This document shows, in pieces, positions 1 through 64,000 of a DNA stretch of 64,000 bases. Position 1 is the stretch's first letter; each line of letters opens with the position of its first letter. The notes under the pieces were generated by a model. It made no database searches. It was not told the origin of the DNA and saw only the letters and a program-made list of their open reading frames with translations. This DNA is from a virus. The DNA lies in the IMG/VR virus record IMGVR_UViG_3300035666_000005, positions 1-64,000 of that record; one strand, given 5' to 3'. Both the position numbers and the translations under genes were made by a program.

Positions 1-349
1 TATGTTCATTTAAAAGATATTTAAGAAGAAAAATACAATTACCAAAACGATCACATGATTCCCAATCACGAGCGTTCATATTTTCTTCATAGTATTCTTC
101 GTTTTCTTCTAACTTATTCTTGAGTTCAGTAATCTTACCTTCTGACAAATTCATACGAATAAAATCTAGAACATGTTCGGCCTCTTGATCTGTTAAATGA
201 AATTCAACTCTTCCGCCATCAAATTTTGAACCATAATTAAATTCAAATTTAATTTGAACATCAGGATGAAAAGATTCAAAAGTCTTATCACTAAAATCAG
301 AAAAATATTCTGCACGTTCTTCTTGTTTAGGTTGGGTTATTTTTTTCAT
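1..349 (-). CDS. Hypothetical protein, 3' end cut by window edge
   Basis: An open frame reads from an ATG at 349 down to base 1 with no stop, so about 116 N-terminal codons are present and the C-terminus is lost. The start overlaps the stop of the next gene upstream by ATGA (346-349), the usual junction in this operon. The product is acidic: it has an N-terminal half rich in Phe, Asp and Glu and a Lys/Glu-rich helical stretch that may be coiled coil. No known motif is seen and I do not recognise the family. It is the most distal visible gene of the minus-strand operon that starts at 5159. Confidence 0.7.
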   Translation of the reverse strand, partial: MKKITQPKQEERAEYFSDFSDKTFESFHPDVQIKFEFNYGSKFDGGRVEFHLTDQEAEHVLDFIRMNLSEGKITELKNKLEENEEYYEENMNARDWESCDRFGNCIFLLKYLLNEH

Positions 350-930
350 AGAAAATACTGAAAGTATTTACTATTTATATCAAAATATTCATCAACTGTC
401 AAGAATTTTGTCGGCATATTATTATAAATTTTTGGATTTTCATATGGCTTCGGATACCAAGCCTTATTAACAAAAGCATAAGTATAAGAAAAAAGATATG
501 AATTTGCCTTTTGTATATATTGTTTTTTATTAAAACGAATTTTGTATTTTTGCATTTTTGCAACGGTTCTTTTTTCACAATCAATCTCAAGATTGATCGC
601 ATTTTTGAAACCTTTTTCTAAAGTTTTTTTTGATAAGTTTTTACCATGAATCCAGTCTTCAACAATAAATAAAGAATCTTTATCTGGAATCCAAACTAGT
701 GGGCCCTCCAACATTTGATCCAAGTGACAAGATTCGTGAACAAGAATATCAAGCCAGTCCTGCATTTTTTCTTTTTTTGTGGCAACTGCAAGAGTTTGTT
801 CATCAAAGTACCCACTACAAGGAATATTTTCTTGATCAACTTGGTCTGTATATTCTAAACGAAAATTAATCCCATGACTAATACATTGGGTCATGATATC
901 TGATATTAATTTTTGTATATTTTTATTCAT
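346..930 (-). CDS. Putative zinc metallopeptidase-like protein (HESCH motif)
   Basis: 194 residues. Residues 65-69 read HESCH, preceded by hydrophobic DILV and followed by LDQ. This matches the HExxH zinc-binding helix of metallopeptidases. No clear third ligand can be assigned, so catalysis is not proven. There is no signal peptide or membrane segment, so a cytoplasmic protein is expected. It is linked by ATGA overlaps to the metallophosphoesterase upstream (stop/start at 927-930) and to the truncated gene downstream. The region around the motif resembles small phage proteins of unknown role. Function is inferred only from the motif. Confidence 0.6.
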   Translation of the reverse strand: MNKNIQKLISDIMTQCISHGINFRLEYTDQVDQENIPCSGYFDEQTLAVATKKEKMQDWLDILVHESCHLDQMLEGPLVWIPDKDSLFIVEDWIHGKNLSKKTLEKGFKNAINLEIDCEKRTVAKMQKYKIRFNKKQYIQKANSYLFSYTYAFVNKAWYPKPYENPKIYNNMPTKFLTVDEYFDINSKYFQYFL

Positions 931-1715
931 CGTATTCTATATGTTGTTAAGCGACCGTCACGAATGATTGCGTAGTCTTTAAGATTAGTGTCAAGATTCC
1001 AGCTTTCGTATTCAGTGTTTAATGCTGTAGCGGTTGGCTCTGGAACATAACTATGCCCAAAAACCTGCTTACCGATATCAGGTGACGCATGAAATTCATT
1101 ATAGTAATCAAGCCACAAAAGTCCGCCAGTATTGTCTTGCCCCCCACGAGCAACCCCAACAGCAGAAATCAATGCGTTCTGACGGTAAGCAACATTTCTA
1201 AAGTTAAGCCAAACATCTGGTATCACCTCATCAATTACTTGATTTACGGTGTGACCATATGGAATTTGACGATTAATCATTCCAGCATGGGAAAAAATCC
1301 ATCCCTGCGAACGATGTGCAATTTTAAAGTTTTTTACAAACCAGTCATCTTTAAGACCTTTATCGTAAAAGACTTGACGGAAAGTACCAATTTTACTTTT
1401 AGTTACCCCTGAACACCAATAGGTTACGCTTGGCGCAACACTAGTATAGCCACCTTTTTTATTATTATAAATATAAGCAAGATCATGGTTTCCGACAAGA
1501 AAAACCATTTTACCAGTTTTTTCATTTTCCCAAACAAGATCACGTAAAAATAAGCAAGTATCTTTAAAACTTGCAACTTTTGGGGGCTCGTAAAAAGAAT
1601 CTAGCCAATCCCCAAGAAAGATAATCTCATCAAACGATTCTAACTTCTCAAGTTGAAAAATCTTTTTAAGTCCAGCTATATCTTGATGAATATCTGGTAT
1701 TATAAGAGTTTTCAT
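927..1715 (-). CDS. Calcineurin-like metallophosphoesterase
   Basis: 262 residues with the full set of metallophosphoesterase motifs: DxH at residues 8-10, GDxxD at 35-39 (GDWLDS), GNHD at 75-78, a FSHAG block near 142 and FGHS near 218. These are the ligands of the two-metal centre in the calcineurin/Ser-Thr phosphatase superfamily. The HAG block resembles the phage-lambda/PrpA type of Ser/Thr or diadenosine-polyphosphate phosphatases, but the substrate cannot be read from sequence. It sits two bases downstream of a second metallophosphoesterase (1718-2374), so two paralogous enzymes are co-transcribed. Confidence 0.85.
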   Translation of the reverse strand: MKTLIIPDIHQDIAGLKKIFQLEKLESFDEIIFLGDWLDSFYEPPKVASFKDTCLFLRDLVWENEKTGKMVFLVGNHDLAYIYNNKKGGYTSVAPSVTYWCSGVTKSKIGTFRQVFYDKGLKDDWFVKNFKIAHRSQGWIFSHAGMINRQIPYGHTVNQVIDEVIPDVWLNFRNVAYRQNALISAVGVARGGQDNTGGLLWLDYYNEFHASPDIGKQVFGHSYVPEPTATALNTEYESWNLDTNLKDYAIIRDGRLTTYRIR

Positions 1716-1717
1716 GG

Positions 1718-2374
1718 TTAAATGTAGTTTAGTCTGATTTCTGCGTTTTCGTCAATTGTTATGTATGAACACAATTTTCTCTCACAGAAAGACCCCGTAT
1801 TAACGTAACATCCTTCTATAGCTGGAAAATGCGAATGTCCACATATTATATAGTCTTTTTTATTTAATGTACAATACTTTTTTGCATTATCTTTATAATA
1901 AGTTGCCTTACAAACTAATTTGTGGCAAGAATGGCGAACCCAACGAGCTAGATCAGGAAAATTTGTTCTCAGCCAGTAATAAAAATCAGTTGTTAAATCC
2001 GTTCTCCAACGCTTTGTCGAGACAAAAAAATCAAAAATATCACCATGTAAAAAAATGAACTTTTTCCCATTAATTGTTTCTTCATGCTCCAAATCAGTTT
2101 TGATTCCCAAAAGATGGGTCATGTGTTCCATATTGAGAAAACAATGGTTACCTAGCAAATATATTACTTCGCATTTTTTACTAACACTACGTATAGTAGA
2201 TAAAACACGCCAATGATTTTTCTTTAATCTCGAAAGATGTTTAGAATCGAAAAGATCGCCTACAATAATTATTTTTTCGGCTTTAACCTTTCTTAAAACG
2301 TTAATTACTTTTTTGGGCTGACAATCAGGATCGCCAAGATGAATATCAGAGAATGCCAATATTTTACATTGCAT
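1718..2374 (-). CDS. Metallophosphoesterase, LpxH/YfcE-like
   Basis: 218 residues. Motifs: SDIH at 9-12, VGDLFDS around 38-44, LLGNHC around 73-78, HGD near 111 and ICGHSH near 175, followed by a NTGS block. The architecture fits the UDP-2,3-diacylglucosamine hydrolase-like group of calcineurin phosphatases. The usual GNHD motif reads GNHC here, a change at a conserved acidic position that may affect catalysis or metal binding. It is in the same operon as the 927-1715 phosphoesterase. The substrate is unknown. An LPS-lipid role is possible only by family resemblance. Confidence 0.8.
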   Translation of the reverse strand: MQCKILAFSDIHLGDPDCQPKKVINVLRKVKAEKIIIVGDLFDSKHLSRLKKNHWRVLSTIRSVSKKCEVIYLLGNHCFLNMEHMTHLLGIKTDLEHEETINGKKFIFLHGDIFDFFVSTKRWRTDLTTDFYYWLRTNFPDLARWVRHSCHKLVCKATYYKDNAKKYCTLNKKDYIICGHSHFPAIEGCYVNTGSFCERKLCSYITIDENAEIRLNYI

Positions 2375-2387
2375 TCATATAATTACA

Positions 2388-2783
2388 TCAATCTTTATCC
2401 CAAAGGAATATAACATTTTCGTAATGTGAGAAATCTTTTTCTAATCCAGGCTTTAAAACTTGTTCCCATATTTTATATCTATTGGCTAGTCCACCACCTA
2501 ATTGTGAAATATAATAAATTTTATCAGGATTTTTTTCAATAATCAGTTGTAACTCAATAGATTGAACGGTAAAATCAATCCGGTAACTTTCAGGGCGAAA
2601 AAAGGATTCATCCATATTATCTGGATTTTTTTTAGTTATAAACCCATATGTTTGTGGGTGATCTCTTAAAGCTGCCGCACCACCATAACCTACACGACGA
2701 AGATTATCACCAAAGACAAATACAGCATTCGGATTTTTGTCTAAAAAATCTTTTGTAACAATAAAATTTTCGTATTTAGCCAT
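2388..2783 (-). CDS. Macro-domain-like phage protein
   Basis: 131 residues from the ATG at 2783, which follows the upstream stop by one base. An in-frame TTG 15 nt earlier is not needed. Near residue 22 the protein reads VFVFGDNLRRVGYGGAA, a glycine-rich loop like those in macro/ADP-ribose-binding-like phage and bacterial proteins with a FVFGxNLxGxxGxGAA signature. A second conserved patch is ISQLGGGLANRY. It is probably a small cytoplasmic nucleotide-binding or ADP-ribose-related protein. The exact ligand is an inference. It is part of the 5159-1 operon. Confidence 0.65.
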   Translation of the reverse strand: MAKYENFIVTKDFLDKNPNAVFVFGDNLRRVGYGGAAALRDHPQTYGFITKKNPDNMDESFFRPESYRIDFTVQSIELQLIIEKNPDKIYYISQLGGGLANRYKIWEQVLKPGLEKDFSHYENVIFLWDKD

Positions 2784-2784
2784 C

Positions 2785-3162
2785 TTACCCAAGTCCAAAG
2801 TTAATTACACCTTTAAATTTTTCTGGCTTTTTTATTTCTTTCCATTTCATGGTTTTAAAATCTGCCTCGAACCATGACTCTTCAAATTCTTCGGACATAG
2901 CATAAACGCCTTCAAAAACTTTTTCAATTATTAAATATTTATACAAGCCGCCCTCATCAAGACCATTGATTCCAAATTTTTCTATAAAATGTAGAGCATC
3001 GCTATATCGAGTATAAAAACCAATGCACCGACAACGCTCTCCAGATTTTTCTGGAACCATTGTAATTGTATAAATTGATTCTGATTTATTATCAAATTGA
3101 CGAGTTTCTAAAAGCGTATTGTGATTATAAAGAACTTCGTACTTTGGAGAATCTTCACTCAT
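2785..3162 (-). CDS. Hypothetical protein
   Basis: 125 residues, with the start at the ATG at 3162, which overlaps the upstream stop as ATGA. A TTG two codons earlier is in frame but would enlarge the overlap for no reason. It is acidic, with Trp/Phe-rich patches in the C-terminal half and a CRC motif in the middle. There is no membrane segment or catalytic signature. I do not recognise it. Its place between tightly coupled operon genes argues that it is a real gene. Confidence 0.65.
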   Translation of the reverse strand: MSEDSPKYEVLYNHNTLLETRQFDNKSESIYTITMVPEKSGERCRCIGFYTRYSDALHFIEKFGINGLDEGGLYKYLIIEKVFEGVYAMSEEFEESWFEADFKTMKWKEIKKPEKFKGVINFGLG

Positions 3163-3815
3163 GTCCAAAAATATTCTCTATATTTTACAATTTCTGTCAA
3201 GATCTTTGTATCGCTTTTATTAATTAAGGTTTCGATACGATGAACTTCTGCGTAGTCTTGTTCATATGAGTCCCGTCTTACTTCTGTAAGACGCTTTGCA
3301 GTTAGCGGTGGATATGCAGCGTCAAGATCCTTTTGAAGTTTAGGTCTTTCTATAGTCAAATAAGCGTAAGCTTTTTCAAGCCATTTTGCAAACTTTGAGC
3401 ACTCCTGTCCAGAAGCTTCCCAATCTACAATTCCATTTTTATACTCATCTTCATAGAAGCCTTTTACGAACGCAAAATTAACGTCTTCAATTAGAACGCA
3501 TACATCAGCCCATGTATTAGGAATCGCGGCACGATATTTTTTATTTTTTGGATTAAAAAAGCATTTAAATTTATACCAACCATCACGGATTTGGTATGGA
3601 ACTTTATAATAGAAATTTTTTTTGAACATTAGCCATTTTAGCCAAATATTCAAATTAAACCAGGTTTTCCAAGTAGATTTGTATTCAAGAGGATCAATAA
3701 TATTGATTTTTTTAGTACTCGCGCCAAAGTCTTTAACATAAGTTTTCATTTTCTCAATTTTACGAGTTGGCTTAGTTACTTTATTTGGTTTAATTTTTAC
3801 CTGTTTGTTTTTCAT
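3159..3815 (-). CDS. Hypothetical protein, basic N-terminus
   Basis: 218 residues. The first 30 are very basic (many Lys, Arg, Pro) and probably disordered. A central block rich in Trp, Tyr, Phe and Lys follows, then a helical C-terminal half. The start is an ATG at 3815 with an ATGA overlap to the AAA+ gene upstream. The basic tail would suit binding to nucleic acid, but no domain is recognisable. It is co-transcribed with the AAA+ ATPase, so a joint function is possible though not shown. Confidence 0.65.
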   Translation of the reverse strand: MKNKQVKIKPNKVTKPTRKIEKMKTYVKDFGASTKKINIIDPLEYKSTWKTWFNLNIWLKWLMFKKNFYYKVPYQIRDGWYKFKCFFNPKNKKYRAAIPNTWADVCVLIEDVNFAFVKGFYEDEYKNGIVDWEASGQECSKFAKWLEKAYAYLTIERPKLQKDLDAAYPPLTAKRLTEVRRDSYEQDYAEVHRIETLINKSDTKILTEIVKYREYFWT

Positions 3816-4969
3816 GGCATAAATCCTATCTTTGGTTTTTCTAAACTTTTAATATTACTAATAAGTTCTTCATCACTTTTTGCATAATAAATATCTGCAA
3901 GAGTCATATTATCTTCTGCTTTGATATCAATGTCAAGTTTTTTAATAAGTTTTGCCGCTTGTTTTTCGTTAAGACCTTGGAATGAATACTCAGCTTTCAA
4001 GCGACCTTTTCTTAGAAGTGCTTCATCAATATCTTGGCGGTCACAGTTATAGGTGACAATCACATTCAATTTAAGAACGTCGCCCAGAATACCATCAGTC
4101 ATGTTTAGAAGAGTTGATACAAGAGAGGGTTGGTCTGAAAGATGACGCTTGGTAAGTGCTTTTTCGGCATCTTCAAGAATCATAACACAATCAGTTTTTT
4201 TCTTCAGTAGGCTTAAGATCGACGGGTTAGTAATTTCATCAACAAAAGAAGTTGGAAAGAAAATAACGTCTTTCTTAAGAATTGATGCCAAGTATCTTAT
4301 GTAAGTTGTTTTTCCAGTCCCTGGTCTACCATGAAGCATGTACAGTCCAGATGAATTTTCATGAAGTGATTTAATCATTTTTTCACTTACTGATTCAAAG
4401 CCTTCTCCGTAGTTCAATCCAATATCAAAAGTTTCTGGTAAGTTAATATTGAATTTTGAAAAATTAAAATTACCATAGTCTTGGTTTACCATGAAAATAT
4501 TAGGACGTTTATCTGTATCCATAAACTCTCTAAATTCTTCATCCACACATTTTTTGCTGGTAGGATAATAAAACATTAATTTGCATTTATCTTTATCCCG
4601 CCCACTTTCAGAATTAATTTGTATAAAATTATCTTTATAGAAGTAAATTGAACCGTCTTCATAATCAAAGCTAGGAAGAATAACTTCCCCGCCAATCATG
4701 AATGGTTCTTCGCCTTCTTCTTGTTCTAATTCTTCGATAGTTTTTGAAATTAGAACTTCTTCGCCAATTTGAACAAGTTGACCGCCATTTTTATTAAGAT
4801 AGTCAATAATTTTATCTTTAAAGAAATTTTCTCTATATCTTTTATATGATGGCATGTCCCCCTCATACAAGGAAGTAATTAAAGCGATTGGATTGAGGAA
4901 TTCAGAATGAAATAATCCAGCTAGAGTTAATTCGGGTAATTTAGATTTTGGGATTCTATAAGAGTTCAT
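3812..4969 (-). CDS. AAA+ ATPase
   Basis: 385 residues from the ATG at 4969, one base after the upstream stop. An in-frame TTG at 4990 lies inside the upstream gene and is less likely. Walker A (GRPGTGKTT) is at about residues 214-222 and Walker B (CVMILEDAE) at about 261-269. A sensor-1-like Asn in TYNCD and an arginine patch (LLRKGRL) follow. The roughly 200 residues before the ATPase core are probably the substrate-recognition part. The layout is like classic BCS1/ClpX-type AAA+ ATPases found as single genes in large phages. The remodelled substrate is unknown. Confidence 0.85.
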   Translation of the reverse strand: MNSYRIPKSKLPELTLAGLFHSEFLNPIALITSLYEGDMPSYKRYRENFFKDKIIDYLNKNGGQLVQIGEEVLISKTIEELEQEEGEEPFMIGGEVILPSFDYEDGSIYFYKDNFIQINSESGRDKDKCKLMFYYPTSKKCVDEEFREFMDTDKRPNIFMVNQDYGNFNFSKFNINLPETFDIGLNYGEGFESVSEKMIKSLHENSSGLYMLHGRPGTGKTTYIRYLASILKKDVIFFPTSFVDEITNPSILSLLKKKTDCVMILEDAEKALTKRHLSDQPSLVSTLLNMTDGILGDVLKLNVIVTYNCDRQDIDEALLRKGRLKAEYSFQGLNEKQAAKLIKKLDIDIKAEDNMTLADIYYAKSDEELISNIKSLEKPKIGFMP

Positions 4970-4970
4970 A

Positions 4971-5159
4971 TTAAAAAGGATCGAAACCAAATTTTAAAGA
5001 AAATGCTTGTTCCACTAAAGCTTTTTTATGCAGCTTTGAGTTTAATGCAAGGTATAAACTATTTTCAAATTCACGATTTTGATCTTTTTCAAAAACATGA
5101 ACAAGTATTTCTGATAATCTTTTAATCTCTTTTTTTGTTGGTTTTTTAAATTTGCTCAT
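4971..5159 (-). CDS. Small hypothetical protein, first gene of left operon
   Basis: 62 residues, Lys/Glu-rich and helical, with no Cys and no membrane segment. The ATG at 5159 lies about 30 nt downstream of a good sigma70-type -10 box (5190-5195). This makes it the first gene of the minus-strand operon that runs to base 1. The frame is conserved in length right up to the start of the AAA+ gene (one-base gap). Not recognised. Confidence 0.6.
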   Translation of the reverse strand: MSKFKKPTKKEIKRLSEILVHVFEKDQNREFENSLYLALNSKLHKKALVEQAFSLKFGFDPF

Positions 5160-5189
5160 AATAGAGAACTTGCTTCACACGCTTTATTT

Positions 5190-5217
5190 ATTATAGCTAT
5201 ATTTAGTAATTAATCAA
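5190..5217 (-). promoter_or_regulatory. Sigma70-type promoter of the left operon
   Basis: On the minus strand TTGATT (5217-5212), a 16-nt spacer and a perfect TATAAT (5195-5190) precede the gene that starts at 5159. It lies between the tRNA cluster and the operon, so the operon can be expressed independently of the tRNAs. Confidence 0.6.
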
Positions 5218-5225
5218 GAAGAAAG

Positions 5226-5307
5226 TGCCCAAAGAGGGACTTGAACCCCCATTCCTTACGGAAACAGATCCTAAGTCTGTCGCGTCTGCCAATTTCGCCA
5301 TTTGGGC
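5226..5307 (-). tRNA. tRNA-Leu (anticodon UAG)
   Basis: 82 nt. The acceptor arm GCCCAAA pairs with TTTGGGC, followed by discriminator A at 5226. The anticodon loop shows TAG within CTTAGGA. A long variable arm (TTTCC-GTAA-GGAA) is the class II hallmark of tRNA-Leu. The T-arm reads GGGGGTTCAAGTCCCTC. No CCA is encoded, so the host nucleotidyltransferase must add it. It lies in a three-tRNA cluster probably transcribed from upstream of 5541. Confidence 0.95.
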
Positions 5308-5310
5308 AAA

Positions 5311-5383
5311 TGGAGGTGACAGGGCTCGAACCTGCTACCTTGACCTTGCAAAGGTCCTGCTCTACCAGATGAGCTACACCCCC
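5311..5383 (-). tRNA. tRNA-Ala (anticodon UGC)
   Basis: 73 nt. GGGGGTG pairs with CACCTCC (one G-U), with discriminator A at 5311. The D-arm reads GCTCATCTGGTAGAGC, the anticodon loop TTTGCAA and the T-arm GCAGGTTCGAGCCCTGT. No encoded CCA. It is three bases from tRNA-Leu, so one transcript is likely processed into both. Confidence 0.95.
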
Positions 5384-5470
5384 TTAAATGTGAGCAGTTT
5401 ACCCGCGACTGCTCTGGAAAAACCACAACCATCGGAAAGTCGGCCCCTTTTACGAGATAATCCCAAATCA
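5384..5470 (-). other. Unassigned structured spacer between tRNAs
   Basis: These 87 nt separate tRNA-Ala and tRNA-Val. They hold a perfect 7-bp stem (GAGCAGT/ACTGCTC, 5392-5398 with 5408-5414, 9-nt loop). By my count 40 of 87 bases are G or C, clearly more than the surrounding genes. In an A+T-rich genome this often marks a structured RNA. No T-loop consensus or anticodon arm can be drawn, so I do not call a fourth tRNA. It may be a small RNA, a processing element or a decayed tRNA. Confidence 0.4.
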
Positions 5471-5541
5471 TAGGGAGTAATGGAGTCGAACCATTCACCT
5501 ACGGATGTAAACCGTATGTTTTACCGATAAACTAACTCCCC
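5471..5541 (-). tRNA. tRNA-Val (anticodon UAC)
   Basis: 71 nt. The acceptor stem is GGGGAGT with ACTCCCT (terminal G-U pair) and discriminator A at 5471. The anticodon stem TACGG/CCGTA encloses loop TTTACAT, anticodon TAC. The T-arm is AATGG-TTCGACT-CCATT. The D-arm is short and A+T-rich. No encoded CCA. Confidence 0.9.
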
Positions 5542-5559
5542 AATTAAAATTTAAAAGAA

Positions 5560-5829
5560 CTAATTTTTTCTAAATTTAAACCATGCGTGAACCAATATTA
5601 TACACATTACTAACCCAACTGAGTAATTTGCAAACCACCAAATTCCAAATTGAGTAAAGAACATGTATATCATTCCAGATATATAACCACAAATTGACAT
5701 TAATATCAATGCTAAAGATACATCTTTAGATGATTGATTTTTAAAAATTTTAAGAATTTGTGGTATGTAACAAAACATAAAACTAATTGTCATTATTATT
5801 CCAAATATTTGTGCCAATGTTTCTTTCAT
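5560..5829 (-). CDS. SemiSWEET/PQ-loop family membrane protein
   Basis: 89 residues forming three hydrophobic segments (about 5-23, 38-58, 63-82), the size and topology of bacterial SemiSWEET sugar transporters. The first segment carries the PQ-loop signature CYIPQILKIFKNQSSKDVS, typical of the SWEET/MtN3 group. SemiSWEETs work as dimers and move small sugars across the inner membrane by facilitated diffusion. A phage copy could alter sugar uptake or export in the infected cell, which is inference. The ATG at 5829 overlaps the stop of the HELGH gene upstream (ATGA). Confidence 0.85.
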   Translation of the reverse strand: MKETLAQIFGIIMTISFMFCYIPQILKIFKNQSSKDVSLALILMSICGYISGMIYMFFTQFGIWWFANYSVGLVMCIILVHAWFKFRKN

Positions 5830-6248
5830 AAGTAAATTCGGGGTAATTTAAATTTTTTTTCAAACCATTTTATAAGTTTCTTTCTTTCACTTTTTAAGTA
5901 AGCAAAACGATACTGCCCAAATATTTTTCTCATGCCCCAAGCGTCCCATTCGCGTTTTGCCCAATGTTCAACCCAATTTTCGGCTTTAAAAGATTTAATA
6001 GCGGAATAATCATGTTCTTTGTGGAATTTTGTCCACAACCCTTTTCTAACACAGTAAATATGCCCTAATTCATGAAATACTGCCTCGGCCATTCCCTTTC
6101 TAGGTAATTTTTTATCTATATAAATAATTTCTTTTTCTACATCTACTTCTCCATCTAATTCTTTATTAAAACGAGTACGAAATACAACTTTAACCTCGTA
6201 TTGTAGGCAAATTTGTCGTAAAAAACGTATTGTTTTTTCTCTATTCAT
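5826..6248 (-). CDS. Putative zinc metallopeptidase-like protein (HELGH)
   Basis: 140 residues. FHELGH at 58-63 is a canonical HExxH zinc motif. About 30 residues later, Glu/His-rich ENWVEHWAKREWDAW could supply the third ligand. There is no signal sequence. Size and motif match small gluzincin or ImmA-like phage proteins, but no partner repressor is seen, so the target is unknown. A possible promoter, TTTACA-N16-TATATT on the minus strand (6296-6269), overlaps the divergent ATGTGTAA motif. It is translationally coupled to the SemiSWEET gene. Confidence 0.7.
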   Translation of the reverse strand: MNREKTIRFLRQICLQYEVKVVFRTRFNKELDGEVDVEKEIIYIDKKLPRKGMAEAVFHELGHIYCVRKGLWTKFHKEHDYSAIKSFKAENWVEHWAKREWDAWGMRKIFGQYRFAYLKSERKKLIKWFEKKFKLPRIYL

Positions 6249-6287
6249 TTTATTATTTTAATTTTTAAAATATAAACTATCCATTTT

Positions 6288-6295
6288 ATGTGTAA
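6288..6295 (+). promoter_or_regulatory. ATGTGTAA candidate late-promoter motif
   Basis: Exact octamer ATGTGTAA on the plus strand, ending 3 nt before the ATG at 6299. The same octamer occurs between genes at 9663, 49374, 50325 and 58287, on the coding strand each time. If it is the core promoter, transcription may start inside the first codons, which would favour the second ATG at 6305. Confidence 0.45.
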
Positions 6296-6298
6296 ATA

Positions 6299-6643
6299 AT
6301 GTTAATGAATCCGTCTCTTATTAAAACAGAATATTTAGCAACAGGCCAAACCGCTCCTTTCACTGGTCAATGGGTTAATACCGCCCTCTGTAAAAACGGT
6401 TTTATTGTAGTATATGCTAGCGGTTCGAGCGTTAGCATTGATTTACAAGCTAAGACAGAATTAAATCAAAACCCTATGTTTTTAGAGGGTGGCTCAGCTG
6501 AAGCCGTATCTTTTTATACAGCTACGGGAATAGGTGCTGGTTATGGAGACCCAATCTTTTTTGACTCGCCAATCGCGAAAATTAGATTAGCAGCTACAGC
6601 TGGTAATGCCCCAGTATTTGCTTATATAACTTACCAAAATTAA
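6299..6643 (+). CDS. Putative small virion (decoration-like) protein
   Basis: 114 residues (112 if the ATG at 6305 is used). It is rich in Ala, Gly, Thr and Ser with alternating hydrophobic residues, as in an all-beta protein. A GYGDPIFFDSP block before a beta-rich end recalls small phage decoration or tail-associated proteins. No catalytic residues. It is the only plus-strand gene in this region, has the ATGTGTAA motif directly upstream, and its stop overlaps the convergent 6640-6858 gene by four bases. A late structural role is inferred from context and composition. Confidence 0.6.
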   Translation: MLMNPSLIKTEYLATGQTAPFTGQWVNTALCKNGFIVVYASGSSVSIDLQAKTELNQNPMFLEGGSAEAVSFYTATGIGAGYGDPIFFDSPIAKIRLAATAGNAPVFAYITYQN

Positions 6644-6858
6644 TCATTAAGTTCTTCTTCGCGTTTGGGTCGCGGTTTAAATCCAGTTTTTCTTTTATTT
6701 ATATAGGCCATATTTGGCTCTAATTTATATTCGGGATTATCTGAATGGGATTGAGAATCTTCAACTGTCCACATCCCCATATAAGTCCACTTCATTTTTT
6801 TATCAAGCTTTTTCCAAAGCTCGCTTGTCTTTAACGATTGAAAAGAAGGCCAGTACAT
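6640..6858 (-). CDS. Small hypothetical protein
   Basis: 72 residues with an N-terminal Trp-rich segment (two Trp in WKKLDKKMKW) and a basic tail ending in acidic EEELND. No membrane segment or motif. The ATG is at 6858. It lies 7 nt from the upstream gene on the same strand and overlaps the convergent gene end by four bases. Not recognised. Confidence 0.6.
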   Translation of the reverse strand: MYWPSFQSLKTSELWKKLDKKMKWTYMGMWTVEDSQSHSDNPEYKLEPNMAYINKRKTGFKPRPKREEELND

Positions 6859-6865
6859 ACTCTTA

Positions 6866-7354
6866 TTATGTTAAAAATTTTTTAAAAAGTCCAGTCTTTT
6901 TTTTATTTTCACTTTCAATAAAGATATTAAAATAATCAAAAATACCTTTGTTCCAGATTAGTAAGTATTGAAAAACTTCGATTGCTGGCATCATGCCCAT
7001 ACCCATTATTTCTTCATTAATAATACGCTCATGCTCTTCAAAATTATCCATAAAATCATATAGATAATCAAGAACTTTTTGCTTGTCTTCGAAAACAGCA
7101 GAATCAACCATTACTTCTGAAAACCATTGATTTTCTATTTTTTTCTTTGAGGATTTGAAAACACTAGTAAAAACTATATATTGTTTAGATTCCTGTAAAT
7201 ATACTCCAAAAATAATATAGAATAAATTTTTAGTTTTACGTTTATTAAACTTTTTAGAAACATCTGAAACCAGACGTTTAGGAACCGCACCAAACATTAC
7301 ATCTAAGTTAAGACCATCTAATTGTTCTACATTCAAAAGTTGTTGCAAGTCCAT
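6866..7354 (-). CDS. Hypothetical protein
   Basis: 162 residues with mixed alpha/beta composition, a basic middle (SKKFNKRKTK) and several aromatic clusters. A Met/Gly stretch (MGMGMMP) is at about 120-126. The ATG is at 7354, and the region before it contains TATAAT-like sequence but no good -35 box. It is divergent from the subtilisin gene. No family recognised. Confidence 0.65.
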   Translation of the reverse strand: MDLQQLLNVEQLDGLNLDVMFGAVPKRLVSDVSKKFNKRKTKNLFYIIFGVYLQESKQYIVFTSVFKSSKKKIENQWFSEVMVDSAVFEDKQKVLDYLYDFMDNFEEHERIINEEIMGMGMMPAIEVFQYLLIWNKGIFDYFNIFIESENKKKTGLFKKFLT

Positions 7355-7398
7355 GATTATAAATTATTATAGTAATAATATAATTAAATATATAAAAA

Positions 7399-7405
7399 AG
7401 TGTAA
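7399..7405 (+). promoter_or_regulatory. AGTGTAA variant of the late-promoter motif
   Basis: AGTGTAA followed by TTCATTAT, ending 8 nt before the subtilisin ATG at 7414. It differs from ATGTGTAA by one base in the shared GTGTAA core plus flank, and the same A+T-rich downstream sequence follows. Confidence 0.35.
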
Positions 7406-7413
7406 TTCATTAT

Positions 7414-8322
7414 ATGAAAGAAAACTTACTACTTCCTGGAGATGAAATAAAATATACTGGAGATATCCAAACTTTATCAGATATTATTGATTGGGGTATA
7501 ATAGATTTTGACATACCAAAACTATGGAATAAAAATAAAGGAGAAAATATTTCTGTAATGGTTTGTGATACTGGAATTACAGATCATGAAGATTTAAAAG
7601 AAAATATTGATCATGATAAAGCTGCTAGTTTTATTGATAACGAAGATTATATTGATCATCAAGGACATGGAACTTGCGTTGCCGGTGTAATTGCTGCAAA
7701 AGATTCTGGATTCGGAACGGTTGGTGTCGCCCCACGTTGTAAAATTATACCAGTAAAATCTTTATCAAATAAAGGCTTTGCTACAAATAGAAGTTTAGAA
7801 AAAAGTTTAGAATATGCAATTAATATAAAACCAGATATTGTTAATATGTCTTTAGGTGGGCAATATGCACAAGGTGATATTTTTCACGGATTTTTAAAAG
7901 AATTAGAAGCGTTAAATATTCCTGTTATATGTGCCATGGGGAATTATGGAGAAAATTATTCATGTTTTCCTGCTGATTATCCAGAAACAATCGGGGTGAC
8001 TTCTTATAGAAAAGATCGGAATATATCTAATTTTTCTTCTAGAAGTAATGATGCTGATTTTGCTCTTCCAGGAGAAGATATTTTAACCACAAATTTAAAT
8101 AATCAATATTCTATTGTTAATGGAACAAGTTTTGCCGCACCATTTTTATCTGGACTGGTGGCTATTATTCTATCAGAAGCCAAGAAAAAAAATATAGTAT
8201 ATACAACAAAACAAATAAAAGAACTTTTAATACAAACCTGTAAAGATTATGGGCCAATTGGTAAAGATCGTCTTTTTGGGTATGGTATTATAGATGTGAA
8301 CAATTTAGAAAAATTAATCTAA
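7414..8322 (+). CDS. Subtilisin-like serine protease (S8 family)
   Basis: 302 residues. The catalytic triad is complete: Asp52 in CDTGI, His85 in GHGTCVAGV and Ser239 in NGTSFAAP. The oxyanion Asn177 lies in CAMGN. The order and spacing are those of a normal peptidase S8 domain filling the whole protein. There is no signal peptide and only a short N-terminal extension (about 35 residues), as in intracellular subtilisins. The GTGTAA motif upstream suggests late expression. Possible roles are virion maturation, host proteolysis or lysis. None is shown by sequence. The stop overlaps thyX (convergent) by four bases. Confidence 0.9.
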   Translation: MKENLLLPGDEIKYTGDIQTLSDIIDWGIIDFDIPKLWNKNKGENISVMVCDTGITDHEDLKENIDHDKAASFIDNEDYIDHQGHGTCVAGVIAAKDSGFGTVGVAPRCKIIPVKSLSNKGFATNRSLEKSLEYAINIKPDIVNMSLGGQYAQGDIFHGFLKELEALNIPVICAMGNYGENYSCFPADYPETIGVTSYRKDRNISNFSSRSNDADFALPGEDILTTNLNNQYSIVNGTSFAAPFLSGLVAIILSEAKKKNIVYTTKQIKELLIQTCKDYGPIGKDRLFGYGIIDVNNLEKLI

Positions 8323-8969
8323 TTGCACCAATTTAAAGCTTTGCTGGTATTGGGAAAATAATCTATAAATATTTTTTTAATTTCTAGAGCTATTTCTCTA
8401 TGTTCTTTTTGTGTATCTTCATTCGCCCTTAAATCTATATAATGAATCCAAGAACGGATTGTACCTGACATATAGAGTGTTGTTTGCGTATTTAAAGGCA
8501 ATAACATTCTAGCACATTCTTTTGCAACTCCTTTTGCAATTAATTTATTATAAATATAAACGCACTGATTTTGCGCTTGTTCAATTTCTTCTTTTAGTTC
8601 GAGATAACTTCCAATATCAATTGGTTCGTCTCCGACTTGTCGATTTGTTTTACCCTGCTTTCTAAGCTCGATATATTCTAATTCTGTTGCCGCAGAATAT
8701 CTTTGACTAAATTCCTGAAAAGAAAAACTTCTATGTCGCAAAATTTGGGCGGCAATCGCACGACTTGTCTTAATTTCTACGGTCATAGAAACCATCTCAA
8801 ATGGACTCCAATGCCTATGTTTAATAAGATATTCTAAAAGTTTGGGTGCGGTTTCTGTATTTAGTTGGTTGGTTGGGTTGCTTACTCTCGCACAATAAGA
8901 GATTAATTCTTCGGGATTATTAATACCAGTAACGCATGGGTTTGATAAAGAAATTAACTTAACATTCAT
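8319..8969 (-). CDS. thyX: Flavin-dependent thymidylate synthase
   Basis: 216 residues. The ThyX signature RHRSFSFQEFSQRY is at 78-91, matching RHR-x7-S and the surrounding conserved ExSxRY block. The enzyme methylates dUMP to dTMP with methylene-tetrahydrofolate, FAD and NADPH. With the dCMP deaminase, dNMP kinase and B12-dependent reductase elsewhere in the window it forms a phage dNTP pathway. A TTGAAT-N17-TATCAT promoter lies directly before it, with only six bases between the -10 box and the ATG at 8969, predicting a leaderless message. Confidence 0.95.
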   Translation of the reverse strand: MNVKLISLSNPCVTGINNPEELISYCARVSNPTNQLNTETAPKLLEYLIKHRHWSPFEMVSMTVEIKTSRAIAAQILRHRSFSFQEFSQRYSAATELEYIELRKQGKTNRQVGDEPIDIGSYLELKEEIEQAQNQCVYIYNKLIAKGVAKECARMLLPLNTQTTLYMSGTIRSWIHYIDLRANEDTQKEHREIALEIKKIFIDYFPNTSKALNWCN

Positions 8970-8975
8970 TAAGTA

Positions 8976-9004
8976 ATGATATAATTAATTGAATTAAAAT
9001 TCAA
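8976..9004 (-). promoter_or_regulatory. Sigma70-type promoter of thyX, with palindrome
   Basis: Minus strand: TTGAAT (9004-8999), 17-nt spacer, TATCAT (8981-8976), then 6 nt to the thyX ATG. The -35 part is one arm of a 16-nt inverted repeat TTGAATT-TT-AATTCAA (8989-9004) that overlaps the stop codon of the upstream gene and could be an operator. Identical -35 and -10 hexamers and spacing precede the dNMP kinase gene. Confidence 0.65.
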
Positions 9005-9660
9005 GACTTATCTTTATTAGGTTCAAATTGGTAAAAATACAATTCTTCATCGCCAGCAAACCAGCGACTACCAGTTTGTTCACAAGAGAATTCTTTACTA
9101 AATACTTTCCATTTTTCGTGACCTTTTAATTCTTTACCAATAAAAGCGCCCCCATCACGCCAAACAATACGATTTCCGGGCTGGAAAAAATATTGACCAC
9201 CCTTGCCAATTAAAAGATGCCCCTGTTTATGACCTCCAGGATTTTCACTTTGCCCAGTTTGGTGTTGTGGTCCATAAGCCCAATCAAATGTCATTAAATA
9301 CGTAGCATCATGCCATTCCCGATTTTTCAATACAATTTTACAAGCACTATGTTTTAAATATTCGTACCTATTCACTGTAACATATGGAGAGTAACAATCC
9401 CAAAGTTCTAACCAGTCTAATGGAAAGTTCGTTAAGCCTTCTTCCGGAAGAAGATCTGTTAAATAATGGATAGGAACACGAGCATGTACGCTACCCATTT
9501 CAGTCATTACGGAAAAAAGGGCGCAACGCCGATTTAAAGAGGTAAACCCAAACACTTCTACCGGAATAAACTCATTTGTACTCCTAGGTTCTTTATCATG
9601 TAAAAAACTTGTATCTAAATAAGCAGAAAAAAGTGGTATATCTGTATTAATATATGCCAT
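9001..9660 (-). CDS. Conserved-looking hypothetical protein
   Basis: 219 residues, rich in Trp, Tyr, Phe and His, with several GG/HH-type motifs in the middle (GPQHQTGQSENPGGHKQGH). No membrane segment. The composition is that of a compact globular protein. The ATG is at 9660, divergent from the small membrane protein gene at 9695. The stop lies in the palindrome of the thyX promoter. I do not recognise the family. Confidence 0.65.
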   Translation of the reverse strand: MAYINTDIPLFSAYLDTSFLHDKEPRSTNEFIPVEVFGFTSLNRRCALFSVMTEMGSVHARVPIHYLTDLLPEEGLTNFPLDWLELWDCYSPYVTVNRYEYLKHSACKIVLKNREWHDATYLMTFDWAYGPQHQTGQSENPGGHKQGHLLIGKGGQYFFQPGNRIVWRDGGAFIGKELKGHEKWKVFSKEFSCEQTGSRWFAGDEELYFYQFEPNKDKS

Positions 9661-9662
9661 TT

Positions 9663-9670
9663 ATGTGTAA
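9663..9670 (+). promoter_or_regulatory. ATGTGTAA candidate late-promoter motif
   Basis: Exact ATGTGTAA followed by TATATAATAT, 24 nt upstream of the ATG at 9695. It heads the two-gene unit of small membrane proteins. Confidence 0.45.
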
Positions 9671-9694
9671 TATATAATATCATACATTTTTACC

Positions 9695-10033
9695 ATGCTT
9701 ACTTCTAATAAAAATATTAAAAAAATTGTAGCAAATAACCCAAAACCAGTGCAATTATCAGATTTTTTATCATTTGATAATATATGGAAATTGGCAATTT
9801 TGGCATTTATGGTCGCCAGTTTATATTTGCAAAATAATTTTATTACAAAAAATGAATTCACCCAAACAGAAGAAAAAGTACAAAGAATTGAACTTGTTCT
9901 TGGTCAATTAGAAATTAAAAATCAAATAGATCTTTCACAAAATAAAACACTAGAACTAATAGAAATAAGGTTAAGGCAGATAGAGCAAATGGTTGCTATT
10001 TTGGAATCTAGGCGAAATGAAAAAACAAACTAA
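9695..10033 (+). CDS. Small membrane protein with coiled coil, possible lysis role
   Basis: 112 residues. One transmembrane segment lies at about 31-46 (KLAILAFMVASLYL). A Glu/Gln/Leu-rich heptad-like coiled coil follows to the C-terminus (about 55-108). This single-TM plus periplasmic coiled-coil design is common among phage inner-membrane spanins and other envelope proteins, but also among unrelated phage proteins. Its last codons overlap the next membrane gene. The ATGTGTAA motif upstream fits late timing. The antisense frame at 9661-9861 is judged a shadow. Confidence 0.65.
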   Translation: MLTSNKNIKKIVANNPKPVQLSDFLSFDNIWKLAILAFMVASLYLQNNFITKNEFTQTEEKVQRIELVLGQLEIKNQIDLSQNKTLELIEIRLRQIEQMVAILESRRNEKTN

Positions 10034-10229
10034 AAAAATAATAAATTTAATACTTAAATCAATGTTCGTAGTTTCAATGGTATTATTTAGTATTTCGGTA
10101 TGTCTCTTTTCGGCAAGAGTCGGTTTTGGGTTTAATTTTGGACCACCATTTTGTTGGGCCTCATTTTTGCAAATGGGGCTTTTTATGTTAAGTGGGTGGG
10201 CTTTTAATAAAGAATTATTTTATACTTAA
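10017..10229 (+). CDS. Two-TM small membrane protein, holin candidate
   Basis: 70 residues from the ATG at 10017, inside the end of the preceding gene (overlap 17 nt). An in-frame TTG at 9993 is less likely. It has a basic N-terminus (KKQTKK), then hydrophobic segments at about 10-33 and 44-62. Small size, two TM segments, a basic end and coupling to another membrane protein behind a late-type motif are holin-like features, yet holins share no sequence signature. The stop overlaps the convergent MoxR gene by four bases. Confidence 0.55.
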   Translation: MKKQTKKIINLILKSMFVVSMVLFSISVCLFSARVGFGFNFGPPFCWASFLQMGLFMLSGWAFNKELFYT

Positions 10230-11260
10230 AAATAAGTAATATTTCCTACCTGTTTAAGAGCATGGTTAATCATGCGGATGTCGTCTTTACTAACAGATTT
10301 TAGTTTAGAAATCTCTTCTAATGCTGGTTTAAAATATGGCGCATGATCCAGAATAAATGTTTTAAAATGAGCGTCACTAAAAAACAATGACGTAATACGC
10401 TCATTATCAATAGTAGGCAAAAAGAATTTCATGTAGTCCGCTTTTCTTTTAATAAGAGGTAATGCGGCCTGAAAATTATTTTCGTCATTAAAAAATTGTT
10501 GGGCTTTCTTCGCATCTTTTAATTTATAAAGACTTTTAATTTTATCTTCAAGACTGCCAAGTTTTAGAGTTGCAATTAATTTTGTGGGATTCGTTTCTAC
10601 TGGAAGGACATCGAATACATCCCCACCTTCTTTATGGATTTCTAGAGCGTAGTCAAGCCTACGTGGAGAAACTAATTTTTTAGCTTTATCCGGCATTCCG
10701 TTCCACCATTCTAATGATGATTTAGCCCAATCTTTACCAAATTTATTTTCAAAATATTCAATATCAGGAACAAAGGGAACTTTAATACGAACTTGAAAAC
10801 GGTCTATTTGAGCACCATCAAGTTCTTCTACATCATAATCCTCTTCATCATCACTTGGATTGATAGCTGCCCAGACAACTTTAAGATTCGGGAATTTGCG
10901 ACCATTAATACTTTTAAATTGAATAAGTTCCATTGTTGCGTTACGAATCTTTTTATGACTACGATTGTATTCGTCAAAAAATATAGCTTGCAAATTAGTA
11001 TCTATCATCCTTTTAGGAAGGACAAAATCTAAATAAGATGTATTTTTTGATATTGATTCTTTTGGAATTCCAATTAGATCGACCCACGGATCGAGAGTAC
11101 TACTTGAAAAATAGATCCACCCATTTTCTCCGAAATTCTCATTAAAAATTTTTTCAATAATTGCTGTTTTTCCTACTCCGTGACGACCTTCTAATAAAAC
11201 ATTTTTATTTAATTTTAAATAAAGGCGCAATTTTTCTTCTAACATGTGTGCGGTTAACAT
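10226..11260 (-). CDS. MoxR-type AAA+ ATPase
   Basis: 344 residues. Walker A GRHGVGKTA is at 25-33, Walker B AIFFDE at 92-97, a sensor-1 Asn in AAINPSDD near 134 and a DRFQVRI arginine block near 153. The WVDLIG and DEYNR blocks are typical of MoxR/dynein-like AAA+ proteins. MoxR ATPases act as chaperones with a VWA-domain partner, and the next gene upstream (11292-12530) is exactly such a partner. A TATAAT box (11272-11267) sits six bases before the ATG at 11260, so the ATPase may also be made from its own leaderless message. Confidence 0.85.
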   Translation of the reverse strand: MLTAHMLEEKLRLYLKLNKNVLLEGRHGVGKTAIIEKIFNENFGENGWIYFSSSTLDPWVDLIGIPKESISKNTSYLDFVLPKRMIDTNLQAIFFDEYNRSHKKIRNATMELIQFKSINGRKFPNLKVVWAAINPSDDEEDYDVEELDGAQIDRFQVRIKVPFVPDIEYFENKFGKDWAKSSLEWWNGMPDKAKKLVSPRRLDYALEIHKEGGDVFDVLPVETNPTKLIATLKLGSLEDKIKSLYKLKDAKKAQQFFNDENNFQAALPLIKRKADYMKFFLPTIDNERITSLFFSDAHFKTFILDHAPYFKPALEEISKLKSVSKDDIRMINHALKQVGNITYF

Positions 11261-11266
11261 ATTTGT

Positions 11267-11272
11267 ATTATA
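11267..11272 (-). promoter_or_regulatory. -10 box before the MoxR gene
   Basis: A perfect TATAAT on the minus strand, 6 nt before the ATG at 11260. The best -35 is weak (TAGACT with a 16-nt spacer). The spacing to the start codon is the same as in the thyX and dNMP kinase promoters. Confidence 0.4.
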
Positions 11273-11291
11273 AGATATTTTGTATTAAAGT

Positions 11292-12530
11292 CTATTCAAA
11301 ATTTTTAAGTTCATGTAATTTACAACCCTGTGGAATATAAGCAGTTGTACTATCATTTGTTAAAAACCAGTTCCATTTTTTTCTTTGGTCTTCTGGAATT
11401 TGCGCGCCATAACCCCAACCATCAGTAAGAACCCATACAAAAGGTTTAACTTTTTTATTATTATAAATAAAATCAGTAATACAGCGGAAACTTGTGCCAC
11501 CGCCACCATCAAGTTTTTGTTTTTTTAGGTCTACTTCGTAAACTTCGGTATCGAAAGCAAAATATTTAACATCAAATTTTTCTGGATCTAAGCTTTTTGC
11601 CGCATGAAAAAATCGTGGAGCTAAACCCCAGCACGAACCACTTGTATCCATAAAAAACCAAGTAGCAACTTTCTCACTTTCGGTTTTTCGTAATGTTTGT
11701 TCAATATCAGATGGAAGAAAAATATTAAAGTTTAAATTATATAGACGGCGATCTTTCATTACCCAATGAGATTCTAAATCTTCATCTTTAGACATTTTCT
11801 TTTCAAAGCGCCGAATAACACTTTCCCATTTTTTCTTATACTGCGTTGGTTTATTATTAATTTTTTGAATTAACCCGCCTTTAGTATTACCTATGGATTT
11901 GTCTTCATTTTTACGTGTATTTTTTTCAGCGTCTTCAGTAATATTTTTAAGGCTTTCGGAATCTTCCTCGGAAAGATTGTTGATAATCTGCTGCACCGAA
12001 TCTTCTGGAAAATCTCCAAGACCGCTATGATCATTTACAAGACGTTTGTTTTTTACAAACTTCGCATCTTTTAAAAGTCTATTATAATAATATTCAAAAT
12101 TATTCCATGGTAAAATATTTGGATCATTATCAAATGAATTATCAAGCCAATAATATTCAGTCTTTGGGTCTATTTCTTTACGATTAAATTTAAAATATTT
12201 AGCAAGACTTTCATTTACAACAATATCCATTGCTTGGTTTGCAAGATTAGACATTTTCTTGCCAGCACGTTTGCCATGAGAATTAATTACATGAAGACAT
12301 TCGTGAGCAATAATAAATTTTTTGTTATGTTCTGATTGTTTTTCCCAAAATTTTTTATTAATTAAAAATTCAACGCAGTTACCTTCTTTATTAAATCCAA
12401 CGCATGCAGTAGGAACATCACTACTATAAATAGGCTTAACCAAACGCCAAAATTGATAAAATACCCCATGATGCTCAAGAAGAGATTCCAGAATTTGTCT
12501 GTATTCTTCATATGTAAGATTTTGGTTCAC
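11292..12530 (-). CDS. DUF2201-type metallopeptidase/VWA-like protein
   Basis: 412 residues with two parts. The N-terminal domain contains IIAHECLHVINSH (HExxH at 76-80), the putative metallopeptidase half of the DUF2201/VWA-like family. The C-terminal domain contains a MIDAS-like FMDTSGS near 290-296, GGGGTSFR near 340 and LTDGWG near 370, as in von Willebrand A domains. A charged disordered linker (about 185-230) separates them. It starts with GTG at 12530, overlapping the upstream stop as GTGA. It is paired with the MoxR ATPase, a known type of ATPase-VWA chaperone couple. The target protein is unknown. Confidence 0.8.
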   Translation of the reverse strand: MNQNLTYEEYRQILESLLEHHGVFYQFWRLVKPIYSSDVPTACVGFNKEGNCVEFLINKKFWEKQSEHNKKFIIAHECLHVINSHGKRAGKKMSNLANQAMDIVVNESLAKYFKFNRKEIDPKTEYYWLDNSFDNDPNILPWNNFEYYYNRLLKDAKFVKNKRLVNDHSGLGDFPEDSVQQIINNLSEEDSESLKNITEDAEKNTRKNEDKSIGNTKGGLIQKINNKPTQYKKKWESVIRRFEKKMSKDEDLESHWVMKDRRLYNLNFNIFLPSDIEQTLRKTESEKVATWFFMDTSGSCWGLAPRFFHAAKSLDPEKFDVKYFAFDTEVYEVDLKKQKLDGGGGTSFRCITDFIYNNKKVKPFVWVLTDGWGYGAQIPEDQRKKWNWFLTNDSTTAYIPQGCKLHELKNFE

Positions 12531-12814
12531 AAAAATTCTTTTTCAGCCGCCTGTTTTAATTCTTCAGCATCTTGATAATAACCAGCATTTGCTAAGATTG
12601 TGGGGGTATAAATAATCCAATGCTCACCTTCATCTTTCATTCGATTGTGAAAAACTCGTAAAATGGCCCCCAATTGAATTGAATCTTCTTCTGTTTTAAG
12701 TGATTCTAAAAGAGACTCAACTCCACGGGTGGCAATTTCAGAAGGGTCAGAATCAATATTAGCCTTTATATTTTTTGACCAATCAACGCCTTCTACTGTC
12801 CATGTTACTATCAT
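12527..12814 (-). CDS. Small hypothetical protein upstream of the VWA gene
   Basis: 95 residues, acidic and mostly helical, with GVDWSKNIKANIDSDP at the start. No motif recognised. It is coupled to the VWA gene (GTGA overlap) and is the first gene of the unit, placed behind a TTGACT-N17-TATCAT promoter. It may be a third component of the MoxR-VWA module. That is only inferred from position. Confidence 0.65.
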   Translation of the reverse strand: MIVTWTVEGVDWSKNIKANIDSDPSEIATRGVESLLESLKTEEDSIQLGAILRVFHNRMKDEGEHWIIYTPTILANAGYYQDAEELKQAAEKEFL

Positions 12815-12823
12815 ATATTCAAT

Positions 12824-12852
12824 ATGATAGAACTATTTTATTTATGAGTCAA
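12824..12852 (-). promoter_or_regulatory. Sigma70-type promoter of the MoxR-VWA unit
   Basis: Minus strand TTGACT (12852-12847), 17-nt spacer, TATCAT (12829-12824), 9 nt before the ATG at 12814. The predicted 5' leader is only two or three bases. Confidence 0.65.
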
Positions 12853-12858
12853 TAAGAT

Positions 12859-13740
12859 TTACCAACTCTTACAAGCCCAATATCTCGCTTTATATTTTGG
12901 GCCTGGGTTTGAACAATTGTGTCGGGCACGAAAACTTTTTCTGCGAGCTGGAATATTTTTTTTAATTTTCATATTCGGATCTCCGAATCTTACAATAACA
13001 ACATTACCACTTTGATTCTTAACATACACGGCAAATTTTTTAGGACCGCCTGGGGTTCGAAATGGTTTATTTAAAGTTACTTTTCTTCCTTGATATTCAG
13101 AACCTTGAGCTTTTTTCCAAGCTTCTTTTGAAGGACGATCTTTATCTCCAGGTTTTGCTGGCTTATAATTTTTGCCTTCTCTTTTCTTTTTGCGCCTAAT
13201 ATTTTCCCAAAGACCTGGTCTTTCTTTTGCAATATCAATTTCTACAACATCGTTTTCATCAAATGCGACTTCTTCCGCCGTAACATATTCCGATTCTTCT
13301 GGGATATAAAGATTATCTACAGTAAGATCTTCTGCAGCAGCATCTACTTCTGAATCTTCTGGTTCTTCTCCATTTTCATCTACAAACATTACATAATTAT
13401 GAATTGTAAGCATATAATCTTCAGTAATAGCAATTTTCCCCTGTAACCAAGATTCAGTTAAATTGTTTTTAACCATTTGGTCATTTAAAGATTCTAAAAT
13501 ATTTTCTGCATGTTTTTTAATAGAATTTAAGGATCCTACGGACATATTGAAAAAATCTTGTTTATATTCCTCTAAACTTTCTGCTGCTTCAATACTTGCG
13601 TTAGCTTTTTTAAATTGGGAATAACATACGGCGGCACGTTGTTTTTGATCGGGGAATTCTTTATTCATTGTTTCGTCGCCCATGCAACGAGAAACGAATT
13701 CTTCTTGTTTTTCTGATTTTTGGGGGCCGGGAATTGGCAT
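12859..13740 (-). CDS. Multi-domain phage protein of the head-morphogenesis type
   Basis: 293 residues. The N-terminus MPIPGPQKSEKQEEFVSRCM followed by EFPDQKQRAAVCYSQ is a tag seen at the start of many phage prohead or portal-associated proteins. A central acidic helical part (45-165) follows. Around 175-210 PGLWENIRRKKKREG and KPGDKDRPSKEAW form a common phage motif. The C-terminus has a beta segment and RRKSFRARHNCSNPGP with two more Cys, a basic Cys-containing block often found in the same protein group. The role is probably structural or assembly-related. The precise function is unknown. The ATG at 13740 is divergent from the tail-tube-like genes. Confidence 0.7.
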   Translation of the reverse strand: MPIPGPQKSEKQEEFVSRCMGDETMNKEFPDQKQRAAVCYSQFKKANASIEAAESLEEYKQDFFNMSVGSLNSIKKHAENILESLNDQMVKNNLTESWLQGKIAITEDYMLTIHNYVMFVDENGEEPEDSEVDAAAEDLTVDNLYIPEESEYVTAEEVAFDENDVVEIDIAKERPGLWENIRRKKKREGKNYKPAKPGDKDRPSKEAWKKAQGSEYQGRKVTLNKPFRTPGGPKKFAVYVKNQSGNVVIVRFGDPNMKIKKNIPARRKSFRARHNCSNPGPKYKARYWACKSW

Positions 13741-13773
13741 ATATATTATTTACATTAATTATAAAAATTAAGC

Positions 13774-13792
13774 CACCTATAAATAGGTGTAA
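13774..13792 (+). promoter_or_regulatory. Palindrome overlapping a GTGTAA motif
   Basis: CACCTAT-AA-ATAGGTG (13774-13789) is a perfect 7-bp inverted repeat with a 2-nt centre. Its right arm runs into GGTGTAA (13786-13792), the variant late motif, 9 nt before the ATG at 13802. It could be an operator that controls the tail-tube genes or the divergent gene at 13740. It also contains TATAAATA, the T4 late-promoter sequence, perhaps by chance. Confidence 0.4.
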
Positions 13793-13801
13793 AATATTAT
13801 A

Positions 13802-14596
13802 ATGTACGGTAGAAATATATATGCAGACCAAAGATTAATTATTAATCAACAAATATTATCAGGGGTCACAGATTTTAATGCTAATTTTGATATTCCATAT
13901 GAAAATATAGATTTACTTGGCGGAAGATTTGCGGCTGCAATACAAGGAGAATTATCTAAAAATATATCTTTTAGTAGATTTCTAATACAATCAGATCCTT
14001 TAAAATATTTAACTGGAAACGCTTCTTGTAATGGTTTTGTAGATTATAAAAATTATTCGTTTGGTTTCGAAAGTGGTTATTTAACAAATTATAATGCAAG
14101 CTGTTCAGTTAATGATATTGTTATAGTAAATACAGATTTTATTGTTTTTGGAAATATTGGGGGTGATATTAAAGATCCAATATTACCATCCCAAAATACA
14201 GATAATATCTATGTTGCTAATTATGGAAATATTTTTGTATCTGCTACTCAAGGCCAAACTAATCGTATAATATCTTTTGAATATAACGTAGCATGTGAAA
14301 GAATACCAATTTTTGGATTAGGATCGATCAACCCAATTGGTGTTTTTTTAAAAAAACCTTTAACTATTGAATTGACTTTAAATATAGAAATAGATGATTA
14401 CGAATCTCCGAATATTCAAAATCTATTATGTACTCCAGAAATACAAAATATAACAATAGATTTAAAAAATTGTAATAATTCTATAATTATAGAGAGTTTC
14501 TATGTTCCAAATGCAAGATTAATATCTAATTCTTATGCTGCTAGTATAGATAATGCAGCAAATGTTGAGTTAGTTTTTCGTAGTTTTTTAATGTAA
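13802..14596 (+). CDS. Tail-tube-like structural protein, copy 1
   Basis: 264 residues with high beta content and many Asn, Ile and Ser. The pattern is AAIQGELSKNISFSRFLIQ, a loop with DPL, then SFGFESGYLTNYNASCSV and VYG/FGNIGGDI-type strands. This recalls phage tail-tube or major tail-like proteins. It is followed after eight bases by a paralogue of the same fold (14605-15369), aligned at the FDIPYENIDLLGG / FRVPMEPIRSLGA and LTGN/IESIIN segments. No signal peptide or catalytic residue. The late-type motif and divergent palindrome lie upstream. Confidence 0.55.
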   Translation: MYGRNIYADQRLIINQQILSGVTDFNANFDIPYENIDLLGGRFAAAIQGELSKNISFSRFLIQSDPLKYLTGNASCNGFVDYKNYSFGFESGYLTNYNASCSVNDIVIVNTDFIVFGNIGGDIKDPILPSQNTDNIYVANYGNIFVSATQGQTNRIISFEYNVACERIPIFGLGSINPIGVFLKKPLTIELTLNIEIDDYESPNIQNLLCTPEIQNITIDLKNCNNSIIIESFYVPNARLISNSYAASIDNAANVELVFRSFLM

Positions 14597-14604
14597 TTAA
14601 ATAA

Positions 14605-15369
14605 ATGGCTATTATTAATTATACAAATATCGCTGTTAATATTGCTGGTTACAGTTCTTTATATGTAAGTAATGCAAATTTTTCTTTTAGAGTTCCAATG
14701 GAGCCTATAAGAAGTTTGGGTGCAAAAAAATCTATTAATGATATTGCTAATGGCCCTGTGGAAGGCAACTTAAATATTGAATATATAATAACATCAAATG
14801 ACCCTGGCAAAGCAATATTTGAATCAATTATTAATAATCCTCAAAATTATCAAGGGAATAGTGTTACTATTGGTGGAAAAACTTTTCCTAACGCATATTT
14901 AAATAGCCATACATTATCTGCTGAACCAAATTCTATTGTAAATGGTTCATTGTCATTTACAGTTTTTGGAGAAGGTGGTGGTCAAATGACACCATCAAAT
15001 CCAGAGTTTAATAATAATGTTAGCGTGGCTCACGGGGCCGCATCTACGATTGTTTCTAATGCAATAAGTTTTGATTATACTGCGACGGTAGATTGGGAAC
15101 CTATTTATATTTTAAATAGTTCAAATGTGAATGAAATTATTTTCAGGGGGGCTCAACAAGTTTTAAATATAAGAGGGCTTAATCTCGGCAAAGCAATTAA
15201 AACTTGCCCAGATGTCGAAGGAATTGTAAATATTAATATTGGCGCAATTTGTGAACCAAGTTCATTAGTAAATATAATGATTACTGGAGCTAAAATTCAA
15301 AGCTCGGAATCAACAATTAGTGCTGGCGGTTTTGTTGAAGGTTCTTACGAATTAGTAAAAAATTACTAA
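14605..15369 (+). CDS. Tail-tube-like structural protein, copy 2
   Basis: 254 residues, all-beta in composition. It shares with the preceding gene the start pattern (NANFSFRVPMEPIRSLG), the EGNLNIEYIITSNDPGKAIF block and a GSLSFTVFGEGGG strand before a second half that repeats similar strand spacing. Two tandem paralogues suggest two interacting subunits, for example main and minor tube or tail-completion proteins. The plus-strand unit ends one base before the convergent polymerase gene. Confidence 0.55.
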   Translation: MAIINYTNIAVNIAGYSSLYVSNANFSFRVPMEPIRSLGAKKSINDIANGPVEGNLNIEYIITSNDPGKAIFESIINNPQNYQGNSVTIGGKTFPNAYLNSHTLSAEPNSIVNGSLSFTVFGEGGGQMTPSNPEFNNNVSVAHGAASTIVSNAISFDYTATVDWEPIYILNSSNVNEIIFRGAQQVLNIRGLNLGKAIKTCPDVEGIVNINIGAICEPSSLVNIMITGAKIQSSESTISAGGFVEGSYELVKNY

Positions 15370-17904
15370 TTATTTCAAATCTCTCATATTTTTATATATT
15401 TTACAATCCTGTTTGACGATCTCATCAGCAAAAATCGCGTCAGTTCCTTTTAATCTACCCTTAACAATAACAATATCTCCTTCTTCTGGAAATTGACCGC
15501 CATTTTTAGCTTTGCAATCTTCAAAAAGATTAAAACGGCCATCAAACATTAATACGGAAACTTTCCCAGTATCATCAGAAACTGTAGCTTTAAAAAATTT
15601 ATTGCCGTTCCTTGACTTAGACTGTCTTGGCGTTTCAGTAATTTCACCAATAATTAAGACTCTATCATTATCCTCTTTTGTTTCAAAAGCATCTTTAATA
15701 GTAATAAAGTTATGATTGCCTTGTTTAAATATACTAGTTAAATTCTCACTATAACTAAAACCTAAACAATTTTTCTCATAAAAATAATTTGTAAGGGCTA
15801 CATTACGACTATTCAATTCATAAATTTGACGATAAGGTGCATATTTTTTCTTAAATGTTTCAAAACGAGATTCTTTAATTTGTTTTTTATCAACAAGTAA
15901 TTGGATGATCATAAGAATATTTTTATTTTCACCTTCGTCATGCAATGTCTTAACAAGGCGTTTTTCTTTATCCGTTAAAATATTAAAAGCTTGCGCTTGC
16001 AATACCAAATGCGGTCTTGACGAGCCAAGATCATCCAATGCCCCAGCTTGAATCAGTGCAGAAAGAATACCAATATTCAATCCGGCTTGTTTGGCAGCTA
16101 AGAAGCAATCAATCTTATTATCATATTCACCACGAAATTTGATAAGTTTTTCAATAGAGCTATCAGAAACGCCTTTAATTGCACTTAATCCATATCTAAT
16201 ATTTTGGCCTTCGACTGTAAATCCTATATCTGACTTTAGTAAGCTCGGCGGAAGCAATTTTATATTAAAATAAGGCAGTTCTCTTTCGATCTGTCTGATC
16301 TCGTCCATAGGATCGGGCAGCTTTTGAATTGCATTAAGACATGCTGTAAAAAACTCTAGAGGATATTTATATTTAAGATAAACAGTCAATGCCCCAAGAT
16401 AAGCTACACAATATGAGTGAGATTTATTAAATGAATAATCGGCAGAATCTAACATGACTTTCCAAATAGCTTCTGCCACCTGTTCTCCAAAGCCATTTGT
16501 TTCACAAATTTCGAATACTTTGTCTTTCCATTTTGGCATTTCATCACGTTTCTTTTTGCCAATAATACGACGAATATATTCAGACTCATCAGCAGTAAAA
16601 CCAACTGTAACAAGAGCTTGAATTAATTGTTCTTGATAAAGTGGTAGATTACGTGTTTCTGCAAAGACTGGGGCTAATTTTTCGTGAGGAGCTTCCCCAC
16701 TAAAATTAATATAATCTTTTTCGTAAGCCAAAGCTCCAGGTCGAGCGATAGCATTTACGTCACTCAAATGTGCAATATTCGCTGGACGAATATTTTTACA
16801 AACACGATAAGCACAATCCGCACTAATTTGATATAATCCGTAAGGGAGTAGATCTTCACGTTGAAGATGGGTATAAACTTCCGGATTATCATCGAGATTA
16901 ATATCTTCAAATTTTTCTGGGATTAATTCAAATACATTTTTAATAATCTCATTACTGATAAGACCAAGAAGATCAAGTTTAATACCAAACTTCGCCGCAG
17001 TATTCATTTCATAAGAAATAGTAAGTTCTCCTTCTTTATTCATTTCTACTGGAGCAAACTTATCAAGAGGATGGTACGAAATGAAATATCCACTAGCATG
17101 AGTTGATTTACCACGAATTAATCCGCGCAATTTTAAAGCAACTTGGTAAGTTTCTGGATAACGATCAGCCCAATCACGGAATTTTTCACTATTTTTGTAT
17201 GAATCTTCAATATCTTCAACAACTCCGAAATGCTTGCCAATAGTATCTGCCAAATGACTAGCATCTTCTTCCGAAGCCTCATTCATGATTTTAAAAGTAT
17301 CTTTAACAAGAATCTTGCCAGAAAAAGTTGAAACAGAGGAAATTTTGCAAACTTTATTCGGGTAACATTTTTTAAGCCACTCGATAATTTCGTCACGAAC
17401 TCCGCCCAAGTTGATATCAACATCTGGAGCAAGATCCCCTTGAATATAAGTAATTCCGTCGATTACTTCTTTTTTAGCGCGAGTCTTTGAAATAAAACGG
17501 GTAAAGAAAAGATTCTTGTCAATTGGGTCTACCCCTGTAACTCCTATTAAATAAAAGATAAGACTTCCCGCTGCAGACCCGCGACCCCAGTCAATAAAAG
17601 CCCCTAGTTGACGAGCCTTATTAATAACACGCCACACGAGAAGAAAGTAATCAATAAATCCAAGATCTTTGACAATCTCAAACTCTTCCTTAATTCTATC
17701 AAGGTAAACTTTCTTTTTATGTTCTGGAATTTTATCACGAAACTTCTTCCACCCTTCGTTTACCAACTGTTGTAGAAATTGTTCGTTTGTCTCGGCTTTT
17801 TCGGCTAATAAGCCTTTCTCTTCTTTTGTAAAAGAAATATTTGGCAACCTTACAAGGTTGACATTTTTCATTTCAATATTTTTAAATTGTTCTAAAAATT
17901 TCAT
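15370..17904 (-). CDS. dnaE: DNA polymerase III alpha subunit, polymerase part
   Basis: 844 residues covering the palm, thumb, fingers and C-terminal OB region of a C-family polymerase but lacking the PHP domain. GRGSAAGSL is at 108-115. The catalytic PDVDIN (Asp161, Asp163) and IKLDLLGL (third Asp, near 315) are present. FNKSHSYCVAY lies near 485. The OB-fold (LIIGEITETPRQSKSRNG and following) is near 740-800. The missing N-terminus is encoded by the separate 18523-19275 gene, with a proofreading exonuclease gene between them. The ATG at 17904 overlaps the exonuclease stop. It replicates the phage genome with the DnaB helicase and primase nearby. Confidence 0.92.
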   Translation of the reverse strand: MKFLEQFKNIEMKNVNLVRLPNISFTKEEKGLLAEKAETNEQFLQQLVNEGWKKFRDKIPEHKKKVYLDRIKEEFEIVKDLGFIDYFLLVWRVINKARQLGAFIDWGRGSAAGSLIFYLIGVTGVDPIDKNLFFTRFISKTRAKKEVIDGITYIQGDLAPDVDINLGGVRDEIIEWLKKCYPNKVCKISSVSTFSGKILVKDTFKIMNEASEEDASHLADTIGKHFGVVEDIEDSYKNSEKFRDWADRYPETYQVALKLRGLIRGKSTHASGYFISYHPLDKFAPVEMNKEGELTISYEMNTAAKFGIKLDLLGLISNEIIKNVFELIPEKFEDINLDDNPEVYTHLQREDLLPYGLYQISADCAYRVCKNIRPANIAHLSDVNAIARPGALAYEKDYINFSGEAPHEKLAPVFAETRNLPLYQEQLIQALVTVGFTADESEYIRRIIGKKKRDEMPKWKDKVFEICETNGFGEQVAEAIWKVMLDSADYSFNKSHSYCVAYLGALTVYLKYKYPLEFFTACLNAIQKLPDPMDEIRQIERELPYFNIKLLPPSLLKSDIGFTVEGQNIRYGLSAIKGVSDSSIEKLIKFRGEYDNKIDCFLAAKQAGLNIGILSALIQAGALDDLGSSRPHLVLQAQAFNILTDKEKRLVKTLHDEGENKNILMIIQLLVDKKQIKESRFETFKKKYAPYRQIYELNSRNVALTNYFYEKNCLGFSYSENLTSIFKQGNHNFITIKDAFETKEDNDRVLIIGEITETPRQSKSRNGNKFFKATVSDDTGKVSVLMFDGRFNLFEDCKAKNGGQFPEEGDIVIVKGRLKGTDAIFADEIVKQDCKIYKNMRDLK

Positions 17905-18533
17905 ATTTCAATTGTTAAAATTTGTTTCTTAAAAATCTCAAGGCATTTCTCATTATCATAAACAGCATCATGAGCTTTTAAATCGTTGTATTCAATATCA
18001 TAGAGACCACAAAGATGTTTAACTGAAGTCTTAACTCCCTTTTTAACATAATGATACATTTGATATTGCCAAGCCGTTCTATTTTCTGGAACAGACTTTA
18101 GCCCCATATATATACCTTTTTGAATACATTGTATATCTAAAACACGATCAAGATATGAGAAGTCTGATTTAAGACCTAAAATTCTACGCAATGTATTAAT
18201 AACATAAATATCGAATCCAAAAAGATTTGCGCCAACTATCAAATATTCTGGATTATAAAGATAGCTTTCAAAAAGTTGGAGAACTTCTTTTGGGTCTTCA
18301 GATTTTTCTTTCCAATTATTATAATCGAATCTTGTAATTCTAGCCGCATCAGCAGAAACATTTAAGTCTTTCCAATAAAGCATATGATCTTCGTTTTTAA
18401 CAATTTTGTGATCATCATAAACTAGCCAAGAAAGTTGCCAAGGCCTAGTTAAAGCTAGCGCTAAAGATTCGGTCTCCGTATCAAAAACAATATATTTTTG
18501 CTTTTTATTAAAACGTAGAAGATTACTCTGCAT
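17901..18533 (-). CDS. DnaQ-like 3'-5' exonuclease (proofreading)
   Basis: 210 residues of a DEDDh exonuclease. Exo I is FDTETE (Asp18, Glu20), Exo II is in GANLFGFDIYV (Asp108) and Exo III is HDAVYD (His188, Asp193). It has the size of an epsilon-type domain without extra parts. It lies between the two halves of the alpha subunit, overlapping both by 4 and 11 bases, so it is almost certainly the proofreading subunit of this polymerase. Confidence 0.9.
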   Translation of the reverse strand: MQSNLLRFNKKQKYIVFDTETESLALALTRPWQLSWLVYDDHKIVKNEDHMLYWKDLNVSADAARITRFDYNNWKEKSEDPKEVLQLFESYLYNPEYLIVGANLFGFDIYVINTLRRILGLKSDFSYLDRVLDIQCIQKGIYMGLKSVPENRTAWQYQMYHYVKKGVKTSVKHLCGLYDIEYNDLKAHDAVYDNEKCLEIFKKQILTIEI

Positions 18534-19275
18534 TTTCTTTCAATGCCTCCATACAAAATTCTTGACTTCCAAAATGACGCAACTCTGGTTTTTGAAATGT
18601 CGTTCGATTTAAAATACAACGATAAGTCATGTAGGATTTAAAATCTTTTCTCTCACGATAATAAATTGTTTTAGACGAAACGACCTCATGATCTTTAATT
18701 GTTTCTTTAATATGACTACTTAAAAGATCGTCAAATGGCAAACCATTATTCTCAATAAAATAAACAGGATCCGTGAAATCTAATTCTGGAACGCATTGAC
18801 GACCATATAAAAGATTATAATAGATATATGAATCATAAAACGGCACCGCAAGCAAAAGATTTTTACTCCAATTTTCTTTCAAAGTTTTGAAATCAAGACG
18901 AGGTTTCCCGTTATAAATTCCTTTTGTAGTGGAAATATTATGCAATTTAATTAAATCTGTAAACGAATTTTTAAGAGCAAAAATAATAAATTTGCTTTCT
19001 GTAAGTTCAGACTCTGGAGTTTTATTTTCGATATCTTGGCAAACATTTACTCGATACCCAAAACGCAGATTTAAACCTGCTTTTTTTGAATTTTCATAAG
19101 CTTCTACCATTCCAGTTAGAGTATTATCAACAATAAAAACATCTTCAATACCATAGTCTTTACAAATATCAAATACAGAGTCGGGCTGGTTTAAAGCACG
19201 ATTCTCTATAGGAGAATATGGCTCTAGAGTAAGAACCGAACTCAACGAGTAGTTTGATCTAAAGATTGGTAGCAT
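18523..19275 (-). CDS. DNA polymerase III alpha, N-terminal PHP-like domain (separate gene)
   Basis: 250 residues from the ATG at 19275. An in-frame TTG six codons earlier lies just after the -10 box and is unlikely. The start LPIFRSNYSLSSVLTLE corresponds to the HxHSxYSLLD start of DnaE, and VDNTLTGMVEAYENSKKAGL with RFGYRVNV to the following PHP strands. The first metal-binding His residues are replaced (RSNYS), so the PHP site looks inactive. A protein of only this part implies that alpha is assembled from two polypeptides. Own promoter at 19284-19312. Confidence 0.75.
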   Translation of the reverse strand: MLPIFRSNYSLSSVLTLEPYSPIENRALNQPDSVFDICKDYGIEDVFIVDNTLTGMVEAYENSKKAGLNLRFGYRVNVCQDIENKTPESELTESKFIIFALKNSFTDLIKLHNISTTKGIYNGKPRLDFKTLKENWSKNLLLAVPFYDSYIYYNLLYGRQCVPELDFTDPVYFIENNGLPFDDLLSSHIKETIKDHEVVSSKTIYYRERKDFKSYMTYRCILNRTTFQKPELRHFGSQEFCMEALKENAE

Positions 19276-19283
19276 TGAACCTA

Positions 19284-19312
19284 ATATTAACAATACTTTT
19301 TTTAAAAGTCAA
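19284..19312 (-). promoter_or_regulatory. Sigma70-type promoter of the polymerase genes
   Basis: Minus strand TTGACT (19312-19307), 17-nt spacer, TAATAT (19289-19284), 8 nt before the ATG at 19275. It lies partly in the last codons of the upstream nuclease gene. It would let polymerase genes be transcribed apart from the helicase-primase genes. Confidence 0.5.
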
Positions 19313-20297
19313 AGTCATTATTTGATTGAGTTTGTTTCCAAGCTGGACACCCTTCATATTTTCTTATTTCAATCCGATATTCGGGTTTTAAATCTTTTTC
19401 TTTGAACTCTTCATTTGCAAAAATTGATTTAATAGTTTTACCGTCTTTATCTATAAGAACTTTATAATCAATAGGATCTAAATATGGACAGCGCCATCCA
19501 GATTTTGTTTTACACATCCATTTGCGACTAAATTCGCTAGAGGCAAAATTGGAACAAGCCTTTTTTTCATCGAAGTTTTTTAGATATTCGCTAATATATT
19601 CAAGGTAATGCTCGAAACCAATTAATTCTTCTTCATTAAAATGTGGACATTCTCTTTCTGGATCGTCTGGATATCTTAAAAATAAGAATCTAACTAAAAT
19701 ATCTTTTTGTTTTTTATACTTTTTACGGAGGGCTAATGAATACATCATCCCTTGTAAATTACTTTCTAACTCATCACCTCTAAAAGCTTTTTTACTAGAT
19801 TTAAAATCTCTAATAATCATTTGCTTTTTATCTTTAAAAATTCGATCAACAAATCCACCAATTCTATACTTAGGCTCATCACTAGTAATATCAAACTCCC
19901 ATTCCGAACCAATAAGTTTATAATCTCCAATAAAATCAAATTTTAAACCAACTAAAATCATCTCATCTATACATTTAAGATTAGTTATTTCCTGTCCGCT
20001 CTTTTTAAGAGGTGCGACCATTTCATCTAAATCCAATCCTTCGCGCTTGGCAGCCTTTATAATTAATTTAAAAACTGCAGGAGACTTTAGACACGTTTTG
20101 TTTTTTACAATTTTTTTAACGTAATGCTCGTGCCGAGGATTAGCTAAGACTTCAAAAATTAAATGGGCTACAGTACCTCGCATCGCCCCTGAATTATTCT
20201 TTTGTGGCAATTTAAGATTATAATTGCAATAATACATCCAAGAACATGATTGTAATGTCTTGATTCTACTGGCTGAAAGTTTTATTAGTTCATTCAT
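19302..20297 (-). CDS. PD-(D/E)XK nuclease, Cas4/RecB-type
   Basis: 331 residues from the ATG at 20297 (ATGA overlap with the deaminase). A TTG start further upstream is rejected. The order of motifs is that of RecB-like nucleases: SASRIKTLQSCSWMYYC at the start, GTVAHLIFE (motif I Glu/His region), then GGFVDRIF with IIRDFKSSK (catalytic Asp and Lys), and LQGMMYSLAL (the QxxxY motif). Several Cys (two near the start, more at CPHF, CKTK and RCPY) suggest an iron-sulphur cluster as in Cas4/AddB. It is probably a recombination or DNA-processing exonuclease in the replication module. Confidence 0.8.
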   Translation of the reverse strand: MNELIKLSASRIKTLQSCSWMYYCNYNLKLPQKNNSGAMRGTVAHLIFEVLANPRHEHYVKKIVKNKTCLKSPAVFKLIIKAAKREGLDLDEMVAPLKKSGQEITNLKCIDEMILVGLKFDFIGDYKLIGSEWEFDITSDEPKYRIGGFVDRIFKDKKQMIIRDFKSSKKAFRGDELESNLQGMMYSLALRKKYKKQKDILVRFLFLRYPDDPERECPHFNEEELIGFEHYLEYISEYLKNFDEKKACSNFASSEFSRKWMCKTKSGWRCPYLDPIDYKVLIDKDGKTIKSIFANEEFKEKDLKPEYRIEIRKYEGCPAWKQTQSNNDFDF

Positions 20298-20716
20298 AAT
20301 GGATATGTCGGATCGACTTGATGACAAGAAATTCCGTAAAATTTAAAAATATCTATTGATTTAGTATCTCTGTTGTAGAGTTCTTTAAAAATAACATGTT
20401 TAATTCCATAGGCAGCAATATTAGTTGCGCAAGAAGAACAAGGTAAAAGAGTACAAGCTAAAAGTTTGCCTTCCCCCATTTTAATTCTAGCTAAGGCATT
20501 ACTTTCCGCATGAATCATATAAGGTCTTCTAGCATCACGATCCGCCCAAAACTCTGGAGTAACGTTTACGCCAACAGCAAGACCATTATATGCGACAGCA
20601 AGGACTTCGTTATGATGCCCCAAAACACACGCTCCAACTTGTTGATGCGGATCTTCTGATCTACGCATAGCAATAGCGGCTAGATTCATCGCATGTTCTT
20701 CCCAAGTGCTTCTCAT
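20294..20716 (-). CDS. dCMP deaminase
   Basis: 140 residues from the ATG at 20716 (ATGA overlap). Another ATG at 20731 is also possible. Zinc and catalytic motifs: HAES near 69-72 and PCSSC near 92-96, as in the cytidine/deoxycytidylate deaminase fold. DRDARRPYMIHAE is close to the ComE/dCMP deaminase pattern. It converts dCMP to dUMP, the substrate for the ThyX encoded at 8319-8969. It sits between the primase and nuclease genes with overlaps on both sides. Confidence 0.9.
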   Translation of the reverse strand: MRSTWEEHAMNLAAIAMRRSEDPHQQVGACVLGHHNEVLAVAYNGLAVGVNVTPEFWADRDARRPYMIHAESNALARIKMGEGKLLACTLLPCSSCATNIAAYGIKHVIFKELYNRDTKSIDIFKFYGISCHQVDPTYPL

Positions 20717-21606
20717 AGATTTGAATACCATTGTTGATTTTCTTCTATTGTCTGGTCCCCAAAGTCATTCTTATAAGGGTGAATAATATTAATTTGGGCG
20801 GGGTCAAAAAACTCTACAAGCGTTGAGCGTATCTTTGTAGCTGCTTTTTGCCCCGCCCTGTTTTCATCATTGTTGGTCGCAATGATGATACTATCGGGAT
20901 CAAGACGAACCATCGCTTTTAACAGGCCTCCACCAGCCTCAGTCCCGAAAGTAATCCCAGTATTTTTAATACCGCTCTCCCAAAGAGAAAGCATATCTCC
21001 AATACTTTCGACAAGAATTAACTGTTTTTTTTCTTTAATAAATTGATGGTTAAATATGAATGGGTAGGCCCATTCATTCTTACGTCCAATATGTTTCCAT
21101 TTAATTTTTGATTTACCAGTTACGTCTCTACCAGAAAATCCTTGAATTTTTTTACGAGCATTAAAAATTGGGAATACATATCTTTGATACATTTTACCCT
21201 CTGTACAAACACCGCCTTCGAAAACTTTTAAAGTTTCATCACTAATACCTCTTCTGTTCCAATATGACCCATCAGGTTTTAAATCAACAACGTCTTCACT
21301 AGAAAAATATTTCACACTTTTATGAAATGGGTCTTCAACATCATTATTAAAACCCGTGTAATATTTTGCTTTATCTTCTAAGATTTGCTCAACTTGTTTG
21401 ATATCTTTTAGTTTTAAAGTTAACTTCAAGAATTCTTCTAAAGAAAAACTATGACCTGTAACAAAATCTTTAACCAAATTTGTTTGTAGATAAATAGCTA
21501 CAGATCCAGGGTCATCACCACCACGATAGCGAGCAGTACAAGTAAGATAACTACCATAATTCCTAGGATTACACCCAGCATCTTTTAAGAGTTCTAAAAG
21601 TCTCAT
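20713..21606 (-). CDS. DNA primase, DnaG-like TOPRIM protein
   Basis: 297 residues. The N-terminal part (CNPRNYGSYLTCTARYRGGDDPGSV) looks like a reduced CHC2-type zinc-ribbon domain with altered ligands. Around 115-170 the WNRRGISDETLKVFEGGVC and YVFPIFNARKKIQGFSGRD blocks are typical of DnaG. The TOPRIM motifs LVESIGDMLSL (Glu near 200) and IIATNNDENRAG (NDxNxAG) are present. It is short compared with DnaG (about 580) because the helicase-binding domain is missing. It lies directly downstream of the DnaB helicase gene, with an ATGA overlap. Confidence 0.88.
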   Translation of the reverse strand: MRLLELLKDAGCNPRNYGSYLTCTARYRGGDDPGSVAIYLQTNLVKDFVTGHSFSLEEFLKLTLKLKDIKQVEQILEDKAKYYTGFNNDVEDPFHKSVKYFSSEDVVDLKPDGSYWNRRGISDETLKVFEGGVCTEGKMYQRYVFPIFNARKKIQGFSGRDVTGKSKIKWKHIGRKNEWAYPFIFNHQFIKEKKQLILVESIGDMLSLWESGIKNTGITFGTEAGGGLLKAMVRLDPDSIIIATNNDENRAGQKAATKIRSTLVEFFDPAQINIIHPYKNDFGDQTIEENQQWYSNL

Positions 21607-23075
21607 ATTACTTCTTCTTGTGGTTGATTATTTTCGCGGTCAAAGATATTCACGTTAACACCATTTTGATGGTTTACAATATCTTGTAAAGTACCTTTTT
21701 CTTCTACATTAAAATTATCAACATTAAATGAAATAAAATTTTTACGATATACTGGGCGATTGTTCTCAATTACTCTGACAAGATCATTGTGACCATGAGC
21801 ATGCTGACCTTGATAACGGGATGCAAGTTCAATCATTTTGTGTGTTCCAAATTGGGCTCCATCTTCTGCCTGTTCTTCAAGAGTTTTGCGTCTAAAAATT
21901 CCAACGTATGCAGCGAACCATTGAAGACGATCTGATTGTGCAATAGCACTAGAATCATCTGCCCCATTTTCGGCGCTGCGATTCAATTGACAAGCCGTAA
22001 GAATTGGAATGTTCATGCGAACGGAAAGTTCTTTAAGACGATCTACTTTATCACCGATAAGTTGGTACTCCTGTTTACCTTTTTCTATTTCTCCTGTTAG
22101 TTTAATATAGTCATAAACAACAATTGCGGGGTTACCGCGACCGACTTGCCCAAGATACCAACGCTGAATAATTGATTCAATTTCTGCAATGGGTTTTCCC
22201 GCTACTTGCAAATGTTTTACTTTGCCCTGTGCTTTTGCCAGTTCTGTTTTTTTACTATTCCATTTTGCAAGAAGTTCTTTATTGTTTTTAAATTGTCCTG
22301 TTTCAAGCCACCACATTGGAATACCAGTAATACTACTAGCAATACGAAAACGGATTACGTTCGTTTGCATTTCTGTATCCAAAATAAGGGCTTGCATGTT
22401 AGGATTGACCAGCGTTGCTTTTGAACAAATATCACTAAGAATGGTTGATTTGCCATGTTTTGGGCGACTCACCCATGCGTAAAGCTCTCCTGGCCTCAAA
22501 CCTCCATACATTTTATTAAAAAGTTTATACGGAGTAAGATAACCTGTCTCTGTAATAGGATTATTAGCTCTTTCCTCAACCATCTTTTCAATATCTTGAA
22601 AAAGATCTTCTGGATTAGATTCTAAGTCATAAGCAGTAATCTTATCGTTATACATTTTATCTGCAAATGAAATAATTTCATCTGGAGATTTGTCGCCAGA
22701 ATTTTCCATAGATTCTGCGATAAGAGAAGCTGTTTCCGCAATTTCGCGGCGGATAGTAATTGTTTTTAAATTTTTACAAGCATCAATCAAAGACTTTTGA
22801 CTAATCTTAAGAAACGCAATGCTCTCAAGATAATCAAAAATATTAAAATCTTGTTTAAAGTTAATACCAAGATTCTTAATTTTTTCTCCAAGTATTACCG
22901 GATCAAGCGGTTGGCCCTTCATGATCTGACCCTTTATAACACTAAAGATCGTTTTATGCCCATTAGAGAAATCATTCTCATTAATAAAATGAGATACTTC
23001 AAAATATACTTGAGGGTATTTAAGAAAACCAGCTAGGACGTGTTTTTCTATTTGTACACTACGAATAGAATTCAT
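21603..23075 (-). CDS. dnaB: Replicative DNA helicase, DnaB-like
   Basis: 490 residues, close to the usual DnaB length. An N-terminal DnaB domain (1-105, VLAGFLKYPQVYF) precedes the RecA-like core. Walker A is SRPKHGKST at 203-211 and a DTEMQ block follows near 238. An IVVYDY Walker B is near 320, then CQLNRSAE and an arginine-finger-type region (SDRLQW). It unwinds the fork for the phage polymerase III. It heads the minus-strand replication genes after the dNMP kinase (one-base gap). Confidence 0.93.
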   Translation of the reverse strand: MNSIRSVQIEKHVLAGFLKYPQVYFEVSHFINENDFSNGHKTIFSVIKGQIMKGQPLDPVILGEKIKNLGINFKQDFNIFDYLESIAFLKISQKSLIDACKNLKTITIRREIAETASLIAESMENSGDKSPDEIISFADKMYNDKITAYDLESNPEDLFQDIEKMVEERANNPITETGYLTPYKLFNKMYGGLRPGELYAWVSRPKHGKSTILSDICSKATLVNPNMQALILDTEMQTNVIRFRIASSITGIPMWWLETGQFKNNKELLAKWNSKKTELAKAQGKVKHLQVAGKPIAEIESIIQRWYLGQVGRGNPAIVVYDYIKLTGEIEKGKQEYQLIGDKVDRLKELSVRMNIPILTACQLNRSAENGADDSSAIAQSDRLQWFAAYVGIFRRKTLEEQAEDGAQFGTHKMIELASRYQGQHAHGHNDLVRVIENNRPVYRKNFISFNVDNFNVEEKGTLQDIVNHQNGVNVNIFDRENNQPQEEVI

Positions 23076-23076
23076 A

Positions 23077-23673
23077 TTAAATTTTATCTCTAATTACCGC
23101 ATTGAAAGCTTTTTCAGCAAACTCTCTCATATTTTCTTGTTTATTTTCGTCAGTAAAGGTTGGCCAAAGGATCTTGTAATCAGCACTGTTTTGAATAATT
23201 GAATCATTAATTGATTCATCCATATTTGCAGGAGGCACTATTTCACCATTAATTGCAATTCTTTGCAAATGAATAAGTATATTGTTTGTTTTTGATTTTA
23301 ACCAACTAACTTCATCTTGTTCGTACTGTTGGTAACGAACATCTGGAATAATACAAATATCTGGTTGATATTTCTGAACCCTTTCATCTAAAAGATTTGT
23401 CCAATATTTTCCTTCTGTTTGTTGGCGTTTGACTTTTCCATACCAAACCAAAAATTCACGAAAGGTTGCCTTCTCCTCGTTATTATCTGTAAATACGTTT
23501 AGACCAAGATATTGTTGAATAAAGTCTTTACAGTCTTCTTTTAAAGGTTGTGCTAAAGAAGTTCTATAAATTGTTTTGCCTTTATAGGACCTGATTAAAT
23601 TTTCGATCTCCAATGCAAGACTGTCTTTGCCAGATCTAGCAACGCCAGCTATCCCAATATACAATACGCTCAT
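23077..23673 (-). CDS. Deoxynucleoside monophosphate kinase-like
   Basis: 198 residues. The P-loop GVARSGKDS is at 10-18. Later blocks VWYGKVKRQQTEGKYW and IIPDVRYQQYEQDEV resemble the T4 gene 1 dNMP kinase family, where the DVR motif is conserved. It would raise dNMPs (including dTMP from ThyX) to dNDPs. A leaderless-type promoter TTGAAT-N17-TATCAT ends six bases before its ATG at 23673. The operon continues into dnaB and the primase. Confidence 0.82.
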   Translation of the reverse strand: MSVLYIGIAGVARSGKDSLALEIENLIRSYKGKTIYRTSLAQPLKEDCKDFIQQYLGLNVFTDNNEEKATFREFLVWYGKVKRQQTEGKYWTNLLDERVQKYQPDICIIPDVRYQQYEQDEVSWLKSKTNNILIHLQRIAINGEIVPPANMDESINDSIIQNSADYKILWPTFTDENKQENMREFAEKAFNAVIRDKI

Positions 23674-23679
23674 ACATAT

Positions 23680-23708
23680 ATGATACCTAAACTTAATTTG
23701 ATATTCAA
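23680..23708 (-). promoter_or_regulatory. Sigma70-type promoter of the replication operon
   Basis: Minus strand TTGAAT (23708-23703), 17-nt spacer, TATCAT (23685-23680), six bases before the ATG at 23673. The hexamers and spacing are identical to those of the thyX promoter at 8976-9004. Confidence 0.7.
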
Positions 23709-23709
23709 G

Positions 23710-24123
23710 CTAAATTTCTATATCAAATTTTTCTTTTATCCACTCTGGAGATAATAAATGAATTTCATTTTCAAAAATTTCAATTACTTTAAAATCATTC
23801 ATTTCTAGCCAAGAATATTTCTGAAGATCTCTCTTAACGCTATTTTTAAATCCAGTTTTAGTTCTATGAAAATGAGCCACAAATTTATCATGTTGAAGGC
23901 CATGGGTTTCTACTGCAATTTTTTTTGTAAAATTAATAAGATCGCATTTCATTCTTGTTCCAAATACTGGAAACTCCTCTACAACTACATGAGTACCCCA
24001 AAATGGCTCAAAAAATTTTTTAACATTAAATTGTACTTTACTTTTACATGGTTTGTCCCAATCTGCTAAAAAACGATTGATATTTTTATTGACTTCTTTG
24101 CCAAAAATGTTTTTGAATTTCAT
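23710..24123 (-). CDS. Vsr/DUF559-like endonuclease
   Basis: 137 residues. The core reads RMKCDLINFTKKIAVETHGLQHDK (D then ExxG and H), followed by RD..K and FKVIEIFENE. This order of catalytic Asp, Glu and His fits the PD-(D/E)XK fold of Vsr/DUF559-type nucleases, which often appear in phages as single-strand nicking or homing-like enzymes. The target is unknown. It lies 14 nt after the GDPD-like gene that precedes it on the same strand. Confidence 0.6.
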   Translation of the reverse strand: MKFKNIFGKEVNKNINRFLADWDKPCKSKVQFNVKKFFEPFWGTHVVVEEFPVFGTRMKCDLINFTKKIAVETHGLQHDKFVAHFHRTKTGFKNSVKRDLQKYSWLEMNDFKVIEIFENEIHLLSPEWIKEKFDIEI

Positions 24124-24137
24124 CTAAATTTTATATG

Positions 24138-24563
24138 TTAAATGTATAATAATGGGTAATCTGTACATATACCAAAAATATTTTTGGCAATTTTCTGTTT
24201 TTTAATTAGCACGATAATAGAATTATTTACTGTTTTTTTATTTGGGTATGTCCAAATATAATTTTTAGAAGTTAATGTAAAATCGTCATTTTGATGCCAA
24301 AAACAGTGTATTTTTTTATTTTTTAACAGCAAATCTAAGGCATTTAAATTTTTTGCATGGCACCATAGTTTATGATTCTGAAGAAAAGATTCTTCTACTT
24401 GGTAAAGTGGTTTATCATGTCCTAGGTACCATTTATTATTTTTAAACCAAACATCTATTTCAACATCAAAACCATTACTTAGAGCAATATTAATTGCGGG
24501 TATAGAGTTTTCTGTAAAAGGGTTTGGACCGTTTAAATTGCCTCTATGTGAAATTATAATCAT
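24138..24563 (-). CDS. GDPD-like (glycerophosphodiester phosphodiesterase fold) protein
   Basis: 141 residues, shorter than typical GDPDs (about 240). ISHRGN at 4-9 supplies the HRG motif, then ENSIPAINIAL and FDVEIDVW (E-x-D), and LGHD gives the second His. These are the catalytic and metal residues of the GDPD/PI-PLC barrel. The WCHAKNL and CFWHQNDDFTLTS blocks are a form often found in surface-polysaccharide clusters. A sugar or phosphodiester role is likely. The ATG overlaps the FkbM stop. Confidence 0.7.
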   Translation of the reverse strand: MIIISHRGNLNGPNPFTENSIPAINIALSNGFDVEIDVWFKNNKWYLGHDKPLYQVEESFLQNHKLWCHAKNLNALDLLLKNKKIHCFWHQNDDFTLTSKNYIWTYPNKKTVNNSIIVLIKKQKIAKNIFGICTDYPLLYI

Positions 24564-25168
24564 TATCTTCTTTTAAAAGAAATATTAACTTCATTATTGT
24601 GGATATCATTGCTAGTTATGTTTAAAATTTCAAAATTATTGGATAATAAAAAATCTATACATTCTTGTTTTGTATTCTGTTGATCGTATAAAATATCATT
24701 TTCATTTGCGGCTTCTAAAATACCCGCTTCAACAAGTGTTATATATTTACCCAAGCCTTTTAAAACATTTAAGTCTGATCCTTGTGTGTCTATATGAAGA
24801 TATGTAATATATGGTATGTTATATTCTTCTATAAAAGAATCCAATCTTATGACGTCTACTTCTATTTTTTCCGTAACCGTAAAATCAGGCCTATTTATCC
24901 AATATGTTTTTGATTTTTCTGAAAAATTTAAAAGAGAACTACACCCCCAATCAGCATTCCCGGCAATATTAAAAGTAGCTTTACCATTAAAATTTGATAC
25001 TGCTTTTTTAATTAAAAAATAATTAGTTTTATCAACGATCTGATTTTCAATATGTGCAATTAAAAATGGGGTTGGTTCGAAAGCATAAACAATATTTATG
25101 GGATCATTAGCTAAAAATAAAGAAGATTCACCATTATTAGCCCCAATATCAAAATAAATTTTTTTCAT
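24563..25168 (-). CDS. FkbM-family methyltransferase
   Basis: 201 residues. The SAM-binding start YFDIGANNGES is at 5-15, followed by YAFEPTP (the acidic residue binding the ribose) and YLHIDTQGSD with LKGLG. These are the FkbM-type class I methyltransferase blocks. It probably O-methylates a sugar of the phage or host glycan. The ATGA overlap with the nucleotidyltransferase gene couples them. Confidence 0.85.
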   Translation of the reverse strand: MKKIYFDIGANNGESSLFLANDPINIVYAFEPTPFLIAHIENQIVDKTNYFLIKKAVSNFNGKATFNIAGNADWGCSSLLNFSEKSKTYWINRPDFTVTEKIEVDVIRLDSFIEEYNIPYITYLHIDTQGSDLNVLKGLGKYITLVEAGILEAANENDILYDQQNTKQECIDFLLSNNFEILNITSNDIHNNEVNISFKRR

Positions 25169-26523
25169 AAATAATTTTTAGTAAAATAAGATAAGTCCTC
25201 TGGAGTTCCTAGTCCCCACATCTTTTTAATATTAAAAGATTTTATTATTTTCTTATCGTTAATAGCCTCATTAAACACTGGGCAAACATAAAATTCATTA
25301 TTAACTCTAATATTTTTTTGAATCATTTGTTCGGCATATTTTACGAAATCAGAACCTTTTTTCCAAAAATAGTAACCAACTGTTGCTATATTTGATATTG
25401 GATTTTTTTCAGCAACCTCTGTGACAATACCATCATTATTTAATTTAACAAAAGACCATTTAGGATGCGTTGATTCAAATGTAACGATACCTCCGTCTGC
25501 ATTTGTTTCTTGCATTTTATACATAAACTCGTTAGAGTCCCATTCTGCAAACTGATCTGAATTGGCAAAAAACAATGGGTTATTATTATTTATATAATTT
25601 TTAGCTAATAAAGCCGTGCATGCCGCCCCTTCTGTTAAATCAGTAGTTTCAACTATTCGACAATTAGGCGTTAATAAATTAAGTAACGTGTCTAAATTAT
25701 ATTTTTTACGATGATTTTTTTGAACTACGTATATATAATTCGCATCTAAATTAAGATTTTCAATAACTACTTGAATCATCGGCTTGCCATTTACTTCAAT
25801 TAACGGTTTGGGAAACGTGTACCCAGCCTGTTCAAATCGACTTCCGGCCCCAGCCATAGGAATAAGAACATTTAATTTTTCATTTTTCCATTTTGGTATC
25901 ATATTTGTTTGTTTATTTAAATGTTTGTAAATATTATTATATGTAATATTTTTTGATGATTCAACTCTCATAATATGAGCTTTTGATCTATTAGCTGCTA
26001 ATAATCCATAAGGAGAATCTTCAATGATTAGAGTCTCTTCTGGTAAACATTTCATTATTGAAATTGCTTTCCAATATATTTCGGGATGAGGTTTTGAATT
26101 TTCAACATCTTCGTTTGATAATATTAGATCAAAATATTCAATAATTCCAAGTTTAGATAATATTACAAAAACTGTTTTACGTATACTATTACTACAACAC
26201 GCAATTTTATAACCTTCTTTTAACAAAGATTCTAGACAATTTTTAAGTTGTAAAGAAGGCTTAATATTATTAAGTTTTAATAAAGTTATTCTTTGTTTTT
26301 CTTTCCAAATTTTTTCATAATTATCGACTGGTAATCCTTTATCTATAGTAAGCATTTCGAGCTTTTGTTTAGTTTTTAAGCCATCATATCTATTTAAATG
26401 TTCATCCCATTCTATTTTATATTCTGAACCAAGCGCCTCATTAAGAGCGTTGAAATGAATATTTTTTGCTTCAATTAGCACCCCATCTAAATCAAATATT
26501 ATTAATTTTATAGATTGTTTCAT
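25165..26523 (-). CDS. HAD phosphatase and sugar nucleotidyltransferase fusion
   Basis: 452 residues in two domains. Residues 1-205 are a HAD hydrolase of the beta-phosphoglucomutase type: FDLDGVL (nucleophile Asp), CSNS, a conserved Lys in SKPHPE and IEDSPYG. Residues 218-452 are a nucleotidyltransferase: IPMAGAGSRF (NTP-binding loop), KPLIEVNGKPMI and a later GYYFWKKG. The fusion suggests that a sugar phosphate is dephosphorylated or isomerised and then activated with a nucleotide, giving an NDP-sugar donor for the neighbouring transferases. The exact sugar cannot be read. Confidence 0.88.
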   Translation of the reverse strand: MKQSIKLIIFDLDGVLIEAKNIHFNALNEALGSEYKIEWDEHLNRYDGLKTKQKLEMLTIDKGLPVDNYEKIWKEKQRITLLKLNNIKPSLQLKNCLESLLKEGYKIACCSNSIRKTVFVILSKLGIIEYFDLILSNEDVENSKPHPEIYWKAISIMKCLPEETLIIEDSPYGLLAANRSKAHIMRVESSKNITYNNIYKHLNKQTNMIPKWKNEKLNVLIPMAGAGSRFEQAGYTFPKPLIEVNGKPMIQVVIENLNLDANYIYVVQKNHRKKYNLDTLLNLLTPNCRIVETTDLTEGAACTALLAKNYINNNNPLFFANSDQFAEWDSNEFMYKMQETNADGGIVTFESTHPKWSFVKLNNDGIVTEVAEKNPISNIATVGYYFWKKGSDFVKYAEQMIQKNIRVNNEFYVCPVFNEAINDKKIIKSFNIKKMWGLGTPEDLSYFTKNYL

Positions 26524-26547
26524 TATTTTATATTTATTAAAAGTTTT

Positions 26548-27186
26548 TTATAAAAAAGTTCTGTCTGGTAATAATTTATAGGAAGAACAATCAAATTCTT
26601 CAATCGTGCAATGATTATATTTAATTAATTTTTCTAAAACGACTTCGGGATTCCAACTATTTTCAAATATATTATACACAGAATATATATCTTTCATTTT
26701 TATTGAATTCTTTAAATAATTAGAATTACCAGCTATAAAATGATCATTTATACCGAACCCTTTGCTGGCATGATATATCTTAGGAACAAAACACGCATTT
26801 TTAGTAAAATCAAAAATATATTTTGTTTCAAATATTAAATCTGTTCGACATTTTATAATAAAGTCATATTCATCATTTAGATTTTCAATAAAATTATAAA
26901 TTTTTAAATTATGAAAAAATTGAGAATAATGCCCTATTCGTCCATAATTTAAGTTTGGATTATTTTTTAACTGTTGTGTATATGGAAAATTTATTTGATT
27001 TAAATATTCTTCGGTAGGATCATTATTTTGGATTACAAAGTTAAATAATCTTTTGTCAAAAACTTCACTATCCCATGTAGAAATTAAAAATTTTAAATTA
27101 TGTTCTGGAAATAATTTATAATAATTATTTTTTACAATTTCAATATTGTCTCTAATTTTGCCCCAAAAACAAATTAAACCTTTCAT
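26548..27186 (-). CDS. Putative glycosyltransferase or WavE-like sugar-cluster protein
   Basis: 212 residues. The block EYDFIIKCRTDLIF near 105-118 (DFI-x-RTDL) is a signature of a group of putative sugar transferases in LPS/capsule loci, and GINDHFIAGNS follows later. No membrane segment. Very A+T-rich. Position within the glycan gene series supports a role in surface-sugar synthesis, but the activity is not assignable. Confidence 0.55.
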   Translation of the reverse strand: MKGLICFWGKIRDNIEIVKNNYYKLFPEHNLKFLISTWDSEVFDKRLFNFVIQNNDPTEEYLNQINFPYTQQLKNNPNLNYGRIGHYSQFFHNLKIYNFIENLNDEYDFIIKCRTDLIFETKYIFDFTKNACFVPKIYHASKGFGINDHFIAGNSNYLKNSIKMKDIYSVYNIFENSWNPEVVLEKLIKYNHCTIEEFDCSSYKLLPDRTFL

Positions 27187-27224
27187 TTTTTAAAAAAAAT
27201 TGATTTTTGTTATTATTAACTTAT

Positions 27225-27923
27225 TTAGTTCCATATACAAACCCTATTTTTAAATCCATATTCTGTTGTATAATAATCTCTTTTAAACCCTTCAGACTTT
27301 AACCATGGATTTAATGTAGATCCAATATCTAAATAAATATTATTTGAATTAAATTTGAATAATTGATGCGCTAGGATATTTCCAAACGGACCAGCACAAA
27401 ATAAAAATAAACTATTTTTTATATTTTCTTTTTGAATTTCTTGTATTAAATTATAATTTTTAATAAAAGCTGTCTCTTCTACTGGGTAAAACTTTTCTAA
27501 TTTAAAAGGTAAATTTTGAATTTGAGAATTTTTATTTGCAATAAGGTAAACCTTATGATTTTGATATTCTGAAATAAAATTTTCTTTATAAAATTTATAA
27601 TTAGAATTTACAAATATATTTGCAAAAGTTAAATGCTCATTATCTTGACCACTCATTTCTTTCATGTTAAAATGTTCTTGCCCCCCACAACATTCGCAAC
27701 TTATACCAACATAATAATTTAGATCCTTAAATTGAAATGATTCAATCAGCTTTTGTCGATAGAATTCGGTTTCATTATTGTTTAAATAATTAAATTCTCC
27801 ATTATTTATATTATAACCATTTATAATTGCCCATTCTCCATCAGCATATTTACTAAAACTAAATGGATGTTTTCTTTGAAGTTTCTCAAAAATTTTTTTT
27901 ATTTCTTCATTAAATATTTTCAT
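27225..27923 (-). CDS. Putative GT-D-type glycosyltransferase
   Basis: 232 residues. SFSKYADGEW near 22-31 (an R/K-x-x-DGE type start) and LFLFCAGPFGNILAH near 170-185 with YLDIGST are typical of the DUF1792/GT-D sugar transferase fold. A CECCGG cluster near 75-80 is unusual and could bind metal. It overlaps the UDP-GlcNAc epimerase gene by 14 bases, so co-translation is likely. The donor and acceptor are unknown. Confidence 0.5.
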   Translation of the reverse strand: MKIFNEEIKKIFEKLQRKHPFSFSKYADGEWAIINGYNINNGEFNYLNNNETEFYRQKLIESFQFKDLNYYVGISCECCGGQEHFNMKEMSGQDNEHLTFANIFVNSNYKFYKENFISEYQNHKVYLIANKNSQIQNLPFKLEKFYPVEETAFIKNYNLIQEIQKENIKNSLFLFCAGPFGNILAHQLFKFNSNNIYLDIGSTLNPWLKSEGFKRDYYTTEYGFKNRVCIWN

Positions 27924-28893
27924 TAATTATTTTTATTATTCTATCACTAGAAAATCCATCTCCATATGGGCAGTCTTCATTAATAATATAATCAATAACT
28001 AAATTATCAAAAATATTTTCTAAACTTGACGGAGATAAACACAAATGTAAATGATTTGTATTAATAGCCTCTGGTCTTTCTGTTGTTTTTCTGCACACAA
28101 TGACTTTTTTATTAAAAAAAGAACCTTCTTCTTGTAGCCCACCGCTATCAGTAATTACTAATTTACATTCAACTAATAAATTTAACAAATCTTTATATTT
28201 TAATGGCTCGACAACTTTAACATTTTGTAATAAGTTTTTATGTCGAATTACATTTGGATTAGGATGTATTGGAAGTATAAATTCTAAATTTGGATATTTT
28301 TTTGCAAGCTTATCTATTTCTACAAACCATTTTTCCATCAAATGATGATTTTCTCTTCTATGTAGTGTTACTAAAACTTTATTGGCATATGTACATTTTT
28401 CTTTATATTCTAATAAATTATCTAATATCGTATTTCCTACAACAAAACATTCTCCATTTGTTTTTTCATTAGTTAGGTTATTTTTAGATAAATTTGTCGG
28501 GCAAAAATTAACATGAGATAATCTTGATATCATTTGTCGATAACCTTCTTCTGGATATGGATGTTCTAAATTATAACTTCTCAATCCGGCTTCTAAATAA
28601 TAAATCTTTTTGCATTGATGAAATGCGGCCAAAGCACATCCAAAGGCAGAAGCGGTATCTCCTTGTACTAGTACAGAGTCAAAGTCGCCATTAGGAAATT
28701 GTAATAAACAATCAGCAATAATTTGATCTAGTCTAGAATTATTATTATTAATATTAATTTTATAATCTACTTGAATATCTTTTAATAAATCCATATGCTG
28801 CCCAGTAAATAAAAGTTTATAGCTTTTAAGTTTACTTAGCAAAGGTTTAATTTTAAGCCATTCTGGGCGCGTACCAAAACATAATAAAATCAT
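27910..28893 (-). CDS. wecB: UDP-N-acetylglucosamine 2-epimerase
   Basis: 327 residues, close to WecB/MnaA length. GTRPEWLKIKPL at the start, VLVQGDTASAFG, LEAGLRSYNLEHPYPEEG and ITDSGGLQEEG are the known motifs (Gly-rich UDP site, conserved Glu and Arg, His). It would convert UDP-GlcNAc to UDP-ManNAc, a donor for surface-glycan synthesis. It is the best-defined sugar enzyme of the cluster. Confidence 0.92.
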   Translation of the reverse strand: MILLCFGTRPEWLKIKPLLSKLKSYKLLFTGQHMDLLKDIQVDYKININNNNSRLDQIIADCLLQFPNGDFDSVLVQGDTASAFGCALAAFHQCKKIYYLEAGLRSYNLEHPYPEEGYRQMISRLSHVNFCPTNLSKNNLTNEKTNGECFVVGNTILDNLLEYKEKCTYANKVLVTLHRRENHHLMEKWFVEIDKLAKKYPNLEFILPIHPNPNVIRHKNLLQNVKVVEPLKYKDLLNLLVECKLVITDSGGLQEEGSFFNKKVIVCRKTTERPEAINTNHLHLCLSPSSLENIFDNLVIDYIINEDCPYGDGFSSDRIIKIINENI

Positions 28894-28894
28894 A

Positions 28895-29626
28895 TTAAAC
28901 TTGATTTATAACTTTAAAACCTTTACTTACAATATAATTTAGATATTTATACATATCTGGGATAGCAAATTTGCATGTTGCCTCCGCTCCATCACCATAT
29001 TCTATAGCTTTTAAACTGCCCCACATTTCTTTATTATTTTTGGGGTGTGGAGGAACATAAGTATTTAATCCATAATGTTTTTGAATTGCATATGAAAAAT
29101 GCATATCCTCACCAGCATAAAAAAATTCTGATGGCGGCATTTCATACCAGTAAGCAGAAAGCCATTCGCGTTCAAAAAACCAAGAATGACCTACAATATC
29201 AACCTGAACTGGCTCTTCATTTTTTGTTTCCCAGCCAACTCCATGTGTATGATGATAAGAATTAGACTTTTCAAAAATTACACCCCTAGCCCCTAAAAGC
29301 CCTCGATGTGTTTGCATGGTATCAAGACAATTTTCCAACCATTTTGATCCTGGAATTGTATCATCATCAAAAATACATACATATTTCGTTCGAGAATTCA
29401 AAGCATAAGCAAAACGCGACCAAACCCCCAAATTTTGATTGCAAATTGCTGAAATACAATTATTGATAACGGGTTGTGGAAATTGATTATATGTATCTGT
29501 GTGAAAATTTTGCCATATAAAAATATTGTGTGGCTGAATTGTTTGGTTTATAATAGAATTATATTGTTCTTCTAAATAATTAGGTCTACGATATCCGTTT
29601 AAAATTACTGTAATTGAATTATCCAT
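28895..29626 (-). CDS. GT2-like glycosyltransferase
   Basis: 243 residues. ITVILNGYRRPNYLEEQY is the start of a GT-A family 2 enzyme. CIFDDDTIPG near 80-90 holds the DxD metal site and GHSWFFEREWL near 145-155 is a following conserved block. A later GEDMHFSYAIQ recalls the acceptor/catalytic Asp. It probably adds a sugar to the glycan made by this cluster. Confidence 0.8.
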   Translation of the reverse strand: MDNSITVILNGYRRPNYLEEQYNSIINQTIQPHNIFIWQNFHTDTYNQFPQPVINNCISAICNQNLGVWSRFAYALNSRTKYVCIFDDDTIPGSKWLENCLDTMQTHRGLLGARGVIFEKSNSYHHTHGVGWETKNEEPVQVDIVGHSWFFEREWLSAYWYEMPPSEFFYAGEDMHFSYAIQKHYGLNTYVPPHPKNNKEMWGSLKAIEYGDGAEATCKFAIPDMYKYLNYIVSKGFKVINQV

Positions 29627-29634
29627 AATATATA

Positions 29635-30420
29635 TTAATCATTTTTTACAAATGGGTATTTATTAAAAAAATAGATTGGCCTCATTAGGTCATTTGGCTG
29701 ATCTAATATTGTAGGAAAACTATCTTTGTTTAATTCTGGTTTATTTTTAAATTCTGTTTTTCTAATAAAAGTCATTTCAAAATTTTCTGGCATTATTAAA
29801 TTATTAAAATTACAAATAGCACTACAATTATTATGATGAAAATGTATTGCATAATGTGTTTTATTAATTTTTTCAATCATACGCCATTTAATCTTATCAT
29901 AAGGCTCATGAAATTCAATTGCAATTTGTTTAAACTTTGATAACTGTTGCTCGGTTAAAGTATTCAACCAAAGATACTCATCTCCTTCAATATCCATCTT
30001 TAAAAAGATATTGTTAAGATTCATAATATAATTATGTAAATTTTCTTCGGTATCAGAGTTAACATCGGAAATTTGTTTTTTTATAAAAATAATTTTTTTA
30101 TTATCTGTTGGAAGATTATCAATCGAATGATCAAAAGCTGTACATACATTTTTATATTTTTCTATAAATGCTTCTTCAAAAGAAATATCATCTTTAACAC
30201 CACAGCTTAAAAAATTATCATAGTTATCAATATCTGCTATAATATAACCACCATCATTTTGCTTACCCAAGCGAATTTTAGAAAACGGCGATTCATAAAT
30301 TTGTAGACAACTTAAAGGAAAATCTTCTCTTATGTATTTAAATTTATCGAGTCTTACGATATCTGCAGGGTCAATCCCTAATTGACTTGCAAATGTAAAA
30401 TATTTGTCAGGAATTTTCAT
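29635..30420 (-). CDS. FkbM/Methyltransf-like sugar-modifying protein
   Basis: 261 residues. SKIRLGKQNDGGYII near 40-56 and LSCGVKDDISFE near 75-86, followed by FLKMDIEGDEY near 150-160 (the acidic loop for SAM) match FkbM-like methyltransferases, the second in this cluster. The first glycine-rich SAM loop is degenerate, so activity is uncertain. It overlaps the preceding transferase (ATGA at 30417-30420). Confidence 0.65.
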   Translation of the reverse strand: MKIPDKYFTFASQLGIDPADIVRLDKFKYIREDFPLSCLQIYESPFSKIRLGKQNDGGYIIADIDNYDNFLSCGVKDDISFEEAFIEKYKNVCTAFDHSIDNLPTDNKKIIFIKKQISDVNSDTEENLHNYIMNLNNIFLKMDIEGDEYLWLNTLTEQQLSKFKQIAIEFHEPYDKIKWRMIEKINKTHYAIHFHHNNCSAICNFNNLIMPENFEMTFIRKTEFKNKPELNKDSFPTILDQPNDLMRPIYFFNKYPFVKND

Positions 30421-31385
30421 ACTAAATTATCTATAAAATTTTTTAATTTTTCAAATTCGATTTCATTATTAATAGATTCTCTTATAGTTTTTGCGCACTG
30501 TTCTTGTATAGAATGTCTAAAGTCTTTATTATTAATAAAATTAAGCGCTTTCATTTTAAATTCTTCTGGCGTTTCAAAAAAGAAAGCGGTTTTATTTTCA
30601 ATACACCATTGCTGTAAGCTTTTATTCTGAGAATATGGTCGTGCTAAAAATACTGGTCTTCCAGTAGCTAAGCTTTCTATGATAGAGTAACCATAACCTT
30701 CCAATCTTTTAATATGAACTGTAGCAATACTATCTCTTAAATTTTTTAACATATCTTCTCTTGAGCATCGATCACAAGGTTTAAAATCAATTTCTTGTAT
30801 ACTATTCATTAATTTAAAACAAAAATCATGGTCGTGTGGGAATGCTTCCTTATATTTGTTAATATAAGAACCAAATATATTACCGTCACTAATTCCTTGA
30901 TACTTAAAAAAATCATAGTTTACTTCTGGTTTATAATATAAATAATTTAAATTATATTTTAATGATAAAAGAAATCCAGTATAATCTGCACAAAGATAAT
31001 TTCTAATTATAGAAAAATTATAAGCACCATCCCAATAATCATTTCCACTATATGCAACAAATTTACTGTAGTTTTTAAGGTGAGGGTATAATTCATTTAA
31101 AATTTCAGGCTGTGAATCAACACATGTTAAAAACATGATTTCTGGTTTAATATCAAGTATTTCTTCTTTAGATAAAACAAGAACGTTCGAGCCAATTTCT
31201 TTATTTGCTTTTTCTTGGGTCCAATAAGTATTCCATGCCCACATATTTTCTTTATTTTGCCAAGAAACATGATGAGTTGGTTTATATTTATCAGAAGGTA
31301 TAATTAAAGTATGCCCCATCTTCTTAAAGGAAGATGCGATACTTTGTGTTAAATATATATGAATATCTGGCCAAAAAATATGCAT
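30417..31385 (-). CDS. GT4-like glycosyltransferase
   Basis: 322 residues. HIKRLEGYGYSIIESLATGRPVFL near 225-250 is the E-x7-E type nucleotide-sugar motif of GT-B family 4 enzymes. HIFWPDIHIYLTQSIASSF at the start is the N-terminal Rossmann half. No membrane segments. It is the last gene of the sugar series on this strand before the recombinase gene, to which it is three bases distant. Confidence 0.7.
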   Translation of the reverse strand: MHIFWPDIHIYLTQSIASSFKKMGHTLIIPSDKYKPTHHVSWQNKENMWAWNTYWTQEKANKEIGSNVLVLSKEEILDIKPEIMFLTCVDSQPEILNELYPHLKNYSKFVAYSGNDYWDGAYNFSIIRNYLCADYTGFLLSLKYNLNYLYYKPEVNYDFFKYQGISDGNIFGSYINKYKEAFPHDHDFCFKLMNSIQEIDFKPCDRCSREDMLKNLRDSIATVHIKRLEGYGYSIIESLATGRPVFLARPYSQNKSLQQWCIENKTAFFFETPEEFKMKALNFINNKDFRHSIQEQCAKTIRESINNEIEFEKLKNFIDNLV

Positions 31386-31387
31386 TT

Positions 31388-32482
31388 TTATTTAGACAAA
31401 ATGTTTTTGAACTTTTCAAAAAGATATAAACATATTTTTTGATTTGTTTCGAGAAATGATCTTAATTGATCCATTCCTTGAATTTTTTCAGGAAAAATTT
31501 CTGAGATATCTTCTTTAATATCTTTAATAAGACCGTCGTCAAAAGAAATCCATGCCCCACTTTTTTTAGCAAATCCCCATTGAATTAACATATCTGCAAC
31601 TTCATATTCAGTCCAGATACTTTTTCCATCACTTCTTCCATGTCTAATTGGATAAGTAACTTCAACGCCATCTTTTTCATTAGTAGTTTTTCGAAGAAGA
31701 ATTTTTGACCAATGACCAATAATTTTATCACCCTCTACAATTTGATCTGATTTATATCTAGGTTGAAATTCAAAAATCCAATCGGCATAATGTTGTAAAG
31801 CGTTTCCTCCAGAACTATTAGTAAGTTTTGGATCAGTTTTTGCATATGGATTAATTTGAACATTTGAACGAACTTGAGAAATTAAACCACAAATATGTCC
31901 AAACGTTGAAAGTGGTAACATAATTCTGCGTAAAAAATTTGAAGTAAGAACCGCACCAGCCGCGACTTTAGCACTATCTTCAAATCCTTTATTTAAATCA
32001 TTTTTAGAAATAAGTGCGTCCATACTGTCTATAAGAAAATAATAGCGTGTATTTTCTGGATTATTTTTTATTAATTCTAAAATAAGAGTGGCAATATTTT
32101 CATAAATATTAGACCGTAATACGAAACATGTACCATTTTCCCATTTTTGAGGGTCGTCTACGAAACTAACTCCAGATATTTTTTTTACATTTGAATTGAG
32201 ACGCCCTTCAGCTTTAACAAGAAAACCTTTAGAATTAGGGACTGTTTTTAGAAAATTATTCATAATAAGCAAAGCAGAACTTGTTTTTCCACCACCGCTT
32301 ACTCCAGTAAAGCGCACAATTGCAGGAACTTCTAATGAACCTCCAAGCTCTGAGTCTAAAAGAAGAGACCCTGTTGATACTTGAAAAACTTGTTCGTCTT
32401 CAAAATTATAATGCGAATCTTTATTATCTTTAAGATGTGAAGATAATATACTTTTGCCTGTTACAGTGTTTTCTTTGCCCAT
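31388..32482 (-). CDS. RecA/UvsX-like recombinase
   Basis: 364 residues. Walker A GVSGGGKTS is at 60-68. FLIDSMDALI near 150 is Walker B, and later LISQVRSNVQIN resembles the DNA-binding L2 region. SGGNALQHYADWIFEF is the typical block after it. The size and order match the UvsX/RecA group found in T4-like phages. It should catalyse strand exchange in phage recombination-dependent replication. Its start overlaps the 32461-32814 gene by 22 bases. Confidence 0.88.
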   Translation of the reverse strand: MGKENTVTGKSILSSHLKDNKDSHYNFEDEQVFQVSTGSLLLDSELGGSLEVPAIVRFTGVSGGGKTSSALLIMNNFLKTVPNSKGFLVKAEGRLNSNVKKISGVSFVDDPQKWENGTCFVLRSNIYENIATLILELIKNNPENTRYYFLIDSMDALISKNDLNKGFEDSAKVAAGAVLTSNFLRRIMLPLSTFGHICGLISQVRSNVQINPYAKTDPKLTNSSGGNALQHYADWIFEFQPRYKSDQIVEGDKIIGHWSKILLRKTTNEKDGVEVTYPIRHGRSDGKSIWTEYEVADMLIQWGFAKKSGAWISFDDGLIKDIKEDISEIFPEKIQGMDQLRSFLETNQKICLYLFEKFKNILSK

Positions 32483-32814
32483 AGATTTAGAAATTGTCTT
32501 AAATTGATGACCTTATCTACATCATATGAGTTTTTGTTTTCTAAAGCAATATTATTATTTTCTATTTCAAATTTTTTTGCTTCTGGTAAATTTAAATTAA
32601 ACTTTTTATATTCTTTATTAAGAAATTTCCTTCCATCATCAGATAAAAACCAGCAAAGACTATTTAATTTAAACGATAAGTCAAGATTATTCCAAAAATC
32701 TTCGTTTGGAAAAATTTTAAATAAACTTTTGACCATTTTCATTTCTTTTGGCCAAATAATATTATGAGAATCTTTTATAAATTTTTTTATAAAATCTTTT
32801 TTATTTAGATTCAT
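32461..32814 (-). CDS. Hypothetical protein
   Basis: 117 residues from the ATG at 32814, 14 bases inside the end of the Cys-rich gene. A longer frame from 32901 would add a signal-peptide-like stretch, but that stretch is only an alternative frame of the Cys-rich gene. The product is basic, Lys/Asn-rich and helical with a Trp/Phe patch (FWNNLDLSFKLNSLCWFLSDDGRKFL). I see no known motif. It overlaps the recombinase start by 22 bases. Confidence 0.6.
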   Translation of the reverse strand: MNLNKKDFIKKFIKDSHNIIWPKEMKMVKSLFKIFPNEDFWNNLDLSFKLNSLCWFLSDDGRKFLNKEYKKFNLNLPEAKKFEIENNNIALENKNSYDVDKVINLRQFLNLWAKKTL

Positions 32815-32998
32815 ATTCTTCACAAGATTCGCAAAAAGTATGATTAATATTAAAGATATTACGCTTAATACAAGAAAAACCTTTTTGTTCATAGTCTCCA
32901 CCTTTACATGAACATCTTTTAATAATTTTGGTTATAGGTTCTATTGACCGATGTTTACATGTATCAAATTTAGTTTGAACTTGGATTGCTTCTCCCAT
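32801..32998 (-). CDS. Small Cys-rich zinc-binding protein
   Basis: 65 residues with six Cys: TCKHR, RCSC, SCIKR and FCESCEEYE. The C-HR....CSC-KGG....C......CESC-x-Y spacing resembles the Cys/His knots found at the N-terminus or as stand-alone parts of phage glycan proteins. It lies between gmd and the recombinase. A GTGTAA motif precedes it. It may act as a small zinc protein in the sugar module, which is inference. Confidence 0.65.
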   Translation of the reverse strand: MGEAIQVQTKFDTCKHRSIEPITKIIKRCSCKGGDYEQKGFSCIKRNIFNINHTFCESCEEYESK

Positions 32999-33003
32999 AT
33001 ATT

Positions 33004-34062
33004 TTATATTACACTAATATTAATTAAATTTAAATCATTTTTTACCATTAATTCAACTAAGTTTTCAAAATTAATTTCAGCATTCCAATTTAGTTCTTCT
33101 TTGGCTTTTTTAGGATTTCCTAACAATAGATCTACCTCTGCCGGTCTATAAAAATTAGGATTAATTTTAACTAAAACTTGTTGTTTATCAGAAAATAGTT
33201 GTTCATTTATTTCTGAATGATCCTTAGATGAATAGCCCCAATAACTTTTAATTCCAGCAAAATAAAAAGCTTTTTCTATAAATTCTTTTACGGTATATGT
33301 TTTTCCAGAGGCTAATAAATATTCTTTTGGATAGGATTGATTTAACATTAGCCAAACTCCTTTAACAAAATCTTTTGCATGACTCCAATCTCGTTTAGCA
33401 TAAATGTTCCCAAGCTCTAAAGGTTTAAAATCTATATTATCTTCTATAGCTTTTTTTATACGAGCAACTTCTTTTGTAATTTTACGAGTAACAAATTCTT
33501 CACCTCTTCTTTCGCTTTCATGGTTATACAATAAGCCTTGAATAGCGTAAAGGTTATAACTTTCTCTATAAACTTTTACAATATGTCTTGCCGCAGCTTT
33601 TGCTGCTCCATAGGGACTTCTTGGCTTTAATGGGTGGTTTTCATCTTGCGGACTATAGTCTACATTACCAAGTTCTTCTGAAGATCCCGCATTATAAAAT
33701 CTACATTGTGGAGCATGTTTTCGAATTGCTTCTAAACATCTAATAACTCCAATTGCATCAATATCAAAAGTTTGCTCTGGGATTTGCCAAGAAGCTCCAA
33801 CAAAACTTTGGGCTGCTAAATTAATAAAATAATCTGGCTTAATTTGTATTACAATATTGTCTATTGATTGCGAATCTGTTAAATCTCCAATTACTAATTT
33901 AAATCTATTATTATTTAATAAATGTTTTATATTATGATAGTTATTTGTAGAAGTTCTTCTAACCATACCATATATTTCATAATCTGTATTTTCTAAAAGA
34001 TAATCAGCCATGTAACTCCCATCTTGCCCAGTTACACCAGTAATAATTACTTTTTTAAGCAT
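33004..34062 (-). CDS. gmd: GDP-mannose 4,6-dehydratase
   Basis: 352 residues from the ATG at 34062. The run of four ATGs from 34083 comes from acidic codons of the upstream gene read in another frame. The NAD(P) motif ITGVTGQDGSYM is at the start. SAAQS-type AAQSFVGASW, NAGSSEELG and SPYGAAKAA (the YxxxK active site) are present. The length and blocks match Gmd. It makes GDP-4-keto-6-deoxymannose, a precursor for fucose, rhamnose or perosamine-type sugars used in surface glycans. Confidence 0.93.
   Translation of the reverse strand: MLKKVIITGVTGQDGSYMADYLLENTDYEIYGMVRRTSTNNYHNIKHLLNNNRFKLVIGDLTDSQSIDNIVIQIKPDYFINLAAQSFVGASWQIPEQTFDIDAIGVIRCLEAIRKHAPQCRFYNAGSSEELGNVDYSPQDENHPLKPRSPYGAAKAAARHIVKVYRESYNLYAIQGLLYNHESERRGEEFVTRKITKEVARIKKAIEDNIDFKPLELGNIYAKRDWSHAKDFVKGVWLMLNQSYPKEYLLASGKTYTVKEFIEKAFYFAGIKSYWGYSSKDHSEINEQLFSDKQQVLVKINPNFYRPAEVDLLLGNPKKAKEELNWNAEINFENLVELMVKNDLNLINISVI
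33009..33015 (-). promoter_or_regulatory. AGTGTAA variant of the late-promoter motif
   Basis: On the minus strand AGTGTAA is followed by TATAAAATAT and lies 10 nt before the ATG at 32998. It sits in the last codons of gmd. Compare 7399 and 13786. Confidence 0.3.
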
Positions 34063-34492
34063 ATTCTTCATCATCGTCATCATCGTCTTTATTTGGTGGT
34101 TCGTATTTTTGCTGATTGTCTAAAGTTTTAAGAAAAAAATTTTCTATTTGATTTAATATATTATTATATTTTTCTTGATATATTTCTGTGCTTTCTGTTA
34201 TTTCATTACTATTTTGAAGGGCAGAGTAAAATACATTTTTAGGAGAATTTAATATATCATTAATAATTTTTAAATCTGATCCTGCAATGTTTTGGTGTGC
34301 AAATTTTTTCCATGTTTTAATAAATTCTTTATGAACATGTTGATTTTTAAATTCGTTTTCTTCGTTTATATAATTAGCTATATAGTTAAAACAAAAAAAT
34401 AACATAGACCATTGAAGATTTTGCATAAATTTTGTTTCTAATGTTTGGTCCATTGAATCTCTTAAATCTTTATGCAAATCTTTATTTTTCAT
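34055..34492 (-). CDS. Hypothetical protein with acidic C-terminal tail
   Basis: 145 residues from the ATG at 34492 (one-base overlap with the reductase stop, TAATG). It is mostly helical and ends in KDDDDDDEEYA. No motif recognised. The acidic tail could mediate contacts with basic or DNA-binding proteins, but this is only a possibility. It is coupled to gmd by an 8-base overlap. Confidence 0.6.
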   Translation of the reverse strand: MKNKDLHKDLRDSMDQTLETKFMQNLQWSMLFFCFNYIANYINEENEFKNQHVHKEFIKTWKKFAHQNIAGSDLKIINDILNSPKNVFYSALQNSNEITESTEIYQEKYNNILNQIENFFLKTLDNQQKYEPPNKDDDDDDEEYA

Positions 34493-36471
34493 TATTTTAT
34501 TGGGCAAGCGCCGCCTTCACATTCGATACCTTCTAAAGCTTCGTTACCAATATTTTGATTCAAAATAGAAATAGGTTTTACTTTAGATTTTTTAATTTCA
34601 TATTGTTCTTTTGTAATTTCTTCGTAAGGAGCTTGTTTGAAACCATGTTTTTGTCTCAATAGAAAGCTTACAGATTTAATTCCATTTTCATAATTATCTG
34701 ATAGCCATTGTTTTAAAGACGGAAGTTCATCTTCTGAATAATAAGCTGTAACACTAACAGCATTATCAGACCAAACTTCTTGAAGTTTTTTTACCATATC
34801 AAGTTGTTTAATTACCCCCATATCATCAGCGAATAAAGCTCCATCTGGAGTTTCACAAGGAAACTCAACTACTACGGTATCATGATTTTCAGAACCATCA
34901 AAATTAACTACATATTCAGTATAATAACCCAAATCCCTGCAATAAGAAACTAAAGGATCATTACTAGCCATACGAATTCTACGTGTATAATATTTAGAAT
35001 AAGCAGGATGAACACCTGGAGTAGCACCAGCAAGAAGACTCAATGTTCCACTTGGTTTAACAGTTGTTAATTTGATACTACGATTCCATCCACGCTCTTT
35101 ACTCCACTCTTTGTCAAATTTACGAAGTTCTTTATAGCAAGCGTCAAGCCAGTCAATTTTATCCAAAGATTGACAAATACCTGTGACCCCCAAACCAAGG
35201 CGCATATTTTTATGTACAATTTTATTTGTTTCTTCATGAATAAAAGGTAGCGCAGCAATAGCTTTTTGAGTTTTATATAAAAGTCTCGCGCAAAGAATTA
35301 ATTCTTCTTTCGAAGAAATATTATTTAGATATAGTTCTGATAAGTTGCAGCATTCATAAGAAGCTAGACTTATTTCTCCACAAGGGTTTGTTCCAACTAC
35401 ATTATCTTCATCGGTGGGATAAAGATTACTATCTTTCATCGGACCATCTTTTAAACGTCCATACTTTTGAGAAAGAGGAAGATTAAAAAATCCATAAGGC
35501 TCACCTTTAGCAAAACCTGTTTCAGAATCTAGAGCATAACCATTATTCCATATCTCATTTGAGATATGAGAAAAATCATCTGCATAAATTGTATTATTAG
35601 ACATGGCTCTCCAATTTGGAATATTACCAAGCGACCAATTTTTGGCACGAAGAAACAAATAATCATCTGGATCTCCAATAGCAATTTGAGCACTACGACG
35701 AACATTGCCAGAAACAACAATCCCACCAATGATATTACAAATATCAAGAACATCAATAGAACGAAGTTTTTTACCTTCTCTAGTTTGAAAGATTTTGTTA
35801 ATTTTTTCTATACCGTCAATAAGAATTTGAGGTCCACTAGCAATACCTCCAAATCCACCAATACGTTCTCCAGCGCCACGAATTAAAATTGTCGAATAAT
35901 TAAATGATTTTCCTTTAATAAAGAAGGCTTCGAGAACTCTTTCTAAAAGTCTAATCCAGCCTTCACGACTATCTGGTACAATAAAATCGGCATCTTTTGT
36001 ATTTTTATGAACAATATTAACTTCTTTTTTGATGCGTGGTAATTCATGAATATCTTCACGACGAATTGAAAATCCTACGCCCCCACCTAACATCAAGTTT
36101 TCAAAAAGGAAAAGAAAAGACCTAATACTATTCATTGACACATTCCAGCAGTTAAGAAGTGAATTCGCGCCGAAACGATCAACGGTCGGAGTCCCAAGCT
36201 GCCAGAGCATTCTTCCGGCAAAATTACATTTAAGATTAAAAATAAGATCGAAAAGCTGTTCAGCTTCTTCTTGTGTATAATTTGCACCAATTTTTTGCGC
36301 CCCATTAACACAGCGCCGAATAGTTTCATGCCATTCCTCTGTCTTGCCATCTTCTTTAAGACGAGCATAAGTTCTCTTATAAACAATATATCCCAAACCA
36401 TTAAAACCCCAATTTGGCTGCTTATTTGAATATTTGTTTGCGAATTTCTCTGAAATAATTTCTGTGTTCAT
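34492..36471 (-). CDS. nrdJ: Adenosylcobalamin-dependent ribonucleotide reductase (class II)
   Basis: 659 residues. GGGVGFS near 125-131 lies in the nucleotide site and NPCGEISLASYECCNLSEL near 355-375 is the active-site Cys/Asn/Glu block. The C-terminal end CEGGACPIK carries the redox Cys pair. The size and motifs match monomeric class II ribonucleoside-triphosphate reductases. It makes dNTPs without oxygen and needs B12 from the host. It has its own TTGCCA-N17-TATAAT promoter. Confidence 0.9.
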   Translation of the reverse strand: MNTEIISEKFANKYSNKQPNWGFNGLGYIVYKRTYARLKEDGKTEEWHETIRRCVNGAQKIGANYTQEEAEQLFDLIFNLKCNFAGRMLWQLGTPTVDRFGANSLLNCWNVSMNSIRSFLFLFENLMLGGGVGFSIRREDIHELPRIKKEVNIVHKNTKDADFIVPDSREGWIRLLERVLEAFFIKGKSFNYSTILIRGAGERIGGFGGIASGPQILIDGIEKINKIFQTREGKKLRSIDVLDICNIIGGIVVSGNVRRSAQIAIGDPDDYLFLRAKNWSLGNIPNWRAMSNNTIYADDFSHISNEIWNNGYALDSETGFAKGEPYGFFNLPLSQKYGRLKDGPMKDSNLYPTDEDNVVGTNPCGEISLASYECCNLSELYLNNISSKEELILCARLLYKTQKAIAALPFIHEETNKIVHKNMRLGLGVTGICQSLDKIDWLDACYKELRKFDKEWSKERGWNRSIKLTTVKPSGTLSLLAGATPGVHPAYSKYYTRRIRMASNDPLVSYCRDLGYYTEYVVNFDGSENHDTVVVEFPCETPDGALFADDMGVIKQLDMVKKLQEVWSDNAVSVTAYYSEDELPSLKQWLSDNYENGIKSVSFLLRQKHGFKQAPYEEITKEQYEIKKSKVKPISILNQNIGNEALEGIECEGGACPIK

Positions 36472-36484
36472 TTTAGTATTATAA

Positions 36485-36513
36485 ATTATACATCAATATG
36501 ATTTACGTGGCAA
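36485..36513 (-). promoter_or_regulatory. Sigma70-type promoter of nrdJ
   Basis: Minus strand TTGCCA (36513-36508), 17-nt spacer, perfect TATAAT (36490-36485), then 13 nt to the ATG at 36471. No SD sequence is seen in the short leader. Confidence 0.7.
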
Positions 36514-36544
36514 AAAAATAAAAACTATCAAAATGAAAAATATT

Positions 36545-36883
36545 TCATTGAACAGATTTTGGTGTATAGTTTAAATTTCTTTTTTGTTTCCAATTTCTAA
36601 CGTAATCTTTTTTTACTGGGTCATTTTGACTTCCACCACGTTTTTCGCTTAATTCTTTAGAAAGATCCATCATTTCACCAAATGTTCCGGCTTTATTAGT
36701 TTTATCCATAAAAGCGCGTTTAGAATATGGATCAATATTAGTATCAATACTAGCTTGTGGAATTACAAATTCTCGATTCCATTTAAGACCATCTTCATCA
36801 ATATATATTTTTTCATCGTTCATATGAAAAAATATTTCTTGAATTTCGCCGCTTTCTGGATGACTAAACAAATAATAAGGCAT
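36545..36883 (-). CDS. FmdB-like zinc-ribbon-derived protein without the Cys residues
   Basis: 112 residues. MPYYLFSHPESGEIQEIFF resembles the start of FmdB-type zinc-ribbon proteins (MPxYxYxC..CG..) but has no Cys. The rest is charged, with RGGSQNDPVKKDYVRNW near the C-terminus. Related Cys-less versions occur in phages. Function unknown. The ATG at 36883 follows the small gene at 36887-37039 by three bases. Confidence 0.55.
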   Translation of the reverse strand: MPYYLFSHPESGEIQEIFFHMNDEKIYIDEDGLKWNREFVIPQASIDTNIDPYSKRAFMDKTNKAGTFGEMMDLSKELSEKRGGSQNDPVKKDYVRNWKQKRNLNYTPKSVQ

Positions 36884-36886
36884 ACC

Positions 36887-37039
36887 TTATTTTATTTGTT
36901 TTTTATTCATTTTTCTAATTTGATAAGCTCTTGGAGACATTCTACGTAATTCTCCATTTGGCATTCGCATGTATTCCGTACCATCTTTAAATTGAAGTTT
37001 TTCTCCTAAAAATTTAGTATTAGTATTTTCTATGTTCAT
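36887..37039 (-). CDS. Very small hypothetical protein (50 aa)
   Basis: An ATG at 37039 with TAA at 36889-36887 gives 50 residues, basic and Met/Arg-rich at the end (MPNGELRRMSPRAYQIRKM). Its stop and the next start are three bases apart, and its ATG overlaps the stop of the glycosyltransferase gene upstream (ATGA at 37036-37039). That coupling is the evidence that it is real despite its size. Confidence 0.55.
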   Translation of the reverse strand: MNIENTNTKFLGEKLQFKDGTEYMRMPNGELRRMSPRAYQIRKMNKKQIK

Positions 37040-38124
37040 ATATTTTCAAGAATATTTAATATTTTATTTACCATATTTTTATAAGAAAATGCTTCTTGTA
37101 ATTTTAAACCAGAAGTATTAATTGAGTTTTCTAAATAACGTTTTTCAATTTTATCCAAACCATTTAAGAAATCTTCTTCTGACCAATCAAAAATATTACC
37201 CTGATTAAATTCTAAACCCTGTTTAAAGAAAATATTATCATAAACAGGAATTTTTCCAAAAGGATCAATTAAGACAGTATTACTTTCATTCATCCAATCT
37301 TTATATGCATGAGCATTTAAACCTAAACAATGTTTTCCAAGAGCTACAGTTTGAAATTCTGGTAAACCCCAACCTTCTCCGCCACTCATTGCCAGAACAA
37401 TATCAGTATTATTTAACAAATCATTATAAGCTTCATTAGAGGGTATGAAATTTAGAAAATTTATATTCCAAAATTTTTGATTATTTAAAGCCTGATTAAT
37501 AAGCTGCATTTGAGCTTGAGGATCTAAAAAGTTATTAAATATAGCACAGTTCAAACTATATTTAGTATTGTTTCCATATTTTTTAGCCCATAATTGCAGT
37601 GTTTTTAAATGTCTTTTTCTTTGAGGTTCTAATTTCCCAAATAAACCAAAATTAATAGTATCTCTTTTTTTAGGTAAAACTTGTTTAAAGTGAGCATTAT
37701 CGAACCCCAAAGGGATAAAATCTACATTATCTATGCCAAAATTTTTAAATACATTTACAGAATAATTGCTTGAAAATAAAACTAAATGATTATTTTTTAT
37801 AATATTTTTTTCTGAAGTAGTCGGAGAATCAACTTCATAAAAAGTTAATAATACTTGTTTGTTAGAATAACTTTCTAAACTACCATTCAAATGCCATAAT
37901 TTGAAAATAGGATTATTTCTATTGTGTATTTTAGTTGATTTTAAAATAGATTCTTGAATCCAATTAAAAAATTGTACGTCTTGTTGTTGAGTTGATATAT
38001 CAACATTTCCAATTGGAAATAATACTATTTCTTTATTTTGTTTATAAAGTTCTCTTAAAATAGAGAAAGAGACTTGCCCTAAAGAAGTAGAATTTAAAGG
38101 TAAATTAAATGCTAACTTAGACAC
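37036..38124 (-). CDS. GT4-like glycosyltransferase
   Basis: 362 residues, GTG start at 38124. The GT-B signatures are AMSGGEGWGLPEFQTVALGKHCLGL (E-x7-E, near 255-275) and FGLFGKLEPQRKRH (near 160-175). No N-terminal signal. It is a fourth or fifth sugar transferase of the window, isolated from the main cluster but of the same type. It probably decorates the same glycan or the virion. Confidence 0.75.
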   Translation of the reverse strand: MSKLAFNLPLNSTSLGQVSFSILRELYKQNKEIVLFPIGNVDISTQQQDVQFFNWIQESILKSTKIHNRNNPIFKLWHLNGSLESYSNKQVLLTFYEVDSPTTSEKNIIKNNHLVLFSSNYSVNVFKNFGIDNVDFIPLGFDNAHFKQVLPKKRDTINFGLFGKLEPQRKRHLKTLQLWAKKYGNNTKYSLNCAIFNNFLDPQAQMQLINQALNNQKFWNINFLNFIPSNEAYNDLLNNTDIVLAMSGGEGWGLPEFQTVALGKHCLGLNAHAYKDWMNESNTVLIDPFGKIPVYDNIFFKQGLEFNQGNIFDWSEEDFLNGLDKIEKRYLENSINTSGLKLQEAFSYKNMVNKILNILENI

Positions 38125-38127
38125 AAC

Positions 38128-38448
38128 TTAAAATGGAATTTCTTCTGTTTTTGTTTCTTTTTTTACTGTTGCCTCTGTTTTTGGACTTTCAATTTTTTTT
38201 GAATCTTCCGTGTTATCAGAATTTGTTGGTAATGAGCCTGTATTTTTTACAGGACCATTATCAAAGTAAATACGATAATCTGGTTGATTTGAACCCTCTG
38301 TTTTATATTTGTTTTTAAAAACCATCACGCTAATTTCTTCCCCAGTTTTAGATTTAATTTTTCCAGTAAGAAATTGTGTTCCAGTTTTTGATGTTTTAAT
38401 CCAAAAAGCTCCAGCTTCTTCGAGTTTAGGTTTTTCGTTTTTATCCAT
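38128..38448 (-). CDS. SSB-like small protein with EEIPF tip
   Basis: 106 residues. The N-terminal 60 read as a beta-rich OB-like domain (GAFWIKTSKTGTQFLTGKI, then SVMVFKNKYK and PDYRIYFD). The C-terminal half is an unstructured charged tail ending in EEIPF. That ending recalls the DDDIPF tip of bacterial SSB, which binds partner proteins. It is therefore a candidate ssDNA-binding protein of the phage replisome. Sequence resemblance is weak and the call is an inference. Confidence 0.5.
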   Translation of the reverse strand: MDKNEKPKLEEAGAFWIKTSKTGTQFLTGKIKSKTGEEISVMVFKNKYKTEGSNQPDYRIYFDNGPVKNTGSLPTNSDNTEDSKKIESPKTEATVKKETKTEEIPF

Positions 38449-38453
38449 AGTAT

Positions 38454-39050
38454 TTATATATTAGAATTAATTGTTTTGTTTGTCAATTTTTTTTTAGCAA
38501 GTTTAATAAATTTATTATGCCAATTTAAAACAGTTTGTGGGGTTACTTTTAATATTTCAGCAATTTCTGAATAATTTAATATACGATCATTATTATAAAA
38601 ATAACGATAATATATTGCATTTTTTGTATTTGGATCGGTAATTTTATCAAATAACTCAATAATAGTATTTATAATTTCTTTTTGATTTTTATTGTTATCT
38701 TTTTTATTAAATTCATTTATATAAAATTCTAAAGAAACATCTTCGGTTGGAATTAATTTCTGATTTTTATTTTTGTAATTTAAACAAAAAAATCGAACTT
38801 GATTACCAAGCCAAGTAGAAAATTTACTACCTTTTCTTTTATCAAAAGAATTTACCGCGTTAAATACTATCCAATATCTATTGTCATTTAGTTCTTCTAA
38901 AGTTAGATTACAATTAGCACAATATTTTTTTCCAATATTAAATATCATTCCGCTATGTCTAAAAACTAATTCTTCTAAACTTTTGCTACATTTTAAATTT
39001 TTTATATTTCTAATTAATGTAGCATCTTTTAATTTTTCACAATTTAACAT
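38454..39050 (-). CDS. Phage RNA polymerase sigma factor (sigma70-family)
   Basis: 198 residues. Region 2 is visible as LEELVFRHSGMIFNIGKKYC and SFDKRKGSKFSTWLGNQVRFFCL (core-binding and -10-melting helices). Region 4 is LNYSEIAEILKVTPQTVLNWHNKFIKLAKKKL, a helix-turn-helix for -35 contacts. It lacks regions 1 and 3, like ECF or phage sigma factors. It has a perfect early-type promoter (TTGACA-N17-TATTAT) with 7 nt to the ATG. It is the obvious candidate to read the ATGTGTAA late motif. Confidence 0.8.
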   Translation of the reverse strand: MLNCEKLKDATLIRNIKNLKCSKSLEELVFRHSGMIFNIGKKYCANCNLTLEELNDNRYWIVFNAVNSFDKRKGSKFSTWLGNQVRFFCLNYKNKNQKLIPTEDVSLEFYINEFNKKDNNKNQKEIINTIIELFDKITDPNTKNAIYYRYFYNNDRILNYSEIAEILKVTPQTVLNWHNKFIKLAKKKLTNKTINSNI

Positions 39051-39057
39051 TGAATTA

Positions 39058-39086
39058 ATAATAAGTTATTTTGAATAACATGTCAA
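39058..39086 (-). promoter_or_regulatory. Sigma70 promoter of the sigma-factor gene
   Basis: Minus strand TTGACA (39086-39081), 17-nt spacer, TATTAT (39063-39058), then 7 nt to the ATG at 39050. It predicts a leaderless early transcript for the phage sigma factor and its downstream genes. Confidence 0.8.
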
Positions 39087-39125
39087 TTTCTTTAGATATA
39101 TTAAATATTATAAATATAATTTTGT

Positions 39126-39160
39126 GAGCAAAGCGAACAAATCGAAGACGAGCAAAGCGA
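39126..39160 (+). repeat. Two copies of GAGCAAAGCGA, period 24
   Basis: GAGCAAAGCGA occurs at 39126-39136 and 39150-39160 in the 156-nt divergent gap between the sigma-factor and 39207 genes. The bases between and after also partly repeat (ATCGAA and TTCGAA). It is clearly more G+C-rich than its surroundings. It could bind a regulator, form RNA structure or be a foreign repeat. No other copy was seen in this window. Confidence 0.6.
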
Positions 39161-39206
39161 GGATTCGAAATAGAAATGTTCCTTTATCATATCTTTTTTG
39201 ATACTT

Positions 39207-39605
39207 ATGTCAAGCTTATTATTTATTTTACTCTGTTGTCTTGGTTCCCTATTTATTCATTTATGGTTTTATTCTGATTTTTTTGCTTTTTATTTAAGAT
39301 TATTTAAAGTTTTAATTCCTTCGAAAATTTATAACTGGTTTTTAATTGAAGAATATTTAAATAATCAAGATCCAAATTTAATAGTAGATAGCTACATAGA
39401 ATATCTTTATATTAAAAGAATATTAGAACCATCTTTTATCATACAATTTTTTTTAAAATTGTTTTCGTGTATTATTTGTTTATCTACATGGGTAGCTATC
39501 ATAATTTCATTAATATACGGTAACTTATTGTATTTTGGTTTAGTATTTATTATATTACGTATATTAGATTTTATTCTTAGATTTGTTTTAAAAAAAGTCA
39601 TATAA
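39207..39605 (+). CDS. Small integral membrane protein
   Basis: 132 residues from the ATG at 39207 (an in-frame TTG at 39198 is less likely). Hydrophobic segments lie at about 1-20, 75-103 and 105-125. It is rich in Phe, Ile and Leu, with no catalytic motif. A weak plus-strand promoter is TTTAGA-N18-TATAAT (39091-39120), inside the repeat-bearing divergent region. Possible roles are superinfection exclusion, holin or envelope modification. None is proven. Confidence 0.6.
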   Translation: MSSLLFILLCCLGSLFIHLWFYSDFFAFYLRLFKVLIPSKIYNWFLIEEYLNNQDPNLIVDSYIEYLYIKRILEPSFIIQFFLKLFSCIICLSTWVAIIISLIYGNLLYFGLVFIILRILDFILRFVLKKVI

Positions 39606-39611
39606 TCATTT

Positions 39612-40046
39612 ATGAAAAAATTAGACTTTTGTAAACCTACAAAATCTGTAACAGGCTCCTGGGTAACATTTGGTTTAACTCAAGACCAAGAAGATTCAAA
39701 AAAAAATGGATTTTATGTAAATATGATTCGCCAAGCAGGTTGGAACAACGAAACAAAAAATGGAACATTTAAAGAAAATGTTAACAACCCAGAAAAACAC
39801 AAAAGAATTAAACTTAGTGAAAATGATATAGCTGAAGTTCTTTTAGTATTAGGATCTAACGGTGAAAAGAAATGGTCTACAGTTCATGCTGGTAAAACAC
39901 CAATTTTTGTGGAGCCATTTATTAAAGATGAAAAACATGTTGGCTATTTAATTAAACTTGGAGGGATCAGTATTGCATTAAATTTTGCAGAAACTCTTCG
40001 TCTTCAAGAATATTTAAAATTGACTTTACAGCAAATGTATTTATAA
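39612..40046 (+). CDS. Conserved-looking hypothetical protein
   Basis: 144 residues. It reads as an alpha/beta protein with KKLDFCKPTKSVTGSWVTFGL at the start, GWNNETKNGTFKENVNN, then SENDIAEVLLVLGSNGEKKWSTVHAGKTPIF and a final helix (FAETLRLQEYLKLTLQQM). This pattern recalls small phage ssDNA- or nucleic-acid-associated proteins of the PC4/Whirly-like type, but I cannot confirm it. A TATAAT box (39601-39606) lies five bases before the ATG, as in the leaderless early genes. Confidence 0.6.
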   Translation: MKKLDFCKPTKSVTGSWVTFGLTQDQEDSKKNGFYVNMIRQAGWNNETKNGTFKENVNNPEKHKRIKLSENDIAEVLLVLGSNGEKKWSTVHAGKTPIFVEPFIKDEKHVGYLIKLGGISIALNFAETLRLQEYLKLTLQQMYL

Positions 40047-40054
40047 TACGAAAT

Positions 40055-41983
40055 ATGCGTAAAAAAAAATTGTTGTTCTTAACAGATTACGCTGGAGCTT
40101 TTACCGGTTTTGGTAAACAATGTAAGTTACTTTTAAGTTACTTATATAAAACTGGAAAATATGAAATATTAAATGCTGCCCAAGGTGTACAAACAAATGA
40201 TTTTTTAAATAAAAAATTTCCTTGGCAAACTATTGGTGTATTGCCAAACGATCCTAATAAAATTAATCAAATTAATCAGGATCCAAATTTAGCAAGAAAT
40301 GCTGCTTATGGTGTTCTAGAAATAAACAACATTGTTAAGAATTTTAAACCAGATGTTATTTTTTCTATTAACGATACCTGGGGATCTCAATTCGTTGTCG
40401 ATATGCCATTTTTTAATAAAATTCCCACTGTATGTTGGAATACTTTTGACTCTTTACCGCTGCTTCCAGATACTATACAAAAAGCCTCAAAAATTAAAAA
40501 TTATTGGACATGGAGTGATTTTGCACGAAAAGAATTTCAAAAATTAGGATTTAATCACGTTAAAAACCAATATCCCTTAGTTAATACTAATAATTTCTAT
40601 AAACTTCCGGATACAAAAATAATGGAGATCAAAGCTAAGTTTGGTCTTCCTCAAGATGCTTTTATAATAGGTTTTGTTTTTAGAAATCAGTTACGTAAAT
40701 TAATTAATACTCAAATAGAAGCATATGCGTTATTTAAAAAACATAATCCCGAAATAAAAAATACTTTTTTATATACTCACACTCATTATGGTGAGGGTTG
40801 GGATATCCATAGATTATGCCAACAATATGGAGTAAATCCTTTAGAAGTTTTATGCACATATATTTGTAAAGAAACGGGACAATATTTTATAGCTCCTTTT
40901 CATGGTCAAGATATTGAAAACCCTATCACCAAAAATAAGACTTTAATTACTGCTAATGTTCAATTTGGCGTTACAGATGAGCAATTAAATGAAATCTATA
41001 ATATCTTTTCGTTATATTCTCATCCAGCTACTTCAGGAGCTTGTGAATTACCATGTGTAGAAGCAGCTTTAACAGAAAAAATTATTACTACATGCGCTTA
41101 CTCTTTTGGGGAAGATATTATAGAATATAATAAAGGAAGTCTACCTATAAAATTTACTTTCTATACAGAACACGGTACTCAATTTTTAAAGTCACAACCA
41201 TCTGCTTACGAGTTATCAAAAATCTTTAAAAAAGTTTATGAAATGAAGCCCCAAAATAAATACAAGATGGAGCAAGAATCTAGAAAGTGGGCTATCGAAA
41301 ATTATTCTATAGAAATAAACGGAAGAAAAATTGAAAAATTCATAGATGAAGAAACTACATTATTATCTGAAGAGATATTTAATTTCTCAACCCAAGTAGA
41401 AAATAATGTAAATCCATCTGCTAAAATAGAAAATAATTCTGATAATAAAGTTTGGGTTAAATCATTATATAAACATATACTAGGAAGAGATGTAACAGAT
41501 CAAGATGAAGGATTATTACATTGGTTGCAAAAATTAGAACAAAATGTATCAAAAGAACAAATTGAAAATTATTTTCGACAAGTAGCTACAGAAGAATTAA
41601 CTAAAAATCCTCAACAAATCAATTTTGAAGATTTGTTAGATAAAAATGATAAAGGTAAAAGAATTTTAATGGTGATGCCGCAAAGCGCTGGGGATGTATT
41701 TTGGACAACGTCTTTATTTGAATCTATAAAAAATTTATATCCAGATTATAATTTATATTTTGCAACAAAAAAAGAATATATGGATATATTAGATGGTAAC
41801 AAATATGTTCATAAGGTAATTGAATATAACCCTGTAATGGATAATTTATTATGGTCAGAAGGGGCTGCTCAACATGAGGGATATTTTGAAATTACTTTTC
41901 TTCCATATATAGGAACACAAAAAATATTAAATTATTTACATAATGGTAAAGATAAATTAGATTTTAATATTAAAAATTTTTAG
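40055..41983 (+). CDS. Modular glycosyltransferase: GT4 + DUF4214 + GT9 N-half
   Basis: 642 residues in three parts. Residues 5-440 are GT-B family 4: FLTDYAGAFTGFGKQC, GFVFRNQLRKL and LYSHPATSGACELPCVEA near 328-345. Residues about 466-520 are a DUF4214 domain (LYKHILGRDVTDQDEGLLHWLQKLE). From 533 RILMVMPQSAGDVFWTTSLFESI is the N-terminal start of a GT9 heptosyltransferase-like fold, but its C-terminal half is not in this protein. It is followed by a DUF6165 gene and a GT9 C-half-like gene. It probably builds an LPS-like or virion glycan. Confidence 0.8.
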   Translation: MRKKKLLFLTDYAGAFTGFGKQCKLLLSYLYKTGKYEILNAAQGVQTNDFLNKKFPWQTIGVLPNDPNKINQINQDPNLARNAAYGVLEINNIVKNFKPDVIFSINDTWGSQFVVDMPFFNKIPTVCWNTFDSLPLLPDTIQKASKIKNYWTWSDFARKEFQKLGFNHVKNQYPLVNTNNFYKLPDTKIMEIKAKFGLPQDAFIIGFVFRNQLRKLINTQIEAYALFKKHNPEIKNTFLYTHTHYGEGWDIHRLCQQYGVNPLEVLCTYICKETGQYFIAPFHGQDIENPITKNKTLITANVQFGVTDEQLNEIYNIFSLYSHPATSGACELPCVEAALTEKIITTCAYSFGEDIIEYNKGSLPIKFTFYTEHGTQFLKSQPSAYELSKIFKKVYEMKPQNKYKMEQESRKWAIENYSIEINGRKIEKFIDEETTLLSEEIFNFSTQVENNVNPSAKIENNSDNKVWVKSLYKHILGRDVTDQDEGLLHWLQKLEQNVSKEQIENYFRQVATEELTKNPQQINFEDLLDKNDKGKRILMVMPQSAGDVFWTTSLFESIKNLYPDYNLYFATKKEYMDILDGNKYVHKVIEYNPVMDNLLWSEGAAQHEGYFEITFLPYIGTQKILNYLHNGKDKLDFNIKNF

Positions 41984-41984
41984 C

Positions 41985-42368
41985 ATGAAAATAGAAACCC
42001 CAATATCAGTAGGAGAATATATTGATAAATTATCAATTCTTTTGATTAAAAAAGAAAAAATTAATGATCCAACAAAACTAAATAATATAAAAAAAGAAAT
42101 AGATCTTTTACTGTCTAAAGCTAGTAACTTTAAAGCCCCAGAATTAAATTTTTGGACCGATAAAATGAAAGCTATCAATTTAGTTTTATGGGAAATTGAG
42201 GATCAAATTAGATTGAAAGAAAAAAATAAAGAGTTTGATCAAGATTTTATAAAATTAGCAAGAAAAGTTTATTATACTAATGACGAACGGTTTATCATAA
42301 AAAATGAAATTAATAAACTTTTTCAATCAGAAATTTTTGAACAAAAAAGTTACGAGGATTATAAATAA
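41985..42368 (+). CDS. DUF6165 family protein
   Basis: 127 residues. The start ISVGEYIDKLSILLIKKEKI is the hallmark of DUF6165, a helical family that is often next to LPS glycosyltransferases. The rest is a charged helical bundle, with ELNFWTDKMKAINLVLWEIEDQIR in the middle. It follows the GT4-DUF4214 gene by one base and overlaps the GT9-like gene start by one base (TAATG). Its biochemical role in such loci is unknown. Confidence 0.8.
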   Translation: MKIETPISVGEYIDKLSILLIKKEKINDPTKLNNIKKEIDLLLSKASNFKAPELNFWTDKMKAINLVLWEIEDQIRLKEKNKEFDQDFIKLARKVYYTNDERFIIKNEINKLFQSEIFEQKSYEDYK

Positions 42369-43564
42369 TGCATATATTAGAACAGTACGCAGTTAATTGT
42401 GGTGTTAAAATCGGTAAGCCATATATATTTAAAGAATATGTTCCAATACCATTTGATAAGTATATTGTTCTTCATGCTGGTAGTGGGATGGAATCTAAAA
42501 ATTACGATTATTATGACGACATTGTTTCTTTTATTAAACCTTATTTAGATAAACAAAATATAAAAATAGTACAAATAGGCGGTGAAAAAGAAAGATTAAT
42601 TAAAAATTGTTATCATTTACTTGGCACTACAAAAAAACAACTTGCTTATATTATAGATAATAGTTTGCTTTATTTTGGTAATGATACGATCAGTTTACAT
42701 TTAGCTTCTTATTTTCAAAAAAAGATTGTTTGTGCTTCAAGTGTTCTTTTTGAATCATGTTTTTATCCATACTGGAGTAAAAAAGAAGACTATACGATAA
42801 TTAATTCAGATAGAAATGGTTTAAAACCTTCTTTTTCAAATAATGAAAACCCGAAAACAATTAATTTAATTAAAGCAGAAAAAATTGCAGAAAAAATTTT
42901 AAATTATCTTAGTATAAAACATGACAATTTACCAGTATCTATATATAGAGGAAAAAAGTATATTGAACCTATTATAGAAATATCTCCAAGTCAATTAATT
43001 GATAAAAATACTTTTAACAATTTTATTCTAAACATCCGTTTAGATTATTTTCCAGATTTTGATAATTTAAATCCAATATTGCAAAATTTGCAAATAAGAC
43101 CTTCTACAATAGTAACAGATCGTCCAATTAATTTAGATATTTTAAAGATGTTCAAAAAAAATATATTATCTATTATTTACGATGTGACAAATGATATTAA
43201 TTTAGATTTTTTATCTAAATTAAATAATTATGCAATTAAAACGCTTTTAATTTTTAAAAAGAAAGAAAAAGATACCGAAGAAATTTTAAAACAAAGACAA
43301 TTAAGTATTATTGATTATCCTAATATTATAGAACCTGTTATAATCAATAGTTTTGATTTTGATAAAATTGATATAAATAAATCAATTTATAGAACAAATA
43401 AAATACTTATTCATGATAATAAATTATTTACTAGTAGATTAGCTCAAATAGAAAATCAACCAAGTGAAATTATTGATAGTATTTTTGAATTAAAACTAAA
43501 TAAATTGAAAGATTTACCTTCGTTGAATGAAGATCTTGATTATGGATATATATATAGCTATTGA
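42368..43564 (+). CDS. GT9-like protein, C-terminal half of a heptosyltransferase fold
   Basis: 398 residues. IVLHAGSGMESKNYDYYDDIV near 32-53, IVQIGGEKE near 72-80, LLGTTKKQLAYIIDNS and FGNDTISLHLASYF near 98-118 are the GT9 (ADP-heptose:LPS transferase-like) C-half motifs. The second half (190-398) is not recognised. The N-half of the same fold sits at the end of the 40055-41983 protein, so the two may act as one split enzyme. The stop codon overlaps the next promoter's -35. Confidence 0.7.
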   Translation: MHILEQYAVNCGVKIGKPYIFKEYVPIPFDKYIVLHAGSGMESKNYDYYDDIVSFIKPYLDKQNIKIVQIGGEKERLIKNCYHLLGTTKKQLAYIIDNSLLYFGNDTISLHLASYFQKKIVCASSVLFESCFYPYWSKKEDYTIINSDRNGLKPSFSNNENPKTINLIKAEKIAEKILNYLSIKHDNLPVSIYRGKKYIEPIIEISPSQLIDKNTFNNFILNIRLDYFPDFDNLNPILQNLQIRPSTIVTDRPINLDILKMFKKNILSIIYDVTNDINLDFLSKLNNYAIKTLLIFKKKEKDTEEILKQRQLSIIDYPNIIEPVIINSFDFDKIDINKSIYRTNKILIHDNKLFTSRLAQIENQPSEIIDSIFELKLNKLKDLPSLNEDLDYGYIYSY

Positions 43565-43589
43565 CATTTTTTTCAAAAACTAAGATAAT
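43561..43589 (+). promoter_or_regulatory. Sigma70-type promoter of the 43596 gene
   Basis: TTGACA (43561-43566), 17-nt spacer, GATAAT (43584-43589), then 6 nt to the ATG at 43596. The spacing is like the other leaderless-type promoters. The -35 box overlaps the stop codon of the GT9-like gene. Confidence 0.8.
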
Positions 43590-43595
43590 CACTAT

Positions 43596-44351
43596 ATGTC
43601 AGAATATCGTTATGAATATCGTTATAAAGATACTGTTAATAAATTTAAAAGAGACGTTAATGGGCTTTTAGAATGTGTAGATTACATATTTAACCCAGAT
43701 AATACAATTAATTGGCGTTCAATGATTAATAAAGAACATCTTGTTCCTAACCGAGATGCGTTTAAAAATCAAAAAGATATTAATTTAAAAGAAATAGATA
43801 TCACATCTTTAGCAGATAATCAACTACTTATTCTTTTGGCTGGAATAAAAGAACTCGCTCAAATTCGGGGCTATACAAATGTTTCTTATGACGTTATTCA
43901 GGCCCAACCAGATTATGTAGCTGTTAAATGTACCATTAACTGGTTGCCAAATTATGAAACATCCATGGAACCTGTTTCGTTTTCAGCTTTAGCAGAAGCA
44001 CATCTTGATAATACTAAAGACTTTGCAAAAAACTTTTTAATGGCGATTGCAGAAAATCGAGCCTTTATTAGAGCAGTTAGAAGTTTTCTTAAAATTAATA
44101 TTGTTGGTAATGACGAAATGGGAAAAACAACACATATTGATTCCGAAATAGAATCAAATACATCTATTACTCAACCTATCGCATTGTTACAGAAAACTAT
44201 GGAAGAACATAATATTTCTTTTGAGCAAATTAAAGAGCGCGCAGTGCAAAAAAAGATGGAAAATGCAGAAAATTGGAAGTCAATAAATGATATTTCCCCA
44301 CTGTCTATGTTCACAATTATTAGCGGTATAAAAAATAAAAATAAAAAATAA
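43596..44351 (+). CDS. Conserved phage protein, possible single-strand annealing or recombination role
   Basis: 251 residues. WRSMINKEHLVPN near 48-60, then LADNQLLILLAGIKELAQIRGY, CTINWLPNYET and AENRAFIRAVRSFLKINIVGNDE near 150-172. This is a pattern I associate with recombination or ssDNA-annealing-type phage proteins, where an RavR..l.i..DE block follows a beta sheet. The C-terminal part (190-251) is helical. The family is not certain. It has a strong sigma70 promoter at 43561-43589, so it is probably early. The next gene is convergent, 16 nt away. Confidence 0.55.
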   Translation: MSEYRYEYRYKDTVNKFKRDVNGLLECVDYIFNPDNTINWRSMINKEHLVPNRDAFKNQKDINLKEIDITSLADNQLLILLAGIKELAQIRGYTNVSYDVIQAQPDYVAVKCTINWLPNYETSMEPVSFSALAEAHLDNTKDFAKNFLMAIAENRAFIRAVRSFLKINIVGNDEMGKTTHIDSEIESNTSITQPIALLQKTMEEHNISFEQIKERAVQKKMENAENWKSINDISPLSMFTIISGIKNKNKK

Positions 44352-44367
44352 AATTAATACATTTTAA

Positions 44368-45345
44368 TTATATATTAGGAATTTTACTTACTGTTTTTGA
44401 ATAAACTCCCTTTTCTTCGTCATCTCCGCAAACTTTATTACATGGATTATCATCATTATTAGGGTCATCAGATGATTCTAATCTTTCTTGATCTTTTCCA
44501 TCCCAAAAAAATCTATCACAACATCTTTTTCCAGGTCTAATATCAATAATTACATTAGCAAATTGACTGATAGATTTTTGAGAATTTATTAAAGTAGTAC
44601 CTAAATTTGCTGTAGTTCCAGGGGCATTTAAATTAATAATAGGGATTGGTTGGAATATTGGACCTGGTGGTCCAGGTAATACTTGTGAAGAAATTGTATT
44701 TCCAAAAGCAGCTTTTCCGACGCCTACAAAAACTGTTACGTTAGGCCAATAAAGTCTTGTTTTTCTATAAGCATAATATTTTATATCAGAAAAATCTAAA
44801 ATAATAGATACATTATTTTTGCTAAAAACATGAACTGGTCCAGCAGAACATAATGTTCCTTCGTTTGGTTTATAAGTAAAAGCTTCTAATTTATTTGGAT
44901 CAATATTTTCATCTAAATCTAAAGCTTTGTCCCCACCAACATCTGACTGTGTTTCATTATTTATAATTCCTTCCCGTGCTTTTCTTACTCTTTTTGAATA
45001 TTTAGAATATATTTTTGTATATCCACGAGCTGTAGTAAAACTATCCGCTGGAGTTGAGATAGCCCCAAGACCACCTATTGCTCCTATTATTCCACCAGTT
45101 GTTCCGCCAGCACTAACAAATTCAGAGAAAGGATCTATAGAAGAAATAACGGAGGCAGTAACATTTATTTCAAAACTCTTAACTGTCCAATAAGTTGAAA
45201 ACATTTGATTAAAAGAATATCCTAACATTCTTGTGGAAAATGGTCGTGGAAAAATGTCCGGAGTTCCTTTTTTATCGTTATTCGGAATATGCAAGTTATC
45301 TGGATTGTAGGGAATGTTTCCTAAAAAATTAATATTAAAACTCAT
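44368..45345 (-). CDS. Putative tail or virion structural protein
   Basis: 325 residues. It is Gly/Pro/Ile-rich with a long glycine segment (GGTTGGIIGAIGGLGAI, near 80-96) and a Cys-rich C-terminal part (GKRCCDRFFWDG, CNKVCGDDEE). No enzyme motif or signal peptide. It is the distal gene of the minus-strand structural block, one base after the 45346-45951 gene. The Gly-rich hydrophobic stretch could be a membrane-interacting segment used at entry, which is speculative. Confidence 0.6.
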   Translation of the reverse strand: MSFNINFLGNIPYNPDNLHIPNNDKKGTPDIFPRPFSTRMLGYSFNQMFSTYWTVKSFEINVTASVISSIDPFSEFVSAGGTTGGIIGAIGGLGAISTPADSFTTARGYTKIYSKYSKRVRKAREGIINNETQSDVGGDKALDLDENIDPNKLEAFTYKPNEGTLCSAGPVHVFSKNNVSIILDFSDIKYYAYRKTRLYWPNVTVFVGVGKAAFGNTISSQVLPGPPGPIFQPIPIINLNAPGTTANLGTTLINSQKSISQFANVIIDIRPGKRCCDRFFWDGKDQERLESSDDPNNDDNPCNKVCGDDEEKGVYSKTVSKIPNI

Positions 45346-45951
45346 TTAATTAAAATTTTCATTAATAGCATTTACATGTAATTGGCCATTAAAATAAGGC
45401 GCGGGAAAGATTACTGGAACACCGCTTACTACAGAAGCTAATAGTATAAAATTAGTATCTAAAATTTGTATAGGAGTTTTTTGATTTGTCTCCGGTTCTT
45501 GTATTTCTCCATTTTTATTGCTAGAATCAGATCTATATCCAATTAGTACATAACATTTTGTTTGAACTTTTCCGTCAATTAACTTTGTTACTTTTCCATC
45601 TTCATCTGTTTCGTCTACGGGTTTAATTTCAATCATATCAGGATAATTTTTCCAAGAATTATCATTACCAACCGTTTCACATTTAATTCTAGCCTCTGAT
45701 ACTTGTAAATTTGGTAATACATCTATTTCAATAAAAAATTTATCTTCTTTTCCTAAAGTATAAATCTGGCCAGTTCCCATTCCTTCTATTGGTACAAAAG
45801 TTCCAGTTCTAAAAGAAAATGTTGAAAAACAAACGCCTGGTTCTATATAATATTTATCTTCAGCGTCTTCATTCTTTGAGGCTGTAATTTTAAAAGGGGG
45901 CGATGTTCTTACAACTGTAACCGGTAAATAATTTGTAATTCCTCCTGCCAT
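45346..45951 (-). CDS. Putative virion structural protein
   Basis: 201 residues, beta-rich with Pro, Gly and Thr, and no enzyme motif. It lies between the 1123-aa protein and the 44368-45345 protein and is probably translated with them. Composition fits tail or baseplate parts. Not recognised. Confidence 0.6.
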   Translation of the reverse strand: MAGGITNYLPVTVVRTSPPFKITASKNEDAEDKYYIEPGVCFSTFSFRTGTFVPIEGMGTGQIYTLGKEDKFFIEIDVLPNLQVSEARIKCETVGNDNSWKNYPDMIEIKPVDETDEDGKVTKLIDGKVQTKCYVLIGYRSDSSNKNGEIQEPETNQKTPIQILDTNFILLASVVSGVPVIFPAPYFNGQLHVNAINENFN

Positions 45952-45962
45952 AATAAATTATA

Positions 45963-48900
45963 TTATTTTATTCCACTCAATCTAAAAATAATCCCATTAT
46001 TAGGTAATTCAGGATTATTAATATCATCTATAATTAAATCTACAATATCCGGGCTTTCGCTTGGTAAAGTATTTAAATAATTTAAATAAAAAACTCTTAA
46101 ATTAACATTTGTTGGATTTCTACCAAAATTACTTCGGTTAGCAAAAGATGTTCCACTAATAAAATTATTCTGTAGAAAACTTAAATAATTTCTTCTAAGA
46201 TTTCCACTTGCTATATCCCATACATCAAAAAATGTTCTTACTCCTGTAAAAGTAGGAACGTTTCCAATTATATTTCCTGATCCACTATTACCATAATAAA
46301 AACCGGTTCCTAAAATAATATCAGCAATATTACCAGTCATTAATGGGTCTTTAAGAATTATTTCTGTTGTCCCATTGTTATCTATATATCCAAAATTATA
46401 CAATCTTGGGTAAATATTAACACCAGAATTAAATTGTATAATTTCAATTTTATTACTAAGAGGGGTCAAATTTATATTACCAGACTCTCCTGGTAATATA
46501 CTAGTTAATTTAATATTTGTGTTAACAACTTCACCACTACAAAGAAAAATATTTTGAGAATCATTTATAATTGAAACCAGTGAAGCATTTGAGTCAAAAT
46601 ATGTTGGGGGCGGATATGCTGAAGAATTAGAATGATAAATTAAAGTATTATTATTAAGAGATAATATATCAAAATTATTTAAATTACTATAATTTACATT
46701 AAATATCACATTAGAAGTTATAAAACCAGTAGGTATTGAATAATATGGGTATATATTACCAACTGTAACTCCAGTAACAGCTACATTATTGTTAATTTGT
46801 AACTTTCCACCGCTAGTAAAACCAGTAACTTTTCCAGTAATCGGATAATATCCAATTACATCATAATCAATATATGGAATATTTCCTAAGGTTGTATTTA
46901 AAGTACCGTTTGAAATTCTTTCATCATAAATTGGGGGTAAATTATTTAATCTACCACCAAATAAAAGCTCCCTGTTAATAACATCTTTTTTAATAACTGT
47001 TGTCTGACCGCTAAGACGACCAAATCCAGTTAATATTCCACTTAAAGTTTTAGAAAAAGAAAGTAGTTGAGTTATAGGGTTATAAAAATAATAATCATTA
47101 TTTTGATAAATCATAACCCCCGTTCCGAAACCCGAAGTTGTTAGATATCCAGTCCCACTAATACTCGTGATTTCACCCATTACTTTATTAAATTTTACCG
47201 TTCTTTCGTTATTTTTAATAGATCTTATAAAAGGAGTATTAAAAAATTTATAAATACCACTTTCTTCAGGGATTAATGTATAATTAAAAATTCCACTAAT
47301 TTCAATAGGAACAATTCCCTGTACATCTATTGTATAATCAGCATTAATCGTACATATCGGATCACCACCATGAGCGGTAAAATTTGTAGGTTTTGCGGAA
47401 TATAAATTAATATTTTCAACAAAAAATGATTGTTTTTGAAAAAGATTTTCATTAAATAACCCACTAAAATTATATAGTGATATTTTATATTTACTATATT
47501 CGCTTGAATTATTAAAAAATTCCTTAGACAAATTCCAACCAGTTCTTATTATATGTAAATTACCAATAGATTTGTCATCTTCTCCAAGATTTTCGTCTCC
47601 ACCTCCACCGCCTTCTCCACCTTCTGGAGTTCCAGCTTCACATAATTGTTTTGCAGTAAATTTTGGAATTTGCTCTCCATTTGGTCCAATCTTATACTGT
47701 TGGCAATTTTTATTTGGCGCTGTAATTATAATATCTTTTGTTTTAATTTCTGGCGGACATAATGGATTTTTATTATAAATAACGACTCTTACGGGCTCTG
47801 AAGCTATTTGATCTTTACATAATATTCCAGAAGGAAGTTCTGCTTCGGGCAACTCTTCTTCTTTCTCCTCTTCTATAAATTCTTCTGGCTTAAGTTTTAA
47901 AGGTATTGGTTTTAAAATTTGCTCAACATCTTTAAAAGATTCATATAAATTAGTTTTTTGATCTAAGATGTTCCAACTTTGAGTATTTTTATTAAAGCCT
48001 TCTAATCTAATAATATCTGGGATTAAATAATTAAACCCATTATAAACACGGGCTGGAGGTAAACGTTGAGATAAAGAAAAAGATAAATCATAAGAAAAAT
48101 AAGATTCAAAATTTTCTATTTGAGGGTAGCCTCGAGAAGATATAAAATCTATTCTATTATTAAAATGATCAATAGGAATTTCTCCTGTTGGTTGGGTATT
48201 TTTTTTAAATTCTATTAATTTTCCAGTGATATATATTCCAGATTCAGAGCCAGATAGACATTCATATGGATACCAAATAGGATAAGTATTAAGAATATTA
48301 GCTTTTTCGTTTAACTTGCTAACTAAAGAATCTAATGAATTCCAATCATCTGGATATATTAATGTAAAACCTGTTGTTGGATATATAGGATCATTATTTA
48401 AATGATAATTTTTATATAAACCTGAATAATTATAATTATAAATATTAAACTTAATAGAATCTCCACTTAACCAATTATTATATAGAATATATCCAGATAA
48501 AGTAATTGTTGAATATTTAATACCAGGAGCCTCAACAGAATTTAATAAATTATTGTCCTTTGGTGGAACAATAACTTCTCCAGATCTAGCTCTTGCCGAA
48601 ATTCCAGACAAAAAATTCTGAAAAGAAAAAGTATCTATTAAATCTCCTGTATAACAAATCTCTTCCTCTGTAACACTTTCATATTCACAGGGAAAGAGTT
48701 CTTGGCATAAACTTTTGAAATTATCAAATGATAAAAAACCTAAAACACTATTAACTCCAGTATATAATTCTGGAGATTTTGCAGAATTAGATAAAAAAGC
48801 TCTACCCGTTTCTGTGTTTGCATCGATATTTCCAGTATAATAAAAATAACCAGAAAAAACTCCAGAAGCCACAATATTAATTGCATATGAAAAAATTTTA

Positions 48901-49334
48901 TTTGGAATCATCATTCCAGTACTAACATCGTAAGAAGCCCAAGCTTCATCATTTTTAAAAAAAGAATTATATCCTATATTTTTAGGTTTTTGTGGTCGAA
49001 TTTGTATTAATTGTTTATAGTAATTACCACTAATTAAATTAGTATTATTAATTCCATAATTAATATGAAATTTATTTTGATTGTTAATACGTGTTATTTC
49101 ATTATTATTGATAATAATACCCGCATTATTATTATTATAACCAGTTAAATTATATCCACTAAAATTATTATAATTATTTAACCAACTTTCATTATTTTCT
49201 AACAAATAACGTTTTAAAGTATTTGTTGGTGTAGAAAAAAATAAACCAGAGCCGGTTTCATTATATAATTTAATATAAGTATCATTATTAAAATATAATA
49301 AACCTGTTTTCAAACATTCATTTAAACATGACAT
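45963..49334 (-). CDS. Large tail or fibre structural protein
   Basis: 1123 residues, very rich in Asn, Gly, Ser, Tyr and Ile, with repeated short strands such as SGxxxYTGNI and FTSGG typical of phage fibre, baseplate or tail proteins. A glycine/glutamate linker (GTPEGGEGGGGGDE) lies near 575-590, between two halves. A CPPEIKTKD-type Cys-containing part precedes it. No enzyme signature. The ATGTGTAA motif lies 32 nt before its ATG at 49334, so it starts its own late transcript with the two distal genes. Confidence 0.75.
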   Translation of the reverse strand: MSCLNECLKTGLLYFNNDTYIKLYNETGSGLFFSTPTNTLKRYLLENNESWLNNYNNFSGYNLTGYNNNNAGIIINNNEITRINNQNKFHINYGINNTNLISGNYYKQLIQIRPQKPKNIGYNSFFKNDEAWASYDVSTGMMIPNKIFSYAINIVASGVFSGYFYYTGNIDANTETGRAFLSNSAKSPELYTGVNSVLGFLSFDNFKSLCQELFPCEYESVTEEEICYTGDLIDTFSFQNFLSGISARARSGEVIVPPKDNNLLNSVEAPGIKYSTITLSGYILYNNWLSGDSIKFNIYNYNYSGLYKNYHLNNDPIYPTTGFTLIYPDDWNSLDSLVSKLNEKANILNTYPIWYPYECLSGSESGIYITGKLIEFKKNTQPTGEIPIDHFNNRIDFISSRGYPQIENFESYFSYDLSFSLSQRLPPARVYNGFNYLIPDIIRLEGFNKNTQSWNILDQKTNLYESFKDVEQILKPIPLKLKPEEFIEEEKEEELPEAELPSGILCKDQIASEPVRVVIYNKNPLCPPEIKTKDIIITAPNKNCQQYKIGPNGEQIPKFTAKQLCEAGTPEGGEGGGGGDENLGEDDKSIGNLHIIRTGWNLSKEFFNNSSEYSKYKISLYNFSGLFNENLFQKQSFFVENINLYSAKPTNFTAHGGDPICTINADYTIDVQGIVPIEISGIFNYTLIPEESGIYKFFNTPFIRSIKNNERTVKFNKVMGEITSISGTGYLTTSGFGTGVMIYQNNDYYFYNPITQLLSFSKTLSGILTGFGRLSGQTTVIKKDVINRELLFGGRLNNLPPIYDERISNGTLNTTLGNIPYIDYDVIGYYPITGKVTGFTSGGKLQINNNVAVTGVTVGNIYPYYSIPTGFITSNVIFNVNYSNLNNFDILSLNNNTLIYHSNSSAYPPPTYFDSNASLVSIINDSQNIFLCSGEVVNTNIKLTSILPGESGNINLTPLSNKIEIIQFNSGVNIYPRLYNFGYIDNNGTTEIILKDPLMTGNIADIILGTGFYYGNSGSGNIIGNVPTFTGVRTFFDVWDIASGNLRRNYLSFLQNNFISGTSFANRSNFGRNPTNVNLRVFYLNYLNTLPSESPDIVDLIIDDINNPELPNNGIIFRLSGIK

Positions 49335-49366
49335 AATATATATAAAAATCCTTAAGCCTATAATAA

Positions 49367-49374
49367 TTACACAT
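49367..49374 (-). promoter_or_regulatory. ATGTGTAA candidate late-promoter motif
   Basis: On the minus strand ATGTGTAA is followed by TTATTATAGG, in the 45-nt gap between the poly-Ser gene stop (49380) and the ATG at 49334. Confidence 0.5.
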
Positions 49375-49379
49375 TTTTA

Positions 49380-50306
49380 CTATATTTTTAGGTTTGCATC
49401 TCCTGTTTCAAGTAAATCCATCAAATTTACCAAATATTGAATTTGCCCACCCAAACCTAAAAAAGAATCAAGCGGAGACGACGAAGACGACGACGAAGAC
49501 GACGAAGACGACGAAGACGACGAAGACGACGAAGACGACGAAGACGACGAAGACGACGAAGACGACGAAGACGAAGACGACGACGAAGACGACGAAGACG
49601 ACGAAGACGAAGACGACGAAGACGAAGACGACGAAGACGACGAAGACGACGACGAAAAACATTCTTTTACGCAATCAGGTATATCATCATCTTTAATAAT
49701 AAAATCTGCAATATTATTAGTTATGTTAATATACTCAGGAGGAAATCCTCTTAAATCTAATTCAAAACTTAATTTCCCTAGAGAGTCATTTTCCCATTTA
49801 TTATTATTAAAAATTGGTAATTGAAAATTATAATTATTAGTGATTTCACCACTCCAACTGTAAAAATTATTTCTATCAAGCCCAGTAAAATCTAACCCTA
49901 AATAAGGATTTCCATCAGAATTTATTGGAAAATAGCCAGAAACACGAATCCCGAATGGATAATCTGTAAAACCAGTTCTCATTATTTCTGCATTTAAAAA
50001 GCCATCCTTTTCGTAACCGATAAATAAAGAGTTTGTAAATTTTACATCCGTTAATAATCTAGGATTATCAGACTCTTTAAAATAATCAATATATGTTAAT
50101 TTACTAAAATAGTGTCCAGTAGGTAATTCTTTTGTATAAGAAAATAAAACTGGTATAGCATTCTGGTCAAAAGTTAAACCGCCATTAGCAGATGCAATTT
50201 TTTGAAAAAAATTTCCCGTTCCACTTTGGAAAATATCAAAAATTAATTTTATGCCAGTATTTGGTACTTTAAAATTAAAATTAACTGGATATAAAATTTC
50301 GTTCAT
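49380..50306 (-). CDS. Structural protein with a poly-serine linker
   Basis: 308 residues. Residues 1-215 are beta-rich and resemble a tail-fibre or tail-tube-attached domain. An uninterrupted run of about 60 Ser follows, from near residue 217, then a short hydrophobic C-terminal end (LDSFLGLGGQIQYLVNLMDLLETGD). Shorter Ser runs occur in two other structural proteins here, always between folded domains. The Ser run probably acts as a long flexible or glycosylated spacer. The ATG at 50306 is 11 nt after an ATGTGTAA motif. Confidence 0.75.
   Translation of the reverse strand: MNEILYPVNFNFKVPNTGIKLIFDIFQSGTGNFFQKIASANGGLTFDQNAIPVLFSYTKELPTGHYFSKLTYIDYFKESDNPRLLTDVKFTNSLFIGYEKDGFLNAEIMRTGFTDYPFGIRVSGYFPINSDGNPYLGLDFTGLDRNNFYSWSGEITNNYNFQLPIFNNNKWENDSLGKLSFELDLRGFPPEYINITNNIADFIIKDDDIPDCVKECFSSSSSSSSSSSSSSSSSSSSSSSSSSSSSSSSSSSSSSSSSSSSSSSSSSSSSSSSSSSSPLDSFLGLGGQIQYLVNLMDLLETGDANLKI
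49474..49656. repeat. Triplet repeat encoding about 60 Ser
   Basis: On the plus strand the 183 bases are an irregular array of GAC, GAA and CGA-phase triplets (the complement of TCG/TCT/TCC Ser codons). The irregular codon order suggests selection on the amino acid, with slippage expansion. In other frames it yields artefact poly-Thr (plus) and poly-Val (minus) ORFs. Confidence 0.9.
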
Positions 50307-50317
50307 AATCTTAATTT

Positions 50318-50325
50318 TTACACAT
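50318..50325 (-). promoter_or_regulatory. ATGTGTAA candidate late-promoter motif
   Basis: On the minus strand ATGTGTAA is followed by AAATTAAGATT, 11 nt before the ATG at 50306. It overlaps the last codons of the 50318-51547 gene. Confidence 0.5.
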
Positions 50326-51547
50326 TTAAACCAATAAATATATTTTTTTCATAATTTCCTGTAAAAATATATTGATATTTAACTTCCCCTGGTTGGGTAT
50401 TACTAATATTCCAGCCACTTGTCGGTTGTAATGTTGGAATTAAAAAATCATGGTTAAAAAATTCTATAGAATAAAAAATATTTAAGCCCGAATTTAATTC
50501 ATTAATACAATTTAAAGACGGTAATAAAAACTTTTTAGAGCCCTGGTTTTCATAATATTGTTCTTCATAAATAAACGCATTTGGGTCATTTGGTGTAGAA
50601 TTAATTGGTATTTTTAAAAATTCTTTACCTGCTGGAATATATTCAATATAACTATTATCTGATTTTAATATATTAATTCTTGGTCGATTATTAAAATTTT
50701 TATCATATGGATAAAAATCATATACTAGAACATTATTAAAATTCCATGTTAAATTAATTTCTATTAATTGATCGCTTGGACAGCACAATAATTCTTTTGA
50801 AAAATTCGAAATATTTTTAATAAAAGATTGTGGACTAGTATTAAATATAGGTATGTCATATTCATAACCAATAGTTTTATTTTGAATCGTAATTTGTAAA
50901 TTATTATCATTTGTAGATGGATCTATATTAGAAGTTAAAATATCAATATTTTTTAAAGCGTCATGTTCGAATACAGAATTAAAAGTATTAATGTTAATTA
51001 AAATTGGTTTTTTTTGTATAGCATCGCTAATTTCAATATTAAAATTAGCTACAGAACTTTTAAAAAAATAATTTTCTTGAGTTCTAACTATAATAGTTGC
51101 AGAGCCGATAAATTTAGGAATTAATTCATAATTTTTATTATCAATTTGAATTATTTCTAGAATTTCCGGATTTGAAGATGTTACGTTTTTATCTAAATTT
51201 TCAACAGTATTAATTGTTAAAGTTCTTTGGTTAATTGTAGAAAAAGCTAAATTAAGTATGTTAGGGCCTATAAAGTTAATAGGTGGTAAAGATTTATTTA
51301 CAGTTATTAATCTCTCAATCTGACCAGAATAAAAATTATTAGTTTCTAACTGGGATATAATAATAAAAGCTTTACCAGGACCAGTAATTGTAACGATACC
51401 GTCTTGATCAACTGTAAAAATCGAAGGATCTGAAGATTCATATATAAAAATACCATCACTATTAGATTGAGCATCTAATTTAAATTCTGGAGATAAAAAT
51501 TCTTTTTCTGGTATACAGTCAATATTAATATAAGTAGTATTTTTCAT
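50318..51547 (-). CDS. Structural protein with Ig-like (BIG2-type) domains
   Basis: 409 residues. Between about 28 and 170 there are two bacterial Ig-like (BIG2) repeats: the FTVDQDGIVTITGPGKAFIIISQ stretch has the typical V-x-V-x-x-x-G-x-A pattern, and a second copy includes FIGSATIIVRTQ. The C-terminal part (190-409) is beta-rich and unassigned. Ig-like domains on tails mediate weak binding to sugars or the cell surface. The ATG at 51547 is 13 nt after the previous gene. No late motif is directly upstream. Confidence 0.7.
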   Translation of the reverse strand: MKNTTYINIDCIPEKEFLSPEFKLDAQSNSDGIFIYESSDPSIFTVDQDGIVTITGPGKAFIIISQLETNNFYSGQIERLITVNKSLPPINFIGPNILNLAFSTINQRTLTINTVENLDKNVTSSNPEILEIIQIDNKNYELIPKFIGSATIIVRTQENYFFKSSVANFNIEISDAIQKKPILININTFNSVFEHDALKNIDILTSNIDPSTNDNNLQITIQNKTIGYEYDIPIFNTSPQSFIKNISNFSKELLCCPSDQLIEINLTWNFNNVLVYDFYPYDKNFNNRPRINILKSDNSYIEYIPAGKEFLKIPINSTPNDPNAFIYEEQYYENQGSKKFLLPSLNCINELNSGLNIFYSIEFFNHDFLIPTLQPTSGWNISNTQPGEVKYQYIFTGNYEKNIFIGLNV

Positions 51548-51560
51548 TTTTCAAAATTCT

Positions 51561-53942
51561 TTAACATCCGCCATTCCAATACGTATCTATGTATTGTTCG
51601 ACAAGAGCTTTCGAATAATATGTGCTGGATGCATCAAATGCCGCATTATAATCCCAGAAATTCGAGTTGCTACCCATTAATTGGAATTTAAGAGCGGCAG
51701 CATTTGCTCGTAATTGAAACAACGTTTCTGAATTATTTCCGCCGTAACCGTCGTAATTATTCCTAGCGAGAACAAATTTTGTTGCTAAAGCCATTCCAGC
51801 CCCTTTACGATCTGTTTGAGGAACGAACGCTTCCATCATATTATATATCGAAATCTCTTCGGTTATGTTTGTCGTAAACATAAATCTATAAGCTGGAGGC
51901 GTTGGGGTTAATGAACTGTTGTTGTCCATCCACGGAATAAATGCAAGATTAGTAAGCCCGTTAACGCCGGGATGCACAATTTCGAAATTGGGAAGATTTA
52001 TAACTTCTTGCAAACCAAGAGCCAATCCATAAGATGCGCCTTCTACACTAAGGAAATCCGCATAAGTACTAGTATACGGTAATTCTTGAGTATTTGACGA
52101 AAGCTTGTTAAGGAAGGAATTCACAAAGAATAAACTTGGAGTCATCGACAGTCTTGCGTAAGTTTGTAGAGCAATTCCCGCTGTCGATTGATAACCATTG
52201 AGATAAGAAAATTCTCCTTGCGCCGGATCTGACGGAACTGAGTTTGTGTATCCCATGATATTCATTACCATATCTGCCCGATTACTTATTGGCGCAAGCG
52301 TTTGACCAGGAGACGTACTCGCACCGAGTATTGCAGACCATGTAACAAATTCTTGGTTTGTTGGTTGTCGATAAAGTAAGAGCGAGAACATGTCTGCAAT
52401 AAATCTTGCATTGCTGCATGGTACATAATTATTTCCTATAGAAGACGAAGATGAAGACGATCCGACAAAATTTGAAGAAGATGAAGATGATTGGGTTATA
52501 GAAGAAGAACTACTAGAAGAACTACTTGAAAAAGATAAAATCTGAGTTTCGTGTAATAAAAATGCAGCCCCATTTGAATTTGTATTATTATTTAAACTGG
52601 AATAAGCTCCCACAACAACCGCGTTACTATTTTCATCAATAGAAATTGAACTACCCAAACCTGAAAAAGAAGATGGGCATTTTGATTCATTATAACCAAT
52701 TTTACCACTAAATTGAAAATTATTACCAGTATAAATAAATATAGAATTTTCTTTAGGAGATCCAATATATATATTATTATTTTGTCCATTAAAACCAACA
52801 GAAGCCCCAAAATATGAAACCCCGGAAGATCCTGTTTTTGAAAAAATATTGTCCCAGTTATTTAAGTTTTTTCTATATAATTTTACAATACCTGTTTTAT
52901 GGTAAGGATTACCAATTAAAATATTATTTCCAGATGTATCTACATCAATAAATTTATTAAAATTATAATTATAACTATTTTGAAAATTATCATAATTTAA
53001 ATTGAATGTATGCGTTTTATTTAAAATATTATTATTATAAGAATAAACATGAAAATATTCATTCTCTGCGATAACAATCAAATTCCCACTATTTATTTTG
53101 ACACATTTTCCAAAATAACCAAAATTATTTAAACCAGTTAAAGTGTGAGATAATTGCCAATTATTACTTATGTTTCTATATAAATAAACTTTTCCTCCGG
53201 TAATATTATTTATACCTACATCTGTAGGTGCGCCGATTATTAAAATACTTCCATTATTATTTAAGTCCAAAGAATACCCAAACTGAGAAAATGGAGCTCC
53301 ATTACCAGTTAAACTTGTTATTAATTGACCAGTTGGAGAATTCCCAGTTTGAAAAGAAAATATATGAGCAGCACCATGTCCATAGTTGAAAGGTTTCTCT
53401 ATATAAGAATCAATATTAGAGTAAAAAGGTTCCCCAATTGCAATAATATTATTATCATTAATGGCAACACTTTTTCCGAATTCTCCAAAATTAGTTATTT
53501 TAGGACTTATGAATTCATATTTTTTCCAGTAATCTTGATGTTTAAAATAATACCATGCAATACCAACATTTTTTCTAGGATAATCTATAATCTTATCAGT
53601 TTTATGCGCGCCAATTATAATTCCAGATCCAGATTTATTAGTGTCTGTAGACCACCCAAAATTTGCATAAGATAATGTTTTATCGAAATCAGTTATACTA
53701 AAAATATTATCATTCGGAAATAATTTAGCTCCGATAAAAGGCTCTGTTAAACAAACATTTGGTTTCTCACAATCTATCCCAATGAATATATTTTTAAAAT
53801 CATTTTGATATTCAACAGATGTTATATAATATTGACCACTAAAATTATCATTATTATTAATAAGTATTTTTTCCCCAACAGTATATCTAACTGTAGATGG
53901 AATATTTGGATTCAAATAAGATAATTTAATAATTTTGCTCAT
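51561..53942 (-). CDS. FG-GAP propeller + Ser linker + DUF4214 adsorption-type protein
   Basis: 793 residues. From about 90 to 465 there are repeats such as FGKSVAINDNNIIAIGEPFY, FGYSLDLNNNGSILIIGAP, SYFGASVGFNG and SSISIDENSNAVVVGAYS. These are the FG-GAP repeats of a beta propeller (integrin-alpha type). About 469-500 is a Ser-rich linker. About 515-780 holds a DUF4214-type domain (FIADMFSLLLYRQPTNQEFVTW...). The last part is shared, at nucleotide level, with the 1440-aa protein. It probably binds the cell surface as part of the tail. Confidence 0.78.
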   Translation of the reverse strand: MSKIIKLSYLNPNIPSTVRYTVGEKILINNNDNFSGQYYITSVEYQNDFKNIFIGIDCEKPNVCLTEPFIGAKLFPNDNIFSITDFDKTLSYANFGWSTDTNKSGSGIIIGAHKTDKIIDYPRKNVGIAWYYFKHQDYWKKYEFISPKITNFGEFGKSVAINDNNIIAIGEPFYSNIDSYIEKPFNYGHGAAHIFSFQTGNSPTGQLITSLTGNGAPFSQFGYSLDLNNNGSILIIGAPTDVGINNITGGKVYLYRNISNNWQLSHTLTGLNNFGYFGKCVKINSGNLIVIAENEYFHVYSYNNNILNKTHTFNLNYDNFQNSYNYNFNKFIDVDTSGNNILIGNPYHKTGIVKLYRKNLNNWDNIFSKTGSSGVSYFGASVGFNGQNNNIYIGSPKENSIFIYTGNNFQFSGKIGYNESKCPSSFSGLGSSISIDENSNAVVVGAYSSLNNNTNSNGAAFLLHETQILSFSSSSSSSSSSITQSSSSSSNFVGSSSSSSSIGNNYVPCSNARFIADMFSLLLYRQPTNQEFVTWSAILGASTSPGQTLAPISNRADMVMNIMGYTNSVPSDPAQGEFSYLNGYQSTAGIALQTYARLSMTPSLFFVNSFLNKLSSNTQELPYTSTYADFLSVEGASYGLALGLQEVINLPNFEIVHPGVNGLTNLAFIPWMDNNSSLTPTPPAYRFMFTTNITEEISIYNMMEAFVPQTDRKGAGMALATKFVLARNNYDGYGGNNSETLFQLRANAAALKFQLMGSNSNFWDYNAAFDASSTYYSKALVEQYIDTYWNGGC
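52252..52313. repeat. 62-nt block identical to 55619-55680
   Basis: These 62 bases, within the DUF4214 domain of the 793-aa protein, match 55619-55680 in the 1440-aa protein exactly. The flanks stay very similar for about 100 bases. The sequence has more G+C than its surroundings. A recent duplication or gene conversion between the two proteins is likely. Confidence 0.85.
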
Positions 53943-53946
53943 AATA

Positions 53947-56900
53947 TTATTTTATACTAATATCTTCCCATCCAGCTGAAGAAGTTGCAGTTAAACGCCA
54001 AGTTTCACCAAAATCTTCTGATAATAATACAGATAAACCATTTCTACCGACAGCTATATATTTACCGTCAGAACTAATTGCCACAGTACCATATCTTTCT
54101 AAATCAAAAGTTGGTTGTAATTTTTGAGTCCATGTTTGACCATAATCACTAGAAATATATATACCTCGATCTGAATTTTGATATACGGCTGCCGCTTGAT
54201 ATCTACCATCTCCTCCTACGCTAACATCATACCACGTACGAACAGAGTCTTTATTAAACCATGTAACACCAAAATTATTCGATACTAATAATTGGCTATT
54301 TATACCCGCTACTGTTTGATATTGACCATTATCACTCATCGAAACACGAAACCAAGAACCGGCGCCAATTACTTCAGTCCATGTTTGGCCATAATCATTT
54401 GAAACATATATGCCTTTACAATTATTGCAAGGTCCGCCAGTAAAGGATACAACCGTAATATAACGACCATTATTACTTATAGCCACATCTGTCCAATTAC
54501 CTGCTAATTTAGACACCCATGTTTGGCCAAAATCGGTTGATACAATAAGCTCGGGATTAGGATCTACGAAAGAACTTCCAAAAATGGGGTCCTCCCGACT
54601 ACTAAGTAAAGCTGCTTGATATTTACCATTAGCACTAATAGCAATAGACTGACAACCACGATTTTGACCATTAAAAGAGACCGGAGACCAAGCTACTCCA
54701 GAATTATTTGATATAAATATTTTATTAGGGTAATCTGCAACTACTTGATATCTACCTTTGCTACTAATATCAATACCCCTTAATCCAGAATAAGGATAAT
54801 TATTTGTTCTATCTACCCATGTAGTTCCATAATCATAAGAAGTATAAATAAGATTAGAAGATATTGCAGACATAAATTGACCATCAGAAGGGCAAAAATC
54901 ATCCCAATAAATTTGTAAATATTCCTCAACAAGAGTTTTTGAGTAATACGTATTAGAAATTTCAAAAGCGGCGTTATAATCCCAAGAATTTGAATCACTA
55001 CCATTTAATTGGAATTTTAGTGCCGCAGCATTCGCTCGTAATTGAAATTCCATTTCTGAAGTTCCTCCGATTGGGAATGCTAGAGGGTCTGGGCCATTAA
55101 CAAAATTATTTCTTGCAAGAATATATTTCATTGCGTACGCCATTCCCGCCCCCTGTTTAGATGTTTGCGGGACGAAAGTAGTCATTAATAACTGAATTGG
55201 TTCGGCACCACATAAAGTTGTGGTAAACATGTAACGATAAGTTGGAAGGGTCGGCGCTGGTAAAAGATTAGCATTAGCATCGAGCCCCATCATCCATAAA
55301 ATAAATTGATTATTCGGTAAACTTCTTACCCCAGGATGTCTAGTTTCAAAAATCGGCAGATCTATAATTTCTTGTAGCCCAGAAATTAAACCGTAAGATG
55401 CACCCCATGGAGCGTTATTCACCCCACAAAAAGTTCCTGGCAATGGCAGTATTTCAGTATTAGAACGAAGCTTGTTTAAGAAAGAATTGACAAAAAATGA
55501 GCTTGGCGTTATTGAAAGTCTCGCGTAGGTTTGTAATGCAATCCCCGCAGTTGATTGATAGTCACCAAGATAAGAAAATCTTCCAGAGACTGCATTTCCA
55601 GGGCTTGGGTTTGAATACCCCATGATATTCATTACCATATCTGCCCGATTACTTATTGGCGCAAGCGTTTGACCAGGAGATGTACTGGCACCGAGTATTG
55701 CCGACCACGTAATAAACTCTTCATTTGTCGGTTGTCGATAAAGTAACAGCGAGAACATGTCTGCAATAAATTGTGCGTTATCACATCTTCTTAAAGAAGA
55801 ACTACTTGAAGAAGTGAAAGACGAAGAAGACGAAGAACTAAATATCGTAGATGAAGAGGATGAAGAGGATGAAGATAATATTAAATCTATATCACATATA
55901 TAAAATTCTGAAGATGTATTAAAACCATCACTAGTAAATATAGATTGAGTATCTAATGAAATAATATTTCCAGAACTTTCAATTGAGGATAATTTTCGAG
56001 GCCAATGAGAAAAACATCCAGACCAACAATCTTGAACATCGGTTCCTCTAAAATTATAAAAATTTGGAGGTTCTATTGTAAATCCTATTATGGTAGTATC
56101 ACATGGATATAATATATTACATTCTATGTCTATATCTGTTATTGAAGGCGGAATACCAGAATCAAAAACTCTAAACGTATTTAAAGATAGAAAATTTTCT
56201 TCCCATCCGCCGCCATTATACTGCGCAAAAGCAGAAATACCATTTAAATTCCCTTTTTGTTCATAACCTGATGGTAATTCAAAACCAATACCTTCAAAAA
56301 GATTATAAAATTTTCCACTTCCGGAAGAAGTTTGTCCAAGTCTCGAAATTCTAGTACGCCCACCAGTAGGATGTCCAGGATATAATTGATAACTACCACT
56401 AGCTATTTGAAAAAAACTATTTTCAAAAAATTTCTCTTCTCCAGATAATGGTTGGATAACAAATCCAGAATATTGGAAAAAATAAATGTCGTCGTTACTA
56501 AAACATAAATTTTTACCAACAAACTCTGGGATATCTGTTATTGGTAATTGGCCAGGAATTACAGGATTACAAAAATCTAAACCAGTTACTAAAGAAACTT
56601 TTCCACTAAAATTTCCACTTGTTATTTCATAAATAGGTTCTCCCTTAATTGGGTCAAAACCTTTGCCACTAACATCCCAATTAAGAAAAGATTCTCCAGT
56701 AATTATTCCGACATGAGATTTAGAGATATTCCAAATACCAGGTTCAAAATTAAATTGATAATCTCCAATTAATTTGCCACTAATTCTGGACCCAGTTGCA
56801 AAAGCAGCTCCTGTAATATTAAAAAATCCACTAATCTTACCCGTTACAAAAATTAATGGAGATATTAAATTAATATTTTCATAATCAGAAGGATCAAACT

Positions 56901-58269
56901 CAACAAATATATCTCCCGTATTTATGAAAAATTTCGAAACCAAGCCGGTTTTTAAACCAGTTTTGTATTCATATACAAAAGAATATTGAGAACATATTGA
57001 ATTACTTGGATTCGCATTACAAATTGTATTGTAATTTTCTTCGCTAATCGGTGGTGGAACAAAATTACCATTTGTATCTAAATACCACCCCCTTCTTTCA
57101 TCTGGTACTATACCAGTAACGATTCCAGAAAAAAATCCTGTTAAAAATCCACCGTTAAAATTTAAAAATCCTGTATATAAAATATCAGGTTGAAAACCTT
57201 TTGCACCTATATTTGTTAATGTAAAAATATTGCCTAAACCAGAACCTAATACAGTATAATTTTTTTCAATATATTGGTCCTCAGCAACTTTAAACTCTCT
57301 TACAATACCAGATCCCGTTCCATATTCATAATAATTTCTTAAAAGGTTAAAACCACTTACGAAACCTGACACATTACTAGATAAAAATCCACTTCCCGTA
57401 ATAAATCCAGAAACATTTTGATTAGTAACAAAAGCTGTCCTTTGAACATTCCTATAATAATCCCCAGTTAAGCCACTAATATATTTTAATTGTATTGATA
57501 AATTAGCAGAATCAGCATTTCTAAAAACTATATTATAATCTTTATAATAATTATTTTCTACATACAAAATATTCGGACCAAATGACAAATAATAAGTTTC
57601 ATCTTCAAGTCGTATTCCAGATAAAGTGACACGTAATTCTTGAGTACCAAAATCTGTATCTAAAATAATATTTGTATTAGATAAACTAATTATATTATTT
57701 CTATTTATTAAATAAAAATATCCTGAATTATTTTGCTCTATACTTAAATTATTGAGCCCAGTTACAGTAAAATTATTATTAGTTACTATACCAGAAAAAA
57801 TTGTAAAATTATAATCACTATTATTAATAATATTGATTTTTATTAATTCACCAGATCGATAAGAAACCTTTTCGTCATAGAAATATTCTGGGGTATCACC
57901 TAAAATACTTAAATTTAAAAAATTAACGTTTTGGCTGCCAATTGAATTTAAACTAAAACCAGTAATTTTATCATAATTTTGAATTGGAAGTCCAAGATAT
58001 AAAGGGTTAGCATTATTATATAAATCAATTCTATTATTAGAAATATTCCCAGATAAATTTAAATTTGAGTTAGTTTCATAACTTCCGATAAAATCGCCAC
58101 TAGGAGAATAAATTTTTCTATTTTCAATCGAAAAAATATTAAAAATATTGCCGCTATTCGAATGAAAATTAAAATTAAAAATACCCGTAGATACAGGTCT
58201 TAAATTGAATAACCAATTAACCGTATCTTGTGGGTATATATACCGAAACCTTGTACCAGATATTAACAT
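53947..58269 (-). CDS. Large adsorption protein with DUF4214 and seven Asp-box repeats
   Basis: 1440 residues. About 1-795 is Gly/Asn/Ser-rich and fibre-like, with TG-rich strands. A Ser-rich linker lies at about 797-826. A DUF4214 region follows at about 828-1110 (FIADMFSLLLYRQPTNEEF). From about 1125 to the end there are seven Asp-box motifs (SYDYGTTW, SNNSGVAW, STDFGQTW, SNDYGQTW, SNNFGVTW, SSDYGQTW, SEDFGETW), each inside a repeated blade that ends with NGRYQ or GKYQ. Seven Asp boxes fit a sialidase/sortilin-type propeller. It is probably the receptor-binding protein. ATGTGTAA lies 10 nt upstream. Confidence 0.82.
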   Translation of the reverse strand: MLISGTRFRYIYPQDTVNWLFNLRPVSTGIFNFNFHSNSGNIFNIFSIENRKIYSPSGDFIGSYETNSNLNLSGNISNNRIDLYNNANPLYLGLPIQNYDKITGFSLNSIGSQNVNFLNLSILGDTPEYFYDEKVSYRSGELIKINIINNSDYNFTIFSGIVTNNNFTVTGLNNLSIEQNNSGYFYLINRNNIISLSNTNIILDTDFGTQELRVTLSGIRLEDETYYLSFGPNILYVENNYYKDYNIVFRNADSANLSIQLKYISGLTGDYYRNVQRTAFVTNQNVSGFITGSGFLSSNVSGFVSGFNLLRNYYEYGTGSGIVREFKVAEDQYIEKNYTVLGSGLGNIFTLTNIGAKGFQPDILYTGFLNFNGGFLTGFFSGIVTGIVPDERRGWYLDTNGNFVPPPISEENYNTICNANPSNSICSQYSFVYEYKTGLKTGLVSKFFINTGDIFVEFDPSDYENINLISPLIFVTGKISGFFNITGAAFATGSRISGKLIGDYQFNFEPGIWNISKSHVGIITGESFLNWDVSGKGFDPIKGEPIYEITSGNFSGKVSLVTGLDFCNPVIPGQLPITDIPEFVGKNLCFSNDDIYFFQYSGFVIQPLSGEEKFFENSFFQIASGSYQLYPGHPTGGRTRISRLGQTSSGSGKFYNLFEGIGFELPSGYEQKGNLNGISAFAQYNGGGWEENFLSLNTFRVFDSGIPPSITDIDIECNILYPCDTTIIGFTIEPPNFYNFRGTDVQDCWSGCFSHWPRKLSSIESSGNIISLDTQSIFTSDGFNTSSEFYICDIDLILSSSSSSSSSTIFSSSSSSSFTSSSSSSLRRCDNAQFIADMFSLLLYRQPTNEEFITWSAILGASTSPGQTLAPISNRADMVMNIMGYSNPSPGNAVSGRFSYLGDYQSTAGIALQTYARLSITPSSFFVNSFLNKLRSNTEILPLPGTFCGVNNAPWGASYGLISGLQEIIDLPIFETRHPGVRSLPNNQFILWMMGLDANANLLPAPTLPTYRYMFTTTLCGAEPIQLLMTTFVPQTSKQGAGMAYAMKYILARNNFVNGPDPLAFPIGGTSEMEFQLRANAAALKFQLNGSDSNSWDYNAAFEISNTYYSKTLVEEYLQIYWDDFCPSDGQFMSAISSNLIYTSYDYGTTWVDRTNNYPYSGLRGIDISSKGRYQVVADYPNKIFISNNSGVAWSPVSFNGQNRGCQSIAISANGKYQAALLSSREDPIFGSSFVDPNPELIVSTDFGQTWVSKLAGNWTDVAISNNGRYITVVSFTGGPCNNCKGIYVSNDYGQTWTEVIGAGSWFRVSMSDNGQYQTVAGINSQLLVSNNFGVTWFNKDSVRTWYDVSVGGDGRYQAAAVYQNSDRGIYISSDYGQTWTQKLQPTFDLERYGTVAISSDGKYIAVGRNGLSVLLSEDFGETWRLTATSSAGWEDISIK
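55619..55680. repeat. 62-nt block identical to 52252-52313
   Basis: The second copy of the conserved DUF4214 segment, in the 1440-aa protein. The encoded LGASTSPGQTLAPISNRADMVMNIMGY region is the most constant part of the pair, with divergence only after it. Confidence 0.85.
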
Positions 58270-58279
58270 CTTCTAATTA

Positions 58280-58287
58280 TTACACAT
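58280..58287 (-). promoter_or_regulatory. ATGTGTAA candidate late-promoter motif
   Basis: On the minus strand ATGTGTAA is followed by TAATTAGAAG, 10 nt before the ATG at 58269. It lies in the 33-nt gap after the 930-aa gene. Confidence 0.5.
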
Positions 58288-58302
58288 AATTGTTAATATC
58301 AA

Positions 58303-61095
58303 TTAGACGTTTCTAACGGCTTTTTCATATTTTCTAAGATTAGTTTTATTAATAGGAGATATAGAGCCACTATTTTTTGCCTGTTTAATAGGAATAAAAT
58401 TTCTTAAATTTTGTTTTAATATATCAATACTTGGTGGAGAAATAATTTTATCTTCTAATACATAATCTGTAAAAACTCCATTATCTGTGACACTAATTGA
58501 CACAGTAGACAAACCATCTTCTAATCCATAAGATGAAGAAAAAACGCCTGCTGACCTAAAAGATGCTCTATTTTGCACTTCAGTCATACTATAGCGTGTA
58601 AATTCGTTAGCTTTGGACATGTATTGTTCGATAGATTTTTTATCTACTTGGCAATCTGCTCTTGAAGAATTTCTTGATCCTTTATTATTCCTAAATATAT
58701 TTAAATTATCTTCATCAATTTGTTCATAATGATAAATAACTTTAGATGCTTTTCGAATATTTTCTGCGTCGTACTGTTGAACATATTCAATTTTTGGAAA
58801 ATATATTTTAAAATTACTACTTGCTGTTGCAATTACATCATAACCTGTTGAGGACCCTTCTGGAGCCTCATCACCATAAAGAATTTCTGATGGTGCGCCA
58901 CTTGCAGTAGTTCTAGAAAATGATTCTACGGGAGTATGAATTATTATATCAGAATTTGCGCCAATTGTTAAAACAACATATTTAGCATCTTCTCCTAATC
59001 CATAGTTACATATTTCATTAATTTGAATTTCTCCAAAAATATCATGCTCTATTTCATTTTTTACTGGTTTTCGTTTAGATTCTTTTGGATGTTCTGTAGA
59101 ATTTTTAATATCAAATTGTACTTTATAAGCGTCTAAATTTCCTTTTCTCACTATATATAAACGAATTTGTGGATCATCTACTGCTTCTCTATATATATCA
59201 AAAAGAAGATCAGGCCGACCATCTCCTTGGGTAAATTTTGATGGTATTTGTCCTGCATACCAATCGAATAAGTCTTTATACCATTTTGCAAAGTCTTGTT
59301 CTGGTTCCCATTTTGGTTCCCGTTCGTGTAGTATAAAACCTTTTACTGTGAATTCTTTCTCCTCTGGATCATTAGAATATGTATCTAATTGGGTATCATA
59401 TTCGTCTTCCGCACTACTGATTTCATTATCTAAATTTGAAATAAAAGAACCTTCTTCATGACCAAAATCAAAAATACTTAAATTCTTTAATTGGGAATTT
59501 TTATAGTACCAACTACCATTTCCGTCAGGACCTTCTATTGTAACTTCTGTTCTTGAGTTAGATGCGTTAGGTATCGTCGTTTCATAGTCTTTTATCCAAT
59601 ACTTGCCCAAAAAATTTCGAGCCAATTCTGTTTCTCTATCTCGTTCTTTATTATATAAATCTTCATTAGATTTAGCAATGAAAAAGTAATAATTAGGATT
59701 ATCATCGGAACCTCTTGTTGTAGATCCGTTTAGACCTAAATTTAAAACATCTCTTTGTTCTTTAGATAACAAATCGCTTAGCCTTGCAAAATCAGCTCTA
59801 TCATCACTATTTTCGCTATCAGGACTTAAGACCTTTAGCACTTCCATATTTCCAAAAAAAGATAATGTTTTTGCTGGTAATTTTCCGGAAGAAGCTCCTT
59901 GCCCACTAGAAGCTTTTTGTTGTACAAATTCATCTAATTTAGAAGAGTCGAGAATACCATAATGATAAAACCAAAGTATTGCATCCCTCATTTCTAAAGA
60001 ATAATAACTTAAAGCAACAGCCAATTCTTTAGCTTCGAAATCTTTTAAATTGGAACCCTCTCCGCCAGACTCTCCGCCAGACTCTCCGCCAGACTCTCCG
60101 CCAGACTCTCCGCCAGACTCTCCGCCAGACTCTTCGTCAGACACTTGGCCGTCACCACTATCAAAAGACCCGTCTTCTGCAAGAGCACCAAGGGTCAAAC
60201 AATTTAAATTTTCTAAAGTTGATTGTTGACAAGTATAAGGCTCTACGTTTCCTTGTCTACTAAAATAACCAATAGATCCTTGTGTATAAGTATTCTCTAC
60301 CGTTCCTCCGTACTCTAAATCTATTAAATCATTATCACTTTTTAAAGTACTTTCAGGTGGAATATTTATTCTATTTTTTCTACTAATAAATTTTAGTTCG
60401 TTTTTAAATGGGTCCCAGAAAAACGCCAATCCTAAATCAGAACACCAGCTACTTAATACTTGCCTTAAAGGTCCGATATGATTAGATTTATATGAAGAAT
60501 AATTACTTGCATTAAAAGAACAATTAAAATTATTTGATATCGCTGAAATTAATTCATTAAAAGTATAATAGACTTCAAAAATACTAAATTCTGATAAAAC
60601 AGGGTCACAAGCATTCTCATATTTATTTGGAGGCATTTCGGGGCAAGGGTCGCATGGATCAACTTGACCATCAACTTCTTCATATTCAACCGTTGAGTCC
60701 AAATCTTGATCGCATGGATGATAAGCTTTTCCAAGAATTATTAAACGAGGAGCATTACGATTATTTTTATAACCCCATTTATTCTGTAAACCGACGTAAT
60801 AACGATCTAAATCAACACTTTGATCTGAGTAACTTAATTCTAATATTTTTCTATCAGGACTATTTTTGAGTTGATAAGAAGTTAAATAACCTTGAAATTT
60901 AAATTGTCCAATATCAATAGACTGTGGACGATCATATCCCAAACTAGATTGTGGATTTGCATAAACTCCCCGTTCATTAACAACGCTAATAGTTAATTTT
61001 GAAGGGCTATCGCCACCATTAAAAGACCAATTTACATCAAAAGGCATTCCACCAAAAAAATTTCCACGGATATTATTAACATTAATTACCTTCAT
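58303..61095 (-). CDS. Baseplate/tail-hub-like structural protein
   Basis: 930 residues. The N-terminus (MKVINVNNIRGNFFGGMPFDVNWSF...) with KLTISVVNERG and a later YSDQSVDLDRYYVGLQNKWG has the look of tail-associated or hub proteins, and a Cys-rich patch (CDPCPEMPPNKYENACDP) near 148-165 could bind metal. A repeat of SGGE lies near 323-346. The remaining 350-900 contains several beta blocks and a helical part. The DNA-level 12-bp tandem repeat sits in this linker. Role inferred from size, position and neighbours. Confidence 0.7.
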   Translation of the reverse strand: MKVINVNNIRGNFFGGMPFDVNWSFNGGDSPSKLTISVVNERGVYANPQSSLGYDRPQSIDIGQFKFQGYLTSYQLKNSPDRKILELSYSDQSVDLDRYYVGLQNKWGYKNNRNAPRLIILGKAYHPCDQDLDSTVEYEEVDGQVDPCDPCPEMPPNKYENACDPVLSEFSIFEVYYTFNELISAISNNFNCSFNASNYSSYKSNHIGPLRQVLSSWCSDLGLAFFWDPFKNELKFISRKNRINIPPESTLKSDNDLIDLEYGGTVENTYTQGSIGYFSRQGNVEPYTCQQSTLENLNCLTLGALAEDGSFDSGDGQVSDEESGGESGGESGGESGGESGGESGGEGSNLKDFEAKELAVALSYYSLEMRDAILWFYHYGILDSSKLDEFVQQKASSGQGASSGKLPAKTLSFFGNMEVLKVLSPDSENSDDRADFARLSDLLSKEQRDVLNLGLNGSTTRGSDDNPNYYFFIAKSNEDLYNKERDRETELARNFLGKYWIKDYETTIPNASNSRTEVTIEGPDGNGSWYYKNSQLKNLSIFDFGHEEGSFISNLDNEISSAEDEYDTQLDTYSNDPEEKEFTVKGFILHEREPKWEPEQDFAKWYKDLFDWYAGQIPSKFTQGDGRPDLLFDIYREAVDDPQIRLYIVRKGNLDAYKVQFDIKNSTEHPKESKRKPVKNEIEHDIFGEIQINEICNYGLGEDAKYVVLTIGANSDIIIHTPVESFSRTTASGAPSEILYGDEAPEGSSTGYDVIATASSNFKIYFPKIEYVQQYDAENIRKASKVIYHYEQIDEDNLNIFRNNKGSRNSSRADCQVDKKSIEQYMSKANEFTRYSMTEVQNRASFRSAGVFSSSYGLEDGLSTVSISVTDNGVFTDYVLEDKIISPPSIDILKQNLRNFIPIKQAKNSGSISPINKTNLRKYEKAVRNV
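60059..60130. repeat. Six perfect 12-bp tandem repeats (SGGE linker)
   Basis: The unit TCTCCGCCAGAC (coding strand GTCTGGCGGAGA) is repeated six times, and one degenerate copy (60131-60142) follows. It encodes (SGGE)6 inside the 930-aa protein, between two folded parts. The repeat number could change by slippage, so the linker length may vary. Confidence 0.95.
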
Positions 61096-61100
61096 AATAT

Positions 61101-62963
61101 TTACATAAATAGAGTATTATTATTATATATTAAATTATTTTTTGTATCTAATATTGCAGCGCCATTATTTAAACTAAAATCACCATTTTCAATATAATCA
61201 AAATTTAATCTTTGCCTGATACCATTTTTATAAATTTTAGCAAAATTATTATAAAAAGTTCTATTAATAGAATATAAATGACCTGAACCGGTAATATTTA
61301 TATTAAAGTTTTTTGGAATTAAAGCTAATTTACCGGAAATATCATCTCCTAAAATTTGGAAAAAATTATTAAAATTATTATTAAAATAATGAATACCACT
61401 TGTAAGTTTTTGCCCATTAAAAAATACATCATATTCATTAAGATTATTAATATTTAATACTCCAGAATTGTTTTTTGTAAAACGGGTTTCTACGATAGAA
61501 TTTCCCGTAATAAAATCTGCAAAAACACTATGAGTACTATCATATTCAGATAATAAAAATTCTCCTTTTCTTTGTGTAATATAATCACCACTAGCAATAA
61601 AAATATTTGGAGAATATACTGTGCCAATTTGACGACCAGACCCGCTGGTTAATAATACTCCATTTGCGTATATTGTATGATTAAAATTATTAAAGTCAGA
61701 TTTAATTCTAGAAAAAACATAAGTCTTATTAACTTCATCATAAAATGATCCAAAATTTTTTGTATACCTTAAGTCATAATTGCCAGTAATAAACTGGGCT
61801 TCAATAATATCTTGAACATCTGTTTTAACTAATAAATTAATTTTATCTTTTCCGAACTCAACGACTTTTTTTTCATCAATTTTTATAAATTCTTCAATAG
61901 TTCCGCTTTCAAATAATCTTAAACGCCCACTTAATGGCAAAAATCCCGTAATGAACAAATCGCCTATTAATTCAACTTCTTGATAACCAGGCTCTTCATT
62001 ACCGAACGCATCAATATAAGTACCTGTTATAATATATTCTATACCGGTTACGACATTTGTTTGAATTTCAATTATTCCAGTTTCATATCCAGTTATTCCA
62101 AATAAGTAGCCAGTTAAAAGAATTTCTTCACCCAAAACGCCTGTTGTAACCCCAGTCACTCCGGTTAGATATTCGTCAATAAAAAAATCGGTAGCTGGAA
62201 AATAATTTGATATAAAACTTTTTGTAATATTTTCAATTTCATATTGATATATAGAAGGAGAACAAAAAATTATTTGTTCTAGATATCCTTGGAACTGTTT
62301 ATTATAATTATAAGAGTTTAATGATACTGGATTTTTACCTATAAAAATATTGTTAGGATTAAAAATAAATTGACTATTAATATTAAAATTGTTTGAAACA
62401 ATTCCAGACTCTATGAAATCATAATAACCGAAAGAAATATTACGATTCGCAATATTACAAAAAACAGCTGATTTATCTCCAACGAAAAAATCAGAAGTGA
62501 AAACTTTAGGCCCTTCAGAATCGTAAAACTCGAAATAAAGTTTATCATTTGCTGTGAAACCAAATTCAAATCCTTTATAAACAAGACTATTTAACGGAAC
62601 CCCAAATTCATTAAAATATTCTTCTTCTTCTGCAAAAACTGTGGATAATAAAGTAGAACCTGTTTTTGCTATATTTTCATAAACACATACAAAACTAAAA
62701 TCTTCAAAATCAATTATATTATCTGTATTATATATATTAATATAATTATTTTCAATGTACCCAGCGCCACTTTTAAACCAAAAATTATTAACACTAGGTA
62801 AAATTTGACCACTAAATAAAAAATTATCATTAAAATCAGCTTTTCCTGATATGGGCGTAATAATAGAACTACCAGAATCAAAAGAAAAATAAAATAAAAG
62901 ATTTTCGTCAAGTTTTCCTGGAAATCTTTCGTTATAAAATTGTATTTCTGTAAGTTTATTCAT
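61101..62963 (-). CDS. Tail fibre-like protein with LamG/concanavalin-type domain
   Basis: 620 residues. Residues about 20-250 read like a concanavalin A/LamG jelly roll: LLFYFSFDSGSSI, DFEDFSFVCVYE, FIGKNPVSLN and FQGYLEQIIFCSPSIYQYEI, then a short insert. A middle TG-rich block (VTGVTTGVLGEEILLTGYLFGITGYETG) resembles repeats of fibre proteins. Such domains commonly bind host sugars. The remaining 370-620 is beta-rich. The start overlaps the stop of the gene upstream. Confidence 0.7.
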   Translation of the reverse strand: MNKLTEIQFYNERFPGKLDENLLFYFSFDSGSSIITPISGKADFNDNFLFSGQILPSVNNFWFKSGAGYIENNYINIYNTDNIIDFEDFSFVCVYENIAKTGSTLLSTVFAEEEEYFNEFGVPLNSLVYKGFEFGFTANDKLYFEFYDSEGPKVFTSDFFVGDKSAVFCNIANRNISFGYYDFIESGIVSNNFNINSQFIFNPNNIFIGKNPVSLNSYNYNKQFQGYLEQIIFCSPSIYQYEIENITKSFISNYFPATDFFIDEYLTGVTGVTTGVLGEEILLTGYLFGITGYETGIIEIQTNVVTGIEYIITGTYIDAFGNEEPGYQEVELIGDLFITGFLPLSGRLRLFESGTIEEFIKIDEKKVVEFGKDKINLLVKTDVQDIIEAQFITGNYDLRYTKNFGSFYDEVNKTYVFSRIKSDFNNFNHTIYANGVLLTSGSGRQIGTVYSPNIFIASGDYITQRKGEFLLSEYDSTHSVFADFITGNSIVETRFTKNNSGVLNINNLNEYDVFFNGQKLTSGIHYFNNNFNNFFQILGDDISGKLALIPKNFNINITGSGHLYSINRTFYNNFAKIYKNGIRQRLNFDYIENGDFSLNNGAAILDTKNNLIYNNNTLFM

Positions 62964-64000
62964 TATTGATATTTGATTGTTTCACAATTTTCGGATATAT
63001 TAAAACTATAATTAAAACCATTATCAGAATTTATAGGTGTAGTAACATTATCTTCGGTAGTTACTGATCTAATTGAACCAACACTAGATTTTAAACTATT
63101 TAACTTATTAAAAGCTCGGCTCCTAATAGACCCCTTAAGAAGCGAAGAATCTCCCACGGCGGAACCATCAATACCAACCGTACCTCTTTTAAAGAAATTT
63201 AAATTAAAAACCCCATTATCGCCATTTAAAAATTGAATTGGATTGTAAACATCTATAGATGGTGTTGCAGACAATGTATATTCAAATCTTTTTAAACCAG
63301 GAACTTCTTCAAATTGATTACTATATTCAGTAGAAAAAGAAAGCGAAATAATAGTATCCTCATATTGATTATAGGTCACGGTTGAGTTTATTGGATTAGA
63401 ATTTAAATTTAAAGTTTTAGATTCCGCGTTTCTATTAAAAAAATTATTAGCTAAATTAAATAAATTTAAACTATTGTAGGCTGATTCTAATTTTATTTTT
63501 TTATCTTTTTGAGGTCCGCGCGCTGTTAAAGTTCCATTTATAGTAATAGTTGTAATATCTTTAATTCTATCATAATTCATTTGATAACTAATATCTGATT
63601 TAACATCGTAAGGATCATTGGTAAAAGTATAGTTAAAATTTAAAGAATTATTGATCCTATCCTCGGTAATAGAAAAATTTTCTGGATCTGGGTTTAAATA
63701 ATTTAAGCCCGTAAGCTCTTTAAATCTTGTGAGCGCAAGGTTAAATAAGTTAATATTTTGTAAACTAGATTTTAATTGAGTTTGTATCTGATCTGAATTG
63801 TCGTTTATATCAGATATATCAGAAGTAATTAAATTACCTTGTATATTTACTGTGTAAAGACCTGATTTTTCATCGTAATTAATATCAATAGAATTTGATA
63901 ATATAATATTATTATTAGGTGCATTGGAACGATATATAAACTCGACATCTAGAGAAACAGTTCCTTCCATACGGTTAACTGTTTCAATCATCCGTCTTGG
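62963..64000 (-). CDS. Repetitive structural protein, 5' end outside the window
   Basis: The frame runs from base 64000 to a stop at 62963. A Met at 63991 could start a 342-residue protein, but no stop precedes it in the three codons before the edge, so the true start is unknown. Three repeats of about 105 residues are visible. Their helix NINLFNLALTRFKEL in the first matches SLNLFNLANNFFNRN in the second, and the strand pairs around DINYDEKSGLYTVNIQG and MNYDRIKDITTITINGT match too. It is probably a long tail or fibre protein of which only the end is here. Confidence 0.75.
   Translation of the reverse strand, partial: PRRMIETVNRMEGTVSLDVEFIYRSNAPNNNIILSNSIDINYDEKSGLYTVNIQGNLITSDISDINDNSDQIQTQLKSSLQNINLFNLALTRFKELTGLNYLNPDPENFSITEDRINNSLNFNYTFTNDPYDVKSDISYQMNYDRIKDITTITINGTLTARGPQKDKKIKLESAYNSLNLFNLANNFFNRNAESKTLNLNSNPINSTVTYNQYEDTIISLSFSTEYSNQFEEVPGLKRFEYTLSATPSIDVYNPIQFLNGDNGVFNLNFFKRGTVGIDGSAVGDSSLLKGSIRSRAFNKLNSLKSSVGSIRSVTTEDNVTTPINSDNGFNYSFNISENCETIKYQ

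Follow-up and report, generated by a model that had tools for sequence, protein, structure and literature searches.

The stretch of DNA analysed here (the window) comprises bases 1–64,000 of a 120,876-bp IMG/VR virus record, labelled G000, in which genes were predicted with a simple codon-usage caller and all start codons are computed. Within the window, the hexamer GTGTAA precedes genes on both strands. On the plus strand the core is located at 6290–6295, 9 nt before the ATG (6305) of a 112-aa gene (6305–6643); at 7400–7405, 8 nt before the ATG (7414) of a subtilase (7414–8322), with equal spacing in the related records G008 and G010; at 9665–9670, 24 nt before the ATG (9695) of another 112-aa gene; and at 13787–13792, 9 nt before an ATG at 13802. 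On the minus strand it is found at 49367–49372, 32 nt before the ATG (49334) of a 1123-aa protein; at 50318–50323, 11 nt before the ATG (50306) of a 308-aa protein, overlapping the end of the preceding gene; and at 58280–58285, 10 nt before the ATG (58269) of a 1440-aa protein. A weaker case is the minus-strand core at 33009–33014, 10 nt before the ATG (32998) of a 65-aa Cys-rich protein; this core overlaps the preceding gene's end, and no ortholog confirmation was found in the relatives compared. The initial annotation had described five copies of the octamer ATGTGTAA and three variants, all of which were present at the places and on the strands claimed, at 3–32 nt from the next start. The 3 nt given for the copy at 6288 stemmed from a start called too early (6299), the distance to the ATG at 6305 being 9 nt. 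Orthologs of this gene share an ATG-AATCC at the 6305 start, and GTGTAA lies 8–10 nt before the ATG in 8 of the 8 members shown, though the flanks differ. The 9665 site is retained in G008, G010 and G016 and absent in G011 and G012, while the 13787 site is retained in G001, with TGTAA variants near the same place in other homologs. The window also carries three tandem tRNA genes (Leu, Ala and Val; 5225–5542, minus strand) and a DNA polymerase III alpha gene (15370–19293) that apparently lacks the PHP part; this part is encoded separately close by, and an exonuclease-like gene lies between the two.

Relatives were retrieved through searches of IMG/VR with the terminase and with a putative sigma factor encoded in the window (sigma 1), which returned hundreds of matches, including more than 300 terminase relatives. 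No close cultured relative was present in the phage collection searched. The comparison set consisted of 18 relatives, whole or in large fragments (many of the compared records are possibly fragments), giving 19 family records with G000 included. Judging by the comparison with G000 66–81 kb and 81–109 kb, these relatives seem to have swapped their modules for tail, packaging and replication independently. A search for the host, in which genome contigs were queried with sigma 1, returned distant sigmas only (21–30% identity), and a GDP-mannose dehydratase considered as a host indicator was discarded as too widespread. The end of the G000 record (116886–120876) has a GC content of 43–48%, against 32% overall, and zero called genes, and may reflect a chimeric assembly.

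To measure enrichment, intergenic copies of each hexamer in the 60 nt 5’ of a start on the same strand were counted and ranked among all 4096 hexamers, with the late region of T4 passed through the same pipeline as a control. In G000, 16 of 47 GTGTAA copies met this definition where about 0.5 were expected (p ~1e-20), making it the first-ranked hexamer before genes, and a first-order model of the upstream regions predicted 1.1 sequences with GTGTAA where 16 were found. The octamer by itself was ordinary in number, with six copies of ATGTGTAA in the window against 3.2 expected (six or more in 11 of 100 shuffles), and the additional copy, at 19510–19517 on the minus strand, lies within a gene. 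The octamer was rejected as the promoter unit, its first two bases being dispensable, and the signal is better described as the shorter core followed by two A/T positions (GTGTAAWW). The variants AGTGTAA and GGTGTAA, although correctly located, merely have different bases preceding the same core. The A/T-rich sequence noted downstream of the motif is real, A/T being preferred at both positions that follow the core (p = 7e-10 and 3e-6). Likewise, positional and k-mer tests bore out the absence of a clear –35 box; nothing stronger than weak G/C preferences was observed at –35 to –30 of the GTGTAA sites. The T4 control yielded TTATAA, TATAAA and TAAATA together with Shine–Dalgarno (SD) words, and GTGTAA was not found before its genes.

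The same hexamer was recovered from the relatives. GTGTAA ranked first in 11 of the 18 (G001, G004, G008, G009, G010, G011, G012, G016, G028, G029 and G030), and thus in 12 of the 19 family records, and was enriched in six more. It was the second-ranked hexamer in G002 and G006; enrichment was modest, with A/T-rich words ranking above it, in G003 (8/39) and in G025, G026 and G027, where it occurs on only three to four sites. No copy was present in G005, a 24-kb fragment. The motif is identical across phages of 31–44% GC, which possibly infect different hosts, and it ranks first in G028 although the sigma 1 of this record is just 30% identical. Conservation in the distant records is partly borne by a shared tail module. 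Per-column conservation of the motif in ortholog alignments is circular, given that the sites were chosen for the motif, and was excluded as evidence. In G000 and its relatives alike, the motif is decisively commoner before starts than expected.

The genes that follow the motif belong predominantly to one class. In the ten closest records, where homology to G000 placed each downstream gene in a module and the weak 33009 site was left out, 94 GTGTAA sites were located before 363 virion genes (tail, capsid/packaging and variable virion) and none before 235 replication/early-module genes, a tally in which the late class is inferred from gene type and the events are not independent because the gene sets are orthologous. 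In G000 alone, the motif precedes 12 of 47 virion genes versus 1 of 29 replication/early genes (p = 0.013). Within a mixed block at 5.8–15.4 kb, it stands before four of the five plus-strand genes and none of the nine minus-strand genes. For 17 of 237 sites, versus 5 of 2000 random places, a terminator-like hairpin with a T-run was present in the 70 nt upstream.

The distance between the motif and the start codon was examined across these 237 sites, which represent 75 families of downstream genes. Two families have a spacing below 8 nt, 21 have exactly 8 nt and 47 fall at 8–12 nt, with a tail to 57 nt. Long spacings are retained in orthologs, as for the terminase, where 19 nt was observed in 10 of 10. 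The host-type promoters of the same phages (TTGAC-N17–19-TAnnnT) show a similarly one-sided distribution with a floor of 6 nt instead of 8 nt: 4 lie below 6 nt, 40 at 6 nt and 18 at 7 nt. For a sigma-70 –10 element, position +1 is 7 nt after its last base. A 6-nt gap after the host-type –10 therefore implies that the A of the AUG is the first transcribed base. With the same geometry, GTGTAA would end at –9, the A/T pair would occupy –8 and –7, and the AUG of the commonest class would be at +1. Because long-leader sites prefer the A/T pair as well (p = 0.003 and 0.002), it appears to be part of the promoter rather than a feature of the start codon. SD-like sites were detected for 5–15% of genes, versus 50% in the T4 control. 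The two spacing floors, 8 nt for GTGTAA and 6 nt for host-type promoters, a regularity absent from the initial annotation, fit a putative –10-only late promoter whose mRNAs would be mostly leaderless, with a predicted start at the AUG or no more than about 5 nt from it. Tail and virion genes predicted to have leadered late mRNAs carry AGG-rich leaders in common before the ATG, for example AGGTAAAAGG or AGGAAAAAGG, seen in G000 at 77376, 75231 and 64605 and also in G033, G011 and other relatives.

Sigma 1 is encoded on the minus strand at 38454–39050 and heads the replication block. It comprises a sigma region 2 and a C-terminal helix-turn-helix (HTH) of the region-4 type. Region 2 was matched in 11 of 12 members (24.2 bits with neighbours in frame, cut-off 24), whereas region 4 gave a weak match in 3 of 12 (16.9 bits, under the cut-off) with HTH-like helices conserved. 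The fold model was of moderate confidence (pTM 0.49), and Foldseek superpositions had low TM-scores. A homolog is present in all 19 family records. A host-type promoter (TTGACA-N17-TATTAT; 39058–39086, minus strand) is positioned 7 nt before the ATG of sigma 1, and the close relatives displayed have similar TTGAC-type layouts ahead of the gene. G/C-richer TTCG/GCTC repeats (CTTCGATTTGTTCGCTTTGCTCACAAA) at 39051–39198 precede this early promoter and are conserved in close relatives. Being first in the replication block and behind a host-type promoter, sigma 1 is consistent with an early gene whose product turns on late promoters. Its C-terminal HTH should read a –35, yet the preferences at –35 to –30 are weak.

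The initial annotation had proposed sigma 1 as the natural reader of the motif; it remains the best first candidate, now joined by a second sigma-like protein (sigma 2), encoded outside the window on the minus strand at 100912–101622 of the G000 record. Sigma 2 combines a Sigma70 region 2 with a Cys-rich, possibly zinc-binding insert. Located in the packaging module, it is far better conserved than sigma 1 (76–99% identity) and has at least 536 relatives in IMG/VR, against zero matches among the phages of the collection searched. In the closest relatives, the sigma 2 operon itself opens with GTGTAA at a spacing of 18–19 nt. Sigma 2 was not found in more distant records that still bear the motif. 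Conversely, the partial contig G033 has a strong motif signal (11/30, p = 1e-14) with sigma 2 present and sigma 1 undetected, and the same combination, a GTGTAA signal and sigma 2 but an undetected sigma 1, recurs in the partial contigs G034, G035 and G036. The strength of the motif in such contigs raises the possibility of a reader besides sigma 1. A phage multisubunit RNA polymerase was set aside as the reader because a search for its beta subunit gave no match. An ORF of G003 (30601–31377), examined as sigma-4-like, was rejected, as it contains HTH repeats and an endonuclease-like C-terminus and has no homolog in the other records.

The original proposal of a phage-specific late promoter is supported by the preference for late genes, the placement by strand, the missing –35 and the persistence of the motif in divergent relatives. 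On sequence grounds, GTGTAAWW very probably serves as a –10-only late promoter at which a phage sigma acts together with the host core enzyme, giving mostly leaderless mRNAs. Host RNA polymerase core with a phage sigma would melt the DNA at GTGTAAWW (about –14 to –7), and RNA synthesis would begin 9 nt past the hexamer. For the majority of late units the AUG would be at the start or within 4 bases of it, making the mRNA leaderless or nearly so, while a minority, including large tail genes, would have longer leaders. Sigma 1, at the head of the early block, would be transcribed through host sigma-70 and would then activate the GTGTAA promoters of virion genes, including that of the sigma 2 operon; sigma 2 may sustain or take over late transcription. 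A phage sigma very probably reads the motif, sigma 1 most likely acting first, and sigma 2 may have a share. An extended scheme is tentative and rather unlikely: a two-sigma relay, across a widespread group of uncultivated phages, in which an early and a late sigma of different families and modules both read a GTGTAAWW kept across module swaps, with the start codons of most early and late genes coinciding with the start of transcription and expression largely leaderless.

That GTGTAA is a late promoter with sigma 2, and not sigma 1, as its reader is possible, although the less probable assignment. The high conservation of sigma 2, its place in the packaging module and its more than 500 IMG/VR relatives argue for it, as does the pairing of sigma 2 with the GTGTAA signal in G033–G036; these contigs, however, may be fragments, which alone could explain the missing sigma 1. 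Distant motif-bearing records do without sigma 2, and because GTGTAA heads its own operon another factor must start it. An alternative host sigma, or host sigma-70 with a phage activator, is an improbable reader. An activator contact could account for the weak preferences at –35 to –30; the early genes of the same phages nevertheless use canonical TTGAC/TAnnnT promoters, the same motif recurs from 31 to 44% GC in possibly different hosts, and phage sigma genes are present in all.

It is very doubtful that GTGTAA is a translation-initiation signal substituting for the SD sequence rather than a promoter. The preferred distance of 8–12 nt is like that of SD sites, few true examples of which occur here, but the spacing has a one-sided floor and a tail to 57 nt, with long spacings kept in orthologs, and host-type promoters follow the same rule with a different sequence. 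The motif is also missing before the 235 early-module genes, which likewise need translation, and at times stands directly 3’ of terminators. TTACAC is not known to occur in the 3’ tail of 16S rRNA, which counts against such a signal. A composition artefact of AT-rich intergenic DNA is refuted by the positional tests and can be given almost no weight: although the octamer count in the window is not significant, the core contains two G, is the top hexamer in most family records, is strand- and spacing-specific and is missing upstream of genes in the T4 control.

The preferred reading, a –10-only late promoter served by a phage sigma, would allow promoters to be mapped from sequence alone across a large group of phages with no close cultured relative in the collection searched. 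The predicted leaderless late mRNAs, if true, would be informative about translation in the host, and the same motif accompanied by different phage sigmas offers a test case for promoter specificity surviving module exchange. Titles and abstracts of the literature searched gave no relevant link between GTGTAA, promoters and phage.

Among known systems, T4 late promoters are 8-nt –10-only elements (TATAAATA) served by gp55, gp33 and gp45 with the host core. Placement before virion genes and the proposed use of a phage sigma with the host core are similar here, but the element differs from GTGTAAWW and T4 spacing to the AUG is 14–73 nt, with SD sites. The TATAAATA element did not emerge when tested for in G000 and its relatives, and a gp55 profile matched neither sigma 1 nor sigma 2. 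Phage AR9 also has a phage-specific late motif near the start site (AACA-(6N)-TA/G, with leaders of 26–491 nt), but it is read by a phage multisubunit RNA polymerase (PMC5312081), for which no beta match was found here. In Salmonella phage 7-11, the region-4-containing sigma gp47 drives late genes (PMC8948821); a phage sigma for late genes is the shared feature, but the promoter there is bipartite (GTAAtg-(16)-aCTA), while no –35 element is seen here, and a gp47 profile did not match sigma 1. Both T4 gp55 and phage 7-11 gp47 differ from the present case more than phiEco32 gp36 does. This gp36 is described as a phage sigma of about 200 aa acting with the host core, host sigma-70 serving the early genes, at middle/late promoters with a single element (tAATGTAtA), no –35 and a start 6–8 bp downstream (PMC8948821, PMC4331800). 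The single element before late genes, the lack of a –35 and the phage sigma with host core (here proposed) are held in common. The elements share a similar GT[AG]TA, but with G here where phiEco32 has A; gp36 is described as lacking region 4 (PMC8948821), whereas sigma 1 has a weak region-4-like HTH; gp36 has no significant similarity to sigma 1 or sigma 2 by sequence or profile; leaderless spacing is unreported in the parts of these sources consulted (PMC8948821, PMC4331800); and the genomes are unrelated. The gp36 promoters of phiEco32 are the closest described system, one that would work alike with a different consensus and proteins of no detectable similarity.
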